A stretch of DNA of 64,000 nt, taken from assembly GCF_000154225.1 (NCBI RefSeq), contig NZ_DS264586.1:278527-342526 (forward strand), written 5' to 3'. Positions 1-64,000 of this stretch are shown here, piece after piece. A program made the position numbers and the translations under genes. Position 1 is the first letter of the stretch, and each line of letters starts with the position of its first letter. Under the pieces are notes generated by a model that saw only the letters and a list, made by a program, of their open reading frames with translations, searched no databases and was not told the origin of the DNA. This stretch comes from Schaalia dentiphila ATCC 17982 (GTDB lineage: Bacteria; Actinomycetota; Actinomycetes; Actinomycetales; Actinomycetaceae).

Positions 1-553
1 GGGCGTTGACATTGATGGCGCGTGCCAGCGCGCGGCGGATCTCGGTGGCGGGTTCTTCCGCGATGGAGTCGGGGCGCATCCCCAGCTCGTGGATGACGTA
101 GCGGCCGCCGGGGCGTAGGATGCGCGCGGCCTCGCTCATGATGGCTCGCTTGGCTTTCTCTCCCTGCATGGAGAGCATGGCTTCGCCGATGACGACGTCC
201 GCGCTCTCATTCGGCAGGCCGGTTTCGGCCGCGTCGGCGTTCACGCAGCGCCCCACGCCCGAGGCGATGGCATCCACGCGCGCGGAGGCGTTCGGATCGC
301 GCTCCACGCCGACGTAGGAGGCGGGTCCTACCGCAATAATCGCCGAGGCCGTGACGCCCAGGCCGGGCGCGAACTCGACGACGTCCGAGCCGGGCAAGAC
401 GGCACGCTTGAGGGCCCAGGTGCTCAGGGCGAGGCCGCCGGGGCGCAGCACCGTCTTTCCGGCGCGCGCGAGCACCCAGTGGCCGGGCGCCTTCTCGACG
501 GGCCGGTCGGCGAAGGGAAGGGCCTCCGCCAGCGATTCACTGTGAGTTGCCAT
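1..553 (-). CDS. Class I SAM-dependent methyltransferase, C-terminus cut by window edge
   Basis: The reading frame starts at an ATG at 553 and runs off the left edge, so only the first 184 codons are visible. A glycine-rich SAM-binding motif I (VVEFAPGLG) is followed by an acidic end of strand 2 (GVERD), and a later LRPGGRYVIHEL stretch is typical of class I methyltransferases. The substrate cannot be told. There is no clear Shine-Dalgarno sequence. A TATACT hexamer (561-566) lies seven bases before the ATG, which suggests a leaderless transcript. It is transcribed away from the edge-proximal end of the nucleoside locus and is separated from the mutase by about 80 bases, so it probably has its own promoter. 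Confidence 0.8.
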   Translation of the reverse strand, partial: MATHSESLAEALPFADRPVEKAPGHWVLARAGKTVLRPGGLALSTWALKRAVLPGSDVVEFAPGLGVTASAIIAVGPASYVGVERDPNASARVDAIASGVGRCVNADAAETGLPNESADVVIGEAMLSMQGEKAKRAIMSEAARILRPGGRYVIHELGMRPDSIAEEPATEIRRALARAINVNA

Positions 554-633
554 ATACGCAAGTATAGCGTTATCTATTTCTTCACGCAGGGCTATACCCA
601 CAGAAAATATGCTGACGGAGTCCCGATTCGCCT

Positions 634-2307
634 CTACAGGCCGATAATCTCGGCAAACGCTCCCTTAATTGCGTCGAGACGCTCACGCGCCTGCTCACAG
701 GGCAGCGGCTCCCCCTCGGCGACCGGCAGGATCACCTCGAGGTAGCACTTGAGCTTTGGCTCAGTGCCCGAGGGGCGCGCGATGACGCGGTCCCCCGCCT
801 CGGTGAGCACAAGGACGCCGTCCGTGGGCGGCAGGCCGCGGTACCCCTGCGACAGGTCCGAGACCTCGACGACAGGAGAGCCTGCCAGGACGCTCGGTGG
901 CTGGGCACGCAGGCGCGCCATACCGCTGGCGATCTGCTCGATCTGCTCGACGCGGAAGGTCAGCGGCGAGCTCACGTGCAGGCCGTGCAGTCGCGCCAGG
1001 CGCTCCAGCTCGTCCCACACGCTACGCCCCTGCGCCTTGAGGGCGGCGACCAGGGAGGCGGCGACGACCGAGGTCGCGATGCCGTCCTTGTCGCGCACGT
1101 TGCCCGGATCGGGGCAAAAGCCGATGGCCTCCTCGTAGCCGAAGCCGAGGCCCGGTGCCCGGGCGATCCACTTGAAACCGGTGAGCGTCGTGTGGTGCTC
1201 CAGGCCGTGGGCACGGGCAATACGCGAGAGCAGGCGCGAAGACACGATCGAGTTCGCGAGCGAGCCCGTCATACCGCGGGCGGCCAGGAACTCACCCAGC
1301 AGCGAGCCGATCTGGTCTCCGCTCAGCGGACTCCAACCGGTCTCCGAGGTGGGGTCGGGCACCGCGAGCGCGCAGCGGTCCGCATCGGGGTCGACCGCGA
1401 TGATGAGGTCGGCCCCCTCCTCACGCGCCTGCTCGATCGCCATGTCTAGGGCGCCAGCCTCTTCGGGGTTGGGGAAGGGCACGGTCGGGAAGTCCGGATC
1501 GGGATCGGTCTGCGCCGCCACGAGGGAGACGTTGGAGAAACCGGCCTCAGCCAGGACGCGCGAGGTGATCGCGGCGCCCACACCGTGCATGGCGGTCAGG
1601 ACGATGCGCAGGTCCTCACGCGCCGATGCCTCGCCCGAGGCCAGGGCGGACGCGCAGGCCACGTACTCGTCGCGGGGGTCGACCGCCTCGATGAGGTCGT
1701 CGTTCATGGGCACCTGGTCGGCGGGCGGCGTGGCCTTGATGGCCTCGGCGATCTCGGCGTCGAAGGGTGGCACAATCTGAACGCCCTGCCCATCGCCGGT
1801 GACGACGCTGCCGCCCAGGTAGACCTTGTAGCCATTATCCGGGGCGGGGTTGTGGGAGGCCGTCACCATGACGCCCGCGTCGGCGCCGAAGTGGCGTACC
1901 GCGAAGGAGGTAAGCGGAGTCGGGTTCGCCTGGGGCAGCGCGAGGACCCGCACTCCGGCAGCCGAGGCGACGCGGCACGCGGCCGTCGCGAACTCGGAGG
2001 ACCCGTAGCGGGCGTCGCACCCGACAACGAGGGTTGGGGTCCCCGTCGCGTGGCGCTTAACGACCTCGCACAGGCCTGCGGTCGCGCGGATGACGACCGC
2101 GAGGTTCATGCGGGACTCGCCCGTACCCACGACGCCTCGCAGGCCGGCGGTACCGAACTGGAGGGGGCCGTTCATGGCCGCACCCACGCGGGCCGCAGCC
2201 TCCTCATCGCCGCGCTCCGCAGCCTCAATGTCGGAGCTCAGGGCCGAGGCCGTCGCGGGGTCCGGGTCGTGGCTCGCCCACTGGCGGGCGCGCTCGAGCA
2301 GCTCCAT
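634..2307 (-). CDS. Phospho-sugar mutase, PGM2/phosphopentomutase-like (alpha-D-phosphohexomutase superfamily)
   Basis: The protein is about 557 residues with all four superfamily loops: the phosphoserine loop TASHNPAPDNGYK, the metal loop DPDADR, the sugar-specificity loop GYEEAIGF, and the phosphate loop RPSGTEPK. The preceding TGFKWIA segment resembles PGM2-type enzymes, which act on pentose 1-phosphates. It sits last in a deoD-deoC-mutase run and no deoB-type phosphopentomutase is present, so conversion of (deoxy)ribose 1-phosphate to the 5-phosphate is the likely role. This specificity is inference from context; phosphoglucomutase or phosphomannomutase activity is the alternative. The start at 2307 is chosen because GGAGGA lies just upstream. 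An in-frame ATG at 2340 would overlap deoC. Confidence 0.85.
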   Translation of the reverse strand: MELLERARQWASHDPDPATASALSSDIEAAERGDEEAAARVGAAMNGPLQFGTAGLRGVVGTGESRMNLAVVIRATAGLCEVVKRHATGTPTLVVGCDARYGSSEFATAACRVASAAGVRVLALPQANPTPLTSFAVRHFGADAGVMVTASHNPAPDNGYKVYLGGSVVTGDGQGVQIVPPFDAEIAEAIKATPPADQVPMNDDLIEAVDPRDEYVACASALASGEASAREDLRIVLTAMHGVGAAITSRVLAEAGFSNVSLVAAQTDPDPDFPTVPFPNPEEAGALDMAIEQAREEGADLIIAVDPDADRCALAVPDPTSETGWSPLSGDQIGSLLGEFLAARGMTGSLANSIVSSRLLSRIARAHGLEHHTTLTGFKWIARAPGLGFGYEEAIGFCPDPGNVRDKDGIATSVVAASLVAALKAQGRSVWDELERLARLHGLHVSSPLTFRVEQIEQIASGMARLRAQPPSVLAGSPVVEVSDLSQGYRGLPPTDGVLVLTEAGDRVIARPSGTEPKLKCYLEVILPVAEGEPLPCEQARERLDAIKGAFAEIIGL

Positions 2308-2311
2308 CGTC

Positions 2312-2965
2312 TCAGTCCTCCAGTCCTGCCAGGATGGCATTGGTTGCGGACACTCCCAGGCGGGAGGCTCCGGCCTCGATCATTGCCAGGGCTGTCTCGG
2401 CGTCGCGGATGCCACCCGAGGCCTTGACTCCCAGGGCGTCTCCGACCGTGGCGCGCATGAGCGCGACCGCGTGGGTCGATGCGCCCCCGGTGGGGTGGAA
2501 ACCCGTCGACGTCTTGACGAAGTCAGCGCCAGCCGCCATCGACGCCCGGCAGGCGGCGACGATCTCATCGTCGGTGAGGGCCGCAGCCTCGATAATGACC
2601 TTGAGGACGCGCGGGGAGGGAACGACCCGGCGAACGGCAGCAATCTCCCCCTCCAAGTCGGCAAGCCGTCCATCCTTGACCAGCTCAATGTTGATGACCA
2701 TGTCGATCTCGTCGGCGCCATCCGCGACGGCGAGGGCCGCCTCGAATGCTTTCACCTCGGGCTTGACGGCTCCCGACGGGAAGCCGACCACGCAGGCGAC
2801 CTGCAATCCCTCGGGGACGTCAAGGGGCAGCATCGAGGGGGACACGCACACCGAGAAGGTGCCGGCCGCGGCGCCTTCCTCGACGATGCGGGCCACGTCC
2901 GCCTGGGTAGCCTCGGGCTTGAGGATCGTGTGGTCAATCATCGCGGCCACATCACGCTTGTTCAT
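2312..2965 (-). CDS. deoC: Deoxyribose-phosphate aldolase
   Basis: DeoC cleaves 2-deoxyribose 5-phosphate into glyceraldehyde 3-phosphate and acetaldehyde in the cytoplasm. This protein, about 217 residues, begins [20 protein letters not shown], the usual family N-terminus. The Schiff-base lysine lies in DFVKTSTGF and the second active-site lysine in [10 protein letters not shown]. Starts at 2989 (GTG) or 2986 (ATG) overlap the deoD stop codon. The start at 2965 fits the family N-terminus better. The gene lies four bases before the mutase start, so the two are almost certainly co-translated. It is the step that links the nucleoside locus to glycolysis. Confidence 0.95.
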
Positions 2966-2985
2966 GGAACTACTTTCTTGTCGCA

Positions 2986-3693
2986 TCACAGCTGGGCCAG
3001 GGGCAGGGCCAGCTCCATCATGGTGGTAAAGGACGTCTGACGCGCCTGGGCGTCGGTGGCCTCGCCCGTCACCAGGGAGTCCGAGACCGTGAAGATACCC
3101 ACGGCCTCAACGCCCGCGTGGGCGGCGGTGGCGTACAGGCCCGCGGACTCCATCTCGACCGCGAGCACGCCCATGCGCTGCCAGGCCTCGTTGAAGGTCG
3201 GATTCGCGTTGTAGAACGTGTCGGAGGAGAGGATGTTGCCCACGTGGATCGGCACGTCGGCCTCGCGGGCGCGGCGCACGACGTCGTCGATGAGGCGGAA
3301 GGAGCCGATCGGAGCGTAGGAGCCGGGGATCTGGTACTGGTCCAGGAACGCCGAGTTCGAGCACGCGGCCTGGGCGACCACCACGTCGTACAGGTTGATG
3401 TCTGGCTGCAGGGCGCCGCACGTTCCCACGCGCACGAGGCGCGTGCAGCCGAACTCGTGGATCAGCTCGTGGGCGTACAGCGAGATCGAGGGGATGCCCA
3501 TACCCGAACCCATGACGGAGACCGGGGTGCCGCGGTACGTGCCGGTGTAGCCCAGCATGTTACGCACGGCGTTGAACTGCTGCGCATCCTCCAGGTAGGT
3601 CTCGGCGATGAACTTCGCACGCAGCGGGTCTCCGGGCAGGAGGATCGTCGGCGCGATGGGTGCGGTGGGGTTGATGTGCGGTGTCGAGCGCAT
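2986..3693 (-). CDS. deoD: Purine nucleoside phosphorylase, DeoD type
   Basis: DeoD cleaves purine (deoxy)nucleosides with phosphate to give the free base and (deoxy)ribose 1-phosphate. The 235-residue protein matches the hexameric bacterial class. It has the N-terminal phosphate site [14 protein letters not shown], the VRVGTCGAL segment, the ribose-binding VEMESAGLY motif, and the catalytic aspartate in [13 protein letters not shown]-type Shine-Dalgarno sequence is present upstream of the ATG. It begins a second transcription block after the regulator gene, with its own promoter and a dyad at 3779-3798. Its product feeds the mutase and DeoC encoded just downstream. Confidence 0.95.
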
Positions 3694-3754
3694 GTGTCCT
3701 CCTGTGGTGTCGAGGAGCCCGAGGCTCCGTCGAGGCTTCTTTACCCTTGTCGCA

Positions 3755-3784
3755 AGGCTATGCCGTGCAATTGAAATGTGTCAA
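3755..3784 (-). promoter_or_regulatory. Predicted promoter of deoD-deoC-mutase
   Basis: Reading the minus strand, TTGACA (3784-3779) is followed after 18 bases by TAGCCT (3760-3755). The -35 box is perfect. The -10 box keeps the conserved second A and final T. It lies about 60 bases before the deoD start codon. Confidence 0.55.
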
Positions 3785-3805
3785 CAAGTAGTTTGACAAA
3801 TGTTC
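3779..3805. promoter_or_regulatory. Predicted operator for the SorC-type regulator
   Basis: TGTCAA (3779-3784) and TTGACA (3793-3798) form a perfect inverted repeat with an 8-base spacer. The similarity extends to 11-base arms with two mismatches. The dyad overlaps the -35 box of the deoD promoter, a normal place for a repressor. The minus-strand 12-mer GAACATTTGTCA (3805-3794) recurs exactly upstream of the nucleoside transporter. Assignment to the adjacent regulator is inference. Confidence 0.55.
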
Positions 3806-4789
3806 TCATCCGCTTGGGATGCGATCACGCACCCCGCGCGGGGTTGCCCCACGCGGCCGTTCCAGCAGCGCGAGGGCCAGGTCCTGGTCGACCACCAGAT
3901 GAGTGGCCAACCCCATGTGCAGCGCCGTGTCCAGCGCCTCAGCTTTCACACGCCCTCCAGCAACGAGCACCCGCACAGGGCGAGAGCGCAGCTCGTCGAG
4001 CGTGATGCCGACCGTCCTGCGGTCGACCGACGCCAGGGCGACGCCGCCCTCGCGCGTGAAAAATCGCGAGCATGCGTCCCCGACCGCGTCGCGCAGGAGC
4101 GCCTCCACCTCGTCGTCCTCGAGCTGGCCGAGGTTGAGCGAGAGGGCCTCGCACCCCAGGGATCCGACGGTAAACACCGCCACGTCCACCCCGCGACCCT
4201 CCTCCAGGATCCGCTCGATCGCCCGGTCGCGACGCACAATCGAGAGCATCGCCATGTCCTGGAAAATGACGGGCAGCGGCAGGTAGCGCGGCTCCGCGCC
4301 GAAGGCCTCGCAGAAGGAACGCATGATCTCATAATCGTGCGTCGCCCTCTCGGAAAACGACGCCCCGCCCTTGAGCTGGACGACGCGCACGCCCACGCGA
4401 GGGGCGCGGGTCAAGTGGGCCGCGAGCGCACTCATCGTGCGCCCCCAAGAAATCCCCACGCTCATGCCGTCGCTCACGAGCTGAGTCACCACATCTGCAC
4501 CGACTCGACCGACCTGCTCAATAGCCTCACCCTCGGTCGCGCCCACGCCATGGGCAACGCGAGCGCAGGCCAGTCCAAAGCGCTGCTCCAGCCGCAGCGC
4601 AATCTCCGAAGCATCCTCGCGCGGATCGTGGATCTCGATGGTCACGAAGCCGCGCTCGCGGCCATGCGCGAGGAGTTTGGCGACCGTGGGGCGCGACAGG
4701 CCCATGCGTGTGGCGACCTCGGCCTGGCTGAGGCCCTGCTGGTAGTAGAGCTTGACCGCCTCAATCGACTGTTCGTCGCGCCGTTCCAC
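3806..4789 (-). CDS. SorC/DeoR-type sugar-binding transcriptional regulator
   Basis: The 327-residue protein has an N-terminal helix-turn-helix (about residues 10-50; GLSQAEVATRMGLSRPTVAKLL). The long C-terminal domain has the SorC sugar-phosphate effector fold (SWGRTMSALA and later GGRVKAEAL segments), also used by Bacillus subtilis DeoR, which senses deoxyribose 5-phosphate. It starts at a GTG preceded by GGAGGA. The gene lies between deoA and deoD in the nucleoside locus, so deoxyribose or ribose 5-phosphate is the probable signal. A dyad just beyond its stop codon overlaps the deoD promoter. Specific effector and targets are inferred, not shown by the sequence. Confidence 0.85.
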   Translation of the reverse strand: MERRDEQSIEAVKLYYQQGLSQAEVATRMGLSRPTVAKLLAHGRERGFVTIEIHDPREDASEIALRLEQRFGLACARVAHGVGATEGEAIEQVGRVGADVVTQLVSDGMSVGISWGRTMSALAAHLTRAPRVGVRVVQLKGGASFSERATHDYEIMRSFCEAFGAEPRYLPLPVIFQDMAMLSIVRRDRAIERILEEGRGVDVAVFTVGSLGCEALSLNLGQLEDDEVEALLRDAVGDACSRFFTREGGVALASVDRRTVGITLDELRSRPVRVLVAGGRVKAEALDTALHMGLATHLVVDQDLALALLERPRGATPRGVRDRIPSG

Positions 4790-4825
4790 GATTCCTCCTC
4801 CCTGTTCGCTCGCGCCGCTCCGCCC

Positions 4826-6112
4826 TTAGGACACCGTCTCCAGGACGACGCTGCGCGGCTCGGGAGTGACCCCGTCGGCGATCTCGATAGCGCCGGAGAG
4901 GGACTCAAGGGCGCGCTCGATGCGCCACTCGTCGTCGGTGTGGAGCGTGAGCAGGGGTTGGCCCGCCGCGACGCGCTCGCCCGGCTTGGCGTGGATCTCA
5001 ATGCCGGCGCCCGCCTGCACGGGATCCTCCTTGACTGCGCGGCCAGCGCCCAGGCGCCAGGAGGCGACACCCACGCTGAGCGCGTCCATGCCAACCACTG
5101 TCCCATCGGTCTCGGCGAGCACCTGGTGCGTGTGGGCTGCACGCGGCAGCGGAGCATCCGGATCACCGCCCTGTTCGCGGATCATCGCGCGCCAGCGGTC
5201 CATCGCGGACCCGTCCGCCAGGGCGGCCTCCACGTCGGCGTTGCGGACCCCCGCGAGGTCAAGCATGTTGCGCGCGAGCTCACACGTCAGCTCAGTAACG
5301 TCGGCGGGCCCGCCGCCGGCGAGCACCTCGACGGATTCCTCCACCTCGAGGGCGTTGCCGATCTTGCGTCCCAGCGGCACCGACATGTCGGTGAGGAGGG
5401 CGCGCGTGGCGACCCCCGCGTCACGTCCGAGGTCGACCATCGTGCGGGCGAGCTCGCGCGCGGTGTCCAGGTCCTTCATGAAGGCACCCGATCCGACCTT
5501 GACGTCCAGGACGAGGGCTCCCGTACCCTCGGCGATCTTCTTGCTCATGATGGAGCTGGCGATCAACGCGATCGACTCAACGGTCGAGGTGATGTCGCGC
5601 AGGGCGTAGAGCTTCTTGTCCGCGGGTGCCAGGCCCGATCCCGCCGCGCAGATGACCGCGCCGCAGCCCTGCCCCAGCTGGGTCATGATCTCGTCGTTGC
5701 TCAGCTGCGCGCGCCACCCTGGGATCGCCTCGAGCTTGTCAAGGGTGCCGCCCGTGTGCCCCAGGCCTCGACCCGAGAGCTGGGGGACGGCCACGCCGAA
5801 GCACGCGACCAGCGGGGCCAGGGGCAGCGTGATCTTGTCTCCCACGCCGCCCGTGGAGTGCTTGTCGGCGGTCGGCTTGCCGATGCAGGAGAAGTCCATG
5901 CGCGCGCCCGAGCGGATCATCGCGTCCGTCCAGCGGGCAATCTCGCCCCGGTCCATGCCGCGCAGGAAAATCGCCATGGCCAGGGCGGCCATCTGCTCGT
6001 CCTTGATGACGCCCTTCGTGTAGGCGTCGATCGTCCAGTCGATCTGGTCGGGGGTCAGCACTCCCCCGTCGCGCTTCACGCGGATGATGTCAACGGCATC
6101 AAAGAGAGCCAT
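4826..6112 (-). CDS. deoA: Thymidine phosphorylase (pyrimidine nucleoside phosphorylase)
   Basis: This enzyme converts thymidine or deoxyuridine plus phosphate to the base and 2-deoxyribose 1-phosphate. The 428-residue protein carries the signature GRGLGHTGGTLDKLEAIPG around residue 115, the phosphate-binding KHSTGGVGDK segment, and a C-terminal PYNP domain including IHAKPGERVAAGQPL. The ATG at 6112 is preceded by GAAAGGA and lies within the last codons of cdd, so the two are translationally coupled. With cdd it drains pyrimidine nucleosides; deoxycytidine must be deaminated before it can be phosphorolysed. Confidence 0.95.
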   Translation of the reverse strand: MALFDAVDIIRVKRDGGVLTPDQIDWTIDAYTKGVIKDEQMAALAMAIFLRGMDRGEIARWTDAMIRSGARMDFSCIGKPTADKHSTGGVGDKITLPLAPLVACFGVAVPQLSGRGLGHTGGTLDKLEAIPGWRAQLSNDEIMTQLGQGCGAVICAAGSGLAPADKKLYALRDITSTVESIALIASSIMSKKIAEGTGALVLDVKVGSGAFMKDLDTARELARTMVDLGRDAGVATRALLTDMSVPLGRKIGNALEVEESVEVLAGGGPADVTELTCELARNMLDLAGVRNADVEAALADGSAMDRWRAMIREQGGDPDAPLPRAAHTHQVLAETDGTVVGMDALSVGVASWRLGAGRAVKEDPVQAGAGIEIHAKPGERVAAGQPLLTLHTDDEWRIERALESLSGAIEIADGVTPEPRSVVLETVS

Positions 6113-6566
6113 CGTGTCCTTCTTTCTCTTCCGACGAGGCCGGGGCCGCCTGGGCGACGCTCGACAGATCGTGGGGTCCGAACGCGCCGGGCAGCACCTC
6201 CGTCATAGGTGCGACGCCATCAGGCATGAGGACCAGGCAGGAGGGCCCGCCGTGCTCGTAGATAAGCTGGCGGCAGCGCCCGCACGGGGCCACCGGCTCC
6301 TCGTTGCCGTTGACGGCGACGACCGCGACGAGGGTGCCTCCGCCGGAGCGGATGAGGTCGGAGACCATGCCGCACTCGGCGCACAGAGTGACGCCGTATC
6401 CGGCGTTTTCGACGTTGCATCCGCTGACGAGCCAGCCGTCCGCCGTCAGCCCCACGGCTCCCACGGGGAAGTTCGAGTAGGGGCAGTACGCATGCTTCAT
6501 CGCATCGATGGCCTCGGCCAGCAGGGCGTCCCAGTCAATGTCTGTTGGATCCATGCGGGTTCTCAC
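6099..6566 (-). CDS. cdd: Cytidine deaminase
   Basis: Cdd hydrolyses (deoxy)cytidine to (deoxy)uridine. The protein (about 151-155 residues) shows AYCPYSNFPVGA, the CNVENAGYG segment, the catalytic LCAEC element with zinc ligand and glutamate, and the paired zinc ligands in PCGRCRQ. Two starts are possible. A GTG at 6566 overlaps the permease stop as GTGA. An ATG at 6554 is followed by DPTDIDWDALL. The overlap on both sides places cdd inside the transporter operon. The C-terminal tail of about 20 residues, rich in alanine, serine and glutamate, is longer than the catalytic core needs. Confidence 0.95.
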   Translation of the reverse strand: MRTRMDPTDIDWDALLAEAIDAMKHAYCPYSNFPVGAVGLTADGWLVSGCNVENAGYGVTLCAECGMVSDLIRSGGGTLVAVVAVNGNEEPVAPCGRCRQLIYEHGGPSCLVLMPDGVAPMTEVLPGAFGPHDLSSVAQAAPASSEEKEGHDGSL

Positions 6567-7843
6567 TTCACGTAGGGGATGTTCTCGGCGGCGGGCGCAC
6601 GCGACTTACCGACGAATCCCGCGACGGCCACGATCGTGACCACGTAGGGGATCATCGAGACGAGGTCGGCGGGGATCGCGGGCTCGATGTTGGGCAGCAT
6701 GCGGGCCAGGGCCTGCGCGAAGCCGAACATGACGGCCGCACCCATAGCTCCCAGCGGGTTCCACTTGCCCAGGATCATGGCGGCCAGGGCGATGTAGCCG
6801 TTGCCCGCAGAAATATTGTCCGTGAAGGCCAGGCCGGAACCGATCGTGAAGAACGCACCACCCAGGCCGGCGAAGGACGACCCCAGGATCGTGTTGAGTG
6901 TGCGCGTACGCCCCACGTTGATGCCGACCGTGTCGGCGGCGCGCGGGTGCTCACCGCAGGCCCTCAGCCGCAGGCCCCACCGGGAGCGGAACAGGAAGAA
7001 GGCCAAGGCGATGACGGCCGCGTACATCAAGTACACGAGGATCGACTGGTTGAACAGGACCGGGCCGACGATCGGGATCTCTGACAGGACGGGAATCTTG
7101 ATGTCGGACAGCGAGAACTGGTTGGTGTTCAGGCTTCCGGGAGCGTCCTTCATGATCGTGCCGTAGAAGAACGTCGTCAGGCCCAGGGCCAGGACATTCA
7201 GGACAACGCCGACGATGATCTGATCCACCCCGTACTTCACGGAGAAGAGGGCCAGGAGGGATCCCAGGAAGGCACCCGCGAGGGGAGCCACGACGAGGCC
7301 CGCGTAGGGGGTCTGGAAGTACGAGGCCGCCATGACGCCCGCGAAGGCGCCGACCAAGAGATCGCCCTCAATCGCGATGTTGACGACGCCCACACGCTCC
7401 GAGATAACACCCGAGAGCGAGCCGAAGATCAGCGGCGTCGAGATCGCCACGGTGGACACCAGGGTAGAGGTCAGCGTGACGACGCCCGAGGACCCGGAGC
7501 CCGCGTAGAACAGGAATCCCAGGATCGTGGACAGCCCGACGAGCACCATGCCGCCGACGCGTGCCCACTCGGGCTGGGTGATGCGCCGCAGCGTCGCCGC
7601 GACCGTCCACAGGGTGATGGCGATCGACACCGCGGCGAGCACCCACACGATGGGCGCGCCCGCGGTGACGATGTCGGGAATTGAGTATGACTGCGACTTG
7701 TCGTTCAGGCGCAGGGTCATGTCGCCACGAGCAGTGGCCGCGAAGACCACGAGCAGCACGCAGGCTGCCACGTAGATGCCGGGAAGCTTCCAGGAGGGCT
7801 TGGCCTCGACCTGAGTGACCATGCCGGACTCACTTGTGCTCAT
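6563..7843 (-). CDS. Nucleoside ABC transporter permease (second permease)
   Basis: The protein of about 426 residues is an integral membrane permease of the BPD_transp_2 family, as in BMP-type nucleoside importers. About nine to ten hydrophobic segments can be counted. The conserved permease region reads GERVGVVNIAIEGD-like, followed by GVDQIIVGVVLN and CGEHPRAADTVGINV. The ATG at 7843 has GAAAGGGGAA upstream and overlaps the end of the first permease by 14 bases. It pairs with the other permease to form a heterodimeric channel. Nucleoside rather than simple-sugar transport is inferred from the partner lipoprotein type and from the cdd-deoA genes directly downstream. Confidence 0.88.
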   Translation of the reverse strand: MSTSESGMVTQVEAKPSWKLPGIYVAACVLLVVFAATARGDMTLRLNDKSQSYSIPDIVTAGAPIVWVLAAVSIAITLWTVAATLRRITQPEWARVGGMVLVGLSTILGFLFYAGSGSSGVVTLTSTLVSTVAISTPLIFGSLSGVISERVGVVNIAIEGDLLVGAFAGVMAASYFQTPYAGLVVAPLAGAFLGSLLALFSVKYGVDQIIVGVVLNVLALGLTTFFYGTIMKDAPGSLNTNQFSLSDIKIPVLSEIPIVGPVLFNQSILVYLMYAAVIALAFFLFRSRWGLRLRACGEHPRAADTVGINVGRTRTLNTILGSSFAGLGGAFFTIGSGLAFTDNISAGNGYIALAAMILGKWNPLGAMGAAVMFGFAQALARMLPNIEPAIPADLVSMIPYVVTIVAVAGFVGKSRAPAAENIPYVK

Positions 7844-8969
7844 CGGCGTTCCCCTTTCGCGTGTTAGCCGCGAGCGCGCGGACATCGGGCAGACGGAACA
7901 GCCACCGCACGAGCGCGGGCGCTGCGATCAGCAGGACGATCACCGACTGCAGGATGAGGATCATGTCGATCGGCACGCCCTTAGCCTGCATCGTGTAACC
8001 GCCCGCCTTGAAGGCACCGAAGAGGAGTCCCGCGCCGAAGGTTCCCCACGTCTTGTTGCGGCCCAGGAGGGCCACCGTGATCGCATCGAAGCCGATCGAA
8101 CCGGCCACGTCACGCGAGACGTACCCGATGGTCCCCAATGCCTCGTTCGCGCCAGCCAGGCCAAGAAACGCGCCCGAGAGGACCATCGTGATCGCCGTGA
8201 TGCGCTCGACCGAAATGCCGGCGGTACGGGCCGCGGCAGCGTTCGCGCCGACCGCTCGGATCTGGAATCCCAGCGTCGAGCGTTCGATCAGCCACCAGAA
8301 GAAGGCGAGGGCAACCAGGGCGACGATGAAGCCGACGTGCAGCTTGAAGGGCGCGGGCAGCAGGCGCGTCAGAGCCGCGCTCTCCGCGACCTTCGGCGTC
8401 ACCGGCTGATTCGAGCCGGGCACCTGCCATGCCTTCTGCGCCAGGACATATCCCAGGCCCAGCGTCGCAATCGAGTTGAGCATGATCGTCACGATCACCT
8501 CGTTCGCGCCCGTCTTTGCCTTCAAGACACCCGCGATGCCGGCGTAGAGGCCACCCGCAATCACCGCGACGAGGAGGGCCACCAGCGTGTGCAGGACCGG
8601 TGGCAGGCTCACCGCGAAGCCCACCCACACAGCCGCGAGCGCTCCGACGATGATCTGGCCCTTGCCGCCAATGTTGAACAGACCCGCTCGGAAGCCGAGC
8701 GCCAAGCCCAGGCCCGAGATGATCAGCGGGATCGAATAGAACAGGGAGTCGGTCAGTGGCTTGATCATGCGAACAACGTTCGCCGCGTTCGGATCCACGA
8801 TGGAGCCGCGGAACATCGCATAGTAGGCATCCACCACGGACGCCCCCGACAGCGCGATGAGAATCGCTCCAATCGCGAAGGCGATGAGGACGGCCAGCAC
8901 CGACACGAACCACTGGGAGCCAAAGACCCGGGTCGCGATGCCCAGCCCGTTACTCGTACGTGCGCTCAT
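7830..8969 (-). CDS. Nucleoside ABC transporter permease (first permease)
   Basis: A 379-residue BPD_transp_2 permease with about eight to nine membrane segments. The family segments GLFNIGGKGQIIVGA and GANEVIVTIMLNSIA are visible, as is GANAAAARTAGISV near the C-terminal third. Its ATG overlaps the ATPase stop codon as ATGA, which shows translational coupling. Together with the second permease it forms the membrane channel for nucleosides bound by the BMP lipoprotein. The short N-terminal cytoplasmic stretch (MSARTSNGLGIATRVFG) is followed immediately by a transmembrane helix. Confidence 0.88.
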   Translation of the reverse strand: MSARTSNGLGIATRVFGSQWFVSVLAVLIAFAIGAILIALSGASVVDAYYAMFRGSIVDPNAANVVRMIKPLTDSLFYSIPLIISGLGLALGFRAGLFNIGGKGQIIVGALAAVWVGFAVSLPPVLHTLVALLVAVIAGGLYAGIAGVLKAKTGANEVIVTIMLNSIATLGLGYVLAQKAWQVPGSNQPVTPKVAESAALTRLLPAPFKLHVGFIVALVALAFFWWLIERSTLGFQIRAVGANAAAARTAGISVERITAITMVLSGAFLGLAGANEALGTIGYVSRDVAGSIGFDAITVALLGRNKTWGTFGAGLLFGAFKAGGYTMQAKGVPIDMILILQSVIVLLIAAPALVRWLFRLPDVRALAANTRKGNADEHK

Positions 8970-10531
8970 TGTTCCTCCTGCCTTGGTGCCCCGGATTCCT
9001 GAGCCGATCCCGAGGAGTCGGCCACGGCCTCGTCCAGGGGGACGCCGGCCATCATGAGGCCGAGGACGTCGCGGCCCGTGTCCGCAGGGACGATGCCGAC
9101 GATGCGGCCGCGGTACATGACGGCAATGCGGTCGGCCAGTGAGACAACCTCGTCAAGCTCCGAGGAGATGAGCAGGACCGCGCAGCCCTGGTCCCGCACA
9201 TCCACGATCCTGCGATGAATGAACTCGATCGAGCCGACATCGACGCCGCGCGTCGGCTGATTGGCGACCAGCAGTGTCAGGTCACGCGACATCTCACGGG
9301 CCACGACGACCTTCTGCTGATTGCCGCCCGACAGAGAGGAGACTGGGTCCTCGATCGACGTCAGACGGATGTCGTATTCCGTCTCCTTCTCGCGGGCGTT
9401 GCGCGCGATTGCGCCGCGCTTGAGGGAACCCGCAGCCGAGAAGGAGGAGGAGCGGAACTGGTCGAGCACCAGGTTGTCCGCGATCGAAAACGAGGCGATG
9501 ATGCCGTCCGTCGAACGGTCCTCGGGGATGAAACCGACTCCCGCGTCCAGGGACTCGCGAGGCCTCGCGCGGGTAATGTCCGCGTCCTCGAGCCGGATCA
9601 CACCGCTGTCGGGGGTGCGCAGGCCCAGGATCACCTCGGCGAGCTCAGTCTGGCCGTTCCCCTGTACGCCGGCGACCGCCAGAATCTCTCCCTGACGAAC
9701 GTCGAAAGACACGTGGTCGAGGAGGGGAACGCCCCCCGAGCCGAGCAGGGACACATCCTCGAAGGCCAGGCCGCCGCCAGCGGGACGCGCGGGTTCCTTC
9801 TCCACGCGCATGAGCACCTCGCGCCCAACCATCTGCGTGGCCAGCGAGGCCTCGGAATCGCTCGGGGACGCGTGCCCCACAACCCGACCGCGGCGAATGA
9901 CCGTGATCTCGTCGGCGACCACGCGCACCTCGCGCAGCTTGTGGGTGATGAACACGATCGAGGTCCCAGCATCGGCGAGCTGACGCATGATCGTCATCAG
10001 CTCGTCCGTTTCCTGCGGGGTGAGCACCGCGGTTGGTTCATCGAGAATGAGGACCTTTGCCCGGCGCGACAGGGCCTTGACGATCTCCACGCGCTGTTGG
10101 GCGCCCACCGGCAGATCCTCAATGAGGGCGTCGGGGTCCAGGTCGAAGCCGAAACGCGCCGAGACCTCACGCACCGTCTGGCGGGCGCGCTCGCGACTGA
10201 TAATCCCGGCAGGGCCGGTCGGCTCGAAGCCCAGTGCGATCGACTCGGCGACCGTGAAGACGGGGATGAGCATGAAGTGCTGGTGCACCATGCCGATGCC
10301 CGCCGCGACCGCGTCGCCGGGGCCCTTGAACGTCACGGGCTCGCCGTCGATGAGGATCTGCCCCTCGTCGGGGGCATGCATCCCGTACAGGACGTTCATG
10401 AGCGTGGACTTGCCCGCGCCATTCTCTCCCAGCAGGGCGTGAATATGCCCCTCCTCGATCGTTAAGTCAATCGAGTCGTTGGCGATGAGGGGACCAAACC
10501 TCTTCGTGATCCCCCGCAACTCTAATTTCAT
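8966..10531 (-). CDS. Nucleoside ABC transporter ATPase, two fused ABC domains
   Basis: The 521-residue protein holds two nucleotide-binding domains, as usual for BMP-type importers. Domain 1 has Walker A GENGAGKST, the Q loop HQHFML, the signature LPVGAQQRVEI and Walker B ILDEPTAVL. Domain 2 has a degenerate P-loop (GVQGNGQTEL, without the GKS/T) and an intact signature LSGGNQQKVVVAREM. One competent and one degenerate site is normal in this family. It follows the lipoprotein gene after a hairpin (10578-10615), which may set a higher level of the binding protein than of the ATPase. Confidence 0.93.
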   Translation of the reverse strand: MKLELRGITKRFGPLIANDSIDLTIEEGHIHALLGENGAGKSTLMNVLYGMHAPDEGQILIDGEPVTFKGPGDAVAAGIGMVHQHFMLIPVFTVAESIALGFEPTGPAGIISRERARQTVREVSARFGFDLDPDALIEDLPVGAQQRVEIVKALSRRAKVLILDEPTAVLTPQETDELMTIMRQLADAGTSIVFITHKLREVRVVADEITVIRRGRVVGHASPSDSEASLATQMVGREVLMRVEKEPARPAGGGLAFEDVSLLGSGGVPLLDHVSFDVRQGEILAVAGVQGNGQTELAEVILGLRTPDSGVIRLEDADITRARPRESLDAGVGFIPEDRSTDGIIASFSIADNLVLDQFRSSSFSAAGSLKRGAIARNAREKETEYDIRLTSIEDPVSSLSGGNQQKVVVAREMSRDLTLLVANQPTRGVDVGSIEFIHRRIVDVRDQGCAVLLISSELDEVVSLADRIAVMYRGRIVGIVPADTGRDVLGLMMAGVPLDEAVADSSGSAQESGAPRQEEQ

Positions 10532-10577
10532 ACCTTCGACCTTCCCCAGCAGGTGGGCGCACCCCGCCCCGATGCTC

Positions 10578-10615
10578 GTGTAGGGCTGGCAGCGTCACCG
10601 CCACCAGCCCCACAC
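10578..10615 (-). terminator. Intra-operon hairpin between lipoprotein and ATPase genes
   Basis: Twelve-base arms GTGTAGGGCTGG and CCAGCCCCACAC pair with one mismatch. There is no T-run, so partial termination or 3'-end protection of the upstream lipoprotein message is more likely than full termination. Confidence 0.5.
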
Positions 10616-10623
10616 GCGTCGCA

Positions 10624-11718
10624 TCACTTCGGGGCGTTCTGCGATTCGATGACGAGCTTGCCGGACTTGATGTCGTCCGTGAGCTTGGTCAGGTCCGCCT
10701 TGAGTTCCGCGGACACCTTGTCGTCGAAATCGTGGAACGGGGCGATCGAGACACCGCCGTTGGCCAGCGTGCCCACGTACGGGGTCGAGCTGAACTTGCC
10801 GTTCACCGAGTCCTGGATCGCCTGCTCGACAGAGGCACCGATCTCCTTCATGACCGAGGTCAGCACGATCGAGGAGTAGTCGGGGTTGGCCTCGTACCAG
10901 TCGGAGTCAACGCCGATGATCCAGGTGTTTCCATCCGCCTTGGCGGCAGCCGCAGCGCCCAGGCCGACCGGGCCCGCGACGGGCATGATGATGTCCGCGC
11001 CCTGGGAGATGAACTGCTGCGCCTGCTCCTTGCCGAGCGTCTGATCGTCGAAGGACTGCGTGAAGGAGCCGTTCTGCGTGGCCTTGTCCCAGCCGAGCAG
11101 CTGCACGTTCGTGCCCTTGGCCTTGTTGTATGCCGCGACGCCGTCAGCGAAGCCATCCATGAACACCGTCACCGAGGGGATCTGGATACCGCCGAAGGTG
11201 GCGACCTTGCCGGTCTTGGTCATGCCCGCGGCCACGTAGCCTGCCAGGTAGGCGGCCTCAGCGGTGTTGAACAGCAGCGGACGCGCGTTGTCCAGCGTCA
11301 CCGTGTTGTTGTTACCGTCGTTGAAGCTGGAGTCGATGAGGGCGTAGTGCACGTCCTTGTTCTCGTCGGCGGAGGTGTGGACGGCCTTCTCCAGGTTGAA
11401 TCCGACGCCGATGATCAGGTTGCAGCCGTCGGAGACCATGGACTCAACGTTCGGGTTGAAGTCCGCGTCCGAGTTGGACTCGGCCGTGTTGATCTGGATT
11501 CCGAGGCTCGTCTGGGAGGCCTTGAGGCCCTCGTAAGCGGACTCGTTGAAGGACTTGTCGTCCCAGCCGCCGGCGTCAGAGACCGCGCAGGCCTTGAACG
11601 AGGTGGCATCCTTCGCCCCGCCGGACTGGCTGGTGGCGGTTCCTCCGCCGCCGCCACAGCCGGCCAAGGCGAGCGTTGCAACTCCCGCAGCGGCGAGGAG
11701 CTTCGTGAGGTGCTTCAT
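10624..11718 (-). CDS. BMP-family nucleoside-binding lipoprotein
   Basis: The 364-residue protein has a lipoprotein signal peptide, MKHLTKLLAAAGVATLALAG, followed by the lipid-modified cysteine. A glycine-rich linker follows, then a BMP (PnrA/BmpA-like) domain. Family segments include DAGGWDDKSFNESAYEGL near the start of the mature domain, GCNLIIGVGFNLE, and GADIIMPVAGPVGLGAAAAA. The start at 11718 has GGAGGA upstream; an in-frame ATG at 11814 would add residues before the signal peptide and is rejected. It captures nucleosides at the cell surface for the two permeases. It is the first gene of the transporter operon, next to the 5'-nucleotidase that would produce its ligands. Confidence 0.92.
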   Translation of the reverse strand: MKHLTKLLAAAGVATLALAGCGGGGGTATSQSGGAKDATSFKACAVSDAGGWDDKSFNESAYEGLKASQTSLGIQINTAESNSDADFNPNVESMVSDGCNLIIGVGFNLEKAVHTSADENKDVHYALIDSSFNDGNNNTVTLDNARPLLFNTAEAAYLAGYVAAGMTKTGKVATFGGIQIPSVTVFMDGFADGVAAYNKAKGTNVQLLGWDKATQNGSFTQSFDDQTLGKEQAQQFISQGADIIMPVAGPVGLGAAAAAKADGNTWIIGVDSDWYEANPDYSSIVLTSVMKEIGASVEQAIQDSVNGKFSSTPYVGTLANGGVSIAPFHDFDDKVSAELKADLTKLTDDIKSGKLVIESQNAPK

Positions 11719-11801
11719 GAGTGTTTTCCTCCGTTGATGTGGATTCTTCCTTGATCCGGTGGCGGCGTGGGCCGCGGATCGTGTCCACGCAGCCGATGCG
11801 C

Positions 11802-11866
11802 GAACATTTGTCATGATCGACTTTTACGTCTGATCCGAGTCTCCCGCGCCGCCACCGGCGTGTCAA
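11802..11866 (-). promoter_or_regulatory. Control region of the nucleoside transporter operon
   Basis: The plus-strand 12-mer GAACATTTGTCA at 11802-11813 is identical to half of the dyad upstream of deoD. A minus-strand TTGACA (11866-11861) followed after 17 bases by GAGACT is a weak promoter candidate just past the 5'-nucleotidase stop codon. The second half of the dyad is poorly conserved here. Confidence 0.4.
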
Positions 11867-11872
11867 GAACAA

Positions 11873-14152
11873 CTAGTTCTCACTTTGGTAACGATTCGCA
11901 CGTCGACGAGCGAGAACCCCCGCGCCGCCGATCGCGGCGATGGCCGCCGCGCCGAGCAGCGCCTCGGCGTAGGCACCGGTGCGGGCCAGCCCGCCCCGCT
12001 TAGCACTCGGGCTGGGCGAGGCGGAGGGCGTCGGAGCACTCGGCGTCGCGTCACCACCGGCGTCGGGGGTCGGGGACGGCTGGGCGGCACTGTCTCCGGC
12101 GCAGGTCACGGGGATCGTGAGGCCATCCCCGGCCTCGACGACCGTCGCGAAGTCGGTGGCGACCGTGACAGGGACGTTCACGACCTCGCCGGCCGCCTTG
12201 CCCTCGCAGGCACCCACGACCGTCACGTCCACGCTCGCCTGTCCCGCGCCATCCGTCGTGATGACCGAGGCGGCGTCGGAGGCGTGCGCGTCCACGAGGG
12301 AGTTGTCGACCTCGGCCACGGCCTGCGCTCCCCCGGCGCTCACGCGCACTTTCGAGGTGATGGAGGGCCCCTCGGAGAAGGACAGGCCGCGCAGCGGAAT
12401 CGTCACCGTCGAGCCGTCGGCCACCGCTTCGGTGGGCAGGGTCAGGCCGATGGAGGACTTGGCCTCGCGCGGGCTCAGCCCTCCCTCAGCCTGGACCGAA
12501 CGGGCCCGGCCTCCCGAGTGCGCGCCCAGATAGGCGTTGAAGGAATCGCGGTCCAGGTTGCCGTTCGTCGTGGCAGCTCCCCCGCGGGTCAGGGCCTCGA
12601 AGGAGTCGCCACCCTCCAGCAGGAAGGACACGGAGCCGACCGTGTACGTCGCGTCGGCCTTCAGCGGCTCACCGTTGATCGTCACCGACGTGATGCGCTG
12701 GCCATAGGGTTTGGCTGGGTCGTAGGTGTATCGCACGTTCGAGGAGAGGCCCAGCTTGAGCATCGGCCTGGAGTTCTGTGAGTTCAGGTCCGTCTTCCAC
12801 TGCTGCTCGAGCGCGTCCTTGACGTCCGATCCCTTCAGGGTGACGTATCCCAGCTCATCGGAGAAAGGCATGACCTCATACGTCTGCGCGTAGGTGATCG
12901 TGCCGTCCTCGTTCGGCACCAGGTCGGCACGCAGGCCGCCCGCCATGATCATGCCGATGTCAACGCTCTTTCCATCCGGGGTCAGGATCGTTTCGCGCAG
13001 GGAATCCGCCACCAGGTCGCCCAGGGAGGATTCGATGCCTCGGTTCGATCCGGGGTCCGTGGCCCCCTCGGGCGTCGTAAAGACGCCGCGCCTGAAGGCC
13101 TCTGTGTAGCCCGTAGCGACGACGCGCTTCCCGGCTTCCTTCGAGTCGGACTCAGCTTGGTCGACGATCGCCTGGGTGTCGGGGTCCGAGCCGCACTGGG
13201 CAACCTCTGCGGCCGGAATGAGGATCGAGTCAGCACTCGTGACCTGACGCGTCACGGGATCGATCGTCAGACGGATGAGTCCCAGATTGTCCGTGTATGA
13301 GCCCGACGCGATACCCGCCAGCAGGGGGTTGGCCGAGTCGAAACGCTCGTGGGAGTTGACGTGGTCGAACTCGTAGGGCACGTGCGTATCCCCGCCCATC
13401 AGACCGTCGACGTCCTTGCCGACCTTCGTGTAGTTGTTCTTCACGTCGTCGTCGAGCATCGCAATGACGACGTCGGCCTTCCCACTGCCCTTGAGCTCGG
13501 CTGCCAGGTCATTGATGCGCTTGATGGGGTCCGTGAAGGTCAGGCCGGCCGTCGTTCCAGGACTGAGTTTGTAGGGAACGTCCTGAGCGATCGCGCCGAT
13601 AAAAGCTACCTTCATGCCCGACGGTGACGTCCACAGCTTGTAGTCCCCGAGGTAGGGCGTGCCGTCCCCGTAGGTACCCATGCCCTCGATGTTGGCTCCC
13701 AGGTACGGGAAGGTGGCCTGCACGAACTCGCTCGGGTTGGAGCCGTCTACGCGCTGCTTGAAGACAGCCTGCCCCATGTCCAGCTCGTGGTTGCCGATCG
13801 TCGAGGCCAGCGGATCCATCGTGTTGAGGGCCGCGATGGTCGGGTTGTCCTTCAGCGCGCCGGAGATGTAGGGGGACGCGCCGATATTGTCGCCCAGCAG
13901 AGTGAACGAGGAATTGGGGTTCGTCGCGCGTGCCTTCTTCAGGTAGCAGTTCATCGCGGGCAGCCCCGCCTCGCGCACTGTGCCCTTCTTGGCGACCTGC
14001 TGGATGTGTCCGTGCACGTCCGTGAGGTTGTAGAGGTCCAGGGTGATCGGCGCGTCGGCACCTGGCGGAGCCGCGAGCGCGGCAGCCGGCAGGGAGGCCA
14101 GGGTCAGGGCGGCCGCCGAAGCGAGGGCGAGGCGTGTCCATGGTCTGCGCAT
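11873..14152 (-). CDS. Secreted, cell-wall-anchored 5'-nucleotidase / metallophosphatase (UshA/AdsA-like)
   Basis: The 759-residue protein has a signal peptide (about residues 1-27, ending LPAAALA) and a metallophosphatase domain with NLTDVHGHI, LGDNIG and IGNHELDMG. The 5'-nucleotidase C-terminal domain includes GGLRADL and FLLEGGDSFEAL. A proline/serine-rich linker follows, then an LARTG motif at about residues 722-726, a hydrophobic stretch and a basic tail. That is a sortase signal of the LAXTG type preferred by class E sortases. The role is dephosphorylation of extracellular (d)NMPs to nucleosides. The start at 14152 has GAAAGGAA upstream. It is 68 bases downstream of the nuclease gene and upstream of the transporter. 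Confidence 0.9.
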   Translation of the reverse strand: MRRPWTRLALASAAALTLASLPAAALAAPPGADAPITLDLYNLTDVHGHIQQVAKKGTVREAGLPAMNCYLKKARATNPNSSFTLLGDNIGASPYISGALKDNPTIAALNTMDPLASTIGNHELDMGQAVFKQRVDGSNPSEFVQATFPYLGANIEGMGTYGDGTPYLGDYKLWTSPSGMKVAFIGAIAQDVPYKLSPGTTAGLTFTDPIKRINDLAAELKGSGKADVVIAMLDDDVKNNYTKVGKDVDGLMGGDTHVPYEFDHVNSHERFDSANPLLAGIASGSYTDNLGLIRLTIDPVTRQVTSADSILIPAAEVAQCGSDPDTQAIVDQAESDSKEAGKRVVATGYTEAFRRGVFTTPEGATDPGSNRGIESSLGDLVADSLRETILTPDGKSVDIGMIMAGGLRADLVPNEDGTITYAQTYEVMPFSDELGYVTLKGSDVKDALEQQWKTDLNSQNSRPMLKLGLSSNVRYTYDPAKPYGQRITSVTINGEPLKADATYTVGSVSFLLEGGDSFEALTRGGAATTNGNLDRDSFNAYLGAHSGGRARSVQAEGGLSPREAKSSIGLTLPTEAVADGSTVTIPLRGLSFSEGPSITSKVRVSAGGAQAVAEVDNSLVDAHASDAASVITTDGAGQASVDVTVVGACEGKAAGEVVNVPVTVATDFATVVEAGDGLTIPVTCAGDSAAQPSPTPDAGGDATPSAPTPSASPSPSAKRGGLARTGAYAEALLGAAAIAAIGGAGVLARRRANRYQSEN

Positions 14153-14220
14153 GGGTGTGTTCCTTTCATCGGTGCGGTGTCGGTGCCGCATCCTGGGTGG
14201 TGGGTTTGACGTGCCCGGTG

Positions 14221-16626
14221 TCAGCCGCGGCGACGGGTACGGCGCGAGAGAACCATAAGTCCACCTCCCGCCGCGGCGAGGATGATCCCGAGGCCGATCG
14301 CCCGGTCGGTGTCCGAGCCGGTGCGCGGAAGGCCGCCCACCGTCGCGGCGCGCGTGTGCGTCTTTCGGGACGAGGCCGGGGCCGCCCTCGAGGGAGCCGG
14401 CGCGGGGGACGCGGACGGGTCTGCGGAGGGTTCAGCGCTCGGTGAGGGGGACGCACTGGGCGATGTTGTCGGCGCGGCGGAAGGCTCGGCGCTCGGCATC
14501 GGGGCCGGGGTGTGCCCACCGAGGAGGGTGAGTCCGATGATCTCGGGGTTGTGGTCCGAGGAGCGGTAGGGGTTGTCGGCCTCGACGGCCAGGTGGGCGT
14601 TCATACCGGCCCTCGAGTATTCGAAGGCGATGGACTCCTGAGCGTTGATGGCCCAGCTGGTGACCCCCGCGAGGAGCGGCTTCGCGGCCGCGTTGGCGAA
14701 GACATGATCGAGGGATCCGGAGCGTCCCGCGTAGACGTAGGAGGCCTCGCCCGCGCCGGAGACGCGCTCCCATCCCGCGGCCTCGAGGGCCTTGATCGGG
14801 TCCTCCTGCGAGTAGGAGTTGAAGTCACCCACGAGCAGGGTCGGCTTGTCCGCAAATCGGGCGGCGAAGGAGGCCAAGGCGCCCGCCTGGGCGACACGGA
14901 TCGCATTCGCGTTTCCTTGCCCATCCCCGCTATCAACGTTTCCGGCAGGAGCGCCCTCGGGCACGGATCCCTTCGACTTGAAGTGGTTGGCTACGACGAC
15001 GAAGGAGGCGGGCGCGGATCTCTCCCCCGCGACCCGCGCGAACTCTTGGGCGAGGGGCTGTCGCGCCAGTCCCGTGAATGCCGGGTCGTCGTGGATCAGC
15101 GAGGGGCCGACGGGAGCCACGGTCGCGGGCTTGTAGATGAAGGCGACGCGGATGACGTCCTCGGCCTCGGGAACTGCCTGGGGCGAAGGCACGTACGCCC
15201 ACGTTCCCGCGCCCGCGTCCTTGTTGAGTGCCTCGACGAGGCGGGCGAGGGACGCGTCGCGGTCCGTCCCCACGCCCACGGCGACAGGGTTTTCAATCTC
15301 TTCGAGGGCAACCACATCGGCACCCAACGCATTGATCGCGGCAACAATCTTCGCCTCCTGGTTCGCAAAGGCCTCGCGCGAGAACGCGCCGCGCACCTTG
15401 CACTTCTTGGCCGTCACGAAGGCACCCGTACGGTCCGGGTAACCCGAGCAACCGGACTCGTCAACTCCCAGGTCTGAGAAGTAGTTGAGAACGTTGAACG
15501 TAGCCACGCGGGTGTCCCCGCCGACCGTGGGGACACCCGGCCTGTTCCCCGTGATGGTCACGGGGCTGCGATCGGGGTGTGCGGCGACCATCGCGGTCGG
15601 CTGGAAGACGGTGGTCCCGTGTCGGGTTTCGAGAACGACGGGAGCGTCGAAGGCGACGTGGTAGCCGACGCGGGCCGGTGCCCCGTTCGCCAGGTAAGCG
15701 TAGGCCACCTCGGTGGCGGCCCCCTTCAGCAGGTTCGTATTGGTGCCGTCGTCGAGCGCGATCGCGCGGGCCGCGTTGGCGGCCTCGTAGTCACGGGCGG
15801 CCTGCCCGGGAGCCACCACGTCCGTGGCCGAGCGCAGCGGGCTCTCACCCGGGGTGAGGGTCAGGGTGCCGTATTGGTTCGTCTGGTAGTTGTCGGTAAT
15901 GGTCCACGTGCCCTGGGGTGCGAGGAGCATGGATTCGTAAGCCTCGGCCTCGCTCGGCGAGGGCACCTGAGTGAGCGGGGTGGGGGTCGGTGCTGCACAG
16001 CCTTCCACCGTATTCACGACGGTCGCGGCCAGCTGGGTGAGGCTCTGGGGGTTGCCCTTCGCACTCGTCGCGGGGAACTCACCGACCATGCCGGTGACGC
16101 GCACGCAGGTGCCCGGGGCCGGGATCTCGCCTTTCTTGCCCGCGTAGACGAAGAGGCCGTCGGAGCGTGTGCGCCCCGGCTCCCACGCGCCGCCCGATCC
16201 GGGGGTCTGGATCGTGTAGCCGTCCAAGGTCGCACCCAGCCCGGATTCAGAGGCCGGGTACGCGGCCGTCACGACGCCGAGAGTCGTGACTGTGGCCCCC
16301 GCCATCGCGGAATCGTCTCCCTCGCCCACTGCCTGGATATCGGGGATCGGCGTATCGACGAGGCCGGGGCCGGTCTCGCCCGATTGCGCGGATCCCTCGG
16401 GGAGGGAAGTCTCCGCCGGCTGCGTCGGTTGAACAGGCTGCGCAGCGGCCGACTGGGGTTGCGCCGCATCAGCCTGCGACACTCCCGGCCATCCCGACTG
16501 CGTTACCTGACCGGACTGCGCGGAATCCGACCGGTGCGCATCGACCGCCCACGACGCGGGTACAAGCCCCGCCGCGGACAGCGCAAGCGCGCCGAACACA
16601 GCTAGTGTTCGTGTCCCGTACCTCAT
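14221..16626 (-). CDS. Cell-wall-anchored extracellular nuclease, ExeM/NucH family
   Basis: The 801-residue protein begins with a signal peptide (MRYGTRTLAVFGALALSAAG). An OB-fold-like region follows (about 100-200; VTTLGVVTAAYP, TCVRVTGMVGEF), as in ExeM/NucH nucleases. The endonuclease/exonuclease/phosphatase domain (about 365-700) contains TRVATFNVLNYF, ADVVALEEIENP, VVANHFKSKG, LLVGDFNSYSQEDP and RSSDHNPEI. A serine/proline/alanine linker leads to LPRTG (about 766-770), a hydrophobic helix and a basic tail, a canonical sortase signal. It would degrade extracellular DNA or RNA at the cell surface. The start at 16626 has AGAGGAT upstream. It is the first step of the scavenging locus. Confidence 0.92.
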   Translation of the reverse strand: MRYGTRTLAVFGALALSAAGLVPASWAVDAHRSDSAQSGQVTQSGWPGVSQADAAQPQSAAAQPVQPTQPAETSLPEGSAQSGETGPGLVDTPIPDIQAVGEGDDSAMAGATVTTLGVVTAAYPASESGLGATLDGYTIQTPGSGGAWEPGRTRSDGLFVYAGKKGEIPAPGTCVRVTGMVGEFPATSAKGNPQSLTQLAATVVNTVEGCAAPTPTPLTQVPSPSEAEAYESMLLAPQGTWTITDNYQTNQYGTLTLTPGESPLRSATDVVAPGQAARDYEAANAARAIALDDGTNTNLLKGAATEVAYAYLANGAPARVGYHVAFDAPVVLETRHGTTVFQPTAMVAAHPDRSPVTITGNRPGVPTVGGDTRVATFNVLNYFSDLGVDESGCSGYPDRTGAFVTAKKCKVRGAFSREAFANQEAKIVAAINALGADVVALEEIENPVAVGVGTDRDASLARLVEALNKDAGAGTWAYVPSPQAVPEAEDVIRVAFIYKPATVAPVGPSLIHDDPAFTGLARQPLAQEFARVAGERSAPASFVVVANHFKSKGSVPEGAPAGNVDSGDGQGNANAIRVAQAGALASFAARFADKPTLLVGDFNSYSQEDPIKALEAAGWERVSGAGEASYVYAGRSGSLDHVFANAAAKPLLAGVTSWAINAQESIAFEYSRAGMNAHLAVEADNPYRSSDHNPEIIGLTLLGGHTPAPMPSAEPSAAPTTSPSASPSPSAEPSADPSASPAPAPSRAAPASSRKTHTRAATVGGLPRTGSDTDRAIGLGIILAAAGGGLMVLSRRTRRRG

Positions 16627-16840
16627 CGGGATATCCTCTCAACCTCGCCTCACCGTGAGGGGCCGACGAGCCCCGTACCGTAGGCGTCTTTACCAACGGC
16701 AACACGAGTTATAACAAGTGTAACGTCGTGCGCATACGTGCGGAAGCGATTGAGAACATTCCCTGAAATACAAGCCTTCGTCGGGAGCACACACACGAGC
16801 GCACGGCCGCCCCGGCCTCGTCACGCTCAGTGAGCGCGAG
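16627..16840. other. Intergenic control region upstream of the nuclease
   Basis: This 214-base stretch separates guaB3 from the nuclease gene; both are transcribed leftward. It holds an AT-rich TTATAAC stretch (about 16708-16716) that could serve as a -10 region for the nuclease and a small CCTCAC/GTGAGG inverted repeat near 16648-16660. No small gene was found. Confidence 0.4.
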
Positions 16841-17965
16841 TCAGGACGCCGAGTACGGGGAGACGACCACCTGGGCGCGCTGGAGGTCCTTGACCTCCGA
16901 ATATCCCGTCGAGGCCATAGTCCGCTTGAGGGCGCCCACGAAGTTCAGGGAGCCGTCGGCGCGCGTCGAGGGGCCGTAGAGGATCTGCTCGAGCGTGCCC
17001 GTCGTGCCAACGTGGACGCGCTGGCCACGCGGCATGTCCGGGTGGGTCGCCTCCGACCCCCAGTGCCAGCCGCGTCCCGGAGCCTCCTCCGCGCGGGCGA
17101 TGGCGGCACCGAGCATAACGGCATCCGCGCCGCACGCGATCGCGCGCGACAGGTCGCCGCTGCGACCAATGCCGCCGTCGGCGATGACGTGCACGTAGCG
17201 GCCGCCGGACTCGTCCATGTAGTCGCGCCTGGCAGCGGCCACGTCCGCAATCGCGGTCGCCATGGGCGCGTGCACGCCCAGGGACTGGCGCGTCGAGTGG
17301 GCCGCTCCCCCACCAAAGCCGACGAGGACGCCCGCCGCGCCCGTTCGCATCAGGTGCAGGGCCGCCGTATCCGTGCAGACGCCGCCCACGATGACAGGGA
17401 CGTCCAGCTCGTAGATGAAGCGCTTGAGGTTGAGGGGCTCGCGGCGCGAGGACACGTGCTCGGCAGACACGGTCGAGCCGCGAATGATGAACAGGTCGAC
17501 GCCCGCGTCCACGACCGCGCGCCAGTACTTCTGCACGCGCTGGGGCGAGAGCTTGCCGGCGACGACCACGCCGGCCTCGCGCAGCTGCTTGAGACGCGCG
17601 GTGATCAGCGAGGGCTTGATCGGCTCGGAGTAGACACGCTGAAGGGTCGCGATCGACTCCTCTTCACCCAGGTGAGCGATGCGGTCGAGGATCGGCGTGG
17701 GGTCCTCGTAGCGGGTCCACAGGCCGTCCAGGTCGAGCACGCCGATGCCACCGAGACGACCGAAAGCAATCGCGGTCTCCGGGCTCATCACCGAGTCCAT
17801 CGGGGCGGCCATCAGGGGGATATCGACGTGGTAGGCGTCGATCTGCCAGCCAACGTTGACATCCTCGGGATCACGGGTGCGCCGCGAGGGCACGAGGGCG
17901 ATATCGTCCAGCGTGTAGGCGCGGCGTCCGCGCTTGCCACGACCGATTTCCACTTCGTCGCTCAT
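16841..17965 (-). CDS. guaB3: GuaB3-family IMP dehydrogenase-related protein
   Basis: The 374-residue protein has the IMPDH/GMPR barrel without CBS domains. Its N-terminus (MSDEVEIGRGKRGRRAYTLD) and the segment PLMAAPMDSVMSP mark the GuaB3 group of actinobacteria and cyanobacteria. The phosphate site IADGGIGRSGDLSRAI and AVMLG segment are present. At the place where GuaB has its catalytic cysteine (SICTTR), this protein reads AAHSTR, with histidine 223. It may therefore not form the thioimidate intermediate. A TAGAAT hexamer (17972-17977) six bases before the ATG and no Shine-Dalgarno sequence suggest a leaderless message. It is distinct from the true guaB at 20286-21809. Confidence 0.9.
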   Translation of the reverse strand: MSDEVEIGRGKRGRRAYTLDDIALVPSRRTRDPEDVNVGWQIDAYHVDIPLMAAPMDSVMSPETAIAFGRLGGIGVLDLDGLWTRYEDPTPILDRIAHLGEEESIATLQRVYSEPIKPSLITARLKQLREAGVVVAGKLSPQRVQKYWRAVVDAGVDLFIIRGSTVSAEHVSSRREPLNLKRFIYELDVPVIVGGVCTDTAALHLMRTGAAGVLVGFGGGAAHSTRQSLGVHAPMATAIADVAAARRDYMDESGGRYVHVIADGGIGRSGDLSRAIACGADAVMLGAAIARAEEAPGRGWHWGSEATHPDMPRGQRVHVGTTGTLEQILYGPSTRADGSLNFVGALKRTMASTGYSEVKDLQRAQVVVSPYSAS

Positions 17966-18045
17966 GACCCGATTCTACTGCCTCCGGGACGCAGATGTGC
18001 CCACCCTCTGCCACACTGGAGTCACCGGCAAGGCTAGGAGCAATC

Positions 18046-18798
18046 ATGAGCTGGATCGACGACCCGTGGATGGGTTTTGACACCGAGACGACGGGCGTAC
18101 GCGCACTCAAGGACCGCCTCGTCACCGGCGCGCTGGTGCTGCGCATCGACGGCGCGTCCTACCGCAGCGGCGTCAGCGCCCCCGACCAGGTGGCCACGTG
18201 GCTGACCGACCCGGGCGTCGAGATCCCCGAGCAGGCCACGGCCGTCCACGGCATCACGACCGAGCAGGCACGACGCGATGGCCGCCCCATCGAGGAGGTT
18301 CTGCACGAACTGGCGGGCTCCATCGTCGAGCACTGGCTGCGCGGCTACCCGGTCGTCGCCTTCAACGCCACCTACGACATCACGCTGGTCAACCAGGAGC
18401 TGCGCCGCCACCGCCTGGGTTCCTTCGAGGAACGCCTGGAGGGCGCGCCGATGCTGATCGTCGACCCATTGGTGTTGGACCGTAAGCTCGACCGCTTCCG
18501 CAAGGGCAAGAAGACGCTGACGGAGATGGCGCCCGTCTACGGGGCGGTCGCCTCCCCCGACGCTCACACGGCCGAGGTCGATGTCGCCATGACGCTCGAC
18601 GTGCTCGCCGGCATGGTGGACAAGTACCCGCAGCTGGCGTCCATGAGCGCCCTGGAGCTCATGGACTACCAGCTCCAGGCTCACCAGGATTGGGCCGAGG
18701 ACTTCGAGAAGTACCTGCGTAAGCAGGGCAAGGACGCGAACATCGACCGCGAATGGCCCCAGATCACGCCGCAAGGCCGCGGCGACGACCAGGAGTAA
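18046..18798 (+). CDS. DEDDh 3'-5' exonuclease (DnaQ-like)
   Basis: The 250-residue protein has the exonuclease motifs in order: Exo I GFDTETTGV, Exo II AFNATYDITLVN, and Exo III DAHTAEVDVAM with the DEDDh histidine. It has no BRCT or polymerase domain and resembles the stand-alone exonuclease of actinobacteria, a possible proofreading or repair enzyme. The ATG at 18046 has AGGAG six bases upstream. Three further in-frame upstream codons, including an ATG at 17995, are rejected because they lie in the divergent control region shared with guaB3. A strong terminator follows at 18811. Confidence 0.9.
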   Translation: MSWIDDPWMGFDTETTGVRALKDRLVTGALVLRIDGASYRSGVSAPDQVATWLTDPGVEIPEQATAVHGITTEQARRDGRPIEEVLHELAGSIVEHWLRGYPVVAFNATYDITLVNQELRRHRLGSFEERLEGAPMLIVDPLVLDRKLDRFRKGKKTLTEMAPVYGAVASPDAHTAEVDVAMTLDVLAGMVDKYPQLASMSALELMDYQLQAHQDWAEDFEKYLRKQGKDANIDREWPQITPQGRGDDQE

Positions 18799-18810
18799 GA
18801 ACGCAACGAG

Positions 18811-18840
18811 CGGGGGTCGGCGGGTGCCGGCCCCCGTTTT
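18811..18840 (+). terminator. Rho-independent terminator of the exonuclease gene
   Basis: CGGGGGTCGGC pairs with GCCGGCCCCCG around a GGGT loop, followed by TTTT. Flanking CAACGA and TCGTTG could extend the stem. Confidence 0.85.
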
Positions 18841-19444
18841 CGTTGTGCCTGAGGTGTCGTCCGTGCGGCGCATGTACGAGCTGCGCGGAGCGTGCATGTA
18901 CGAACTGCGTGGAGGGCGCCGACGGGTCCATAGCGGAATCACCGCACCTGGCCAGATAAAAGTCGCACATAATTTCCCACGGTCATTTTTCGAGCACCAT
19001 CCAAAACGTTGCAATTCCAACGATGCGAATTCAAGGTTTGAAACAGCCGCAGGGGAATTACGTGCGATATTGTCGGGGAACTATCCCCATGCCCTCCACA
19101 GGACCAAACGAAGGGGCATGCACCAGCTAGGGAGCATTACACCAGTTAGGGAGCATTGCACCACCTCCGAACTGGTGTAATACCCGGCTAAGTGGTGTAA
19201 CACCACTTAGCAACAAGCATAAATGCGGCACACATCCAGATAACAGAGCCGCATCATCGCGTCCGTGCGCGAGGTGCTTAACACGCGCCACGCGCCACCA
19301 GTGTGGAGGGCGCCGGCGGGGCCGCGGGGCCTGGCCGGGCTTCGAGCCAACGCGCCGGGCGAAGCTCGTGGCGCGGACGGCGAGCGGGCGGGCGGGCCCG
19401 ACGGCGCCCGGAACACCGGTGGCGCAGCAGCAATGCGAGTATGG
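18841..19444. repeat. Repeat-rich gene-free region between two convergent genes
   Basis: About 600 bases without a credible gene. It holds a tandem pair of 24-base units (18870-18917, ATGTACGARCTGCG core). A pair of 19-base units lies at 19119-19156 (CACCAGYTAGGGAGCAT core). A perfect 12-base inverted repeat ATTACACCAGTT/AACTGGTGTAAT occupies 19136-19147 and 19170-19181. A tight palindrome with 11-base arms around one base lies at 19188-19210 (CTAAGTGGTGT arms). Part of the region (about 18950-19250) is visibly richer in A+T than its surroundings. The elements share a GGTGTAA core. Confidence 0.7.
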
Positions 19445-19480
19445 AAGAGGCCCAGAGGTGGAACACCACCCCCGGGCCTC
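19445..19480 (-). terminator. Terminator hairpin of the aldolase gene
   Basis: AGAGGCCC and GGGCCTCT form the outer stem and GGTGG/CCACC an inner stem, 11 bases beyond the aldolase stop codon. No long T-run follows on the minus strand. Confidence 0.55.
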
Positions 19481-19490
19481 TACACAAGAC

Positions 19491-20180
19491 TCATTTTTCC
19501 TTGATGAGGTCCAGCCACGTGCGGCGCTCGCCCACGAGGAAGCCGAAGTCGCGGTTCTGGTCCGCGATGGCGGCGTCGGTCGCGGGGTTCTTGATGAGCG
19601 CGGCCAGCACGTCGGGGGCGGCAGTGATGGCGCCCACGCCCTGGCGGACCAGCTCGAGGACCTGCTCGGAGTTCTTGAAGGACGCGGCCAGGACGTCGGC
19701 CTTCAGGTCGTAGGAGCGCAGGGTGCGGTGGATTTCGGAGGCGACGCGCACGCCGTCAATGCCGTAGTTGTCCATACGGTTGACGTAGGGGGCGACGTAG
19801 CGGGCGCCAGCCTTGGCGGCCATGAAGCCCTGCATCGAGGAGTGAATACCCGTTGCGGTCACCTGCATGCCTTCACGCACGATGCGCGGGATAGCAGCAA
19901 AGCCCTCGCGCGTGACGGGGAGCTTGATGAAGAGGTTGCCGCCGATTTCGCCGCGCAGAGCGCGGGCCTCGGCGACCATGTCGTCGGCGCGCTGGGAGAC
20001 GATCTGGACGTGCAGCTGGGCGCCGTCGGGCAGGAGCTGCTTGATGGCGTGGAGAACCTCGAGAGGCTCCTTACCTTCGCGGTACAGGATCGTCGGGTTG
20101 GTCGTCACGCCGTCGATGGGCAGGTATTCCAGGGTCTTGGCGATGGAATCGACGTTCGCATGATCGATGAGGATGAGCAT
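19491..20180 (-). CDS. fsa: Transaldolase-like fructose-6-phosphate aldolase family protein
   Basis: The 229-residue protein matches the short transaldolase/FSA family (E. coli FsaA is 220 residues). It begins with LILIDHANVDSIAKTLEYLPI. It has VTTNPTILYREGK, the Schiff-base lysine in LFIKLPVT, and TATGIHSSMQG and YVAPYVNRMDN. FSA enzymes cleave or form fructose 6-phosphate from dihydroxyacetone and glyceraldehyde 3-phosphate; true transaldolase activity cannot be ruled out from sequence alone. The gene stands alone, bounded by terminator hairpins on both sides, and shows a purine-rich AAAGGAG Shine-Dalgarno sequence. Its metabolic partner is not visible. Confidence 0.85.
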   Translation of the reverse strand: MLILIDHANVDSIAKTLEYLPIDGVTTNPTILYREGKEPLEVLHAIKQLLPDGAQLHVQIVSQRADDMVAEARALRGEIGGNLFIKLPVTREGFAAIPRIVREGMQVTATGIHSSMQGFMAAKAGARYVAPYVNRMDNYGIDGVRVASEIHRTLRSYDLKADVLAASFKNSEQVLELVRQGVGAITAAPDVLAALIKNPATDAAIADQNRDFGFLVGERRTWLDLIKEK

Positions 20181-20229
20181 GTGAGCAGCTCCTTTGCGCT
20201 GTTGTGAGTTTTCGCACCCCTAGGATAGC

Positions 20230-20265
20230 GCGGGCGGGAGCAGCCCACCGACTGCTCCCGCCCGC
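20230..20265 (-). terminator. Terminator of guaB
   Basis: Perfect 14-base arms GCGGGCGGGAGCAG and CTGCTCCCGCCCGC flank an 8-base loop directly beyond the guaB stop codon. Confidence 0.75.
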
Positions 20266-20285
20266 AACGAACGCTCGATCTGCGA

Positions 20286-21899
<1,614 letters not shown>

Positions 21900-21909
21900 T
21901 CAGCAATCG

Positions 21910-23184
21910 TCAGGAGGATGCGCTCTGGCTGGCCTGAGAGGCGTAGCGGGCTGCGGTCGCTCCGGTGGCTGTGAGATGGATCGGGGCGGCGCCTCGTGCC
22001 AGCATGCGGGCGGCGGTGAGGGCGTCGGGGCGCCCCTCCCACACAAGCATGGAGACGGAGCCGTCGGGGGCGACCTCATGGATCCAACGGCCCATGCCGG
22101 CGCGCGCGTGGGAGTCGGCCCAAGCGATGGCGCGGGCGTAGTCGACGGCGAGGTCCTCGGAGCGCGAGGAGTCCACGACCTCGGCAAGGACGCGGGCGGC
22201 GCTGGCAGCCTCGCACACGACCCAGTGCATGCGTTGCGGGGCGGCGACACTGCCGGTGGGATCGAGGGTGTAGACGATGCCGCCCACACCCTCGGTGGTC
22301 CATCCGTCGGCGAGGGCGCGGTCGTAGAGCGCGGTCGCGGTGTCGATCATCCATGGGCCGGGTGTTTCGCCCATGTGGGTGAGGATCGCGTAGGTCTGCC
22401 CGATGAGGCGGGCGGCCTTGAATCCGAGGCCGGGGAGCGTCTCTCCGGGTCGGATGAGCTCAACGGGAGCCTGATCGCAGGAGGCGGGCAGGGGGCGCCA
22501 TTCCTCGTCGTAGAGGTCGGGCAGGGCGAAGGCGCAGCGCGCGGCGATCTCTCCGACGAGGCGCAGGATCGAGCGCGCGCGGTCGAACCAGACGCGCTCC
22601 CCCGTCGCTTCCCAGGCGGCCAGGTAGGCCTGGGCGGTGTCGAGGTTGGTGGAGAGTCGACGCAGGGGCGAACGAGCGCCGGTCGCGGCATCAATCTCTT
22701 CGCGCACGGCTCCGGCGCACGCGTCCCACCAGCGTTGATCCTGGTCCGCTTCGAGGTCGGCGAGCAGGCCACGCGCCTCCTCGTGCCCGACCATGGCAGC
22801 AGCGGCGGCCGCACCGATCATCGCGGACTGTGCACGCTGGGACAAGACCGCGCGAGGAACGGGGGTGGCGCTGTTCTCTGAGGTGGGCACAACCTCGGCG
22901 TACCAGGAGCCATTCGGAGCGCGCAGGGGACCTGCGAGGGCGGCCAGGCCGTGGTCGACGAGGTGCGCGGCACCCTCAATGCCTCGCATCTGCGCGAGGG
23001 CAAAGACGTGGGTCATCCGGGCGCTGATGCGCGCGTCGAGGGGACGCCCGAGGTCGACCTGACCATCGGCGCGCAGGAAGGCGAAACCGACCCGCGCCTT
23101 CGACCGGGAAGCAAAGGCGACGAGCGCGCCAAAATCGGCGTCAAAAGCGCGGCGCAGATCTTCGTTGTTCCAGGGGGCGTTCAT
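21910..23184 (-). CDS. AGE-family (N-acylglucosamine 2-epimerase-like) sugar isomerase
   Basis: The 424-residue protein is an (alpha/alpha)6-barrel of the AGE/YihS group, which isomerises aldoses such as mannose, glucose or N-acylhexosamines. Visible family elements include SARMTHVFALAQMRG with an active-site-type Arg/His, NGSWYAEVVPT, NTNLDT-like STNLDTAQAYLAAWEATG, and QRMHWVVCEAASAARVL with a second histidine. The ATG at 23184 has CAGGAG upstream. A more distal ATG at 23214 is less likely. It lies 117 bases beyond the MerR-type gene on the same strand, but the substrate and any regulation by that protein are unknown. It could be a mannose isomerase or a 2-epimerase. Confidence 0.75.
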   Translation of the reverse strand: MNAPWNNEDLRRAFDADFGALVAFASRSKARVGFAFLRADGQVDLGRPLDARISARMTHVFALAQMRGIEGAAHLVDHGLAALAGPLRAPNGSWYAEVVPTSENSATPVPRAVLSQRAQSAMIGAAAAAAMVGHEEARGLLADLEADQDQRWWDACAGAVREEIDAATGARSPLRRLSTNLDTAQAYLAAWEATGERVWFDRARSILRLVGEIAARCAFALPDLYDEEWRPLPASCDQAPVELIRPGETLPGLGFKAARLIGQTYAILTHMGETPGPWMIDTATALYDRALADGWTTEGVGGIVYTLDPTGSVAAPQRMHWVVCEAASAARVLAEVVDSSRSEDLAVDYARAIAWADSHARAGMGRWIHEVAPDGSVSMLVWEGRPDALTAARMLARGAAPIHLTATGATAARYASQASQSASS

Positions 23185-23301
23185 GACTGTTCTCCTGCCG
23201 GTACGTGCCTTCACGGTATCACCTGTCCAGGCACCGCGGGTGAACGTGGGGGCCGCGTGCGCGCAGTTGAGGGCGCAATTGCGCGCGAGCCGTCAAAGGC
23301 G

Positions 23302-24222
23302 TCAGGAGCGACCGACGAGCTCCAGGTCGGCCTGGGGCGCGAGGAGGGCGAGGGCCTCCTCGACGCAGGCACTGATGGTGCGCACGCGCTGCACCTGTGG
23401 CGAGAGGATCTCGGGGGCGTCCGCTCCCACCATGATCGTGGGAACCCCGTATCGTGCGACGAGGTTTGCCACCGTTTGCGCGCATTCGGGACCGCATCCG
23501 AGGACGACGGTGAGCGCGGGGACGCCTCCGCGCACATACTCGCGGAAGCGTTCGGTGGTGCTGACACCGCCGTAGTTTTCGCTGGAGAGCATGCGCACGT
23601 CGCAGCCGTACCAGGCCAGAGCGACGCCGATGACCTGGGCGGCGGTCTCGTGGAGCGAGTCGGAGATGATCGCGACGCGGTCCCCTCCGACGAGGGAGCG
23701 GGCGGGGCGGGACTGATAGACGGAGCGGCACACGCGCTGGAAGGCGTTGACCAGCATGAGGGCGGGCGCACTGCCGATGGGTTCGCCACTCGGAGCAGAG
23801 CGCAGAGATTTGAGGGTGGGTTCGACGAATCGCGACCACGTATGGACGAGGCCATGGCTGGCGACGGCCGCCTCGATCACTTCTTCGAGGCGTTGGTAGT
23901 CGTCGGAGAGGGCAACGGAGCGCAGCTGGGCGGCGTTCGCCGGGCCTCGACGAGGCAGAAGTGTGCTTTCTGCGAGGGCCCGCTTGGCGGCCTCGGCGGC
24001 GGACATGCCGGCACGCACGTGGTGGATCATGGCGCGCAGACGGTCAACGTCCTCGGGCTGGTAACGACGTCGCTCACCGGCTTCACGCTGCGCGGGGCCG
24101 AGGCCGTAGCGTCGTTCCCAGGTGCGCAGGGTGGAGGGGGATACTCCCAGTTCATCGGACACCGAGGACATGGTGCGGGAGCGGTCGGCGTGCGCCGATT
24201 GCGCCAGTATGGCTCGTGGCAT
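23302..24222 (-). CDS. MerR-family regulator with a B12-binding-like C-terminal domain
   Basis: The 306-residue protein has an N-terminal MerR helix-turn-helix (about 12-85; LGVSPSTLRTWERRYGL, GERRRYQPEDVDRLR). A helical region follows, and then a Rossmann-like domain similar to the B12-binding half of LitR/CarH (GDRVAIISDSLHETAAQVIGVAL, GCDVRMLSSE). The histidine of the lower B12 ligand seems kept in SLHET, but the upstream W-x9-EH signature of CarH light sensors is not seen, so cobalamin binding is uncertain. The ATG at 24222 has GGAGGG upstream. It is divergent from the whiB-type gene over a 292-base control region. Confidence 0.8.
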   Translation of the reverse strand: MPRAILAQSAHADRSRTMSSVSDELGVSPSTLRTWERRYGLGPAQREAGERRRYQPEDVDRLRAMIHHVRAGMSAAEAAKRALAESTLLPRRGPANAAQLRSVALSDDYQRLEEVIEAAVASHGLVHTWSRFVEPTLKSLRSAPSGEPIGSAPALMLVNAFQRVCRSVYQSRPARSLVGGDRVAIISDSLHETAAQVIGVALAWYGCDVRMLSSENYGGVSTTERFREYVRGGVPALTVVLGCGPECAQTVANLVARYGVPTIMVGADAPEILSPQVQRVRTISACVEEALALLAPQADLELVGRS

Positions 24223-24514
24223 GTCCGCTCCCTCCGGTCCTTGTCCGTGCCCTGCTCTGATTCTTGCGTGTTCGCAGCGCGCACGCCACAGGAAGGGATA
24301 TGACACCCACATCCAAGTTGTTCAAAAAGTTATTCACAATCTGTTCACACTGCACACCATACGTTTCTCCACGTTTTCACAGTACGGGCACACTCAATCT
24401 GAGAACTGGCTCATAATTCGAGAAAGATCCTTGAATAACTACCGCACAAGTGTCTATTCTTGCCGACATCGTGTGCCGAAAATGTCGGCACGACAGACAT
24501 GAAGGAGGCACCCA
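24223..24514. promoter_or_regulatory. Divergent control region of merR-like and whiB-like genes
   Basis: An AT-rich region. For whiB, TTGAAT (24431-24436), an 18-base spacer and TATTCT (24455-24460) form a promoter. Around the expected transcription start lie two overlapping dyads: TGCCGACAT/ATGTCGGCA (24461-24469, 24482-24490) and GTGCCGA/TCGGCAC (24473-24479, 24485-24491). They cannot form together. TTATTCACA at 24330-24338 fits a DnaA box. The strong Shine-Dalgarno sequence GAAGGAGG precedes the whiB ATG. Confidence 0.55.
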
Positions 24515-24811
24515 ATGACTGACGTCTCCCGTCTGCCCGGACCCATGATCGACGCGTGGGAATGGCAGTACGAAGCGGCGTGCCGAGACCTGGACACCGA
24601 GCTGTTCTTCCACCCCGAGGGTGAGCGCGGCTCCACGCGCCGACGCCGTGCAGCAAACGCTAAGGCAATCTGCGCGACCTGCCCGGTTATCGAGCAGTGC
24701 CGGTCTTACGCTCTGGCCGCTCAGGAGCCTTACGGCATCTGGGGTGGAATGACTGAAGAAGAACGACGCGAAGAGATCCGCTCCTCTGGACGCGGTCGCC
24801 GCGTCTCCTAA
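24515..24811 (+). CDS. WhiB-family iron-sulfur regulator, WhiB3/WhiD-like
   Basis: The 98-residue protein has the four cluster-binding cysteines C23, C53, C56 and C62 (spacing X29, X2, X5) and the WhiB turn GIWGGMTEEER, ending in a basic tail (GRGRR) for DNA contact. The N-terminal LPGP, WEWQ and FFHPEGERG segments match Mycobacterium WhiB3 and Streptomyces WhiD rather than WhiB1 or WhiB2. Such proteins carry a [4Fe-4S] cluster, bind the primary sigma factor, and respond to redox or nitric oxide. The gene has a strong promoter and possible 5'-UTR hairpins. Ortholog assignment rests on remembered family features. Confidence 0.93.
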   Translation: MTDVSRLPGPMIDAWEWQYEAACRDLDTELFFHPEGERGSTRRRRAANAKAICATCPVIEQCRSYALAAQEPYGIWGGMTEEERREEIRSSGRGRRVS

Positions 24812-24901
24812 CGCGCATCCATTTTTCCGGTGCGGCATCGCCACCGCGATGCCGCACCATTTTACTGCCCGACACAACGCCCATCCTCTCCGGGAGCTCG
24901 C

Positions 24902-25714
24902 ATGACCAGCAACGACACCAAGGCCTCGCAGAAAAAGGCCGAGGATACCTCCACCAACCTGTACAAGACCCTGTTCTTCGTCACCGCACCGATCACTGCG
25001 GCCCTCGCGGGGGCGTGCGTGTGGATGGGTGTTCAGCTCCCCTCCACCTCTCCGGCGAGCCAGGCAACCCCGGCGGCCACGCCGACCGCGGCCGCGCAGA
25101 TACCGCAGAACACGGAGACGGCGGCCCCCAGCCAGACGAACCCGAACAACCTGGAGATCATGAAGTCGTTCGTGCGTCACCAGGAGAACGACACTCAGGC
25201 GAAGGGCGACATTAACGCTCCCGTGACGATGGTTCTTTTCTCTGACTTTGCGTGCCCCTACTGCACGAAGTACGCCCAGGACATCGACCCCGCACTGGCC
25301 GACCTCGTCGAGGATGGCACCCTGCGCGTGGAGTGGTACGACCTGGCCCAGATCACCGAGACCTCTCCCCTGGCAGCCCAGGCGGGCATCGCTGCGGGCG
25401 AGCAGGGTAAGTTCTGGGAGTTCCACGACGTGGTATACGCGGCGGCCGACGCGACCGGTCACCCCCAGTACTCCGAGCAGGCCCTCGTTGACTTTGCAGC
25501 CAAGGCGGGTGTGCCCGACCTGGACAAGTTCCGCGAGACGATGCTCTCCGACCACACCGCTACCACGGTGAAGGCGGCCAAGGAGCGGGCTCACCAGGCC
25601 GGCATCACCGGCACCCCCGCCATGTTCATTAATAAGGCGTACGTCAGCGGCTACCGCGACGCCGCCTACATCCGCAACACAATCCTCGACCAGGCGGCAC
25701 AGTCCGCGTCCTAA
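24902..25714 (+). CDS. Membrane-anchored DsbA-like thiol-disulfide oxidoreductase
   Basis: The 270-residue protein has a cytoplasmic lysine-rich N-terminus, one membrane anchor (about residues 22-43), a Pro/Ala/Thr/Gln linker, and an extracytoplasmic thioredoxin-fold domain of the DsbA/Thioredoxin_4 type. The redox site is C118-P-Y-C121 within FSDFACPYC. The cis-proline loop TGTPAMFIN follows near residue 240. In actinobacteria such proteins introduce disulfides in exported proteins; MdbA of Actinomyces has a similar layout. The start at 24902 is preceded by GGGAG. Two hairpins close the gene. It may serve proteins such as the cysteine-containing nuclease. Confidence 0.88.
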   Translation: MTSNDTKASQKKAEDTSTNLYKTLFFVTAPITAALAGACVWMGVQLPSTSPASQATPAATPTAAAQIPQNTETAAPSQTNPNNLEIMKSFVRHQENDTQAKGDINAPVTMVLFSDFACPYCTKYAQDIDPALADLVEDGTLRVEWYDLAQITETSPLAAQAGIAAGEQGKFWEFHDVVYAAADATGHPQYSEQALVDFAAKAGVPDLDKFRETMLSDHTATTVKAAKERAHQAGITGTPAMFINKAYVSGYRDAAYIRNTILDQAAQSAS

Positions 25715-25722
25715 CGCGAGGC

Positions 25723-25750
25723 CCCGCGCCGCAAGGATGCTCGGCGCGGG
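25723..25750 (+). terminator. Hairpin after the DsbA-like gene
   Basis: CCCGCGCCG and CGGCGCGGG pair around a 10-base loop right after the stop codon. It lacks a T-run. Confidence 0.5.
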
Positions 25751-25763
25751 AGACACGAACACA

Positions 25764-25800
25764 AGGGGCGGCCCGGAAGGATTCCTTCCGGGCCGCCCCT
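25764..25800. terminator. Strong bidirectional terminator between dsbA-like and groES genes
   Basis: A perfect 17-base stem (AGGGGCGGCCCGGAAGG and its complement) with a 3-base loop lies between two convergent genes. It can serve both strands. Confidence 0.8.
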
Positions 25801-25823
25801 GTAGCGTTCAGTGTGCGAAGCGC

Positions 25824-26120
25824 TCAGCGCTCCACGACCGCCAGCACGTCACGCGAGGACAGGATCTGGAACTCCTGGCCGTCGTACTTGACCTCGGTGC
25901 CGCCGTAGCGCGAGTAGATGACGACGTCGCCGACCTTGACGTCGACGGGGATACGGTTACCGTTGTCGTCCACGCGGCCGGGGCCCACGGCGATAACTTC
26001 GCCTTCCTGCGGCTTCTCCTTGGCGGTGTCCGGAATGACCAGGCCGGAGGCGGTGGTCTGCTCGGCCTCAACCTGGCGGATGACGATGCGGTCCTCGAGG
26101 GGCTTGATGGAGATCGACAT
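25824..26120 (-). CDS. groES: Co-chaperonin GroES (Cpn10)
   Basis: GroES caps the GroEL chamber. The 98-residue protein has the N-terminal [15 protein letters not shown], the mobile loop [12 protein letters not shown], the roof-type VAVGPGR and the C-terminal [26 protein letters not shown] lies upstream of the ATG. A CIRCE operator lies about 120 bases upstream, so HrcA repression and heat induction are expected. No groEL follows; the gene is closed by a terminator, so it is a single-gene unit here. Confidence 0.97.
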
Positions 26121-26238
26121 TGTCGCTCCCTTTCTTCTTTGTCACGAAGGTGCTCGTCCTTTCCCTGCCGTCGCGGGGGTCAGGTGCAGGACCGGTCGCG
26201 GGTGTTCCCGCGTTTCCTCCACGAGTGTAGGCACGGTC

Positions 26239-26265
26239 CTGGCACTCGGGCAAGCTGAGTGCCAG
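26239..26265. promoter_or_regulatory. CIRCE element (HrcA operator)
   Basis: CTGGCACTC and GAGTGCCAG form a perfect inverted repeat separated by nine bases. The core GCACTC-N9-GAGTGC matches the CIRCE consensus exactly. It lies between groES and the divergent methyltransferase gene. Confidence 0.88.
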
Positions 26266-26351
26266 GCGCGTTCACCCTGGGCGAGACGACACCCGCGCCC
26301 GACCGCAGGCCCCACACGGCCACGCCCCTGAAGAGATGGGACAATGAGCGG

Positions 26352-27593
26352 GTGAGCGCCCTGACCCCCATTCTGTCCTCCCCCGGCTGGGAGCTGTTGG
26401 AGTCCCTACAAGCGAAGCAGGCAACCAACCCCATCCCGCTGCCCGAGCTCGGATCCACCCTGCGCGCCTCCGGCCTCGACGCGGACCTCGTGGTCGCAGT
26501 CCTCACCCAGCTGGCCCTGCGCCAGGCAGCACGCTCAAAATTTGGCCCGTTTGCCTCCCACATGGTGTTCACCCGCGACGGCCTCGAGCAGGCGACACGC
26601 CTCGTCGTGGCAGCCCGCCACGCTCAGCGATTCAAGGATTGCAGCGCGACGCGCGTCGCGGATCTTGGCTGCGGCATCGGATCGGATGCTATGGCGATCG
26701 CCGGCCTGGGCATGAACGTGCTGGCTGTCGACATCGACCCCGATACTGCCGGGGCCGCGGCCGCGAACCTGCGGGCCTTCGAGGGATCCGAGGTACGCCT
26801 GGGGGACGTCGCCGACCTCGACATGGACGAGCTGGCCTCCGAGGGCGTCGACGCGATCTTCGCAGACCCGGCCCGCCGCACAGGCGCCTCGCGCGGGTCG
26901 GCGCGCATCACGGACCCGGAACAGTGGTCCCCTCCCCTCTCGCTCGCCCTCGGCTGGGTCTCGACGATCGAACGCGTCGGTATCAAGGTGGCGCCGGGCA
27001 TCGCGTACGAGCGCATCCCCTCCTCCTGGCACGCGCAGTGGGTGAGCGTGGGCGGTGATCTCGTCGAGGCCTCGCTCTGGTCCCCCGCACTGTCCCCCGA
27101 GGGCCGTGGGCGCTCCTGTCTCCTCTTGGATGAGGCCGGGGCCGCCCATTCGCTCTCCACACCCGAGGGGTATGCACCCAACGCCCCCGCAGCCCGCGTG
27201 GAGGTCGCGCCCCTGGGCGCGATGGTCGCCGAGCCCGACAGCGCGGTTATCCGCTCGGGTCTCCTGGGACGCCTCGCGGACGAGGTCGGCGCGGGCATCG
27301 TGTCCGACAAGATCGCCTACCTGACCGGGGATGAACTGCCCGATTCCCCCTTCTACGACCGCTTCGAGGTCCTCGCGGTGACCAACCTGCGAGCAAAGGC
27401 GATTTCCGCCGAGCTGCGCACGCGCGGAGCGGGCAGCGTCGAGATCAAGAAGCGCGGCGCCGACATCAACCCCGACAACCTGCGTAAAACGTTGAAACTG
27501 GGCGGAGGCGACGAGCAGCTGACCGTCATCGCGACGCGCGTGAACGGACGCCACCGCGCGATCATCTGCCGACGGTTGGCTACAAACCTGTAA
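26352..27593 (+). CDS. Class I methyltransferase with THUMP-like C-terminal domain
   Basis: The 413-residue protein has a small N-terminal helical region, a SAM-binding motif I (VADLGCGIGSDA, about residue 102), an acidic motif II (AVDIDPD), and an ADPARR segment at motif IV. The C-terminal part (SVEIKKRGADINPDNLRKTL) matches the THUMP-like domain found on actinobacterial methyltransferases, so an RNA substrate is plausible but not shown. The GTG at 26352 is chosen because the upstream in-frame ATG at 26259 lies inside the CIRCE element. GACAAT (26340-26345) ends six bases before the GTG, which suggests a leaderless start. Confidence 0.82.
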   Translation: MSALTPILSSPGWELLESLQAKQATNPIPLPELGSTLRASGLDADLVVAVLTQLALRQAARSKFGPFASHMVFTRDGLEQATRLVVAARHAQRFKDCSATRVADLGCGIGSDAMAIAGLGMNVLAVDIDPDTAGAAAANLRAFEGSEVRLGDVADLDMDELASEGVDAIFADPARRTGASRGSARITDPEQWSPPLSLALGWVSTIERVGIKVAPGIAYERIPSSWHAQWVSVGGDLVEASLWSPALSPEGRGRSCLLLDEAGAAHSLSTPEGYAPNAPAARVEVAPLGAMVAEPDSAVIRSGLLGRLADEVGAGIVSDKIAYLTGDELPDSPFYDRFEVLAVTNLRAKAISAELRTRGAGSVEIKKRGADINPDNLRKTLKLGGGDEQLTVIATRVNGRHRAIICRRLATNL

Positions 27594-27658
27594 GAAAGCT
27601 CTCCGCCGACACCGCTCGCTGCCCTGCCACAATGGAGGAAGCAAGCGAAAGGATTGAC

Positions 27659-28828
27659 ATGTCTTTGCCCTTCGGTTCCTCCCAGCGTTCCACGATCGGT
27701 GTCGAGTGGGAGCTCCAGCTCGTCGACCGCGACTCCCACGACCTGCGTCAGAGCGCGGACGCGATCATTGACCGCTCCACGACCGACGGGAAGCTCTACC
27801 CGGGCGTCCACCGCGAGATGCTGCTGAACACGATCGAGGTCGTCTCCAAGCCGCGTTCAACCGTCGCCGAGTGCATGGCCGACCTGATGGACTGCGTCGA
27901 CTATCTGACCCCCCTGGCCTCGGACCTGCGCATCGACTTGGCCACCGCCGGTACACACCCCTTCGCGCGCCCGGGCCGCCAGCGCGTCACCGACTCGGAG
28001 CGCTACGCACAGCTGGTGGAGCGCACCGCCTACTGGGGACACCAGATGCTTCTGTACGGCGTCCACGTGCACGTCGGCGTCGAAGACCGAGCGAAGATCC
28101 TCCCGATCCAGGCCGCCCTCACCGCCCACCTGGGCCACCTGCAGGCTATCTCTGCGTCCTCCCCCTTCTGGGCGGGCGAAGACACGGGCTACGCGTCCAA
28201 CCGCGCGATGGTCTTCCAGCAGCTGCCCACCGCCGGCATCCCGCGCCAGTTCGCAACGTGGGAGGATCTCGAGGCCTACACGGATGACATGATCCGCACG
28301 GGCGTCATCGAGGGCTTCGACGAGGTCCGCTGGGACATCCGCCCCTCTCCGACCTTCGGCACGATCGAGAACCGCGTGTACGACGCTGCGACGAACGCGA
28401 CCGAGGTCGCCACCTTCGCAGCCTTCACCCACGTCCTCGTCGAGCACTTCTCGCGCTTGTACGACGCGGGCGAGCCGCTTCCCTCCCTGCCGGATTGGTT
28501 CGTCGCCGAGAACAAGTGGCGCTCGGCGCGCTACGGCATGGACGCGACCCTCATCATCTCGCGCGACGGCACGACCGAGAGCGCGCGCGATGGCATCGCG
28601 CGACTGAAGGAAGAGTTGGCCCCCGTGGCCACCGACCTGAACTGTGCGCGCGAGTTCGCAGGCCTGGAGACGATCCTGACGATCGGCGCCTCCTACGAGC
28701 GCCAGCGGGCCGTTGCGGCAGCCGCGCGACCCGGCCAGGGCCTCGACGCGGTCGTGGACCTCATGCGCGCGGAGATGAGCGCGGGGCGCCCCCTGGCTCT
28801 CGCCGAGTTCGCAACCCTGAACGTCTGA
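27659..28828 (+). CDS. YbdK-type carboxylate-amine ligase / glutamate-cysteine ligase family 2
   Basis: The 389-residue protein belongs to the GCS2/YbdK group of ATP-dependent carboxylate-amine ligases. It opens with STIGVEWELQLVD, where the glutamates bind metal. It has NTIEVVSKPRSTV, THPFARPGRQRVTDSERY, the GVHVHVGVEDRAK strand and FGTIENRVYDA. Some members show weak glutamate-cysteine ligase activity; the true substrate is often unknown. The ATG at 27659 has AAAGGA upstream. A terminator follows at 28840. It lies 65 bases after the THUMP-like methyltransferase and may have its own promoter, since CACAAT occurs at 27627-27632. Confidence 0.85.
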   Translation: MSLPFGSSQRSTIGVEWELQLVDRDSHDLRQSADAIIDRSTTDGKLYPGVHREMLLNTIEVVSKPRSTVAECMADLMDCVDYLTPLASDLRIDLATAGTHPFARPGRQRVTDSERYAQLVERTAYWGHQMLLYGVHVHVGVEDRAKILPIQAALTAHLGHLQAISASSPFWAGEDTGYASNRAMVFQQLPTAGIPRQFATWEDLEAYTDDMIRTGVIEGFDEVRWDIRPSPTFGTIENRVYDAATNATEVATFAAFTHVLVEHFSRLYDAGEPLPSLPDWFVAENKWRSARYGMDATLIISRDGTTESARDGIARLKEELAPVATDLNCAREFAGLETILTIGASYERQRAVAAAARPGQGLDAVVDLMRAEMSAGRPLALAEFATLNV

Positions 28829-28839
28829 CTCCGTCGCAG

Positions 28840-28873
28840 CAGTGCCCCGCGTCTTCACCGGTGCGGGGCACTG
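28840..28873 (+). terminator. Terminator after the YbdK-type gene
   Basis: CAGTGCCCCGC and GCGGGGCACTG form a perfect 11-base stem with a 12-base loop. Confidence 0.7.
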
Positions 28874-28974
28874 TCGCCATTCTCATACTCTTTGAGATTG
28901 CTTTCAGCTGACTTTCAGAATGCCGCCGTATCCTTGATGTAGCTCGAAAACTGACGCTGAGAGGACACTCGCCC

Positions 28975-31638
28975 GTGGTGCAGGAAGCAACACAGTCACC
29001 GGAATCCGAGGGCGCACCATCCGCGCTGGTCAGGATCGCTTCCCCCGTCGGGGCAACCCTGCAGACTGTGTGGCTATTGCTTTCCTCGCTGGCCCACCTC
29101 ACCATCCGCTGGCTGTCACGATGCCCAGCTACCGCCGTCCTTACGGTTGCCCTGACGATCGTGTCGGCGACCTACTGGGTGTGGCGCGATCAATTCACGG
29201 CCCTCGAGGCCGACCCGTCCAGCCCCCATTGGTGGTCGGTTCTCTCCTCCGTCGGCGCGGTGCCCGGAAACTTCATCGCCACCGCCGTGCTCGGCATCGT
29301 CACGATGATCATTGCGGGCGGTGCTGCGGAGCGACACCTGGGCACACGCGCATGGGTGGCCGCAGCTGCCTCCGGCCAGGTCGTCGGCGTCGCTGCCACC
29401 TGGTTGACACTCCCCCTGCTCACCAGGGTGTTCTCCATGTGGGGGCAGACGATCGATGCGGGGAGCCTGTGGGGCACGAGCCTCATCCTCGTCGCCCTCG
29501 TGGGCGCCGCAGCGCAGTCACTGGCCTCTCACTGGCGCTGGCGCGCTCGTTTCCTCCTCATCGGAATCCTCATCCTGTCGGCCGCGATCCTGGGATCTGC
29601 GATCTCGTATGCGCGCGTGTGGTCACTCCTCGCGGGCATGGTCGCCGCGCGCCTGGCTGGGGTTCGCGGCGCACGCAGCGATTCCGGAAACGACATCACG
29701 ATCGGACGTCAGCTCGCCTCCGTCGCCGCCCTGTGCTGGGCCTGCGCTGCGGCGCTGACAGTTGTTTCTTCGGCCCCCGAGGGACCGCTCGCTCAGATGC
29801 GCTGGTCGCTGGGCCCCGCGTGGTGGCTTGAGGGGCGTACGGGTGTCATCACAACTCTCCTGTGTCTGGCCCCGATCACGCTCCAGCTGATCTTCGCCTA
29901 CGGGCTGCGCAAGGGCAGGCGCGCCGCCTACTTCGGCACTCTCATTCTCCAGCTGATCCTCGGCCTATCAACAGTCGCTGCGACGGGTGTTGCTCTCGCC
30001 CAGGGCGCCGACGAGGACGGGATGGCCAGGCCCGAGCTCGTCACCACGGCCTCGCTCCTTCTCGTTCCGGTGATCCTCAACGCTGCCCTGTGCATCATCA
30101 CGTGGTGGGTGCGCCGCTCCTTCACGATTCACGCGGAGCCCTCCACGACCTCGACCCTACTGCGGCGCTGGCTGCTCCTCATGGTCGGCTGCGCGGGCGC
30201 GGTCCTCGTCCTCGGGTTCCTCACAAGCGACTCGTTCGTCCCCCTTGAAGCCCTCAACTCCGGCGAGGACCTGACCGTCACCGGCAACGCGACTCCCCTG
30301 CAGATCCTCCACGACTACACCCTCGCACTGCTCCCCACTGCGACCGCCTCAATCTTCGAGCCGTCCTTGGTTCCGATGACTCTCTTCGCCGAGGCACCCG
30401 TCCTGTGGGTGCCCCTCGTCGCCTGGGGCGGCACCCTCGCCATCATCCTGAGCGCGCTGCTCGCCCGGCCCCGTATCCCACTGTCCTCCCCGCTCGAGAG
30501 CCTCACCCCTCTCCTGCGCGCCCACGGAGCGGGCACCCTCGGATGGATGCAGACCTGGGAGGGGAACCAAGTGTGGGTGTCCCCTACCGGCGAGGCCGGG
30601 GTCGCCTACCGCGGGTCGGGCGGCGTCGCGCTGACGGTCACAGACTTGGTGTACGAGCCGGGCAAGGCCTCCGAGGCGATCGCGCTGTTCTCAGCCTTCG
30701 CCTCCGACTCGGGCCTGACCCCCGCGCTCTACTCGGTCCACGAGGAACTCGCGCAGGCCGCGTGCGAGGAGGGCTGGACGATCATACAGGTCGCCGAGGA
30801 GTCACTGCTGGACCTGCCCGGCCTCGCTTTCAGGGGCAAGGCCTACCAGGACGTGCGCACCGCCATGAACCACGCGTCCCGCGAGGGCGTCGAGGCCGTG
30901 TGGACTACCTGGGAGGAGTGCCCGGCGGGCTGGCGCGATCAGATCACCGTCATCTCCGATTCGTGGAGCTCCAACAAGGCCCTGCCCGAGATGAGCTTCA
31001 CGCTGGGCGGCGTGCCCGAACTCGCGGTCCCTGAGACGCGCATCCTGGTCGCCATCGATGAAGAGTCGACGATCCACGCCGTGACCTCGTGGTTGCCGAT
31101 CTACCGCGACGGAACCGTTGTCGGCCTGACCCTGGACGTCATGCGTCGGCGCACGACCGGGTGGCGTCCCGCGATCGAGTTCCTCATCGGCAAGGCCGCC
31201 CTGGCGGCGCAGGAAGAGGGGCTGGAGACCCTGTCCCTGTCGGGCGCTCCCCTGTCGCGCTCTGCCAATGACACCTCGACCTTTGGCCCCCTTACCGATG
31301 CGCTGGCCGCCATCATGGAGCCGCTCTACGGCTTCACCTCGCTGCACGCGTTCAAGCGCAAGTTCAAGCCTCGCACGCAGTCCCTGTACCTGGCGGTGCC
31401 GGAACCCGCATCCCTCGCAACAGTCGGACTGGCCATCTCACACGCCTACGTGCCCCACGTGTCCCCCGCGCAGACCCTCACGCTCGTCGCCTCAGTCGCC
31501 GGAGGCCTCGCCAAACTCGCCGCAAAAGGCGTCGGCGACCTGCGCTCGACGCGAGCGGCCGCCCGGGAGCGCGCGTCCGATGAGGACACACTCGCTGCCA
31601 CGGCCTCGTCCGATAGGGGCGGAAAGGAGCACCGATGA
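28975..31638 (+). CDS. MprF-like membrane protein with DUF2156 aminoacyl-lipid synthase domain
   Basis: The 887-residue protein has a polytopic N-terminal half (roughly ten or more hydrophobic segments, residues 20-500; the first part looks rhomboid-like). The C-terminal cytosolic domain (about 505-800) is of the DUF2156/LPG-synthase type, with double GNAT folds and GLTLDVMRRR, PAIEFLIGKAALAAQEEG, LSLSGAPLSR and LHAFKRKFKPR segments. Such domains transfer an amino acid from aminoacyl-tRNA to phosphatidylglycerol or diacylglycerol, lowering the membrane's negative charge. It starts at a GTG with GAGAGGA upstream. Its stop overlaps the esterase start as ATGA. The amino acid and lipid used are unknown. 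Confidence 0.83.
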   Translation: MVQEATQSPESEGAPSALVRIASPVGATLQTVWLLLSSLAHLTIRWLSRCPATAVLTVALTIVSATYWVWRDQFTALEADPSSPHWWSVLSSVGAVPGNFIATAVLGIVTMIIAGGAAERHLGTRAWVAAAASGQVVGVAATWLTLPLLTRVFSMWGQTIDAGSLWGTSLILVALVGAAAQSLASHWRWRARFLLIGILILSAAILGSAISYARVWSLLAGMVAARLAGVRGARSDSGNDITIGRQLASVAALCWACAAALTVVSSAPEGPLAQMRWSLGPAWWLEGRTGVITTLLCLAPITLQLIFAYGLRKGRRAAYFGTLILQLILGLSTVAATGVALAQGADEDGMARPELVTTASLLLVPVILNAALCIITWWVRRSFTIHAEPSTTSTLLRRWLLLMVGCAGAVLVLGFLTSDSFVPLEALNSGEDLTVTGNATPLQILHDYTLALLPTATASIFEPSLVPMTLFAEAPVLWVPLVAWGGTLAIILSALLARPRIPLSSPLESLTPLLRAHGAGTLGWMQTWEGNQVWVSPTGEAGVAYRGSGGVALTVTDLVYEPGKASEAIALFSAFASDSGLTPALYSVHEELAQAACEEGWTIIQVAEESLLDLPGLAFRGKAYQDVRTAMNHASREGVEAVWTTWEECPAGWRDQITVISDSWSSNKALPEMSFTLGGVPELAVPETRILVAIDEESTIHAVTSWLPIYRDGTVVGLTLDVMRRRTTGWRPAIEFLIGKAALAAQEEGLETLSLSGAPLSRSANDTSTFGPLTDALAAIMEPLYGFTSLHAFKRKFKPRTQSLYLAVPEPASLATVGLAISHAYVPHVSPAQTLTLVASVAGGLAKLAAKGVGDLRSTRAAARERASDEDTLAATASSDRGGKEHR

Positions 31639-33209
31639 GCGTTTTGGGAAGCATCCCCCTGACCTCGATCAAAACCCTGGTAGCGGTCGCCGTCCTTGCG
31701 GTTCTGTCTCTATTGGCAGGGGCGTCTCTGCTCGCGCGTTCGGCCCCCTCGCGCTGCCCGGGACGCACGAGGCGTTGGCTGGGACGCGCGGTCATCCTCC
31801 TCGTGCCCACGTTCCTTATCGCTTCCGCGGGGGCTCTCGTCTTCAATCGCTCGCTCGGCCTTGTGAAAACCAGCGGGGATCTAGCGAAACTCGCCCTGTT
31901 GTCCGTCGTAGGAACGACCGCCCAGTCCGGCGGCGAGGCCGACGTCAACGCGCAGTCCGCTGCCGTATCCGAATTGGACGCGACCTTCACGAAGACCGAG
32001 GACGGCATGCTCCAGACCACCTGGACCGGCCCGTCAAGCGGGATCACCCAGCCCGTCTTCGTTATCACCCCACGCGACTACTCCCCCAATGACGGCAAGA
32101 CCTATGCGGTCATCGAGCTTCTCCACGGCTACCCTGGCGGCCCCGACGGCACCATGCAGGGCGCGCAGGTGCAGGAAGCCCTGAACAACGCCATCGACGA
32201 GGGGATCATCCCGCCGACAATCATCGTCGGCCCCTCCCTCAACGTCGACGAAGAAGCCCACGACTGTGCCGACATCGAGGGGCGCCCCGCCGTCTACACG
32301 TGGGTGTCCCACGACGTCCCCGCGATGATCCGACACAACTTCCCCAATACGACGTCTAATCGAGACGCCTGGATGATCGGGGGTTTCTCCGCCGGCGCCT
32401 ACTGCGCGATCTGGACGGCCCTGCGCACGCCCGAAACCTACGGTGCCGCCGCCTCGCTGTCCGGTTACGACACTCAGATCGAGGGGCACATGACCAACCA
32501 GGGCGAGCAGTACCTGGCTGACAACACACTGTCAACCATGCTGGCTAATCGCACCCCCGACGGGATGCGCATCTACGCGATGGCCGCCGGCGACGACGCC
32601 GTTGGGGGCGCTTACACCGCTCTCAAGATGGCCTCAGCCGTCAAGGAACCCGACAGCGTTACCACGGACGTTCCCCCGAGCGGTGGGCACGCGGGCCCGC
32701 TGTGGCGCGAGCACATTCCGACAATGCTGGCGTGGTGGGGGTCCTCCGACCGGGTCTCCCGGGCCGTCGGCGCCACTTCGACGGCGGCGACCGCACAGTC
32801 CTCCGAGGCCAGCGCATCCATCGTACCGGTGACAACCGTGACCCACAAGGTCCGGCCGACCGCCCCGAACGGGTACCTGACGCTCGCACTCCTGATCGCC
32901 GGAGTGCTCGTCTCGCTCGCGCTCACGTGGCTTATCGCGCCGCGCTGGCAGCTGCGCCGTCACGAGGGCGACACCGACGACCATGCCGATCATCAACACC
33001 GGGCACGTCACCGCGCGCAGCGCTCGGGCCTGTTCACCTCTGTGCCGCGCCCCGCCCTCCGGGCACTCGGCTACCTAGCGCGTCTGATGTCCCTCGGGGC
33101 GGCCACGGTAAGCTCCGCGCTCCTCGTCGGCATTGCCGCCAACATGGCGGGCGGCTTCTACACCTCGTGGAGCTCGATCGCGCAGAGCTTCATGGACGGC
33201 CTACGCTAG
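31635..33209 (+). CDS. Membrane-anchored alpha/beta-hydrolase esterase (antigen-85/esterase D type)
   Basis: The 524-residue protein has two N-terminal membrane helices (about 13-35 and 50-70), an extracytoplasmic esterase domain with the nucleophile motif GGFSAGAYC and an upstream LLHGYPGG oxyanion-type segment, a catalytic-type histidine in PSGGHAGPLW, and two C-terminal hydrophobic helices. It overlaps the MprF-like gene by four bases. In Enterococcus and Corynebacterium, aminoacyl-lipid synthases are paired with a hydrolase (AhyD) that removes the amino acid again. By analogy this protein may be that hydrolase; a mycolyl-like transferase or general esterase is the alternative. Confidence 0.78.
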   Translation: MSVLGSIPLTSIKTLVAVAVLAVLSLLAGASLLARSAPSRCPGRTRRWLGRAVILLVPTFLIASAGALVFNRSLGLVKTSGDLAKLALLSVVGTTAQSGGEADVNAQSAAVSELDATFTKTEDGMLQTTWTGPSSGITQPVFVITPRDYSPNDGKTYAVIELLHGYPGGPDGTMQGAQVQEALNNAIDEGIIPPTIIVGPSLNVDEEAHDCADIEGRPAVYTWVSHDVPAMIRHNFPNTTSNRDAWMIGGFSAGAYCAIWTALRTPETYGAAASLSGYDTQIEGHMTNQGEQYLADNTLSTMLANRTPDGMRIYAMAAGDDAVGGAYTALKMASAVKEPDSVTTDVPPSGGHAGPLWREHIPTMLAWWGSSDRVSRAVGATSTAATAQSSEASASIVPVTTVTHKVRPTAPNGYLTLALLIAGVLVSLALTWLIAPRWQLRRHEGDTDDHADHQHRARHRAQRSGLFTSVPRPALRALGYLARLMSLGAATVSSALLVGIAANMAGGFYTSWSSIAQSFMDGLR

Positions 33210-33224
33210 GCCCGCGCGCCGCTC

Positions 33225-34280
<1,056 letters not shown>

Positions 34281-34359
34281 ACCCCCAGTTTAATCCGCGC
34301 ATGGGGGCGGCGCCGCACGCGCGTGGCGCGCAGGTCCGTCGCGTGCAGTCGGCGTCGAT

Positions 34360-34596
34360 CTAATCGCGAGAACGCGTGTTCGCGATGAACATCGAGACGC
34401 CCGCAACCGCGAAGACCAGCAGGCTCCAGGGGAACAGCGAATCTGCGATCGGCTTGATCTGGGGGGAGCCAAAGAGCATACCCAGGAGCAGGAGGATCGA
34501 CAGAATCGCGAAGGCGATCATCGCCGTGATGCCGACGGTCGCGCTGACCCAGTAGCGGCGCGTATGCGTGTTCGGACCGGTTTCATCAAATTGCAT
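34360..34596 (-). CDS. Small membrane protein, two predicted transmembrane helices
   Basis: The 78-residue protein has a polar N-terminus, two hydrophobic segments (about residues 20-43 and 53-72) and a short basic tail. A good Shine-Dalgarno sequence, GAGAGGAG, lies upstream of the ATG, which supports it as a real gene. It is not a family I recognise. It lies directly upstream of tsaD, 79 bases away on the same strand, but tsaD seems to have its own start. Confidence 0.6.
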   Translation of the reverse strand: MQFDETGPNTHTRRYWVSATVGITAMIAFAILSILLLLGMLFGSPQIKPIADSLFPWSLLVFAVAGVSMFIANTRSRD

Positions 34597-34743
34597 GGCG
34601 TGCTCCTCTCTGAGCCAATGATGCCTCCATGATACGACGACAACCGCACCGTCATGCGCATTTTGCGTGCGATAGGGCGGCTGTCTCGCCGCGTCATCGC
34701 ACTGCTATGACATCACTGTGCCACCACGTTTGCTCCCCATGAA

Positions 34744-34783
34744 CGCGGGAGGGCCCGGCGCCTGCGCGCCGGGCCCTCCCGCG
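34744..34783 (-). terminator. Terminator of the sdhCAB operon
   Basis: Perfect 18-base arms (CGCGGGAGGGCCCGGCGC and its complement) with a 4-base loop lie 17 bases beyond the sdhB stop codon. Confidence 0.8.
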
Positions 34784-34800
34784 AGGCCACTCCAGCCGAA

Positions 34801-35544
34801 TCAGACGCCCTTGAAGGCAGCCTTGCCGAGCTGGCGATTGAGGTTTGCGATCACGTCAAGCGGGATCTGCTTCGGGCAGACCTCAGCACACTCGCCGATG
34901 TTCGAGCAGGAGCCGAAGCCCTCCTCGTCCATCTGGTTGAGCATGTTGACGACACGCTTGTAGTTCTCGGGCTTACCCTGCGGGAGCAGGCCGAGGTGCG
35001 TGACCTTCGCCGAGGTGAAGAGCATCGCGGAGGCGTTCGGGCAGGCAGCCACGCACGCACCACAGCCGATGCACGCGGCGGCCTCGAACGCGCGATCCGC
35101 GTCCTGCTTCGGGACCGGGGTCGCGTGCGCGTCGGGGGCTGCACCCGTGTTCACGGAGATGTAGCCGCCGGCCTGGATGATGCGATCCAGGGCGCTGCGG
35201 TTGACCACGAGGTCCTTGATGATCGGGAAGCCCGATGCGCGCCACGGCTCGATCGTGATGACGTCACCATCGTTGAAGGAACGCATGTGCAGCTGGCAGG
35301 TCGTGGTGACCTCCGGGCCGTGAGCGATACCGTTGATGACGATGCCACACTGACCGCAGATGCCCTCGCGGCAGTCGGAGTCGAAGGCGATGGGTTCCTC
35401 GCCGCGTGCGAAGAGCTCTTCGTTCAGGACGTCGAGCATCTCCAGGAACGAGGACTCTTCCGAGATTCCCTTCACCTGGTATTCATGAATTGCGCCCTTG
35501 TCTTCGGGACCGTTTTGGCGCCAGATCCTCAGTGTCAGGTTCAC
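34801..35544 (-). CDS. sdhB: Succinate dehydrogenase / fumarate reductase iron-sulfur subunit
   Basis: The 247-residue subunit carries electrons from the flavoprotein to the membrane quinone. The [2Fe-2S] site is [10 protein letters not shown] with a later cysteine near TTTCQLHM. The [4Fe-4S] and [3Fe-4S] sites are [12 protein letters not shown] and [12 protein letters not shown]. It starts at a GTG that overlaps the sdhA stop as GTGA, because the family N-terminus ([16 protein letters not shown]) begins there. More distal in-frame codons read into sdhA and are rejected. It is last in sdhC-sdhA-sdhB. Confidence 0.95.
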
Positions 35545-37520
35545 TTGTAGCTCCGCTGCTTCAGCTCGATGTCGTTGTAAATCAGGTCTTCCTTGTGGAG
35601 GATCGGGGGCTCGCCTTCGCCAGCGTATTCCCAAGCCGCCACGTACAGGAACTTGTCGTCGTGACGCAGGGCCTCGCCCTCGGGAGTCTGGGACTCCGCG
35701 CGGAAGTGGCCGCCACACGACTCTTCGCGGTGCAGCGCGTCGATGCACATGAGCTCGCCCAGCTCCATAAAGTCGGCGACGCGGCCGGCCTTCTCGAGGG
35801 ACTGGTTGAGTTCACCGATCGACTTGCCGGGAACGCGAACGTTCTTCCAGTAGTCGGCACGCAGCTCGCGGATCATACCGATGGCCTTCTTGAGGCCTTC
35901 CTCGGTACGCTCCATGCCGCAGTACTCCCACATGATCTTGCCCAGCTCCTTATGGAACGAGTCCACGGAGCGGGTGCCGTTGATCGACATGAGGGTGTCG
36001 ATACGGCCCTGAGCCGACTCGAGAGCTTCCTTCACCGAAGGCGAGTTCTCGTCCAGCTTGGGCAGGTGGAAGCAGTGCGCCAGGTAGTCGTTGATCGTGT
36101 TGGGCAGGACGAAGTAGCCGTCCGACAGGCCCTGCATGAGTGCCGAGGCACCCAGGCGGTTCGCGCCGTGATCGGAGAAGTTCGCCTCGCCGGCCACGTA
36201 CAGACCGGGCAGGTTCGACTCGAGGTCGTAGTCAACCCACAGGCCACCCATGGTGTAGTGGACGGCCGGGTAGATGCGCATCGGCACCTCGTAGGGGTTA
36301 TCGCCCGTGATGCGCTCGTACATGTCGAAGAGGTTGCCGTACTTGGCTGACACTGCGGCCAGGCCCATACGGTTGATCGCGTCGGAGAAGTCGAGGTAGA
36401 CGCCGCGGGCGACACCGTCGATCTTCGGGCCGACGCCGCGGCCCTCGTCGCACATGTTCTTGGCCTGACGCGACGCGATGTCGCGCGGCACGAGGTTACC
36501 GAAGGAGGGGTAGATGCGCTCCAGGTAGTAGTCGCGATCCTCTTCGGGGATCTGACGCGGGTCCTTCTCGCAGTCCTCAGCGCGCTTGGGAACCCAGATA
36601 CGGCCGTCGTTACGCAGCGACTCCGACATGAGGGTCAGCTTCGACTGCTGGTCGCCGTGCTGGGGGATGCACGTGGGGTGGATCTGCGTGAAGCAGGGGT
36701 TGCCGAAGTAGGCGCCCTTGCGGTACGCACGCCAGATAGCGGTCGCGTTGCAGCCCATCGCGTTGGTGGACAGGAAGAACACGTTGCCGTAGCCGCCGGT
36801 GGCCAGGACGACCGCGTCTGCGACGAAGGTCTCGAGCTTGCCGGTGGACATGTCGCGGGCGATAATGCCGCGCGCCTTGCCCTCGTCGACGATGAGCTCG
36901 ACCATCTCGTGGCGGGCGTATTCCTTGACGGTGCCGGCCGCGACCTGACGCTCGAGCGCCTGGTAGGCGCCGATCAGCAGCTGCTGACCCGTCTGGCCGC
37001 GCGCGTAGAACGTGCGGGACACCTGCACGCCACCGAAGGAGCGGTTGTCGAGGAGGCCGCCGTACTCTCGGGCGAAGGGGACGCCCTGTGCGACGCACTG
37101 GTCGATGATGTTGGCGCTGACCTCGGCGAGGCGGTAGACGTTGTCCTCACGAGCGCGGTAGTCGCCGCCCTTGACCGTGTCGTAGAAGAGACGATAGACG
37201 GAGTCATTGTCGTTGCGGTAGTTCTTCGCGGCGTTGATACCACCCTGCGCGGCGATGGAGTGCGCGCGGCGGGCGGAGTCCTGGTAGAAGAAGCAGTCGA
37301 CGTTGTAGCCCATTTCGCCGAGCGAGGCGGCGGCAGCACCGCCCGCGAGGCCGGAGCCGACGATGATGACGCGCAGCTTACGGCGGTTGGCGGGGTTGAC
37401 CAGCGCGGCACTGAACTTACGCTGTTCCCAGCGCTGCGCGATCGGGACGTCGTGGGGGGCCTTCGTGTCGGCGATCTTCTCGCCTTCACGGTAGAGGCCG
37501 TGGATGAGTGTATCGGTCAT
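35541..37520 (-). CDS. sdhA: Succinate dehydrogenase / fumarate reductase flavoprotein subunit
   Basis: The 659-residue protein is the FAD subunit that interconverts succinate and fumarate. It has the dinucleotide fold [25 protein letters not shown] region, the covalent-FAD histidine in [17 protein letters not shown], the substrate-site HPTCIP and [12 protein letters not shown], and the C-terminal capping residues in ADYWKN. Its length and single cytochrome b partner fit the type B (Bacillus/Wolinella-like) enzymes that use menaquinone. The ATG at 37520 follows sdhC by 16 bases. The direction of the reaction in the cell cannot be decided from sequence. Confidence 0.96.
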
Positions 37521-37536
37521 GATTGCGTGCCCTTCC

Positions 37537-38250
37537 TCAGTGGATCAAGCCGGTGACGATGGCGACGGGCGGGGCCATGAACATCACGAAGATGACCAGA
37601 CCGACCAGGCCCGAGAGGAGAACCAGCGGCTTGCGGGTCGCGTTACGCACCCACCCGAGCGACTGGAACATGGACCAGAAGCCGTGGGAGACGTGGATGC
37701 AGGCGCAGCCGACGAACACGGCGTAGAGGATCACCAGGACCGGCGACTGGAAGGAAGCAACCATACGGGCGTAGGGCGTGGTGACGTCAGCGCCGAAGTT
37801 CGCGACCTTCGCAGGCAGGCTCACGGTGGTGAAGTGAGCGATGTGGAAGATCAGGATCAGCAGAATGAGAACACCGCTCATACGCATCGTGCGAGCCGCG
37901 TAGGAGTCCGAGACGGACTTCTTGACGACGTAGCGGGTGGAGCGAGCGCGACGCGAACGCTTCCAGGTGTAGGCGGCGGCCCACAGGTGGATGATGAGCA
38001 TCAGCACCATGGCGGCGCGGAATACCCAGATGAATCCGCCGTGCGGGAAGATCGGCACGAAAGCCTCTTCATGCAGCCAGTGCGCGTAGTCGTTGTAGAC
38101 CTCCGCGCCCAGGAACATCTTGAGGTTGCCGTAGGAGTGGAACAGCAAGAAGAAAACGAAAACGAAGCCCGAGACGGCCATCAGCTGCTTAATAAAGACG
38201 CTGGTGGTCCACGCGCGGCGCTTCTTCGTTGCGACATTTTGAGTGGCCAT
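37537..38250 (-). CDS. sdhC: Succinate dehydrogenase cytochrome b subunit (type B, single subunit)
   Basis: The 237-residue protein has five hydrophobic segments, as in the single-chain dihaem cytochrome b of type B enzymes. Histidines in or next to helices ([44 protein letters not shown]) are haem ligand candidates. It anchors SdhAB and passes electrons to menaquinone. The ATG at 38250 begins [12 protein letters not shown]. The long upstream in-frame extension has no membrane or domain features. TATGCT (38257-38262) lies six bases before the ATG, so a leaderless start is likely. Confidence 0.93.
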
Positions 38251-38481
38251 GCCATGAGCATATCGACGCTTTTCCTCCGCTTCGTAGGACCATGGCACGA
38301 GGCCGCCCGCGAAGGATCTCGACACGGTGTCATTTTCGGCCATTTTCCGCGGTAATCTCGGGCAGCTTGAGCCGCTATCGCGAGGATAACACCTAGGACC
38401 ATCGACCCTGCAAACGGGGGTAAACAGACACGAATTTTGATACACCAACCATACCTATTTAGTGGCGGTTGTCGCATCGCC
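38251..38481. other. Intergenic region between sdhC and rimI
   Basis: This 231-base stretch contains the sdhC control region. No additional gene or RNA was recognised. It is the separation between the sdh operon and the end of the alr-tsaE-tsaB-rimI cluster. Confidence 0.5.
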
Positions 38482-38931
38482 TCAGATCAGGGGCGCCCTC
38501 ATCTCGACGGCCTCTTCGACGGGGTTACGAAAGTAGCCCGGACGACGCCCGATTTCAACGAAACCTCGGGACTCGTACAAGCCGATGGCCCCCTTATTGG
38601 AGGGGCGCACGTCGAGGAAGACCTCGCGCGCTCCAGCCTCGCGCGACCACTCCAGGAGGGCATCCAGGATGGCCGAGCCGATGCCTCGCCCCCGCGCATG
38701 GGCGCGCACGCCGATGGTCATGACGTCGGCCTGGTCTCCACCGACCTTGACTCCGCCGTATCCGGCGACATCGCCGGACTCATCCGTGGCGATCAAATAG
38801 CGCGAAGCCGGGGACGAGAGTTCCTCGGCGATCATGTAGGGGGTCCAGGGGTCCTCGGCGAACACCTCGGCCTCGAGGGCGGCGAAGAGTTCGAGGTCGC
38901 CCGGCCCCGCGACGCGCAGCGTGGCGTTCAC
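38482..38931 (-). CDS. rimI: Ribosomal-protein S18 alanine N-acetyltransferase
   Basis: The 149-residue GNAT protein has the acetyl-CoA loop ARGRGIGSAIL and the C-terminal NKGAIGLYESRGF segment typical of RimI. It acetylates N-termini of S18 and sometimes other proteins. Its start overlaps the tsaB stop by four bases, and tsaB-rimI linkage is a common arrangement, which supports the assignment over a generic GNAT. It ends the alr-tsaE-tsaB-rimI run. Confidence 0.9.
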   Translation of the reverse strand: MNATLRVAGPGDLELFAALEAEVFAEDPWTPYMIAEELSSPASRYLIATDESGDVAGYGGVKVGGDQADVMTIGVRAHARGRGIGSAILDALLEWSREAGAREVFLDVRPSNKGAIGLYESRGFVEIGRRPGYFRNPVEEAVEMRAPLI

Positions 38932-39623
38932 AGGCGCGCAGTGGGCTGGCCCTGAATGTCGGGGCGGCGCAGGTACAGGGGGTCGGTGCGCAGGCGATCG
39001 TCTTCGCCGCGCGACAGGCGCGTGGCGACGATGCGGCTCATGACGGCGGGATCGAGGCTCACCTGGGGTCCGAGGTCCACGTGCGCGAGCGCATCGGCGC
39101 TGTGCGCGGGGATCGGTGCTCCCGCGACGACGAGGCCGGGGGCCGTCCGCATGGCGCCCAGCAGTGCAGAAACGTCCCCCACCTCGAGGCGTCCCTCGAG
39201 GGTGACGTCGTCGGGCCCGGCGGCCACGTACGAGCCCCAGTAGAGTTCGCGGCGGCGTGCGTCGGCGATCGCGTAGACGCGGGTGTCGGGAGGCAGGCGG
39301 TCGAGGCCCTGACGGGCGATGACGTCGAGGGCGGACACGCCGTAAGCGGGCGCGCCGGCGACCGAGGCGAGGACGCGCGCGGAGACGAGGCCGGCGCGCA
39401 GCCCGGTGAAGGGGGCGGGGCCGGTGCCCACGAGGACTCGATCAATGCCGGCGTCCGCGAGCTGCGCGGGCAGGCCTGCTGCCGCGAGCGCCTCGCGCAC
39501 GAGCGGGGTGATGGATTCGGCGTGGTGACGTCCAGAGTCGTTCTGGGCGCGGCCGAGAACGCAGCCGTCGTCGATGATGGCGACGGTGGTGGCTGCTTGG
39601 GTGTCTAGGGCTATCTCTCGCAC
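38928..39623 (-). CDS. tsaB: tRNA threonylcarbamoyladenosine biosynthesis protein TsaB
   Basis: The 231-residue protein is an ASKHA-fold partner of TsaD, with LALDTQ-like IALDTQAATTVAI, the GTGPAPFTGLRAG segment and YGVSALDVIA. It lacks the metal-binding histidines of TsaD, as expected for TsaB. It starts at a GTG, 9 bases after tsaE. TAGGAT lies six bases upstream and could be read as a -10 element or as a weak AGGA Shine-Dalgarno sequence. Confidence 0.92.
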   Translation of the reverse strand: MREIALDTQAATTVAIIDDGCVLGRAQNDSGRHHAESITPLVREALAAAGLPAQLADAGIDRVLVGTGPAPFTGLRAGLVSARVLASVAGAPAYGVSALDVIARQGLDRLPPDTRVYAIADARRRELYWGSYVAAGPDDVTLEGRLEVGDVSALLGAMRTAPGLVVAGAPIPAHSADALAHVDLGPQVSLDPAVMSRIVATRLSRGEDDRLRTDPLYLRRPDIQGQPTARL

Positions 39624-39632
39624 GGTGTGATC

Positions 39633-40205
39633 CTACTCGTCGGTGTCTGCCTCGTCGATGCGGGTTCCGCCGTGGGCGGCGACGACGCCGTCAAGGACGC
39701 CGTCCCAGCGGTGCCCGTGGGCGTGCAGGACGATGACGCGTGTGCCGTCATCCATATTCTCCAGGTCGATGACGTCCCCGTCGTGGGCGGCCTCGCCGCC
39801 CGAGGCCCGGCGCACCTCGATGGAGAGGCGTTCGTCGCTCATGGCCTCGGTCTTGCCTTCGCCCCATTCGACGACGGTGACGGCCTCGTCGAGGGAGGAG
39901 TCGAGGTCGAGGGTCTCGAGGTCGTTCAGGTCGGTGATGCGGTAGGCGTCCGCGTGGATAAGGTCGGGGCCGCCGCTCAGTGAGGGGTGTACGCGAGCGA
40001 CGATGAACGTCGGAGATGCGACGCGCCCGCGCACGCCCATGCCGACGCCGATGCCCTGGGTGAGGGTGGTCTTGCCCGCACCGAGGCCCCCGGAGAGCAT
40101 GAGAAGGTCTCCGGCGGCGAGGATGCGACCAAGGTCTTCGCCGAACGCGCGCGTCTGGTCGGCGTCGCGCGTCGACACCTCGTAGGAGGCGATGGGCTGG
40201 GTCAT
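39633..40205 (-). CDS. tsaE: tRNA threonylcarbamoyladenosine biosynthesis ATPase TsaE
   Basis: The 190-residue P-loop ATPase has Walker A GGLGAGKTT, a TSPTF-like ASPTFIVARV segment, HADAYRI and the VEWGEG motif. It powers the turnover of the TsaBD complex. The ATG at 40205 overlaps the alr stop codon as ATGA, so it is co-translated with alr. Longer upstream in-frame extensions lie within alr and are rejected. The C-terminal 40 residues (acidic, with HAHGHRWDGVLDGVV) are longer than in E. coli TsaE. Confidence 0.93.
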   Translation of the reverse strand: MTQPIASYEVSTRDADQTRAFGEDLGRILAAGDLLMLSGGLGAGKTTLTQGIGVGMGVRGRVASPTFIVARVHPSLSGGPDLIHADAYRITDLNDLETLDLDSSLDEAVTVVEWGEGKTEAMSDERLSIEVRRASGGEAAHDGDVIDLENMDDGTRVIVLHAHGHRWDGVLDGVVAAHGGTRIDEADTDE

Positions 40206-41470
40206 GAGTTGCTCCCGAAGGTCGCGTCGGCGCCATCCCGGTAGATGCGGGGGATGTGTGCGCCCAGGTGGGTGACGATTTCGTAGTTGATGGTATCGGC
40301 TGCCTGCGCCCAGTCGTCGGCCAAGGCCTCGCCGCTGATCCCGGAGCCGAAGAGGGTGGCGATGTCGCCGGGGATGGCGGGGGCCTGCCCGGAGCGCGCG
40401 GTCGGCGTTCCGGGGCTTCCCTCGGCTGGCCCGAGGTCGACCATGAACTGGTCCATGCACACGCGTCCGATGAGGGGCGCGTTAAAGGGGCCGAAGGCGG
40501 TGTGGACGACGACGCGCGCTTGGTTGGAGGCGGCGCGCAGGATGCCGTCGCCGTAGCCAAGGGGGACGAGGCCGATCCAGCGGCGCGTGGGCGCGACCCA
40601 GGTTCCACCGTACGAGGCCGGGGTCCCCTCTTCGATGACCTTGACGGAGGTCAGGGGCGCGCTTAGCTCGAGGGCGGGGGTGAGGCCGAGTTGCTCGGAC
40701 GTGGCCACCGCCGGGTCGGGGCTCAGCCCGTACAGGCCAATGCCGGCGCGAACCATGTCGTAGTGAGCTTCGCGGTGCCACAGGATGCCCGACGTGGCGG
40801 ACAGGTGTCGGATGCGCGGAGTGACGCCCGCGTCGGCGAGGATCGCGAGCCCCTCCTCGAAGATACGCACGTGGCTCGCGGTCGAGGCGTTTCCTGCCTC
40901 GCTGGGGTCGTCGGCGCGGGACATGTGGCTCCAGGCGCCAACGACATCGACGAGGCCGTCGTCGGCGGCCATGCGCAGGGCCGAGGCCAGGGCGGGCAGG
41001 TCGGCGAGCGTGGAGCCCGCGCGGGACATGCCGGTGTCGATCTTGACGTGGACGCGAGCCGGGCGGCCGGCCTCTCGGGCTGCGGCGCAGATGTCGGCGA
41101 GGACCCACGTCCACGAGACGGACAGGTCGATGTCGGCCTCGATCGCAGCCGCGAAATCCGAGGACGACGTGGAGATCCACGCGAGGATGGGCGCGTCGGC
41201 TCGGGCGACCGCGGCCTCGTCGAGGCCACGGCGCAGCGTGAAGGCCTCGGCCAGCTGGGCAACACCCAGCCAGTCGGCGCCACCGTCCAGGGCAGCGCGG
41301 GCGACTGGGAGGAGGCCGTGCCCGTAGGCGTTCGCCTTGACGGTCGCGAGCTGGAGCGCGCCGGGGGCGGCTGCGCGCAGGACGCCCAGGTTGTGACGGA
41401 TCGCGGCCAGGTCGACGGCCGCGGATGACGGGTAGTCCCGTCCTTCGACTCGTTCGTCTGTGGAAATCAC
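40202..41470 (-). CDS. alr: Alanine racemase
   Basis: Alr interconverts L- and D-alanine for peptidoglycan with pyridoxal phosphate. The 422-residue protein has the cofactor lysine in TVKANAYGHG, the MRAGIGLYG-like VRAGIGLYG segment, the second catalytic tyrosine in SYGGTWVAPTRR, and VCMDQFMVDLG. It starts at GTG with GATACT (41477-41482) six bases upstream and no clear Shine-Dalgarno sequence. It heads the alr-tsaE-tsaB-rimI cluster, a frequent actinobacterial order. Confidence 0.95.
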   Translation of the reverse strand: MISTDERVEGRDYPSSAAVDLAAIRHNLGVLRAAAPGALQLATVKANAYGHGLLPVARAALDGGADWLGVAQLAEAFTLRRGLDEAAVARADAPILAWISTSSSDFAAAIEADIDLSVSWTWVLADICAAAREAGRPARVHVKIDTGMSRAGSTLADLPALASALRMAADDGLVDVVGAWSHMSRADDPSEAGNASTASHVRIFEEGLAILADAGVTPRIRHLSATSGILWHREAHYDMVRAGIGLYGLSPDPAVATSEQLGLTPALELSAPLTSVKVIEEGTPASYGGTWVAPTRRWIGLVPLGYGDGILRAASNQARVVVHTAFGPFNAPLIGRVCMDQFMVDLGPAEGSPGTPTARSGQAPAIPGDIATLFGSGISGEALADDWAQAADTINYEIVTHLGAHIPRIYRDGADATFGSNS

Positions 41471-41541
41471 ACCTCTAGTATCTCACGGCGCGCGCCGCCC
41501 GCCCCGCGTTCGTTGGCGTCGCGATCATGGCGACCAGAGTG

Positions 41542-43323
41542 TCACCGCGTGGGCTGCGACAGGACCTGCCCGATCGCGGCCGCGATGTCGGAGGCCTGAA
41601 TGGGAGCAAATCCACCGGCAGCCTCTGCGGCCACCTGGGCGGCTCGCCCGTGAACGCTCACCGCCGCCGTCAGGCGTCCCGGGGTGACGCGCTGGGGCTG
41701 CCCATCGGGACCCGCCACGGCGTCCCCTTCATCGACCGGTCGGGCGAGCACGCCAGCGAGGAATCCGGCGAGCACATCCCCGTTGCCTGCGACACCCGCC
41801 CAGGAGGTCGTCACCTGGCCGACAGTCGGGGTGTAGGAGCGCACGAGGCGGCCCTGCGGCAGCGCGTCCACGTCGGGCCATACCTCCGCGGCGTTGAGCG
41901 CACGCTGGAAGGCCTCCTGCACCTCCGTATCGACGTATTCGACGGAGTACACGATCGTGACGGGCCCCTTGAGGATCACGTGGCAGCCCGTCGCCTCGTG
42001 GAGCGCGCGGGCGTAGCGCAGAGGCGCGGCGGCGACCTCGGCCCGCGTCACCGGAGCGCCGAGGCGCCCCAGAAGGCGCGCGGCCTCGCCGTAGTGCGGG
42101 GTGAGGACGGTGGCGTCGGGCTTGATGGAACTCGCCAGCTCGGGGACAAGGTCGAGGGCCCACGCGTCGATGACGAGGGGCATGCCCGATTGACCGCAGA
42201 ATTGCGCGAGTTCGAGCGCATCCTCGCGACGATCCTCGTCGAGGCCGGGGCCGATGAGGGCGGACTGGATGCGCCCGCCGACGGTGACGACGCCGGGCTG
42301 GTCTGCGAGCACGAGGTCCTGGACGCGCCGGGTCGAGTTCAGGCGCACCATGCCCACGCCCGCGGCCAGTGCGCCGCGCGTCGCGAGGAGGCCAGCTCCC
42401 GGGTAGGTGTCGGATCCGGCGACAAGGCCGACGACGCCGCGCGCGTACTTGTCGTCGGAGAAAGCGGGGACGGGGACGACCTCGCGGGCGGAGAAGGCCT
42501 CGTCGACGACGTAGAGGTCATCCGCGCCAATCATTCCGTCATCACCTTGGGTGCGACCCGTCCCGTTGCTATCCCAGTCCATCGTCACGAGGCTGATGTC
42601 CCCGGTGAACTCGACGGCGGGAGGCAGGACCTGCGCGCGCTTGTAGGTGCCGACCGCGAGGGTGTGGGTAGCGCGCAGGATCGGGCCCGTAATCGCGCCG
42701 TCGTCGTCGGTCAGACCAGAGGGCACATCGATCGCAATAACGGGGCGAGGCTTGATGGCGGAAAGCCTGTTGAGGAGCTCCACGGATTCCGCGAGCACGC
42801 CCGTGAGCGGGCCGTGGGAACCGGTGCCCACGATGCCGTCGATCCAGGCGTGCGCGAGAAAGACCTCGGACCATGCGGGGGTGTTTTCGATGGAGCGCAG
42901 CGACTGGCCGCCGAGGTCGATGATGCGCACGCCCGCTTCCTGGGCGGCGGCGAGGGCGCGGCGGTGGCAGCGCTTCTTGAGGAGGTAGGCGGTCGCTCCG
43001 ATTCCTCCGCGCGCGAGGATCGCGCAGGCGTAGAGGGCATCCCCACCGTTGTCTCCGCCTCCAACGAAGGCTGTAACACGGCTAGCGATCCGGTCGACCC
43101 CTTCAGCGTCGCCGCGTTCCTCCGCATCCACGCCGGGTTCACTGTCCTCGCCATTCCAGCTCACGGGCAGGTCCGCATGGCGAACGACCGCGGCCGCGAC
43201 CTCGCCCGCGACGTCGAGCATGTAGCGGTCCGGATCGCCCTCGGAAACCGCCTGGTCAACGCACTTTGTCTCCAGTTCCCGCGCGTCGGCGAAGGACAGG
43301 GCGGCTCGATCAATCGTGAACAT
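41542..43323 (-). CDS. nnr: Bifunctional NAD(P)H-hydrate epimerase / ADP-dependent dehydratase
   Basis: The 593-residue fusion repairs hydrated NAD(P)H. The N-terminal epimerase (YjeF_N, about 1-240) has FVGGGDNGGDALYAC and a DGIVGTG segment. The C-terminal dehydratase (carbohydrate kinase-like, about 270-590) has GSDTYPGAGLLATRGAL, LTPHYGEAARLLG and AGNGDVLAGFLAG. Most members read GTGD at that last place; here it is GNGD. The ATG at 43323 has no Shine-Dalgarno sequence; AACAAT (43331-43336) lies seven bases upstream. The short inserted stretch DSEPGVDAEERGDAEGVD lies within the first domain. Confidence 0.93.
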   Translation of the reverse strand: MFTIDRAALSFADARELETKCVDQAVSEGDPDRYMLDVAGEVAAAVVRHADLPVSWNGEDSEPGVDAEERGDAEGVDRIASRVTAFVGGGDNGGDALYACAILARGGIGATAYLLKKRCHRRALAAAQEAGVRIIDLGGQSLRSIENTPAWSEVFLAHAWIDGIVGTGSHGPLTGVLAESVELLNRLSAIKPRPVIAIDVPSGLTDDDGAITGPILRATHTLAVGTYKRAQVLPPAVEFTGDISLVTMDWDSNGTGRTQGDDGMIGADDLYVVDEAFSAREVVPVPAFSDDKYARGVVGLVAGSDTYPGAGLLATRGALAAGVGMVRLNSTRRVQDLVLADQPGVVTVGGRIQSALIGPGLDEDRREDALELAQFCGQSGMPLVIDAWALDLVPELASSIKPDATVLTPHYGEAARLLGRLGAPVTRAEVAAAPLRYARALHEATGCHVILKGPVTIVYSVEYVDTEVQEAFQRALNAAEVWPDVDALPQGRLVRSYTPTVGQVTTSWAGVAGNGDVLAGFLAGVLARPVDEGDAVAGPDGQPQRVTPGRLTAAVSVHGRAAQVAAEAAGGFAPIQASDIAAAIGQVLSQPTR

Positions 43324-43397
43324 GCGCCATATTGTTTCACACCGCGCGCGCCTGGGGTGGCCGCTTGAGCGACGACGAAGCAGTCGCGCAAAGACAG

Positions 43398-43433
43398 CAC
43401 GGGCCTCGTCCCAGATAGGGAACGAGGCCCGTG
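43398..43433 (-). terminator. Terminator of glmS
   Basis: CACGGGCCTCGT and ACGAGGCCCGTG form a perfect 12-base stem with a 12-base loop between glmS and nnr. Confidence 0.75.
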
Positions 43434-43467
43434 AACGCTCGGGAGGCACCAGCCCCGCGCCGGTGGA

Positions 43468-45381
<1,914 letters not shown>

Positions 45382-45488
45382 AGCATCCATTGCAGCACAC
45401 CCACCCCCTCCATCGGCCAGTAACGTGTGTCGCTTCACGTGGTGAACGAAGTGCGCACGACCACAAACATATGGGGCACAATGGGATC

Positions 45489-46511
45489 GTGAGCATCACC
45501 GAGAGCCCCTCGCCCATCCCATTCCCGGCCTCGTCAAGCGTCTCGTCTGACGAGCACAACCCTGCCCCCGCGCGCAACGCACCCAACCCCTACGCGCGCT
45601 TCGATCGCCGCGAGTGGGACCGCCTCGCCGATCGCACTCCCCTGCCGCTCACGCAGGAGGACATTGACCGCATCGCGTCGCTGGGCGACCCCATCGACAT
45701 GACCGAGGTCGACACGATTTACCGTCCCCTGAGCGCGCTGCTGCAGCTCTACATCGACGGGCGTCGGCGCACCGCCGCCGAGCGGCACGCCTTCCTGGGC
45801 GAGCCCGAAGGCCACTCGACCCCCTTCGTTATCGGCATCGCCGGCTCTGTCGCCGTCGGCAAGTCGACGGTCGCGCGCCTCCTCCAGCTGCTGCTCTCCC
45901 GCTGGGATTCGACCCCGCGCGTGGACCTGGTGACGACCGACGGCTTCCTCTATCCGAACCGGATCCTGCAGGAACGTTCCCTCATCGCCCGCAAGGGTTT
46001 CCCCGAGTCCTACGACCGCTCGGCCCTCATCTCGTTCCTGGCTTCGGTCAAGGCGGGCAACCCGCACGCGAAGGCGCCGGTGTACTCCCACGTCACCTAC
46101 GACATCGTGCCCGACGCCTACGTCGACGTGGACCGCCCTGACATCCTCATCGTCGAGGGCCTCAACGTGCTCCAGCCGCCGCGCTCCGCCCCCGGTTCTG
46201 TGTCGGTGGCCGTTTCGGACTACTTCGACTTCTCGATCTACGTCGACGCCGACGAGAAACAGATTGAGCAGTGGTACGTGGACCGTTTCCTCAAGCTGCG
46301 GGCGACCGCGTTTTCTCGCGAGGATTCCTATTTCAAGACCTACGCCTCCCTGACCGACGCCGAGGCCGCATCGACCGCGCACGTCGTGTGGAACGCGATC
46401 AACCTGCCGAACCTTCGCGAGAATATTCGTCCCACCCGCGAGCGCGCGACCCTCATCTTCCGCAAGGGCCCCGACCACCGCGTCGAGTCGCTCTCCATCC
46501 GCAAGGAATGA
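45489..46511 (+). CDS. coaA: Pantothenate kinase, type I
   Basis: CoaA phosphorylates pantothenate, the first step of coenzyme A synthesis. The protein (about 340 residues) has Walker [28 protein letters not shown] and VEGLNVLQ segments of the type I enzyme. The N-terminal 45 residues are low-complexity (Ser/Pro/Ala). The GTG at 45489 is preferred: CACAAT (45477-45482) ends six bases before it, in a leaderless arrangement. An ATG at 45471 is the alternative. It is convergent with the large secreted enzyme, and a terminator lies between. Confidence 0.94.
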
Positions 46512-46527
46512 ACCTTTTCGCACGCGA

Positions 46528-46564
46528 ACGAGGCCGCAGCCGGAAAACCCGGCCACGGCCTCGT
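46528..46564. terminator. Terminator between coaA and the secreted glycosidase-like gene
   Basis: ACGAGGCCG and CGGCCTCGT pair, with an inner CCGG/CCGG stem. It lies between two convergent genes and can serve both. Confidence 0.65.
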
Positions 46565-46579
46565 CCTGTGTGGAGCTAA

Positions 46580-49500
46580 CTACTCAATCCACGCGCCCGA
46601 GGGCGCGAAGTGGTACCAGGTCCATCCGATCAGTTCCCAACCGGTGGCCATCGAGCCATTGCCGTGCAGGTAGAACCACGAGGGTCCATCCTTGAGCCAA
46701 CCGGTGGTCATCGCACCGTTGGCGCCCAGGTGGTACCAGGAGCCATCCAGGTGCTGCCAGCCCGTGGCCATCGAGCCGGAGGGCGACAGGTAGTACCAGG
46801 CACCGCCGTCCTTCACCCATCCGGTTCGCATCGCTCCGGAGGGCGACAGATAGAACCAGGATCCATCGATCTGGGCCCAGCCGGTCGCCATCACGCCGTT
46901 CGACGGGTCGAGGTAGTACCAGTTACCGCGGTCCATGACCCAGCCGGTCTGCTGGGCACCGCTGGAGGCGTGGTAGTACCAGTGTCCGCCCTCGTAGACC
47001 CAGCCCGTCTTCATGTAGCCACGCGCATCGAAGCGGTACGTCTGTCCGTCGATGACCAGGGTTTCGTTGGCGGCGTAGGTGCCGTCAGAGTAGCTGTACC
47101 ACCAGCCGAAGTAGCCGGACTTCCACTGACCGGTGCGAGGCTGGGGCGCAGGATCCGGGGTCGGAGCCGGGGTCGGGTCCACGGTCGGCTCAGGAGCCGG
47201 GGTCGGATCGACAGTCGGTTCGGGAGCCGGTGTCGGGTCCGGGGTGGGCTGCGGGTCCGGGGTGGGGGTCGGATCCTCGATCGTCACCCAGTACAGGAAG
47301 CGCGAGTCGCCGCCACCAACAGCATGGAGCACAACCTGCGAGGTCTCGCCCTCGCCGAGTTCGACTTCCTGCGTCGTCTTGTCGGCCGGGTTGACGAGCA
47401 TCAGGTGTGCGTTCGCAGCCGGCTTCTTGACGGTCAGGGTGATGTCCTGAGCGGTCTCGGCCAGCGAACCATTGTCGGTTCGCGGGTCGAGGAGGTAGGA
47501 CGGGTAGCGGGTCTGGCCCGTCAGAGCGTTGACGACCATGAAGCCCTTGGGGGCCGTCGTGGAGTCGCCGAAGATCTCGGCGGACTTGGCGGTCTCCAGG
47601 CCCTTCAGCTGCTCGAAGTAGCCGACGACGACATCGCCGGGCAGGCCGTCGTTGACGGAGCCGACGTTGGTCACCGACATGTCAACCAGGCCGACGGACT
47701 CGTTGGCGGCCTTGGCCTCGTCGCCGGAGGCGAAGTCACCGTACTTGTAGCCGCTCAGCGAGGGGATCGCGCCACGAGCCGCGTACTGGCCGGGCTTGTA
47801 GGCGACGAACGTGGAGTTCATGGCCTTCGTGTAGTTACCGATGTAGGTGACGTTGCCGAAGATGTTGGAGAACTCGTAGAACGAACGCGTGGGCGCGCCG
47901 TCGTGGTCGATGATCGAGGAGCGGTCGTAGCCGTTGTACTCCATGCGGAACAGACCGAACCACTTCTGGCCGGTCGCCAGGCCCAGGGAGGGAACGATCG
48001 ACTTCTCAGAGGCGGACACGTTCGCATCCCAGTTGTAGTCCAGGTACTGGCCGTACAGGATCGGGCTGGAGCCGTCACCGGTGAGGCCCTTGAGGCCGTA
48101 TTCGCGCTGTTTCTTCCAGGTGTTGGTGTTGAGCAGGTTCATGACGACGTTGCTCGGGGCCGGGCCGCCGTTGGCGCCCCAGTAGTACTTGTCCCAGCTG
48201 AGCAGGTCGGGCTTGGCGTTCTCGACGTAGTAGCTCAGATTGGCGTCGCGGTACCAGGACGGGTCGTCCCAGGAGTTCGCGTGGACGACGGCGCCGGGGA
48301 TATTCTCCTTGGACCAGGAGAACCAGTTCTTGAAGCACTCGGACTCGCTGCGGTTGAAGCCGCCCTCATCGCCGTACTGGATGTCGACGAGCGTGGAGGC
48401 GTAGGGCTTCATGTATTCGTTCATGAAGTCGCGCGGCTCGCCAGCGTTGCACATGCTGTTCTTGCCGGTGGGGGCCTTGGCGAGGGCCCACGGCGCACCC
48501 TTACCCAGGGACTCCATCATGGCGGTGTTGAACATGGGCAGGTCGTAGAACATCGGGAACGCGCCACCCGTGAGGTCGCGCTCGTTGGCATCGAAGCCGC
48601 CACGGCCGTAGCCCTCGGAGGGAACCCACGCGGGCATCATGACGCCGTACTGCAGCGCGAGGGCCTGGGCACGGTTGACGCCCCACTTGCCGTCACCGGG
48701 ATTGAAGCCGGAGTAGCGCTCGTACATGGAGTTGTCGACAACGGGAGCCACGGGGGTCTTGCCGGCGGGCAGGCCCCACACCTCAACGTCGTTGAAGGTC
48801 ACACCGGTGGCGATGTTGCGGGGGGTCTGAGGTTCGGTCTCGTCGTTCATCCAGATGCGGATGTTCTTGGCGAGGTGGTAGCTGTTGAAGTCCCAGTACC
48901 ACAGGCCGCGCGCGTCGCGCGTGAGCGAGCCGTGGGTGACGATGGTCTTCCATTCGCCGCCGTCGGCCTCCTGGACCGCGATGGCCACGGAGTTGCCGCC
49001 GTGCCATCCCTGGACGCCCGCGGGCAGGATCGGGGTGCCCCATCCGTTGACGCGGTGCACGTAGCGGGCCTCGCCCAGATGCAGCTCGATGCCGGTGACG
49101 CTGCTCGACCATTCATTCGCACGAACGAGCGGATCGGAGGTCCACGTCGTTGTCGGGTCGAGGTCAGTGAGGGCCGCGTTGTCGGCCTCGGTTCCGCCAT
49201 TCGCCTGAGCGGTCGCGGGGATCATCACGTTGCCGCGGAAGTCGGTGTCAACCTTGGTGATGTTAACGACGTAGGTGGCTTCCTTGCCGTCCTTGGCCAC
49301 GGTGGCGGTGATAACGTTCAGGCCCGTGGTGAGGTCAAGGTTGGACACGCGTCCGTCGGCGTCAGGGGTCGCGCCGTTGATGGTGACGGTGGCACCGTCG
49401 ACCGCACGGATACGGGCCGAGACGGTCTTCGCGTGGTAGTAGCCGGTGGCCGTGTAGGTGTGGGTGCCGGGGGCAAAGTCAACGGGTTTACCGGGCTCAC

Positions 49501-50290
49501 CGTAGGGCAGCTGGTCGATGACGAAGTCAACGACGAGGTCGGATGCGCCCGATCCCTGCTCGGGGGCATCGGGGTGAGGTACGACGGGTCGTGCTGCTTC
49601 GTGGTTACCGCCGGTGTCCTCGTTGCCGTAGGAGGTGATGGCGTTACCGTCGGCGTCGCAGGGCAGGAGCTTGATGTCGGACAGCGCCATGTCCTTCTTG
49701 CCGGGGGCTAGCGAGCGCAGGCCGGTCAGAGCGAAGACTCGCTTCGTGGTCGCTGGGAAGGTGACGTACTGTTCCTTGTTCCCGAACTGAAGGTCACTTC
49801 CGTGCTTGACCTCGGTGCCGCCTTCCCACCTGCCCGCAGCGACGTTGGTCTTCCAGTCGGCGAAGGAGGCTTCGGCGGCCGGGTTACCGGGGTCCTCGTC
49901 GAAGGCGAAGACGCGGTACTCGCCGGGGAACTGGTCGTTGCCCAGGGTCGAATCGTAGGTGGGGCGCGGGGTCAGGCCGAGGCCGCACACCTGGGTGCCG
50001 GGCGTGGGGTTCTGGACGGCGAGGGCGTGGGGGTATTCGTCGAGGCCGCCCTTCCACTTGGTGGTCCAGAAGGTCTTGGTCGCGTCGGTACGGGTCGTGT
50101 CGTCGTCGACGAGGGCTGCGATCGTGCCGTTGGGTGCGCTTTCGCCGACCTTCTCTTCGGAGGTCGCCCACAGGACGGACGGGTGATACGGGGTTTCGGT
50201 GGCGGCGACGGCCGCGGCGGGTGCGAGGCCAAGCATGGTGGCCGCAAGAATCGGGGCTCCGAGTGCACCGATGATGGGTCTATTCCCCAT
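46580..50290 (-). CDS. Large secreted glycoside-hydrolase-like protein with discoidin-type domains and C-terminal GW wall-binding repeats
   Basis: The 1236-residue protein has a signal peptide (about 1-29) and a discoidin-like domain (about 30-215). A cadherin-like beta-sandwich (about 250-345, ending YVVNITK) and a second F5/8-type domain (about 350-505; LHLGEARYVHRVNGWG) follow. The probable TIM-barrel catalytic region (about 515-830) has candidate acids in QYGDEGGF and LLSWDKYYW. A beta-sandwich, a PTP/DPTPAPEP linker (about 1015-1060) and seven to eight GW-type repeats complete it. I do not recognise the catalytic family. The context (sugar ABC transporter, GH2, LacI, sialidase) suggests an endo-acting enzyme on host glycans. 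AAGGAG precedes the ATG. Confidence 0.75.
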   Translation of the reverse strand: MGNRPIIGALGAPILAATMLGLAPAAAVAATETPYHPSVLWATSEEKVGESAPNGTIAALVDDDTTRTDATKTFWTTKWKGGLDEYPHALAVQNPTPGTQVCGLGLTPRPTYDSTLGNDQFPGEYRVFAFDEDPGNPAAEASFADWKTNVAAGRWEGGTEVKHGSDLQFGNKEQYVTFPATTKRVFALTGLRSLAPGKKDMALSDIKLLPCDADGNAITSYGNEDTGGNHEAARPVVPHPDAPEQGSGASDLVVDFVIDQLPYGEPGKPVDFAPGTHTYTATGYYHAKTVSARIRAVDGATVTINGATPDADGRVSNLDLTTGLNVITATVAKDGKEATYVVNITKVDTDFRGNVMIPATAQANGGTEADNAALTDLDPTTTWTSDPLVRANEWSSSVTGIELHLGEARYVHRVNGWGTPILPAGVQGWHGGNSVAIAVQEADGGEWKTIVTHGSLTRDARGLWYWDFNSYHLAKNIRIWMNDETEPQTPRNIATGVTFNDVEVWGLPAGKTPVAPVVDNSMYERYSGFNPGDGKWGVNRAQALALQYGVMMPAWVPSEGYGRGGFDANERDLTGGAFPMFYDLPMFNTAMMESLGKGAPWALAKAPTGKNSMCNAGEPRDFMNEYMKPYASTLVDIQYGDEGGFNRSESECFKNWFSWSKENIPGAVVHANSWDDPSWYRDANLSYYVENAKPDLLSWDKYYWGANGGPAPSNVVMNLLNTNTWKKQREYGLKGLTGDGSSPILYGQYLDYNWDANVSASEKSIVPSLGLATGQKWFGLFRMEYNGYDRSSIIDHDGAPTRSFYEFSNIFGNVTYIGNYTKAMNSTFVAYKPGQYAARGAIPSLSGYKYGDFASGDEAKAANESVGLVDMSVTNVGSVNDGLPGDVVVGYFEQLKGLETAKSAEIFGDSTTAPKGFMVVNALTGQTRYPSYLLDPRTDNGSLAETAQDITLTVKKPAANAHLMLVNPADKTTQEVELGEGETSQVVLHAVGGGDSRFLYWVTIEDPTPTPDPQPTPDPTPAPEPTVDPTPAPEPTVDPTPAPTPDPAPQPRTGQWKSGYFGWWYSYSDGTYAANETLVIDGQTYRFDARGYMKTGWVYEGGHWYYHASSGAQQTGWVMDRGNWYYLDPSNGVMATGWAQIDGSWFYLSPSGAMRTGWVKDGGAWYYLSPSGSMATGWQHLDGSWYHLGANGAMTTGWLKDGPSWFYLHGNGSMATGWELIGWTWYHFAPSGAWIE
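46590..47065 (-). repeat. Tandem ~20-residue GW-type wall-binding repeats
   Basis: Successive units of about 60 bases encode motifs like TGWVKDGGAWYYLSPSGAM, TGWQHLDGSWYHLGANGAM and TGWAQIDGSWFYLSPSGAM. They resemble the choline/glucan-binding repeats of surface enzymes and would hold the protein non-covalently on the cell wall. No sortase motif is present. Confidence 0.85.
47140..47275 (-). repeat. Low-complexity Pro-Thr/Asp/Glu linker repeat
   Basis: Tandem short units encode DPTPAPEPTV-like repeats between the catalytic part and the wall-binding repeats. Such tracts are prone to length change. Confidence 0.8.
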
Positions 50291-50362
50291 GAGTTTAACT
50301 CCTTCGTCAGTATGGGGGTGGTGGCTGGGATCGGCCGTTAGACGGCCTCAGATCCACAATAC

Positions 50363-50376
50363 CTAACACGTATTAG
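50363..50376. promoter_or_regulatory. LacI-type operator upstream of the secreted glycosidase-like gene
   Basis: CTAACACGTATTAG is a near-perfect palindrome with a central ACGT. It lies 73 bases before the start codon and shares the CTAACACG half-site with the operators at 53861 and 56853. Confidence 0.6.
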
Positions 50377-50411
50377 TTTTTTGTGAAACAACCTCCTTTT
50401 AGGTAGAGAAG

Positions 50412-50444
50412 ATCCCCGCGGGTGCGAGGGGCACCCGCGGGGAT
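50412..50444 (-). terminator. Terminator of the sugar ABC transporter operon
   Basis: ATCCCCGCGGGTGC and GCACCCGCGGGGAT form a perfect 14-base stem just beyond the permease stop. The downstream glycosidase-like gene therefore needs its own promoter. Confidence 0.75.
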
Positions 50445-50449
50445 GAGGA

Positions 50450-51382
50450 TCAGAACTTCAGACCGCCATCTTCGATGCCGCGGAAGAAGAACTTCTGGCT
50501 GAAAGCGAAGACCAGCACGACGGGGATCATCGCCACGACAGCGCCCGCCAGCACGAGCTGGTAGGTGACACCCTGGGGCGAGTTCTGGATGGCCGTCAGC
50601 GTCAGCATCAGCGTCTGCTTGTTTGGGTCGGGCAGCATGAGCAGCGGGAAGATGAAGTCGGACCAGGCCCCGATGAAGGAGGTCAGGCCGACGACGGTGA
50701 GCGTGCCGCGCACCTGGGGTAGGAAGATCGACCAGAAGCGGCGCAGCTCACCCGCGCCGTCGATCAGGGCCGCATCCTCGATCTCATCGGGGATACCCAT
50801 GAACGCGGCGCGCATCATGAGGATCTGGAACGGCCCGATCATGGCCACCATCCACACGCCGGGGAGCGTGTTGTACAGGTCCAGATTCACCATCATCTTG
50901 AACAGCGAGAGCATGATCGACTCGAAGGGGAAGATCATGGCGGACAGGACCACGAAGTACATGATGTTGCGGCCGGTCCACCCGCGCCTCGACAGCATGT
51001 AGCCGCCAATGCACGAAAGAACGACGTTGGAGGTCACCGTCAGCGCGGCGATGATAGCCGAGTTTCGGATAGACCCGAGGATATTCGTGCGTTCAAACAG
51101 GACGACGAACGAGTCGAGCGACCAGGTCTGCGGCAGGATCGTTGCCCCCTGACCAAAGACCGATTCGCCGGGCGCCTTAAAGGCGGCCATCAGGGGAAGG
51201 ACGAGCGGGCCGACCAGTACGATCGCGACAACGACGAGGAGAACATAGCGGGCGACAAGGGCACCGCCGCGCATCTGACGCGACGCAACGTTGCGGCTCT
51301 GGCGCTCGAGGCGGCGATCCTTGCGCCAGCTGGCGAAGCGCTCGCTCGCGCTTGCGGGTGCGGTCTGGGGTGCGGTGCTCAT
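50450..51382 (-). CDS. Sugar ABC transporter permease, MalG-like
   Basis: The 310-residue protein has an N-terminal basic cytoplasmic stretch and six hydrophobic segments. The permease signature appears as EIEDAALIDGAGELRRFWSIFLPQVRG, the EAA loop that docks on the ATPase. Its ATG overlaps the stop of the partner permease as ATGA. It ends the SBP-permease-permease operon. No ATPase gene lies in the operon, so a shared MsiK-type ATPase encoded elsewhere is expected. Confidence 0.92.
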   Translation of the reverse strand: MSTAPQTAPASASERFASWRKDRRLERQSRNVASRQMRGGALVARYVLLVVVAIVLVGPLVLPLMAAFKAPGESVFGQGATILPQTWSLDSFVVLFERTNILGSIRNSAIIAALTVTSNVVLSCIGGYMLSRRGWTGRNIMYFVVLSAMIFPFESIMLSLFKMMVNLDLYNTLPGVWMVAMIGPFQILMMRAAFMGIPDEIEDAALIDGAGELRRFWSIFLPQVRGTLTVVGLTSFIGAWSDFIFPLLMLPDPNKQTLMLTLTAIQNSPQGVTYQLVLAGAVVAMIPVVLVFAFSQKFFFRGIEDGGLKF

Positions 51383-52290
51383 GAGTCTTCAGCCTTCCTC
51401 TGCAGGCTCTGCGAAGCGATGATGAAGCCGAAGGTGATGAGGAACAGACACACCGACGCGGCGTCTCCCTGCCCCAGGGACCCGAAGGTCGGGTCAACGA
51501 TTCGGTCTCGGATGTACATCGTGAGTGTCTTTGTGGGCGAGGCGGCCCCACCCAGGAGGTAAACCTCGGTGAAGATCTTCAAGCAGCCGATTGTCGTCAG
51601 TGTGGCGACGAGGAACATCATCACCTTCACGCCAGGAACGGTAACGGTCAGGAAGCGACGGATCGGACCCGCACCGTCGAGTTCGGCGGCCTCGTACAGG
51701 GACTTGTCGACGTTTGCGAGGGCGGACAAGTACAGGATCATGTAGTAGGGCAGGCCCTGCCACAGGGTGATGATCATCGCGCAGAAGAGAATCAGCCACT
51801 GGTTGGACAGGAAGGGAATGGGATCGACACCCCACGAAGCCAGCATATTGTTGACCGGACCTCGCTGATCCAGGAGGTAACGCCAGGCCAGCGAGATGAC
51901 GACCAGAGAGGAAATGGCAGGCAGGTAATACAGGGCGCGGAAGAAACCAATCCCGGGCACGTGTGACTTGACGAGGAGGGCCAGCAACAGGGGCAGAAGC
52001 ACCATGAGCGGGACGACGCAGACCGCGTAGACGAGTGAGTTCGTCAGCGACTGCCAGAACTCCGGATCACCAAGGACGGAGTAGTAGTTCTTCAGGCCGA
52101 CGAAGGAGCCGACTTTACCCACCGGCTTGGTCTTCGTGAACGACACGTAGACGGTCGTGATGAAGGGGTAGATGTAGAAGGAGATGACCGCGAGGACCGG
52201 GAGGGTCACCCACAGCCAGGGAACCCAGCCCGGGCGGAATCGGGCGGCGCCATTGAGGGAGCGCGTCTGCGCACTCTTACGTATCGGCAT
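51379..52290 (-). CDS. Sugar ABC transporter permease, MalF-like
   Basis: The protein (303 residues from the ATG at 52290) has six hydrophobic segments and the EAA loop LYEAAELDGAGPIRRFLTVTVPGVK. AAAAAGGA lies upstream of this ATG; the more distal in-frame ATG at 52374 lies inside the post-SBP hairpin and is rejected. It forms a heterodimeric channel with the MalG-like permease. The transported sugar is likely an oligosaccharide released from host glycans, by context only. Confidence 0.92.
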   Translation of the reverse strand: MPIRKSAQTRSLNGAARFRPGWVPWLWVTLPVLAVISFYIYPFITTVYVSFTKTKPVGKVGSFVGLKNYYSVLGDPEFWQSLTNSLVYAVCVVPLMVLLPLLLALLVKSHVPGIGFFRALYYLPAISSLVVISLAWRYLLDQRGPVNNMLASWGVDPIPFLSNQWLILFCAMIITLWQGLPYYMILYLSALANVDKSLYEAAELDGAGPIRRFLTVTVPGVKVMMFLVATLTTIGCLKIFTEVYLLGGAASPTKTLTMYIRDRIVDPTFGSLGQGDAASVCLFLITFGFIIASQSLQRKAEDS

Positions 52291-52358
52291 ACCATAGTCC
52301 TTTTTCAGGGGTGCGCTGGGTCGTGAGCCGTCGGCCCGACGCTGGGCGAGGAATGCGT

Positions 52359-52387
52359 CGGGGGCCGAGGCCAAGCCTCGGCCCCCG
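52359..52387 (-). terminator. Intra-operon hairpin after the solute-binding protein gene
   Basis: CGGGGGCCGAGGC and GCCTCGGCCCCCG form a perfect 13-base stem with a CAA loop, directly beyond the stop codon. It probably raises binding-protein message relative to the permeases. Confidence 0.7.
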
Positions 52388-52396
52388 AGCGGTCAA

Positions 52397-53809
52397 TCAG
52401 TCTTCGAGAGCCTTGAGCTTCTCGTTCATCTGATCCTGAGCGGTCTTGAGGGCGGTCTTGGGATCGACCTCGCCGCGGATAGCCTTGTTGACGTTCTCGA
52501 TGAGGGCGTCCTTCACGGCGCCGGTCGCGTAGAAGACGTCGGTGTAGGCCTCGGCCTCCTTGGCAGCCTTAGCGGCTTCCTCGTAGGCGGCCTTGAAGAC
52601 CGGGTCGTCGGCGATCTCCGGCGGGTTGTTGACGAGCTTGTCGAGGGCCTCGGTGGCGGCCGGGAAGATGATGGCGCCGCCGTCGTGCGTCCAGGCGTAC
52701 TCGTTCTCAGCGTTGGTGATCCACTCGGCGAACTTCATGGCCAGGGGAGCGTTCTGCGTGGTGACGGAGACGCCGATGTACTGGCCTTCGAAGACGGGCT
52801 TGATGCCGGGGTTGGTCGGGAACGGGCCGACGCCGGTGTTCTGGTAGACCGTCTCGTTGTTGTTCTTGACGGACTTGAGGAACGAGGCATTGGGCGTACC
52901 GAAGGCGAGGTTGCCGTCGGTGTAGGCCTTGCCCGGGTCAGGCTCGCCGGTCAGGGAGTCCTTCGGGATGGCGCCAGAGGCGTAGAGCTCGGAGAGCTTG
53001 GTGACGTAGTTGATAGCGGCCTCGTTGTCGGCGAAGTCGAAGGCGGTCTTGTCAGCGTTCAGCAGGTTGACGCCCATGCCGTGCAGCTGAGCAACCATGT
53101 ACCACTCGGGCGAGCCGTAGAGGCCGTAATCACCCTGTCCGTCAGCTCCGACCTTCGCGGCAGCCTTGAACAGCTCATCCATGGTCTTGGGCGGCATGTT
53201 CTCGTCGAGACCAGCGCGCTTGAAGACCTCCTTGTTGTAGGTGGTGATGTAGGGGCCGAAGTACCAGGGCAGAGCCGTGTGGTGATCGTTGGCGCCCAGG
53301 GCGGTGGAGTCCCAAATGGACTTTACGAACTTGTCGCCGATGCCGGGGGCCTTGACGTCGTAGTCCATGAGGAGGTTGGACTTGGACAGGGCGAGGATGG
53401 TGGAGGAAGGAACGTTGATAACGTCCGCCATCTTGCAGTTCGAGGCCTGAGCGGTCACGGTCTGGTCGAACTCGGCGCCGCCGCCCTGGTCAGTCCAGTT
53501 GATCTTGACGCCGGGGTTGGCGTCCTCGAACTCCTTGATCTTGGCCTTGAAGAAGTCGCCGAAGTCGTTCTGCAGACCCTGGGTCTGGAACGTGATCTCG
53601 CCTTCGACCTTCGAGGTGTCGATCTTCGAGTTGTCAAGGTTGCCCTCGGGGATGTCACAGGCGACGTCGGGCTGAGGGATGGAACCGGCGGCGGCCGAAC
53701 CGCCGCGCGAGCTGTCGGAGCTGGAGCCACCAGGGTTGCAGGCGGCCAGGCCGAGGGTGCTGAACATGGCGAGGGCGACAACGCCTGCGGCCATCTTCTT
53801 CTTCAACAT
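52397..53809 (-). CDS. Sugar ABC transporter extracellular solute-binding lipoprotein
   Basis: The 470-residue protein begins with a lipoprotein signal peptide ending LGLAAC, followed by a Gly/Ser-rich linker and a family 1 solute-binding domain (EITFQTQGLQNDFGDFFKAKIKEFE, PWYFGPYITTYNKEVFKRAG, GKAYTDGNLAFG). GGAGG lies upstream of the ATG. The ligand is unknown; aromatic residues suggest an oligosaccharide. It is the first gene of the ABC operon. Upstream is an operator of the CTAACACG type and downstream an RNA hairpin. Confidence 0.93.
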   Translation of the reverse strand: MLKKKMAAGVVALAMFSTLGLAACNPGGSSSDSSRGGSAAAGSIPQPDVACDIPEGNLDNSKIDTSKVEGEITFQTQGLQNDFGDFFKAKIKEFEDANPGVKINWTDQGGGAEFDQTVTAQASNCKMADVINVPSSTILALSKSNLLMDYDVKAPGIGDKFVKSIWDSTALGANDHHTALPWYFGPYITTYNKEVFKRAGLDENMPPKTMDELFKAAAKVGADGQGDYGLYGSPEWYMVAQLHGMGVNLLNADKTAFDFADNEAAINYVTKLSELYASGAIPKDSLTGEPDPGKAYTDGNLAFGTPNASFLKSVKNNNETVYQNTGVGPFPTNPGIKPVFEGQYIGVSVTTQNAPLAMKFAEWITNAENEYAWTHDGGAIIFPAATEALDKLVNNPPEIADDPVFKAAYEEAAKAAKEAEAYTDVFYATGAVKDALIENVNKAIRGEVDPKTALKTAQDQMNEKLKALED

Positions 53810-53860
53810 GCGAAACCTCCATTGGTCCGTTTTTGTTGGTCGATCGATGGGATCGAGTCA

Positions 53861-53878
53861 CTAACTATCTCGTGTTAG
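53861..53878. promoter_or_regulatory. LacI-type operator upstream of the sugar ABC operon
   Basis: CTAACTATCTCGTGTTAG on the plus strand contains, on the minus strand, CTAACACGAGATAG. That matches the operator at 56853 in 12 of 14 positions. It lies about 50 bases before the lipoprotein start codon. Confidence 0.6.
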
Positions 53879-53943
53879 TTGATGTCTGAATCATAGCGTC
53901 CTGTGACGCTTCGCGCATCATTTGCCAACAACTTTGTGCATCG

Positions 53944-56799
53944 TTACCAAGCTGCAACATAACAGTTTGGGGCTTCATCACCCCCAACCTGGGCAATTAC
54001 GAATGTCAGGTCAGTGTCGCGCATATAACCGGCGAACTCGGGCCGAGAGTCAGGACCGCACGAACGTGTGCCAATCCCATCCTGGAAGGCGTCCAGCCAG
54101 AGGAAGGTACGCTCACTGTCAGGCAGGTCCTCCCAGTGCGAGGCCTCGGCCAGTTCACGCTCACTCCAAGGCGAGGCACTCCAGCCCAGGGACGACGTCG
54201 GCACGACGAGGACGTCACCCGCCTCTCCATGCAGACGGAGTGCTTCGAGGTCGAGGCGCTGCCCGCCTTCCTGAGGGCGCACACTCACATCCCAGAGCTC
54301 GCGGACGGGGGCGTGCCCATATCCGCGAGCGCCACTCACGCACATGTCGGAGTATCCGATAAGGGTGTCGCCGAGCCACGAGGCTTCCCACTGCGAACCG
54401 GGCATCTCGATGCGCACGCCGAGGCGCGGGACGCGCTCGGGCCAGGCCCCGTAGGGCGCGACACGGGCAGACACCGACAGGGCAGGGGTCTCCCCCAGCA
54501 GCACTGGCCGATATTCCCAGGTGAGGGTGACGCCAAACTGCGCGACAGGCGGGGCCCAGCGCTCGATGACGCGCTGGCAGGCGCCATCCTCCTCAATGGC
54601 GACGAGGCGTCGGCGCAGCAGGTGCAGGCGAGCCTGCTCCCATCGGGCTGCGTGCGAGGTTCCATGCTCGCCGCGGCCGACCCCAAGGGGGCCGAGGTCG
54701 TCCTCGTCAATCCCCCAGTAGTCGACCGGGCCGCGCCCACGGTCGTTGTCGGTGGGGGCCCTAAAGACGCTGAGGTCGACGCTCACGGGCATGGTGCCGA
54801 TCCGCGCGAGGCGCCCGCGCGCATCGAGCGCATAGGGGGCTGCCACATCATCGTCCGAGCGGACGACCGCGACGGGGGTGCCGAGGAGCGCGCGCAGTCG
54901 GGCCTCATCCGGGCCATGTCCGCGCGAGGACTCGACAGCCTTCGCGAGGGCCGGAGCGTCTGGGGCCATCGCCTGAACCCACGACCAGGTGCCGGCGTAG
55001 GGGCGCGAGAGGGCATCGATCAGGCCGTCGCACACGAAGCTGCCGTCGTGGACCTCTTCACCGAAGTCGCCGCCGTAGGACAGGGCTCGTCGCCCGTCGG
55101 GCAGGGTGCGCCAGAGGGCGTGGTCGCGCCATTCCCACACGAAGCCGCCGGCATGGCGGGGGTGGTCCATCTGCGCGGCGTAGGCGGCGGCATTTCCGGG
55201 GCCTGTTCCCATCGCGTGCAGGTATTCGCACATGATGTAGGGGGCGCGGCGGATGCGCTCGCGCGCGGCGTCGTCAACCCGCGCGGCGACGTGCGTGGGG
55301 ACGGCAACCTCGGCGTGGGGATCGCTCTCGTCGAGGACGGCGGCAACCTCCTCCAGGGTCGGGTACATACGCGAGTAGATATCCGTGTATTCGAGGGCAT
55401 GGTCACCCTCGTAGTGAACGATCGCCCGGGAACCCGTGCGCTCATGGACCCAGCGCGCGCAGGCGACCAGGTTCGCGCCGGTGCCGGACTCGTTGCCGAG
55501 GCTCCAGCTCATGATCGAGGGATGGTTCTTGTCGCGCTCGAACGCGCGGACCGTGCGATCCATGTAGGCATCAGCCCAGCGCGGGTCGTCGGAGGGATTA
55601 TCGATCCACTCCCCCACGCCCTCGAAACCATGCGTTTCAATGTCGCCTTCGAGCATGACCCACAGGCCGATCTCATCCGCCAGGTCGAGCACGCGGGGGT
55701 GGGGCGGGTAGTGGGAGGTACGGATCGCGTTGATTCCCATGGACTTCATGAGGGCGAGGTCCTCGCGCGCCCAGGCCTCGTCAAACACGCGTCCCTCGGC
55801 GGCGCGCACCTCGTGGCGGTTGACGCCGTTGAGGGTCAGGGGCTCACCGTTGGCCATGAGGACGCCGCCCTCGATGTACACGCGACGGAAGCCGATGCGC
55901 AGGCAGCGCTCACCCGCGTCGAGGCGTTCCGAGCCCTGGACGCTGACGCGCGCCTCGTAGAGGGCGGGGTCCTGCGCGCTCCACGGGCGCACGCTGCCCA
56001 CTTCGATGCGGCCGCTGCGGTAGCGGCCATCCTCGCCGCGTTCGAGCGAGCAGGCGAACGACCAGAGGCCATCGATGCTGAGATGCCCGGACAGATGCGC
56101 CTCCTGGGCACCGAGCACCCGGGCTTCGATGGTCACATAACCCACCCCGGCCTCATAGTCAGTGTCGACCCACAGGTCTTCGATCGCTCCGGGAGCGAGG
56201 CGACGCAGACTCACCGAGCGGAAGATGCCGGGCAGCCACCACTGATCCTGATCCTCGAGGTAGGAACCGGGGCTGAACTGGTGCACGCGCACGGTGATCG
56301 TATTGACGCCGGAGTGCACGGCCTCGGTCACGTCGAACTCGTGGGCGAGGCGCGAACCGCGGCCCATGCCGATCCACGTGCCGTTCACCCACACGGTGGC
56401 CTGACTTTCAACGCCGTCAAAACGCAGGCGAATGTGGCCGCCCTGCCAGTCGGCGGGGAGTTCGAAGGTGCGGCGGTAGTCGCCGACGGGGTTGTCGTCG
56501 GGCGGGAACGGCGGGTCGACCGGGAAGGGGAAGTCGACGTTGGTATAGGCGGGGTGGCCCCAGGCGCCCTCACCGCGCAGGACCCAGTGACTGGGCACGT
56601 CAATCGCGGACACGTCGCCGACGGGAGCGGGCTCATCCCAGGGCTGCTCGACGTTGACGAAGGGCGCGGGGTCGGTACTGTGATAGGCGAAGCTCCACAT
56701 GCCATCGAGGGTGAGAACCCCGCAGTCGTCAGCGAGGTGCGCGCGCGGAGGCACAAGCGCGCCCGCGCCGGGAGCATAGGAAGGTAGTATCGATATCAC
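53944..56799 (-). CDS. Glycoside hydrolase family 2 beta-galactosidase (LacZ-like), cytoplasmic
   Basis: The protein (about 951 residues from a GTG at 56799) has the GH2 order: sugar-binding domain (WQGGHIRLRFDGVESQATVWVNG), immunoglobulin-like domain, TIM barrel and beta-sandwich domain 5. The acid/base glutamate lies in SWSLGNESGTG and the nucleophile in YIMCEYLHAMGTGPGN. Other LacZ-like features are RTSHYPPHPRVLDLADEIG and TDNDRGRGPVDYWG. There is no signal peptide, so it acts on imported sugars. A much longer in-frame extension to 57534 runs across the lacI-type gene and is rejected. AAGG precedes the GTG. It is divergent from the LacI regulator. Confidence 0.92.
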   Translation of the reverse strand: MISILPSYAPGAGALVPPRAHLADDCGVLTLDGMWSFAYHSTDPAPFVNVEQPWDEPAPVGDVSAIDVPSHWVLRGEGAWGHPAYTNVDFPFPVDPPFPPDDNPVGDYRRTFELPADWQGGHIRLRFDGVESQATVWVNGTWIGMGRGSRLAHEFDVTEAVHSGVNTITVRVHQFSPGSYLEDQDQWWLPGIFRSVSLRRLAPGAIEDLWVDTDYEAGVGYVTIEARVLGAQEAHLSGHLSIDGLWSFACSLERGEDGRYRSGRIEVGSVRPWSAQDPALYEARVSVQGSERLDAGERCLRIGFRRVYIEGGVLMANGEPLTLNGVNRHEVRAAEGRVFDEAWAREDLALMKSMGINAIRTSHYPPHPRVLDLADEIGLWVMLEGDIETHGFEGVGEWIDNPSDDPRWADAYMDRTVRAFERDKNHPSIMSWSLGNESGTGANLVACARWVHERTGSRAIVHYEGDHALEYTDIYSRMYPTLEEVAAVLDESDPHAEVAVPTHVAARVDDAARERIRRAPYIMCEYLHAMGTGPGNAAAYAAQMDHPRHAGGFVWEWRDHALWRTLPDGRRALSYGGDFGEEVHDGSFVCDGLIDALSRPYAGTWSWVQAMAPDAPALAKAVESSRGHGPDEARLRALLGTPVAVVRSDDDVAAPYALDARGRLARIGTMPVSVDLSVFRAPTDNDRGRGPVDYWGIDEDDLGPLGVGRGEHGTSHAARWEQARLHLLRRRLVAIEEDGACQRVIERWAPPVAQFGVTLTWEYRPVLLGETPALSVSARVAPYGAWPERVPRLGVRIEMPGSQWEASWLGDTLIGYSDMCVSGARGYGHAPVRELWDVSVRPQEGGQRLDLEALRLHGEAGDVLVVPTSSLGWSASPWSERELAEASHWEDLPDSERTFLWLDAFQDGIGTRSCGPDSRPEFAGYMRDTDLTFVIAQVGGDEAPNCYVAAW

Positions 56800-56852
56800 G
56801 TCTATGTGCCTTTCGGATGTCGTCGTCGAAACTCCGATCGTCAGAGATAAGA

Positions 56853-56866
56853 CTAACACGTTATAG
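56853..56866. promoter_or_regulatory. LacI-type operator in the GH2-lacI divergent region
   Basis: CTAACACGTTATAG lies 54 bases before the GH2 start and 44 bases before the LacI-type gene. It shares CTAACACG with the other two operators, and could control both genes, including autoregulation. Confidence 0.62.
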
Positions 56867-56910
56867 TTCTTGTGTTTCAACGAAACACAACCGAGGATTG
56901 GGAGCCTAGC

Positions 56911-57996
56911 ATGGAGCGCGCAACCCGGGCCGATGTCGCCCGCGCGGCAGGCGTCGCACCGTCGACCGTCTCGCTCGTCCTCAACGGACGAGGCCGGGAC
57001 GTGAAGATCGCGCCCGCCACCATCGATCGCGTCAAGCAGGCCGCACGCAAACTCAACTACATCCCCAACGCAGCCGCTCGGTCGCTGCGCCGCGGCAAGT
57101 CCCACCTCATTGCTCTCCTCATGGCCGAGCTGCCGGACGACCCCTTCGTGCCCGTTGTCCACACGGTCCTCACGACCGCGATGATCGACATTCAGCGCCA
57201 CGGCTACCTGCTCCTCCCCCTCTTCCAGTCCGGCGACGGAGCATCGGACGCCGAGGTTATCCGCGGGGTCCTGGGTGACACCCAGCTGGCCGGCATCATC
57301 CGCGAGACCACGTCGGCTGAGGCCTTTACCTCGCGCCTGCTCGCCAACCTCGGCATCCCCGTCGTCGCCATGTCGATGATCGAGGCCAACCCGACCGGAT
57401 CGGAATCCTCCCTCATTCGCATCGACGAGGGTGCCGGCGTGCGCGACGTTCTCTCTGACTGCGCACTCGTGGATCCGTCGACCGGTACGGGCAGCGGGCG
57501 GGCGGTGTTCTTGGCTGGCCCGAACACGAATCACGCGCGCCAGAACCCGATCGCGCGGATGTTTGGCACGAGGTTCACGATGTACTCGCTGCCCGACTGG
57601 GAACCCACCACGGCCTACCAGGCCGCGCTGCGCCTCCTCGACGAAGACCCGTCAATCTCGCTCATCGCCCTGGCCGACGACTCGCAGGCCCCCGGCGTCT
57701 TCCAGGCTGCCGCAGACCTGGATCTGTCCGTGCCCGGCGACCTGTCGATCCTCGGCTTCGGCAACCAGGACCACCGCAGCGCCTCCGCTCTCGGCCTCAC
57801 GACGGTCGAGTGGCCCCTCAAGGACATGACCGAGGCCGCCGTCTCCTCGATCATCAACGTGATCGAGGGGCGCTCCCCCATGACCGACATTCACCCGCAG
57901 GCCTCCATCGACGAGGAGGCCCCGGACGGCACCCCGATCGCGACGATCCCGACGCGCCCGGTGTGGCGTTCATCGGTCGCCAGGCGCACACCGTGA
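56911..57996 (+). CDS. LacI-family transcriptional regulator
   Basis: The 361-residue protein has the LacI helix-turn-helix (about 5-25; ADVARAAGVAPSTVSLVLNG), hinge helix NAAARSLRRGKS, and a periplasmic-binding-protein-like effector domain (HLIALLMAELPDDPFVPVVH, PGDLSILGFGNQD, TTVEWPLKDM). The ATG at 56911 has GGGAG upstream. It is divergent from the GH2 gene. Three related CTAACACG operators in this region are its likely targets, with a galactoside or related sugar as inducer by inference. Confidence 0.92.
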   Translation: MERATRADVARAAGVAPSTVSLVLNGRGRDVKIAPATIDRVKQAARKLNYIPNAAARSLRRGKSHLIALLMAELPDDPFVPVVHTVLTTAMIDIQRHGYLLLPLFQSGDGASDAEVIRGVLGDTQLAGIIRETTSAEAFTSRLLANLGIPVVAMSMIEANPTGSESSLIRIDEGAGVRDVLSDCALVDPSTGTGSGRAVFLAGPNTNHARQNPIARMFGTRFTMYSLPDWEPTTAYQAALRLLDEDPSISLIALADDSQAPGVFQAAADLDLSVPGDLSILGFGNQDHRSASALGLTTVEWPLKDMTEAAVSSIINVIEGRSPMTDIHPQASIDEEAPDGTPIATIPTRPVWRSSVARRTP

Positions 57997-58004
57997 CAGC
58001 GCAG

Positions 58005-58042
58005 CGGGAGGGGCGGATACCCCATGGCATCCGCCCCTCCCG
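58005..58042. terminator. Terminator between lacI-type and DUF4862 genes
   Basis: CGGGAGGGGCGGAT and ATCCGCCCCTCCCG form a perfect 14-base stem with a 10-base loop between two convergent genes. It can serve the plus-strand lacI-type gene. Confidence 0.72.
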
Positions 58043-58107
58043 TCTATTGTTGCTTCGCGCCGAGCGCCTCCCGCACGATGCGGATGCCGCGCCCGGCGAC
58101 GATGCCG

Positions 58108-59010
58108 TTACTCGCCGATGCCGCAGGCCCGGTAGATGTTGGTCAGCATGGCCAGACGCTGCTCGAGGGACGCATCCTTGGGGACGCAGACCTTCGCGCC
58201 GAGGTAGTTGACTCCGCCCTCGACGGCGGCCCGTGCACAGCGAGCGATCTCGGCCTCGTCCATGAGCGAGGTCGGCTCGTCGGCCTGCGCGGGCAGGTGG
58301 CCGTCGATCCAGGAGTAGCCGTACTGGGTTTCCTCCGGGCCTGCGCCCGAGAAGATGATGCCGTCCAGGACGCCGCGCTTGCCAGCCTCGAGCACGTGCT
58401 CGTAGGCGGTGTCCGCACTGCGGCCCTCCACGGCGGAGCGGCCCCAGTTGAGGTGGATGCCGATGCCCGCCTCGGAGACGATGTCGATCTCGGATTCGAG
58501 GGAGAGGAAGCCCTTTTCGGGGTTCTGCTCGGGGATGTACTTGTCGCAGTGCTCAATGACGAGCGTGGCCCCGCACCAGTCCCAGGTGGCCACCTCGGCG
58601 AGCGAACGCTTGAAGGCGTCCGCCTGCGCCAGGCGCGTGGGCGCCGAGTGCAGCTGCACGCGGGCGACCAGCTGGCGTCCCGCTCGCTCACACAGGGCGG
58701 CGAGGTCATCGCGCAGCGCGCGGGTGAAGTCAAGAGCGGCGGCGCGTCCGGCCTCGTCGGGCGAGGCCAGGCCGAAGTTCTCGTTCTTCCACACGTTCTG
58801 CATGGTGCCGGGAATCGCGGTGATCGTGTTGAAGTCCCAGTGGGCGGCCAGGTGGCCAGCCAGCACGTCGCCCTGGGTGGCGAGCTGCCCCGGGTAGGGG
58901 ATCTCGACGCCACTCACCCACGGCTGATCCGCGAGGAGTCGGTAGTAGTCTGCCTCCAGCTCCGGTGCCGGATGCGACGCGTACGCGCCGATAACGAAAG
59001 GAAGTGTCAT
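58108..59010 (-). CDS. DUF4862 family protein, TIM-barrel (xylose-isomerase-like fold)
   Basis: The protein (300-303 residues) begins MTLPFVIGAYASHP, has a GVEIPYPG segment near residue 40, an ALVIEHCDKY-like TLVIEHCDKYIPEQNP segment with a candidate metal ligand, GIHLNWGRSAVEGR and GIIFSGAG. These fit DUF4862, whose fold resembles sugar isomerase/epimerase TIM barrels. No function is established for the family as far as I know; members tend to lie near sialic-acid genes. Two ATGs are possible: 59019 overlaps the transporter stop (ATGA) and 59010 has AAGGA at better spacing. The tight link to a NanT-like transporter points to a role in sialic-acid or derivative breakdown. Confidence 0.82.
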   Translation of the reverse strand: MTLPFVIGAYASHPAPELEADYYRLLADQPWVSGVEIPYPGQLATQGDVLAGHLAAHWDFNTITAIPGTMQNVWKNENFGLASPDEAGRAAALDFTRALRDDLAALCERAGRQLVARVQLHSAPTRLAQADAFKRSLAEVATWDWCGATLVIEHCDKYIPEQNPEKGFLSLESEIDIVSEAGIGIHLNWGRSAVEGRSADTAYEHVLEAGKRGVLDGIIFSGAGPEETQYGYSWIDGHLPAQADEPTSLMDEAEIARCARAAVEGGVNYLGAKVCVPKDASLEQRLAMLTNIYRACGIGE

Positions 59011-59015
59011 GGTGG

Positions 59016-60491
59016 TCATCCTTCTGCGATGATTTCGTCGTTTCCATCTTCAGGACGAACATACTCCGGTCCCACCATCCTCTGCAGCAGACGCGGAATG
59101 TTCGCGCCGATGGAGACCATGACGATCGCAGCGAATCCGAAGGACAGAATCGCGAGGGCCATACCGAGGCCGAGCTGATCGGCGATCGCAGCCCCCAGGA
59201 CGGGGCCGACCGCGCCGCCGAGGGCACCGACGTTGTAGCAGAAGCCGAGGCCGGCAGCGCGCTTGTCGACCGGGAAGTAGGAGGACACCCACTTGGGCAG
59301 CAGGCCCGAAACACCCTGGCCGAACATCTGCTGGAAGAAGAGCAGACCGGCAACGAGAGCAACGTACTTCCCATCCTGCGTGAACAGCGGGAAGACGATG
59401 ATCTGCGACAGCAGCAGGGAGATGGCGTACCAGCGACGCATGCCGAACTTGTCGCCCGCGAATCCGGCGATGATGTAGCCCACAGCGTTGCCGAGGCCGG
59501 CGAAGGACACGACGTTCGCGACGACCTTCTGGTCCATACCAACACCGTGCAGGTAGGTCGGCAGAAGGCCCTGGATCGGCCAGGTGTACATGAAGGAAGC
59601 GAAGATCGTCAGCATGATCGCGATGCCGATGATCCAGCGATTCGAGTCGAACTGGATGATCAGGTAGATGAAGACGATCGCGCACACGACACCGATCAGG
59701 CTGACCGCAACAATGCCACCCACCTGCTGAGTGAAGATCACCATTAGACCGACGAAGGCGATCACAACGACGGCATAGTTGAGGATCTTGCGCTGCCCAC
59801 CGAAGAGCACGGCGAGCATATCGTTCTTCTCACCATCACCCTTCTCTTTGGCCTCACTCCAGTCCGCAGCCTCGGGCAGGGTGCGCCGCATGTAGATGGC
59901 GACGACGATCGGGACGATGCCCGTGAGGAAGAGGGCTCGCCAGCCCCAACCGGGGTGAACCGAATCGACCCAGGTCACGAAGTACTTGTCGACCTGAGCA
60001 GCGGCGATAACACCAAAGGCGTAGCCGGAGAGCAGGAAACCCGACGCCTTGTTGCGCATGTGCTTGGGCCACGACTCGATGACATAGGCAGCAGATGCCG
60101 AGTATTCGCCGGCCATTGCAAAGCCGATGACGAGGCGCAGGATGAAGAGAATCCAGAAGTTAGGAGCGAGAGCGCAGGCGATAGAGCCGAAGGCGAACAT
60201 GAAGATCGACAGGACCATCGCAGGCTTACGTCCGTAGCGATCGCCAATAGCTCCGAGCACGAGGCCACCGATCCAGCGGCTGATGAAGGCGGCCGAAATC
60301 AGGGATGCGCTCTGGACCAGCGTCAGACTGAACGCTTCCTTGATCGCGGGGAGCGCAAAGGAGATCAGAACGAAGTCGTAGCCGTCCAGCAGCACGCCGA
60401 TCCATGCGGCGAAGAAGGCCTTGCGATCTTCTTTGGTCAGGTATTGATACCAGGGCTTTTTCGGAAGCACCTGTGCGGGGGACGTACTCAT
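59016..60491 (-). CDS. MFS sialic acid transporter, NanT-like
   Basis: The 491-residue protein has twelve predicted membrane helices and the MFS signature GDRYGRKPAM between helices 2 and 3. Its N-terminus (AFFAAWIGVLLDGYDFVLISFALP) and the later MAGEYSASAAYVIE segment are typical of the sialate:H+ symporter branch. It would import free sialic acid or a derivative. The ATG at 60491 has GGAAGG upstream. It is divergent from the GH33 sialidase and followed by the DUF4862 gene. A NanT name is by similarity; transport of 2,7-anhydro sialic acid or another acidic sugar is possible. Confidence 0.85.
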   Translation of the reverse strand: MSTSPAQVLPKKPWYQYLTKEDRKAFFAAWIGVLLDGYDFVLISFALPAIKEAFSLTLVQSASLISAAFISRWIGGLVLGAIGDRYGRKPAMVLSIFMFAFGSIACALAPNFWILFILRLVIGFAMAGEYSASAAYVIESWPKHMRNKASGFLLSGYAFGVIAAAQVDKYFVTWVDSVHPGWGWRALFLTGIVPIVVAIYMRRTLPEAADWSEAKEKGDGEKNDMLAVLFGGQRKILNYAVVVIAFVGLMVIFTQQVGGIVAVSLIGVVCAIVFIYLIIQFDSNRWIIGIAIMLTIFASFMYTWPIQGLLPTYLHGVGMDQKVVANVVSFAGLGNAVGYIIAGFAGDKFGMRRWYAISLLLSQIIVFPLFTQDGKYVALVAGLLFFQQMFGQGVSGLLPKWVSSYFPVDKRAAGLGFCYNVGALGGAVGPVLGAAIADQLGLGMALAILSFGFAAIVMVSIGANIPRLLQRMVGPEYVRPEDGNDEIIAEG

Positions 60492-60754
60492 GATGAGTGC
60501 CTTCCTGAAATTTCATCGTCGAATAACGAGGGGCTGTGAGTCCAGATGTCTAACTAGCAAGTTGTCAGACAACTTGCAGCAATGTTAGCTCTCTCTCATT
60601 CTGGAGTCAATACGAAATATTGGCAAAATCTCTATATTGCCAACGAAACACCACAGTGCTAATCTGTCTGATAACTTCAGCATTGTGACTGATCGCACGC
60701 TCAGCTTCGCAATGATGCGAGGCGAAATCAGCAACTAACAGAAAGGTGTCAAGC
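60492..60754. promoter_or_regulatory. Divergent control region with two GntR-type palindromes
   Basis: At 60557-60577, GCAAGTTGT and ACAACTTGC form a perfect 9-base inverted repeat around CAG, with the core TTGTCAGACAA typical of FadR/NanR-type GntR operators. A second copy, CTGTCTGATAA at 60664-60674, matches the core in 9 of 11 positions. The region is AT-rich and controls nanT-DUF4862 and the sialidase gene. No GntR gene lies in this window. Confidence 0.6.
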
Positions 60755-62992
60755 ATGAGCATCGACGCAGGTCACCCGGGAATCTCCTGGACTTTACAGT
60801 TCCGAGCACGCATCGATGGAGCATTGATTGAGCTCCACAGCACGGCCGACACAGGGTGGCACCTGTTCATCCGCTCCAGCGCCCTCTTCCTCGAGGGATC
60901 AACAAACGCCATGTCCTTCGCCCTGGACATGGAAGACACTGCCTCCGTCACGGACGGCACCTGGCACTCTCTCGCGATCACGGCCACCAGCGCGGGCTCC
61001 AAGATCTTCCTCGACGGCTACCAGTGCTTCTCTACGACCGCAGACCTCTCCCCCGCTGCCAGCGGCCCCGAGGCTACTCTCGAACTCACGCCGGGAGCCG
61101 GCATCGACATTCGATCCTTCACAGAGCATGACGGCGTTCTCTCCCCCGCAGAGATCCTCGCACTCTCGCCCGCCCCCACCCCGCTCATCGAGTTTGCCGC
61201 CGCTCACCTGTCGGATTACGACGTCGCCGAACTCTCTGAGCTCACCGCGGGCACGATCTTCGCCCGCTACCGCGTGCGCGGACCGGGCCAGCACGGCACG
61301 ATCCTCGCGGCGGGTGGTGGCGGCACCGAGCAGCTCAACCTGTCCGTGACGGAAGAAGGCATCGAGTACAAGGTCCTCGGGCGACGGGGCGAGTGGCGTA
61401 CATTTACGGCCCACGGGCACTGGGACCAGGGACACTGGCACGACGTCGTCGTTCGCGTCGGACACGGCGCAGTACAGATCTACGTGGACGGCTACCTTGA
61501 GGCTCACCTGCCCGGACAGGCATTCTTCGCAGCCGTCGATTCCCTCGACGAGGTCGTCATCGGTCAGGACACCTCCGGGTCTCGCCTCTTCGGCGAGGTC
61601 CGCAATGCGACACTCTACTCGTCGGTCCTCAACGATTCGCAGATCAAGAAGCTCTCCTCGATCGCTCCGGTCGACACGCAATGCCTGTTCGATGCCGGGT
61701 TTCACGACTCGATCAGCTACCGCATCCCCTCACTGATCACCCTGGAATCCGGAGTCGTTGTCGCAGGCGCCGACCAGCGTGAGACCATCGCGAACGACTC
61801 ACCCAACTCGATCAACTTCACGGTTCGCCGCTCGTTCGACGGAGGACACACGTGGGGCGACCTCCAGACAGTCCTCACCTACCCCGGTCACGGCGCCAAG
61901 GGTGCATCCGTCATCGACTCATGCGTCGTGCAGGACCGCCGCAACGGACGCCTCGTTATCCTCATCGACCACTTCCCGGGCGGCATCGGCCAGCCAAACG
62001 CCGAGGCCGGCCTCGGCGTCGACGAACGGGGCCGGTACATCCTGCACGACGCCAACGGTGCCACCTACACGTGGAACCAGGATGGAAGCGTCACGGACGC
62101 CGACGGCAACACCACTGCATTCACGGTCTCCGAGCGCGGCGACGTCACCGTCACGGAAGGCGGACAGGAATCCTCCGGTGGCAACGTATTCCTCGCCGAT
62201 GGCGTCGATCCCCACCAGACACTGTTGACGGCCCGGACCTGCTTCCTTCAAATGATCTACTCCGACGACGACGGCGAGACTTGGTCCGGCCCCTTCAACC
62301 TCAACCAAGACGTGAAGGAAGAATGGATGTCCTTCTGCGGGACCTCCCCGGGCACGGGCGTGCAGCTGCGCAGCGGGCGCCTCGTCATCCCGATCTACTA
62401 CAACGGGGACCACAAGCGTCACTTCTCCGCATCCGTCGTTTACTCCGATGACGGCGGTACGACATGGAAGCGCGGCAAGTCTCCCAACGACGGGCGCATC
62501 TTCGAGGGCCGCGAGATCGACTCACGCACGCTCGACACCGAAGCGGCCGCGACGCACGAGGCCACGCTCATCGAGCGCGCCGACGGCTCACTCCTCATGC
62601 TCATGCGCAACCAGCACCCCAGCGGAAAGGTCGCGGCGACCGTCAGCACCGACGGAGGCGAAACCTGGAGCGACGTGTTCTTCGCCGAGGAGATCACCGA
62701 AATCTTCTGCCAGCCGAACGCGGTTCCCTGGCCGACGGAGGACTGCCCCGAGCGCGTGGTGTTCGCGAATGCCTCGCAGATGCGTCCCTACCGCGGCCGC
62801 GGCGTTCTGCGCCTGTCCGAAGACGGCGGGCGGACGTGGATCGCATCTCGCACATTCAACCCGGCCCACTACGTCTACCAGTGCATGACGATCCTCCCCG
62901 ACGGGGCTCTGGGCTTGCTGTGGGAGCGTGAGATGCAGGGCCTGTACTTCAGCCGCATCCCGCTGGAGTGGATCGAGGCCGCCAAGATCTGA
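60755..62992 (+). CDS. GH33 sialidase with two N-terminal LamG-like domains and no signal peptide
   Basis: The 745-residue protein has two concanavalin/LamG-like modules (about 1-135 and 140-310). The six-bladed sialidase propeller follows, with YRIP at residues 322-325 (first arginine of the triad). Asp-boxes include SFDGGHTWG, SDDDGETWS, SDDGGTTWK, STDGGETWS and SEDGGRTW. A typical insertion is present (about 420-490; YTWNQDGSVTDADGN). The region FCGTSPGTGVQLRSGRLVIP and the Tyr in HYVYQCMTIL fit NanA/NanB/NanC-type enzymes. There is no signal peptide, membrane helix or sortase motif. The start at 60755 has AGAAAGG upstream; a GTG three codons earlier changes nothing. Confidence 0.9.
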   Translation: MSIDAGHPGISWTLQFRARIDGALIELHSTADTGWHLFIRSSALFLEGSTNAMSFALDMEDTASVTDGTWHSLAITATSAGSKIFLDGYQCFSTTADLSPAASGPEATLELTPGAGIDIRSFTEHDGVLSPAEILALSPAPTPLIEFAAAHLSDYDVAELSELTAGTIFARYRVRGPGQHGTILAAGGGGTEQLNLSVTEEGIEYKVLGRRGEWRTFTAHGHWDQGHWHDVVVRVGHGAVQIYVDGYLEAHLPGQAFFAAVDSLDEVVIGQDTSGSRLFGEVRNATLYSSVLNDSQIKKLSSIAPVDTQCLFDAGFHDSISYRIPSLITLESGVVVAGADQRETIANDSPNSINFTVRRSFDGGHTWGDLQTVLTYPGHGAKGASVIDSCVVQDRRNGRLVILIDHFPGGIGQPNAEAGLGVDERGRYILHDANGATYTWNQDGSVTDADGNTTAFTVSERGDVTVTEGGQESSGGNVFLADGVDPHQTLLTARTCFLQMIYSDDDGETWSGPFNLNQDVKEEWMSFCGTSPGTGVQLRSGRLVIPIYYNGDHKRHFSASVVYSDDGGTTWKRGKSPNDGRIFEGREIDSRTLDTEAAATHEATLIERADGSLLMLMRNQHPSGKVAATVSTDGGETWSDVFFAEEITEIFCQPNAVPWPTEDCPERVVFANASQMRPYRGRGVLRLSEDGGRTWIASRTFNPAHYVYQCMTILPDGALGLLWEREMQGLYFSRIPLEWIEAAKI

Positions 62993-63012
62993 CGACTCGT
63001 CGTACACCAGCA

Positions 63013-63061
63013 CGAGGCCGCCTGCTGCACACTCCACACAGGAGGGCGACAGGCGGCCTCG
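63013..63061 (+). terminator. Terminator after the sialidase gene
   Basis: CGAGGCCGCCTG and CAGGCGGCCTCG form a perfect 12-base stem with a 25-base loop. Confidence 0.55.
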
Positions 63062-63082
63062 TACGCCAACAACACATACACA

Positions 63083-63112
63083 GAGGGCGGGCACCGGCTG
63101 GTGCCCGCCCTC
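63083..63112 (-). terminator. Terminator of glmM
   Basis: GAGGGCGGGCACC and GGTGCCCGCCCTC form a perfect 13-base stem with a GGCT loop, 21 bases beyond the glmM stop codon. It can also act for the sialidase gene. Confidence 0.75.
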
Positions 63113-63133
63113 ACGCGTACATCTCTCAGACGC

Positions 63134-64000
63134 TCACAGCGCCAGGTTCTCCTTGACGACGTCCGCCAGCGAAGCGGCGACCGAGTCGGCCTCTTCCTGC
63201 GTGGCAGCCTCGACCATGACGCGCACGAGCGGCTCCGTGCCCGAGGGACGCAGAAGCACGCGGCCGGTCTCTCCCAGACGGGCCTCTGCGGCCGCCACGG
63301 CCTCAGCAACAGCCTCGTTCGTCGAGGCACCAGCGCGATCCACGCCGCCCACGTTGATGAGGGTCTGCGGCAGGCGCTGGATGAAGGAGGTCAGGTCCGC
63401 CAGGGAGCGGCCCGACTCCTTCACCATGCGGGAGACGAGCAGCGAGGACAGGATGCCGTCGCCGGTGGTCGCATGGTCGCGGGCGATGATGTGGCCGGAC
63501 TGCTCGCCGCCGAGCGAGTAGCCGGACGCCAGCATCTCCTCAAGCACGTAGCGGTCGCCCACGCCGGTCTGCACGGTCTTAATACCAGCCTCCCGCATGG
63601 CGATCAGCAAGCCCAGGTTGCTCATGACGGTCACGACCAGCGTGTCCTTGGCGAGAGTGCCGCGCTCAAGAGCGTTCACGGCCAGAGAACCCATGATCTT
63701 GTCGCCATCGATGAGGTTGCCCTCGTGGTCGACGGCGAGGCAGCGATCGGCGTCTCCGTCGTAAGCAACACCAAAGTCGCAGCCGGCCTCGACGACGGCG
63801 GCCTGCAGGGACTCGGGGTGCGTGGAACCCGCGTTGAGGTTGATGTTGCGCCCATCGGGGGACGCGTTGATGACGGTGATATCCGCGCCGAGCTCGCGGA
63901 ACACGGCCGGCCCCAGCTCGGAGGCCGCACCATTCGCACAATCGATCGCGATCTTCATGCCGCGCAGATCGGTGCCGATCGCCTCGACGAGGTGCGCAAT
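63134..64000 (-). CDS. glmM: Phosphoglucosamine mutase, N-terminus cut by window edge
   Basis: GlmM converts glucosamine 6-phosphate to the 1-phosphate for UDP-GlcNAc. The visible 288 codons are in frame to the right edge. They include IAIDCANGAASELGP, the metal loop AYDGDADRC, the sugar loop SLGGEQSGH and the phosphate loop RPSGTEPLVRVMVEA. The phosphoserine loop lies outside the window. GEQSGH marks GlmM among the hexomutases. glmS, which supplies its substrate, is at 43468-45381. An internal ATG at 63958 is not the start. Confidence 0.93.
   Translation of the reverse strand: MAHLVEAIGTDLRGMKIAIDCANGAASELGPAVFRELGADITVINASPDGRNINLNAGSTHPESLQAAVVEAGCDFGVAYDGDADRCLAVDHEGNLIDGDKIMGSLAVNALERGTLAKDTLVVTVMSNLGLLIAMREAGIKTVQTGVGDRYVLEEMLASGYSLGGEQSGHIIARDHATTGDGILSSLLVSRMVKESGRSLADLTSFIQRLPQTLINVGGVDRAGASTNEAVAEAVAAAEARLGETGRVLLRPSGTEPLVRVMVEAATQEEADSVAASLADVVKENLAL

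What the first reader, a model, noticed from the sequence alone, without database searches (positions are those of the whole stretch)
634..16626. Complete surface-to-glycolysis nucleic acid scavenging locus, including anchored nuclease plus 5'-nucleotidase
Seen: eleven same-strand genes run from a wall-anchored ExeM/NucH nuclease and a wall-anchored 5'-nucleotidase to a nucleoside importer, cdd, deoA, deoD, deoC and a pentomutase-like protein. Known: nuclease plus 5'-nucleotidase is the pair with which Staphylococcus aureus (Nuc and AdsA) turns neutrophil trap DNA into deoxyadenosine that harms macrophages. Inference: this organism may eat biofilm or trap DNA, and its surface pair could release immune-active (deoxy)adenosine. 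All steps lie together, which is unusual.
Basis: partly seen in the sequence, partly recalled or inferred. Interest (0 to 1): 0.75.

Follow-up and report, generated by a model that had tools for sequence, protein, structure and literature searches.

The report
Oral bacterium's nucleic-acid scavenging locus
A mouth bacterium keeps in one place the genes that look able to cut DNA at its surface, strip the phosphates, import the nucleosides and burn their sugar, and its surface nucleotidase carries an unusual change in the metal-binding site, shared by its close relatives, that makes its actual activity an open and testable question.

Summary
Twelve (not eleven) same-strand genes at 634-16626 of a Schaalia odontolytica chromosome encode an ExeM/NucH nuclease and a 5'-nucleotidase-fold protein, both with wall-sorting signals, a BMP-type ABC importer, cdd, a pyrimidine phosphorylase, a SorC/DeoR regulator, deoD, deoC and a PGM-family mutase; the genome has no DeoB match. 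The order recurs in 15 of 27 closely related named loci; nuclease and nucleotidase also cluster or fuse elsewhere in the family. New here: (1) a DeoR-type operator whose exact 12-mer occurs only twice in the 2.39 Mb genome, before bmp and before deoD; it scores high in 10 of 10 sorC-bearing loci (which trained the matrix) and at chance in 4 of 4 sorC-less loci. Before nuc the site is weak, so joint control of surface and uptake genes is not shown. (2) Both site-2 metal histidines of the nucleotidase are aspartates (D247, D268) in 49 of 49 distinct orthologues, and it is the genome's only PF02872 protein. Release of immune-active (deoxy)adenosine is therefore unproven. Most likely a DNA/nucleoside-eating locus with a variant surface phosphatase: a new variant of a known kind.

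The parts
14221..16626 (-). ExeM/NucH-family secreted endonuclease, LPRTG sorting signal (801 aa)
   Evidence: NF033681 545.9 bits (cut-off 300), Exo_endo_phos; motifs EEIEN, NHFKSKG, GDFNSY, SLDH, SDHNP present (their catalytic role is recalled)
11873..14191 (-). 5'-nucleotidase-fold surface protein, LARTG sorting signal (772 aa), site-2 metal residues D247 and D268
   Evidence: 5_nucleotid_C 123.4 bits, Metallophos 17.4 below cut-off 21.5
11838..11866 (-). promoter-like TTGACA-17-GAGACT before bmp (weak -10)
   Evidence: read; not found by the consensus scan
11802..11813 (+). predicted DeoR operator GAACATTTGTCA before bmp
10624..11718 (-). BMP/PnrA-type lipoprotein, substrate-binding (start corrected from 11814)
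   Evidence: Bmp 171.9 bits; relatives in PDB
8966..10531 (-). ABC importer ATPase
   Evidence: ABC_tran, two stretches
7830..8969 (-). ABC importer permease
   Evidence: BPD_transp_2
6563..7885 (-). ABC importer permease
   Evidence: BPD_transp_2
6099..6566 (-). cdd, cytidine deaminase
   Evidence: NF004064 168.2 bits, cut-off 74
4826..6112 (-). deoA/pdp, pyrimidine/thymidine phosphorylase
   Evidence: NF004490 621 bits, cut-off 269; TIGR02644 540.4, cut-off 409.05
3806..4789 (-). SorC/DeoR-family regulator
   Evidence: Sugar-bind 199.7 bits; NF053881 311.8 against cut-off 420
3794..3805 (-). predicted DeoR operator GAACATTTGTCA before deoD, upstream of a TTGACA (-35-like)
2986..3693 (-). deoD, purine nucleoside phosphorylase
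   Evidence: NF004489 327.5 (cut-off 230), TIGR00107 263 (cut-off 232.25)
2312..2989 (-). deoC, deoxyribose-phosphate aldolase
   Evidence: TIGR00126 218.5 bits, cut-off 117.3
634..2340 (-). PGM/PMM-superfamily mutase, probable phosphopentomutase
   Evidence: four PGM_PMM domains; no DeoB in the genome; no NCBIfam equivalog cut-off met
16841..17965 (-). guaB3, upstream neighbour, not counted in the locus
   Evidence: TIGR01304 569 bits

Best explanation
This is a nucleic-acid scavenging locus. Inferred sequence of events: the sortase-anchored ExeM/NucH nuclease cuts extracellular DNA (perhaps RNA) at the cell surface; the anchored 5'-nucleotidase-fold protein removes the phosphates; the BMP-type ABC importer takes up nucleosides; cdd, the phosphorylases, the PGM-family mutase and deoC turn (deoxy)ribose into glyceraldehyde-3-phosphate and acetaldehyde. 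The SorC/DeoR regulator represses the importer operon and the deoD operon by binding GAACATTTGTCA sites and is probably released by deoxyribose-5-phosphate, as in Bacillus subtilis. The surface pair is probably made from its own promoter before nuc. The surface phosphatase belongs to a lineage in which metal site 2 would have only oxygen ligands (D101, N134, D247, D268), so it probably works with another second metal than the canonical enzymes. Shown: gene content, order, synteny, operator occurrence, residue replacement, fold model. Inferred: every activity, the regulation and the metal preference.
Against: No activity or expression data. The site before nuc is weak: p<=0.05 in 2 of 10 sorC-bearing loci and in 1 of 4 sorC-less loci, so surface and uptake genes may not be co-regulated. 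The BMP protein could bind another ligand. The D/D replacement could abolish catalysis. The phosphopentomutase role is by exclusion, and the genome has three other PGM_PMM_I matches. 10 of 27 close named loci have the nucleotidase with none of the other genes in the stretch, so it is not tied to nucleoside use. 22 of the 87 genomes have the pair on different contigs and 23 on one contig but over 25 kb apart.
Confidence: 0.72

Rival explanations
1. Phosphate (or purine) scavenging first: the surface pair mainly frees phosphate or purine bases from DNA, and carbon use by the deo genes is secondary.
For: In other genera a similar pair (with a canonical GHTH nucleotidase) flanks an RNase II-like gene, purF and purM (11 of the 19 loci from other genera; these were fetched because the pair was close, so this is not a frequency).
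Against: In Schaalia the pair sits with an importer, deoC and the mutase, which would yield carbon and energy; the twelve genes include no phosphate transporter.
Confidence: 0.3
2. The nucleotidase-fold protein is a pseudoenzyme: it binds nucleotides or serves as an adhesin and does not hydrolyse them.
For: Two of the metal ligands are replaced. The N of the C-terminal NGGGxR motif reads M in the window protein (alignment), though the majority of A1 keeps N there (consensus).
Against: The two replacements are to Asp, also a metal ligand, and are invariant together with the other ligands and H135; a decayed site would be expected to drift.
Confidence: 0.2
3. Immune modulation: the pair makes (deoxy)adenosine from trap DNA, as S. 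aureus Nuc and AdsA do.
For: Same two activities by annotation; fold like CD73.
Against: Altered active site, another nuclease family, and a linked importer and phosphorylases that would consume the nucleosides.
Confidence: 0.1

Closest known systems
Putative DNA-degradation loci of Candidatus Izemoplasmatales (PMC8289736, passages seen)
   Same: extracellular nucleases, phosphohydrolases and ABC transporters in one locus, proposed to digest and import DNA parts
   Different: unrelated bacteria, also phosphate transporters; the cytosolic deo pathway and a DeoR regulator in the locus were not mentioned in the passages I saw
B. subtilis deoR / dra-nupC-pdp operon (PMC11229326, passages seen)
   Same: SorC-family DeoR, deoC (dra), pyrimidine phosphorylase (pdp), nucleoside uptake (nupC), similar operator
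   Different: NupC instead of an ABC importer (transporter type recalled), no surface nuclease or nucleotidase in the operon
S. aureus Nuc + AdsA (from the finding and recall)
   Same: secreted nuclease plus wall-anchored 5'-nucleotidase-fold protein
   Different: other nuclease family (recalled), nucleotidase here with altered metal site, here linked to an importer and catabolic genes
Ecto-5'-nucleotidase CD73 / UshA / E. coli c4898 (3ivd)
   Same: two-domain fold over residues 47-583
   Different: site-2 His pair replaced by Asp pair, 19-26% identity

Membership tests
ExeM/NucH extracellular nucleases | score over NF033681 cut-off (300 bits) | tested here: met
   545.9 bits
ExeM/NucH extracellular nucleases | DNase activity outside the cell | not testable with these tools
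   sequence only; expected motifs present
5'-nucleotidase family (UshA/CD73/AdsA type) | metallophosphatase domain plus 5_nucleotid_C domain, two-domain fold | tested here: met
5'-nucleotidase family (UshA/CD73/AdsA type) | full dinuclear ligand set with two site-2 histidines (set recalled from UshA) | tested here: not met
   both read Asp (D247, D268); the rest kept
Surface 5'-nucleotidases NF040549 / NF047875 | score over cut-off 1050 bits | tested here: not met
   56.1 and 121.7 bits
S. aureus Nuc/AdsA-type immune system | release of deoxyadenosine that harms macrophages | not testable with these tools
   none
BMP/PnrA nucleoside ABC importers | Bmp-domain lipoprotein with own ATPase and two BPD_transp_2 permeases | tested here: met
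   lipobox read by me
BMP/PnrA nucleoside ABC importers | nucleoside binding | not testable with these tools
   inferred from neighbours
DeoR of the SorC family | Sugar-bind effector domain with N-terminal HTH | tested here: met
   PF04198 199.7 bits; HTH-type matches in residues 10-52
DeoR of the SorC family | score over NF053881 (Bacillus DeoR) cut-off 420 | tested here: not met
   311.8 bits
DeoR of the SorC family | DeoR-like operator at the regulated promoters | tested here: met
   sequence only, binding not tested
Phosphopentomutase DeoB | TIGR01696 match | tested here: not met
   0 matches in the genome; the locus mutase is of the PGM superfamily

The most novel reading that the evidence does not exclude
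The surface protein founds a distinct lineage of 5'-nucleotidase-fold phosphohydrolases, so far seen here in Actinomycetaceae plus one record labelled Microbacteriaceae, in which metal site 2 is built from oxygen ligands only (D101, N134, D247, D268). It would use a different second metal, perhaps Mg, Ca or Mn, and possibly another preferred substrate, and it would be the only enzyme of its family that S. odontolytica has.
Probability: 0.45. Interest if true: 0.62.

Novelty: new variant of a known kind. Interest (0 to 1): 0.5.

Why it matters
It gives a compact, genetically testable model for how oral actinomycetes may eat DNA of biofilms or neutrophil traps, with a predicted regulator, operators and effector. 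The paired His-to-Asp exchange in an otherwise invariant active site raises a clean chemical question, and warns that database names such as 'bifunctional metallophosphatase/5'-nucleotidase' for these proteins are predictions. S. odontolytica XH001 also hosts the epibiont TM7x, which lacks de novo nucleotide synthesis (PMC10768705, passage seen), so a host-surface nucleoside source could matter to it (speculation; XH001 itself was not examined here).

Tried and rejected
Riboswitch control: no Rfam match in window 1-20000 at E<=1 and none in the whole window at gathering scores. Consensus promoter/terminator scan: nothing above chance. The first synteny table missed the nuclease in S. georgiae because of BLAST composition statistics; it was repeated without them, and one search was not used for counts. 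The large alignment puts E or Q in the column of D247 in 10 outgroup sequences whose His is the residue before; alignment A1, which holds two of those ten, shows His there. L083 and L101 had dropped out of that alignment (frame taken too short); L083 is D/D in A1. Solved structures by sequence for the nuclease: only low-complexity matches. Exact motif MGGDTHxPY: own genome only among 396 phylum genomes; that sample held no other genome of its family, so it bounds the spread only outside the family. An operator-like site also reaches p=0.02 before the nucleotidase in one locus (L082) and the nuc region taken for L080 begins inside the gene. Literature: no paper held both 'Schaalia odontolytica' and 'nucleotidase'; the searches for such a metal-ligand exchange, for nuclease-nucleoside operons in Actinomyces, for Actinomyces nucleotidase with sortase and for oral DNase producers gave nothing on this locus by their listings. 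Of listed papers I saw titles and starts of abstracts, except PMC8289736, PMC11229326, PMC10768705, PMC12369343 and PMC7784981, where passages were seen.
Full report
Where it is. The window lies in a 2.39 Mb genome (G000). Its nucleotidase is 99% identical to that of Schaalia odontolytica FDAARGOS_732, so the organism is taken as S. odontolytica.

The observation. Twelve minus-strand genes run from 16626 down to 634: ExeM/NucH nuclease, 5'-nucleotidase-fold protein, BMP lipoprotein, ABC ATPase, two permeases, cdd, pyrimidine phosphorylase, SorC/DeoR regulator, deoD, deoC and a PGM-superfamily mutase. The nuclease passes NF033681 (545.9 against 300 bits). Both surface proteins have N-terminal export-like sequences (read by me) and C-terminal sorting signals; of the relatives listed, 23 of 24 nucleotidases and 10 of 15 nucleases show LAxTG, which fits class E sortases (recalled; PMC5148588 holds both terms by the listing). 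The genome has one class E and two class C sortases. No DeoB was found in the genome and four PGM_PMM_I matches were, so the mutase beside deoC is the likely phosphopentomutase, by exclusion.

Conservation. One search returned 54 loci. L074-L100 (27) hold close orthologues of the nucleotidase; L101-L127 are distant ones (26-38% identity). In one search the order nuc-5NT-bmp-ATPase-permease-permease-cdd-deoA is kept in 15 of the 27; sorC is present in 11 of these and absent in 4 (L085, L086, L087, L099). L081 (A. bovis) has only the surface pair; L092 has the nucleotidase about 3.5 kb from importer/deo genes on the other strand; the remaining 10 show the nucleotidase without any of these genes in the stretch. 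Different arrangements of the same parts argue for a functional tie.

Wider family. Of 151 family genomes, 117 match the nucleotidase and 90 the nuclease model. From the printed rows (one search's list was cut; nucleotidase rows for 109 genomes were used) 87 genomes have both; 22 have them on different contigs, 65 on one contig, 42 of these within 25 kb and 41 of those on one strand. In 10 genomes (G007, G008, G015, G022, G041, G046, G065, G084, G101, G113) the two matches lie in one uninterrupted open frame of 1500-1761 aa; one (L136, from G101) was confirmed as nuclease plus 5'-nucleotidase by domain scan. In G070 the frame holds a stop. In 11 of the 19 loci from other genera, nucleotidase and nuclease flank an RNase II-like gene (scanned in one, L131), purF and purM (purF and purM named by my reading of their sequences, not by a family search). 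These loci were fetched because the pair was close.

Regulation. Aligning the deoD upstream regions showed a conserved block GAACATTTGTCAA. A matrix trained on 11 deoD sites only, run over the 64 kb window, gave two strong hits: 27.7 bits at 3793 (a training site) and 21.6 bits at 11802, before bmp; the next was 10.8. The exact 12-mer GAACATTTGTCA occurs twice in the genome, at these two places; allowing one mismatch adds two further places, against two for the reversed control. With a matrix from both sites, deoD and bmp regions score high (p 0.01-0.03) in 10 of 10 sorC-bearing loci, which trained it and of which several are close kin, and at chance (p 0.52-0.99) in 4 of 4 sorC-less loci (three near-duplicate sorC-bearing loci, L034, L036 and L076, were left out and have the sites). 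The site resembles part of the B. subtilis DeoR operator ATTGAACAAAATTTCAATTACCAATTTACATATGTTCAA, whose repressor answers to deoxyribose-5-phosphate (PMC11229326, passages). Before nuc the best site reaches p<=0.05 in 2 of 10 sorC-bearing loci and in 1 of 4 sorC-less loci: inconclusive. So importer and catabolic genes are predicted to be co-regulated; the surface genes are not shown to be.

The nucleotidase. The expected motif H-(E/D)-G ... G-H-T-H reads D-D/N-D ... G-D-T-H. In the alignment, 49 of 77 distinct sequences (the window's own included) have D247/D268 together with D58, H60, D101, N134, H135 and H270; these are all its sequences of at least 41% identity (identities). The other 28, among them two from the same family (L072, L073, about 35%), keep His at 268; 18 have His at 247 and 10 show E or Q there, an alignment slip since His is the residue before. 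In the smaller alignment A1 the split is 30 D/D and 12 H/H. All 228 proteins listed by two database searches carry D/D at the two columns (three are gapped at other columns); each list shows only the best 120 and so favours close relatives. Nucleotidases of L128-L146, the purF-purM and fused loci among them, carry GHTH (one second domain, in L140, reads GDSH). The AlphaFold model (pLDDT 85.8) matches E. coli c4898, CD73, UshA and others over residues 47-583; no coordinates were at hand to measure the site. The assignment of D247 and D268 to UshA metal site 2 (H217, H252) is from alignment plus recalled UshA numbering. The genome holds one PF02872 match, this protein; one search counts a second, weaker match to the whole protein that was not printed. 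I infer an active hydrolase with a harder second metal; a pseudoenzyme remains possible.

Verdict. The locus is real, conserved and best read as nucleic-acid scavenging. The immune reading rests on a nucleotidase whose active site departs from the enzymes invoked. What deserves attention is the D/D lineage and the DeoR regulon, both directly testable.

Noticed in passing
L076, L077, L087: Records titled Xylanimonas cellulosilytica 352_XCEL, Sanguibacter keddieii 250_SKED and Trueperella pyogenes 331_TPYO carry Schaalia/Actinomyces-like loci (90%, 88% and 65% nucleotidase identity, same gene order): probably misnamed genome records.
   Followed up: no
L095:12573-13919: A transposase-like ORF (my reading, no family search) lies between nucleotidase and bmp; guaB3 matches in two separated pieces and the nuclease frame is short (492 aa) in the same locus.
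   Followed up: no
L086:5500-9700: Two nuclease matches in tandem before the nucleotidase.
   Followed up: no
L083:12607-13218: An extra 203-aa ORF between nucleotidase and bmp; L082 and L084 have a similar gap, not read.
   Followed up: partly
L136:6754-12000: Single 1748-aa ORF with lamin-tail domain, ExeM/NucH nuclease and canonical 5'-nucleotidase beside purF-purM.
   Followed up: yes
window 46580-62992: By reading only: an endo-N-acetylgalactosaminidase-like secreted protein, a sugar-binding lipoprotein, a beta-galactosidase, a LacI-type regulator, a sialic-acid-type transporter and a sialidase; looks like a mucin-glycan scavenging region.
   Followed up: no
L140:628-4902: 1424-aa ORF with two 5'-nucleotidase C-terminal domains, motifs GHTH and GDSH.
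   Followed up: no
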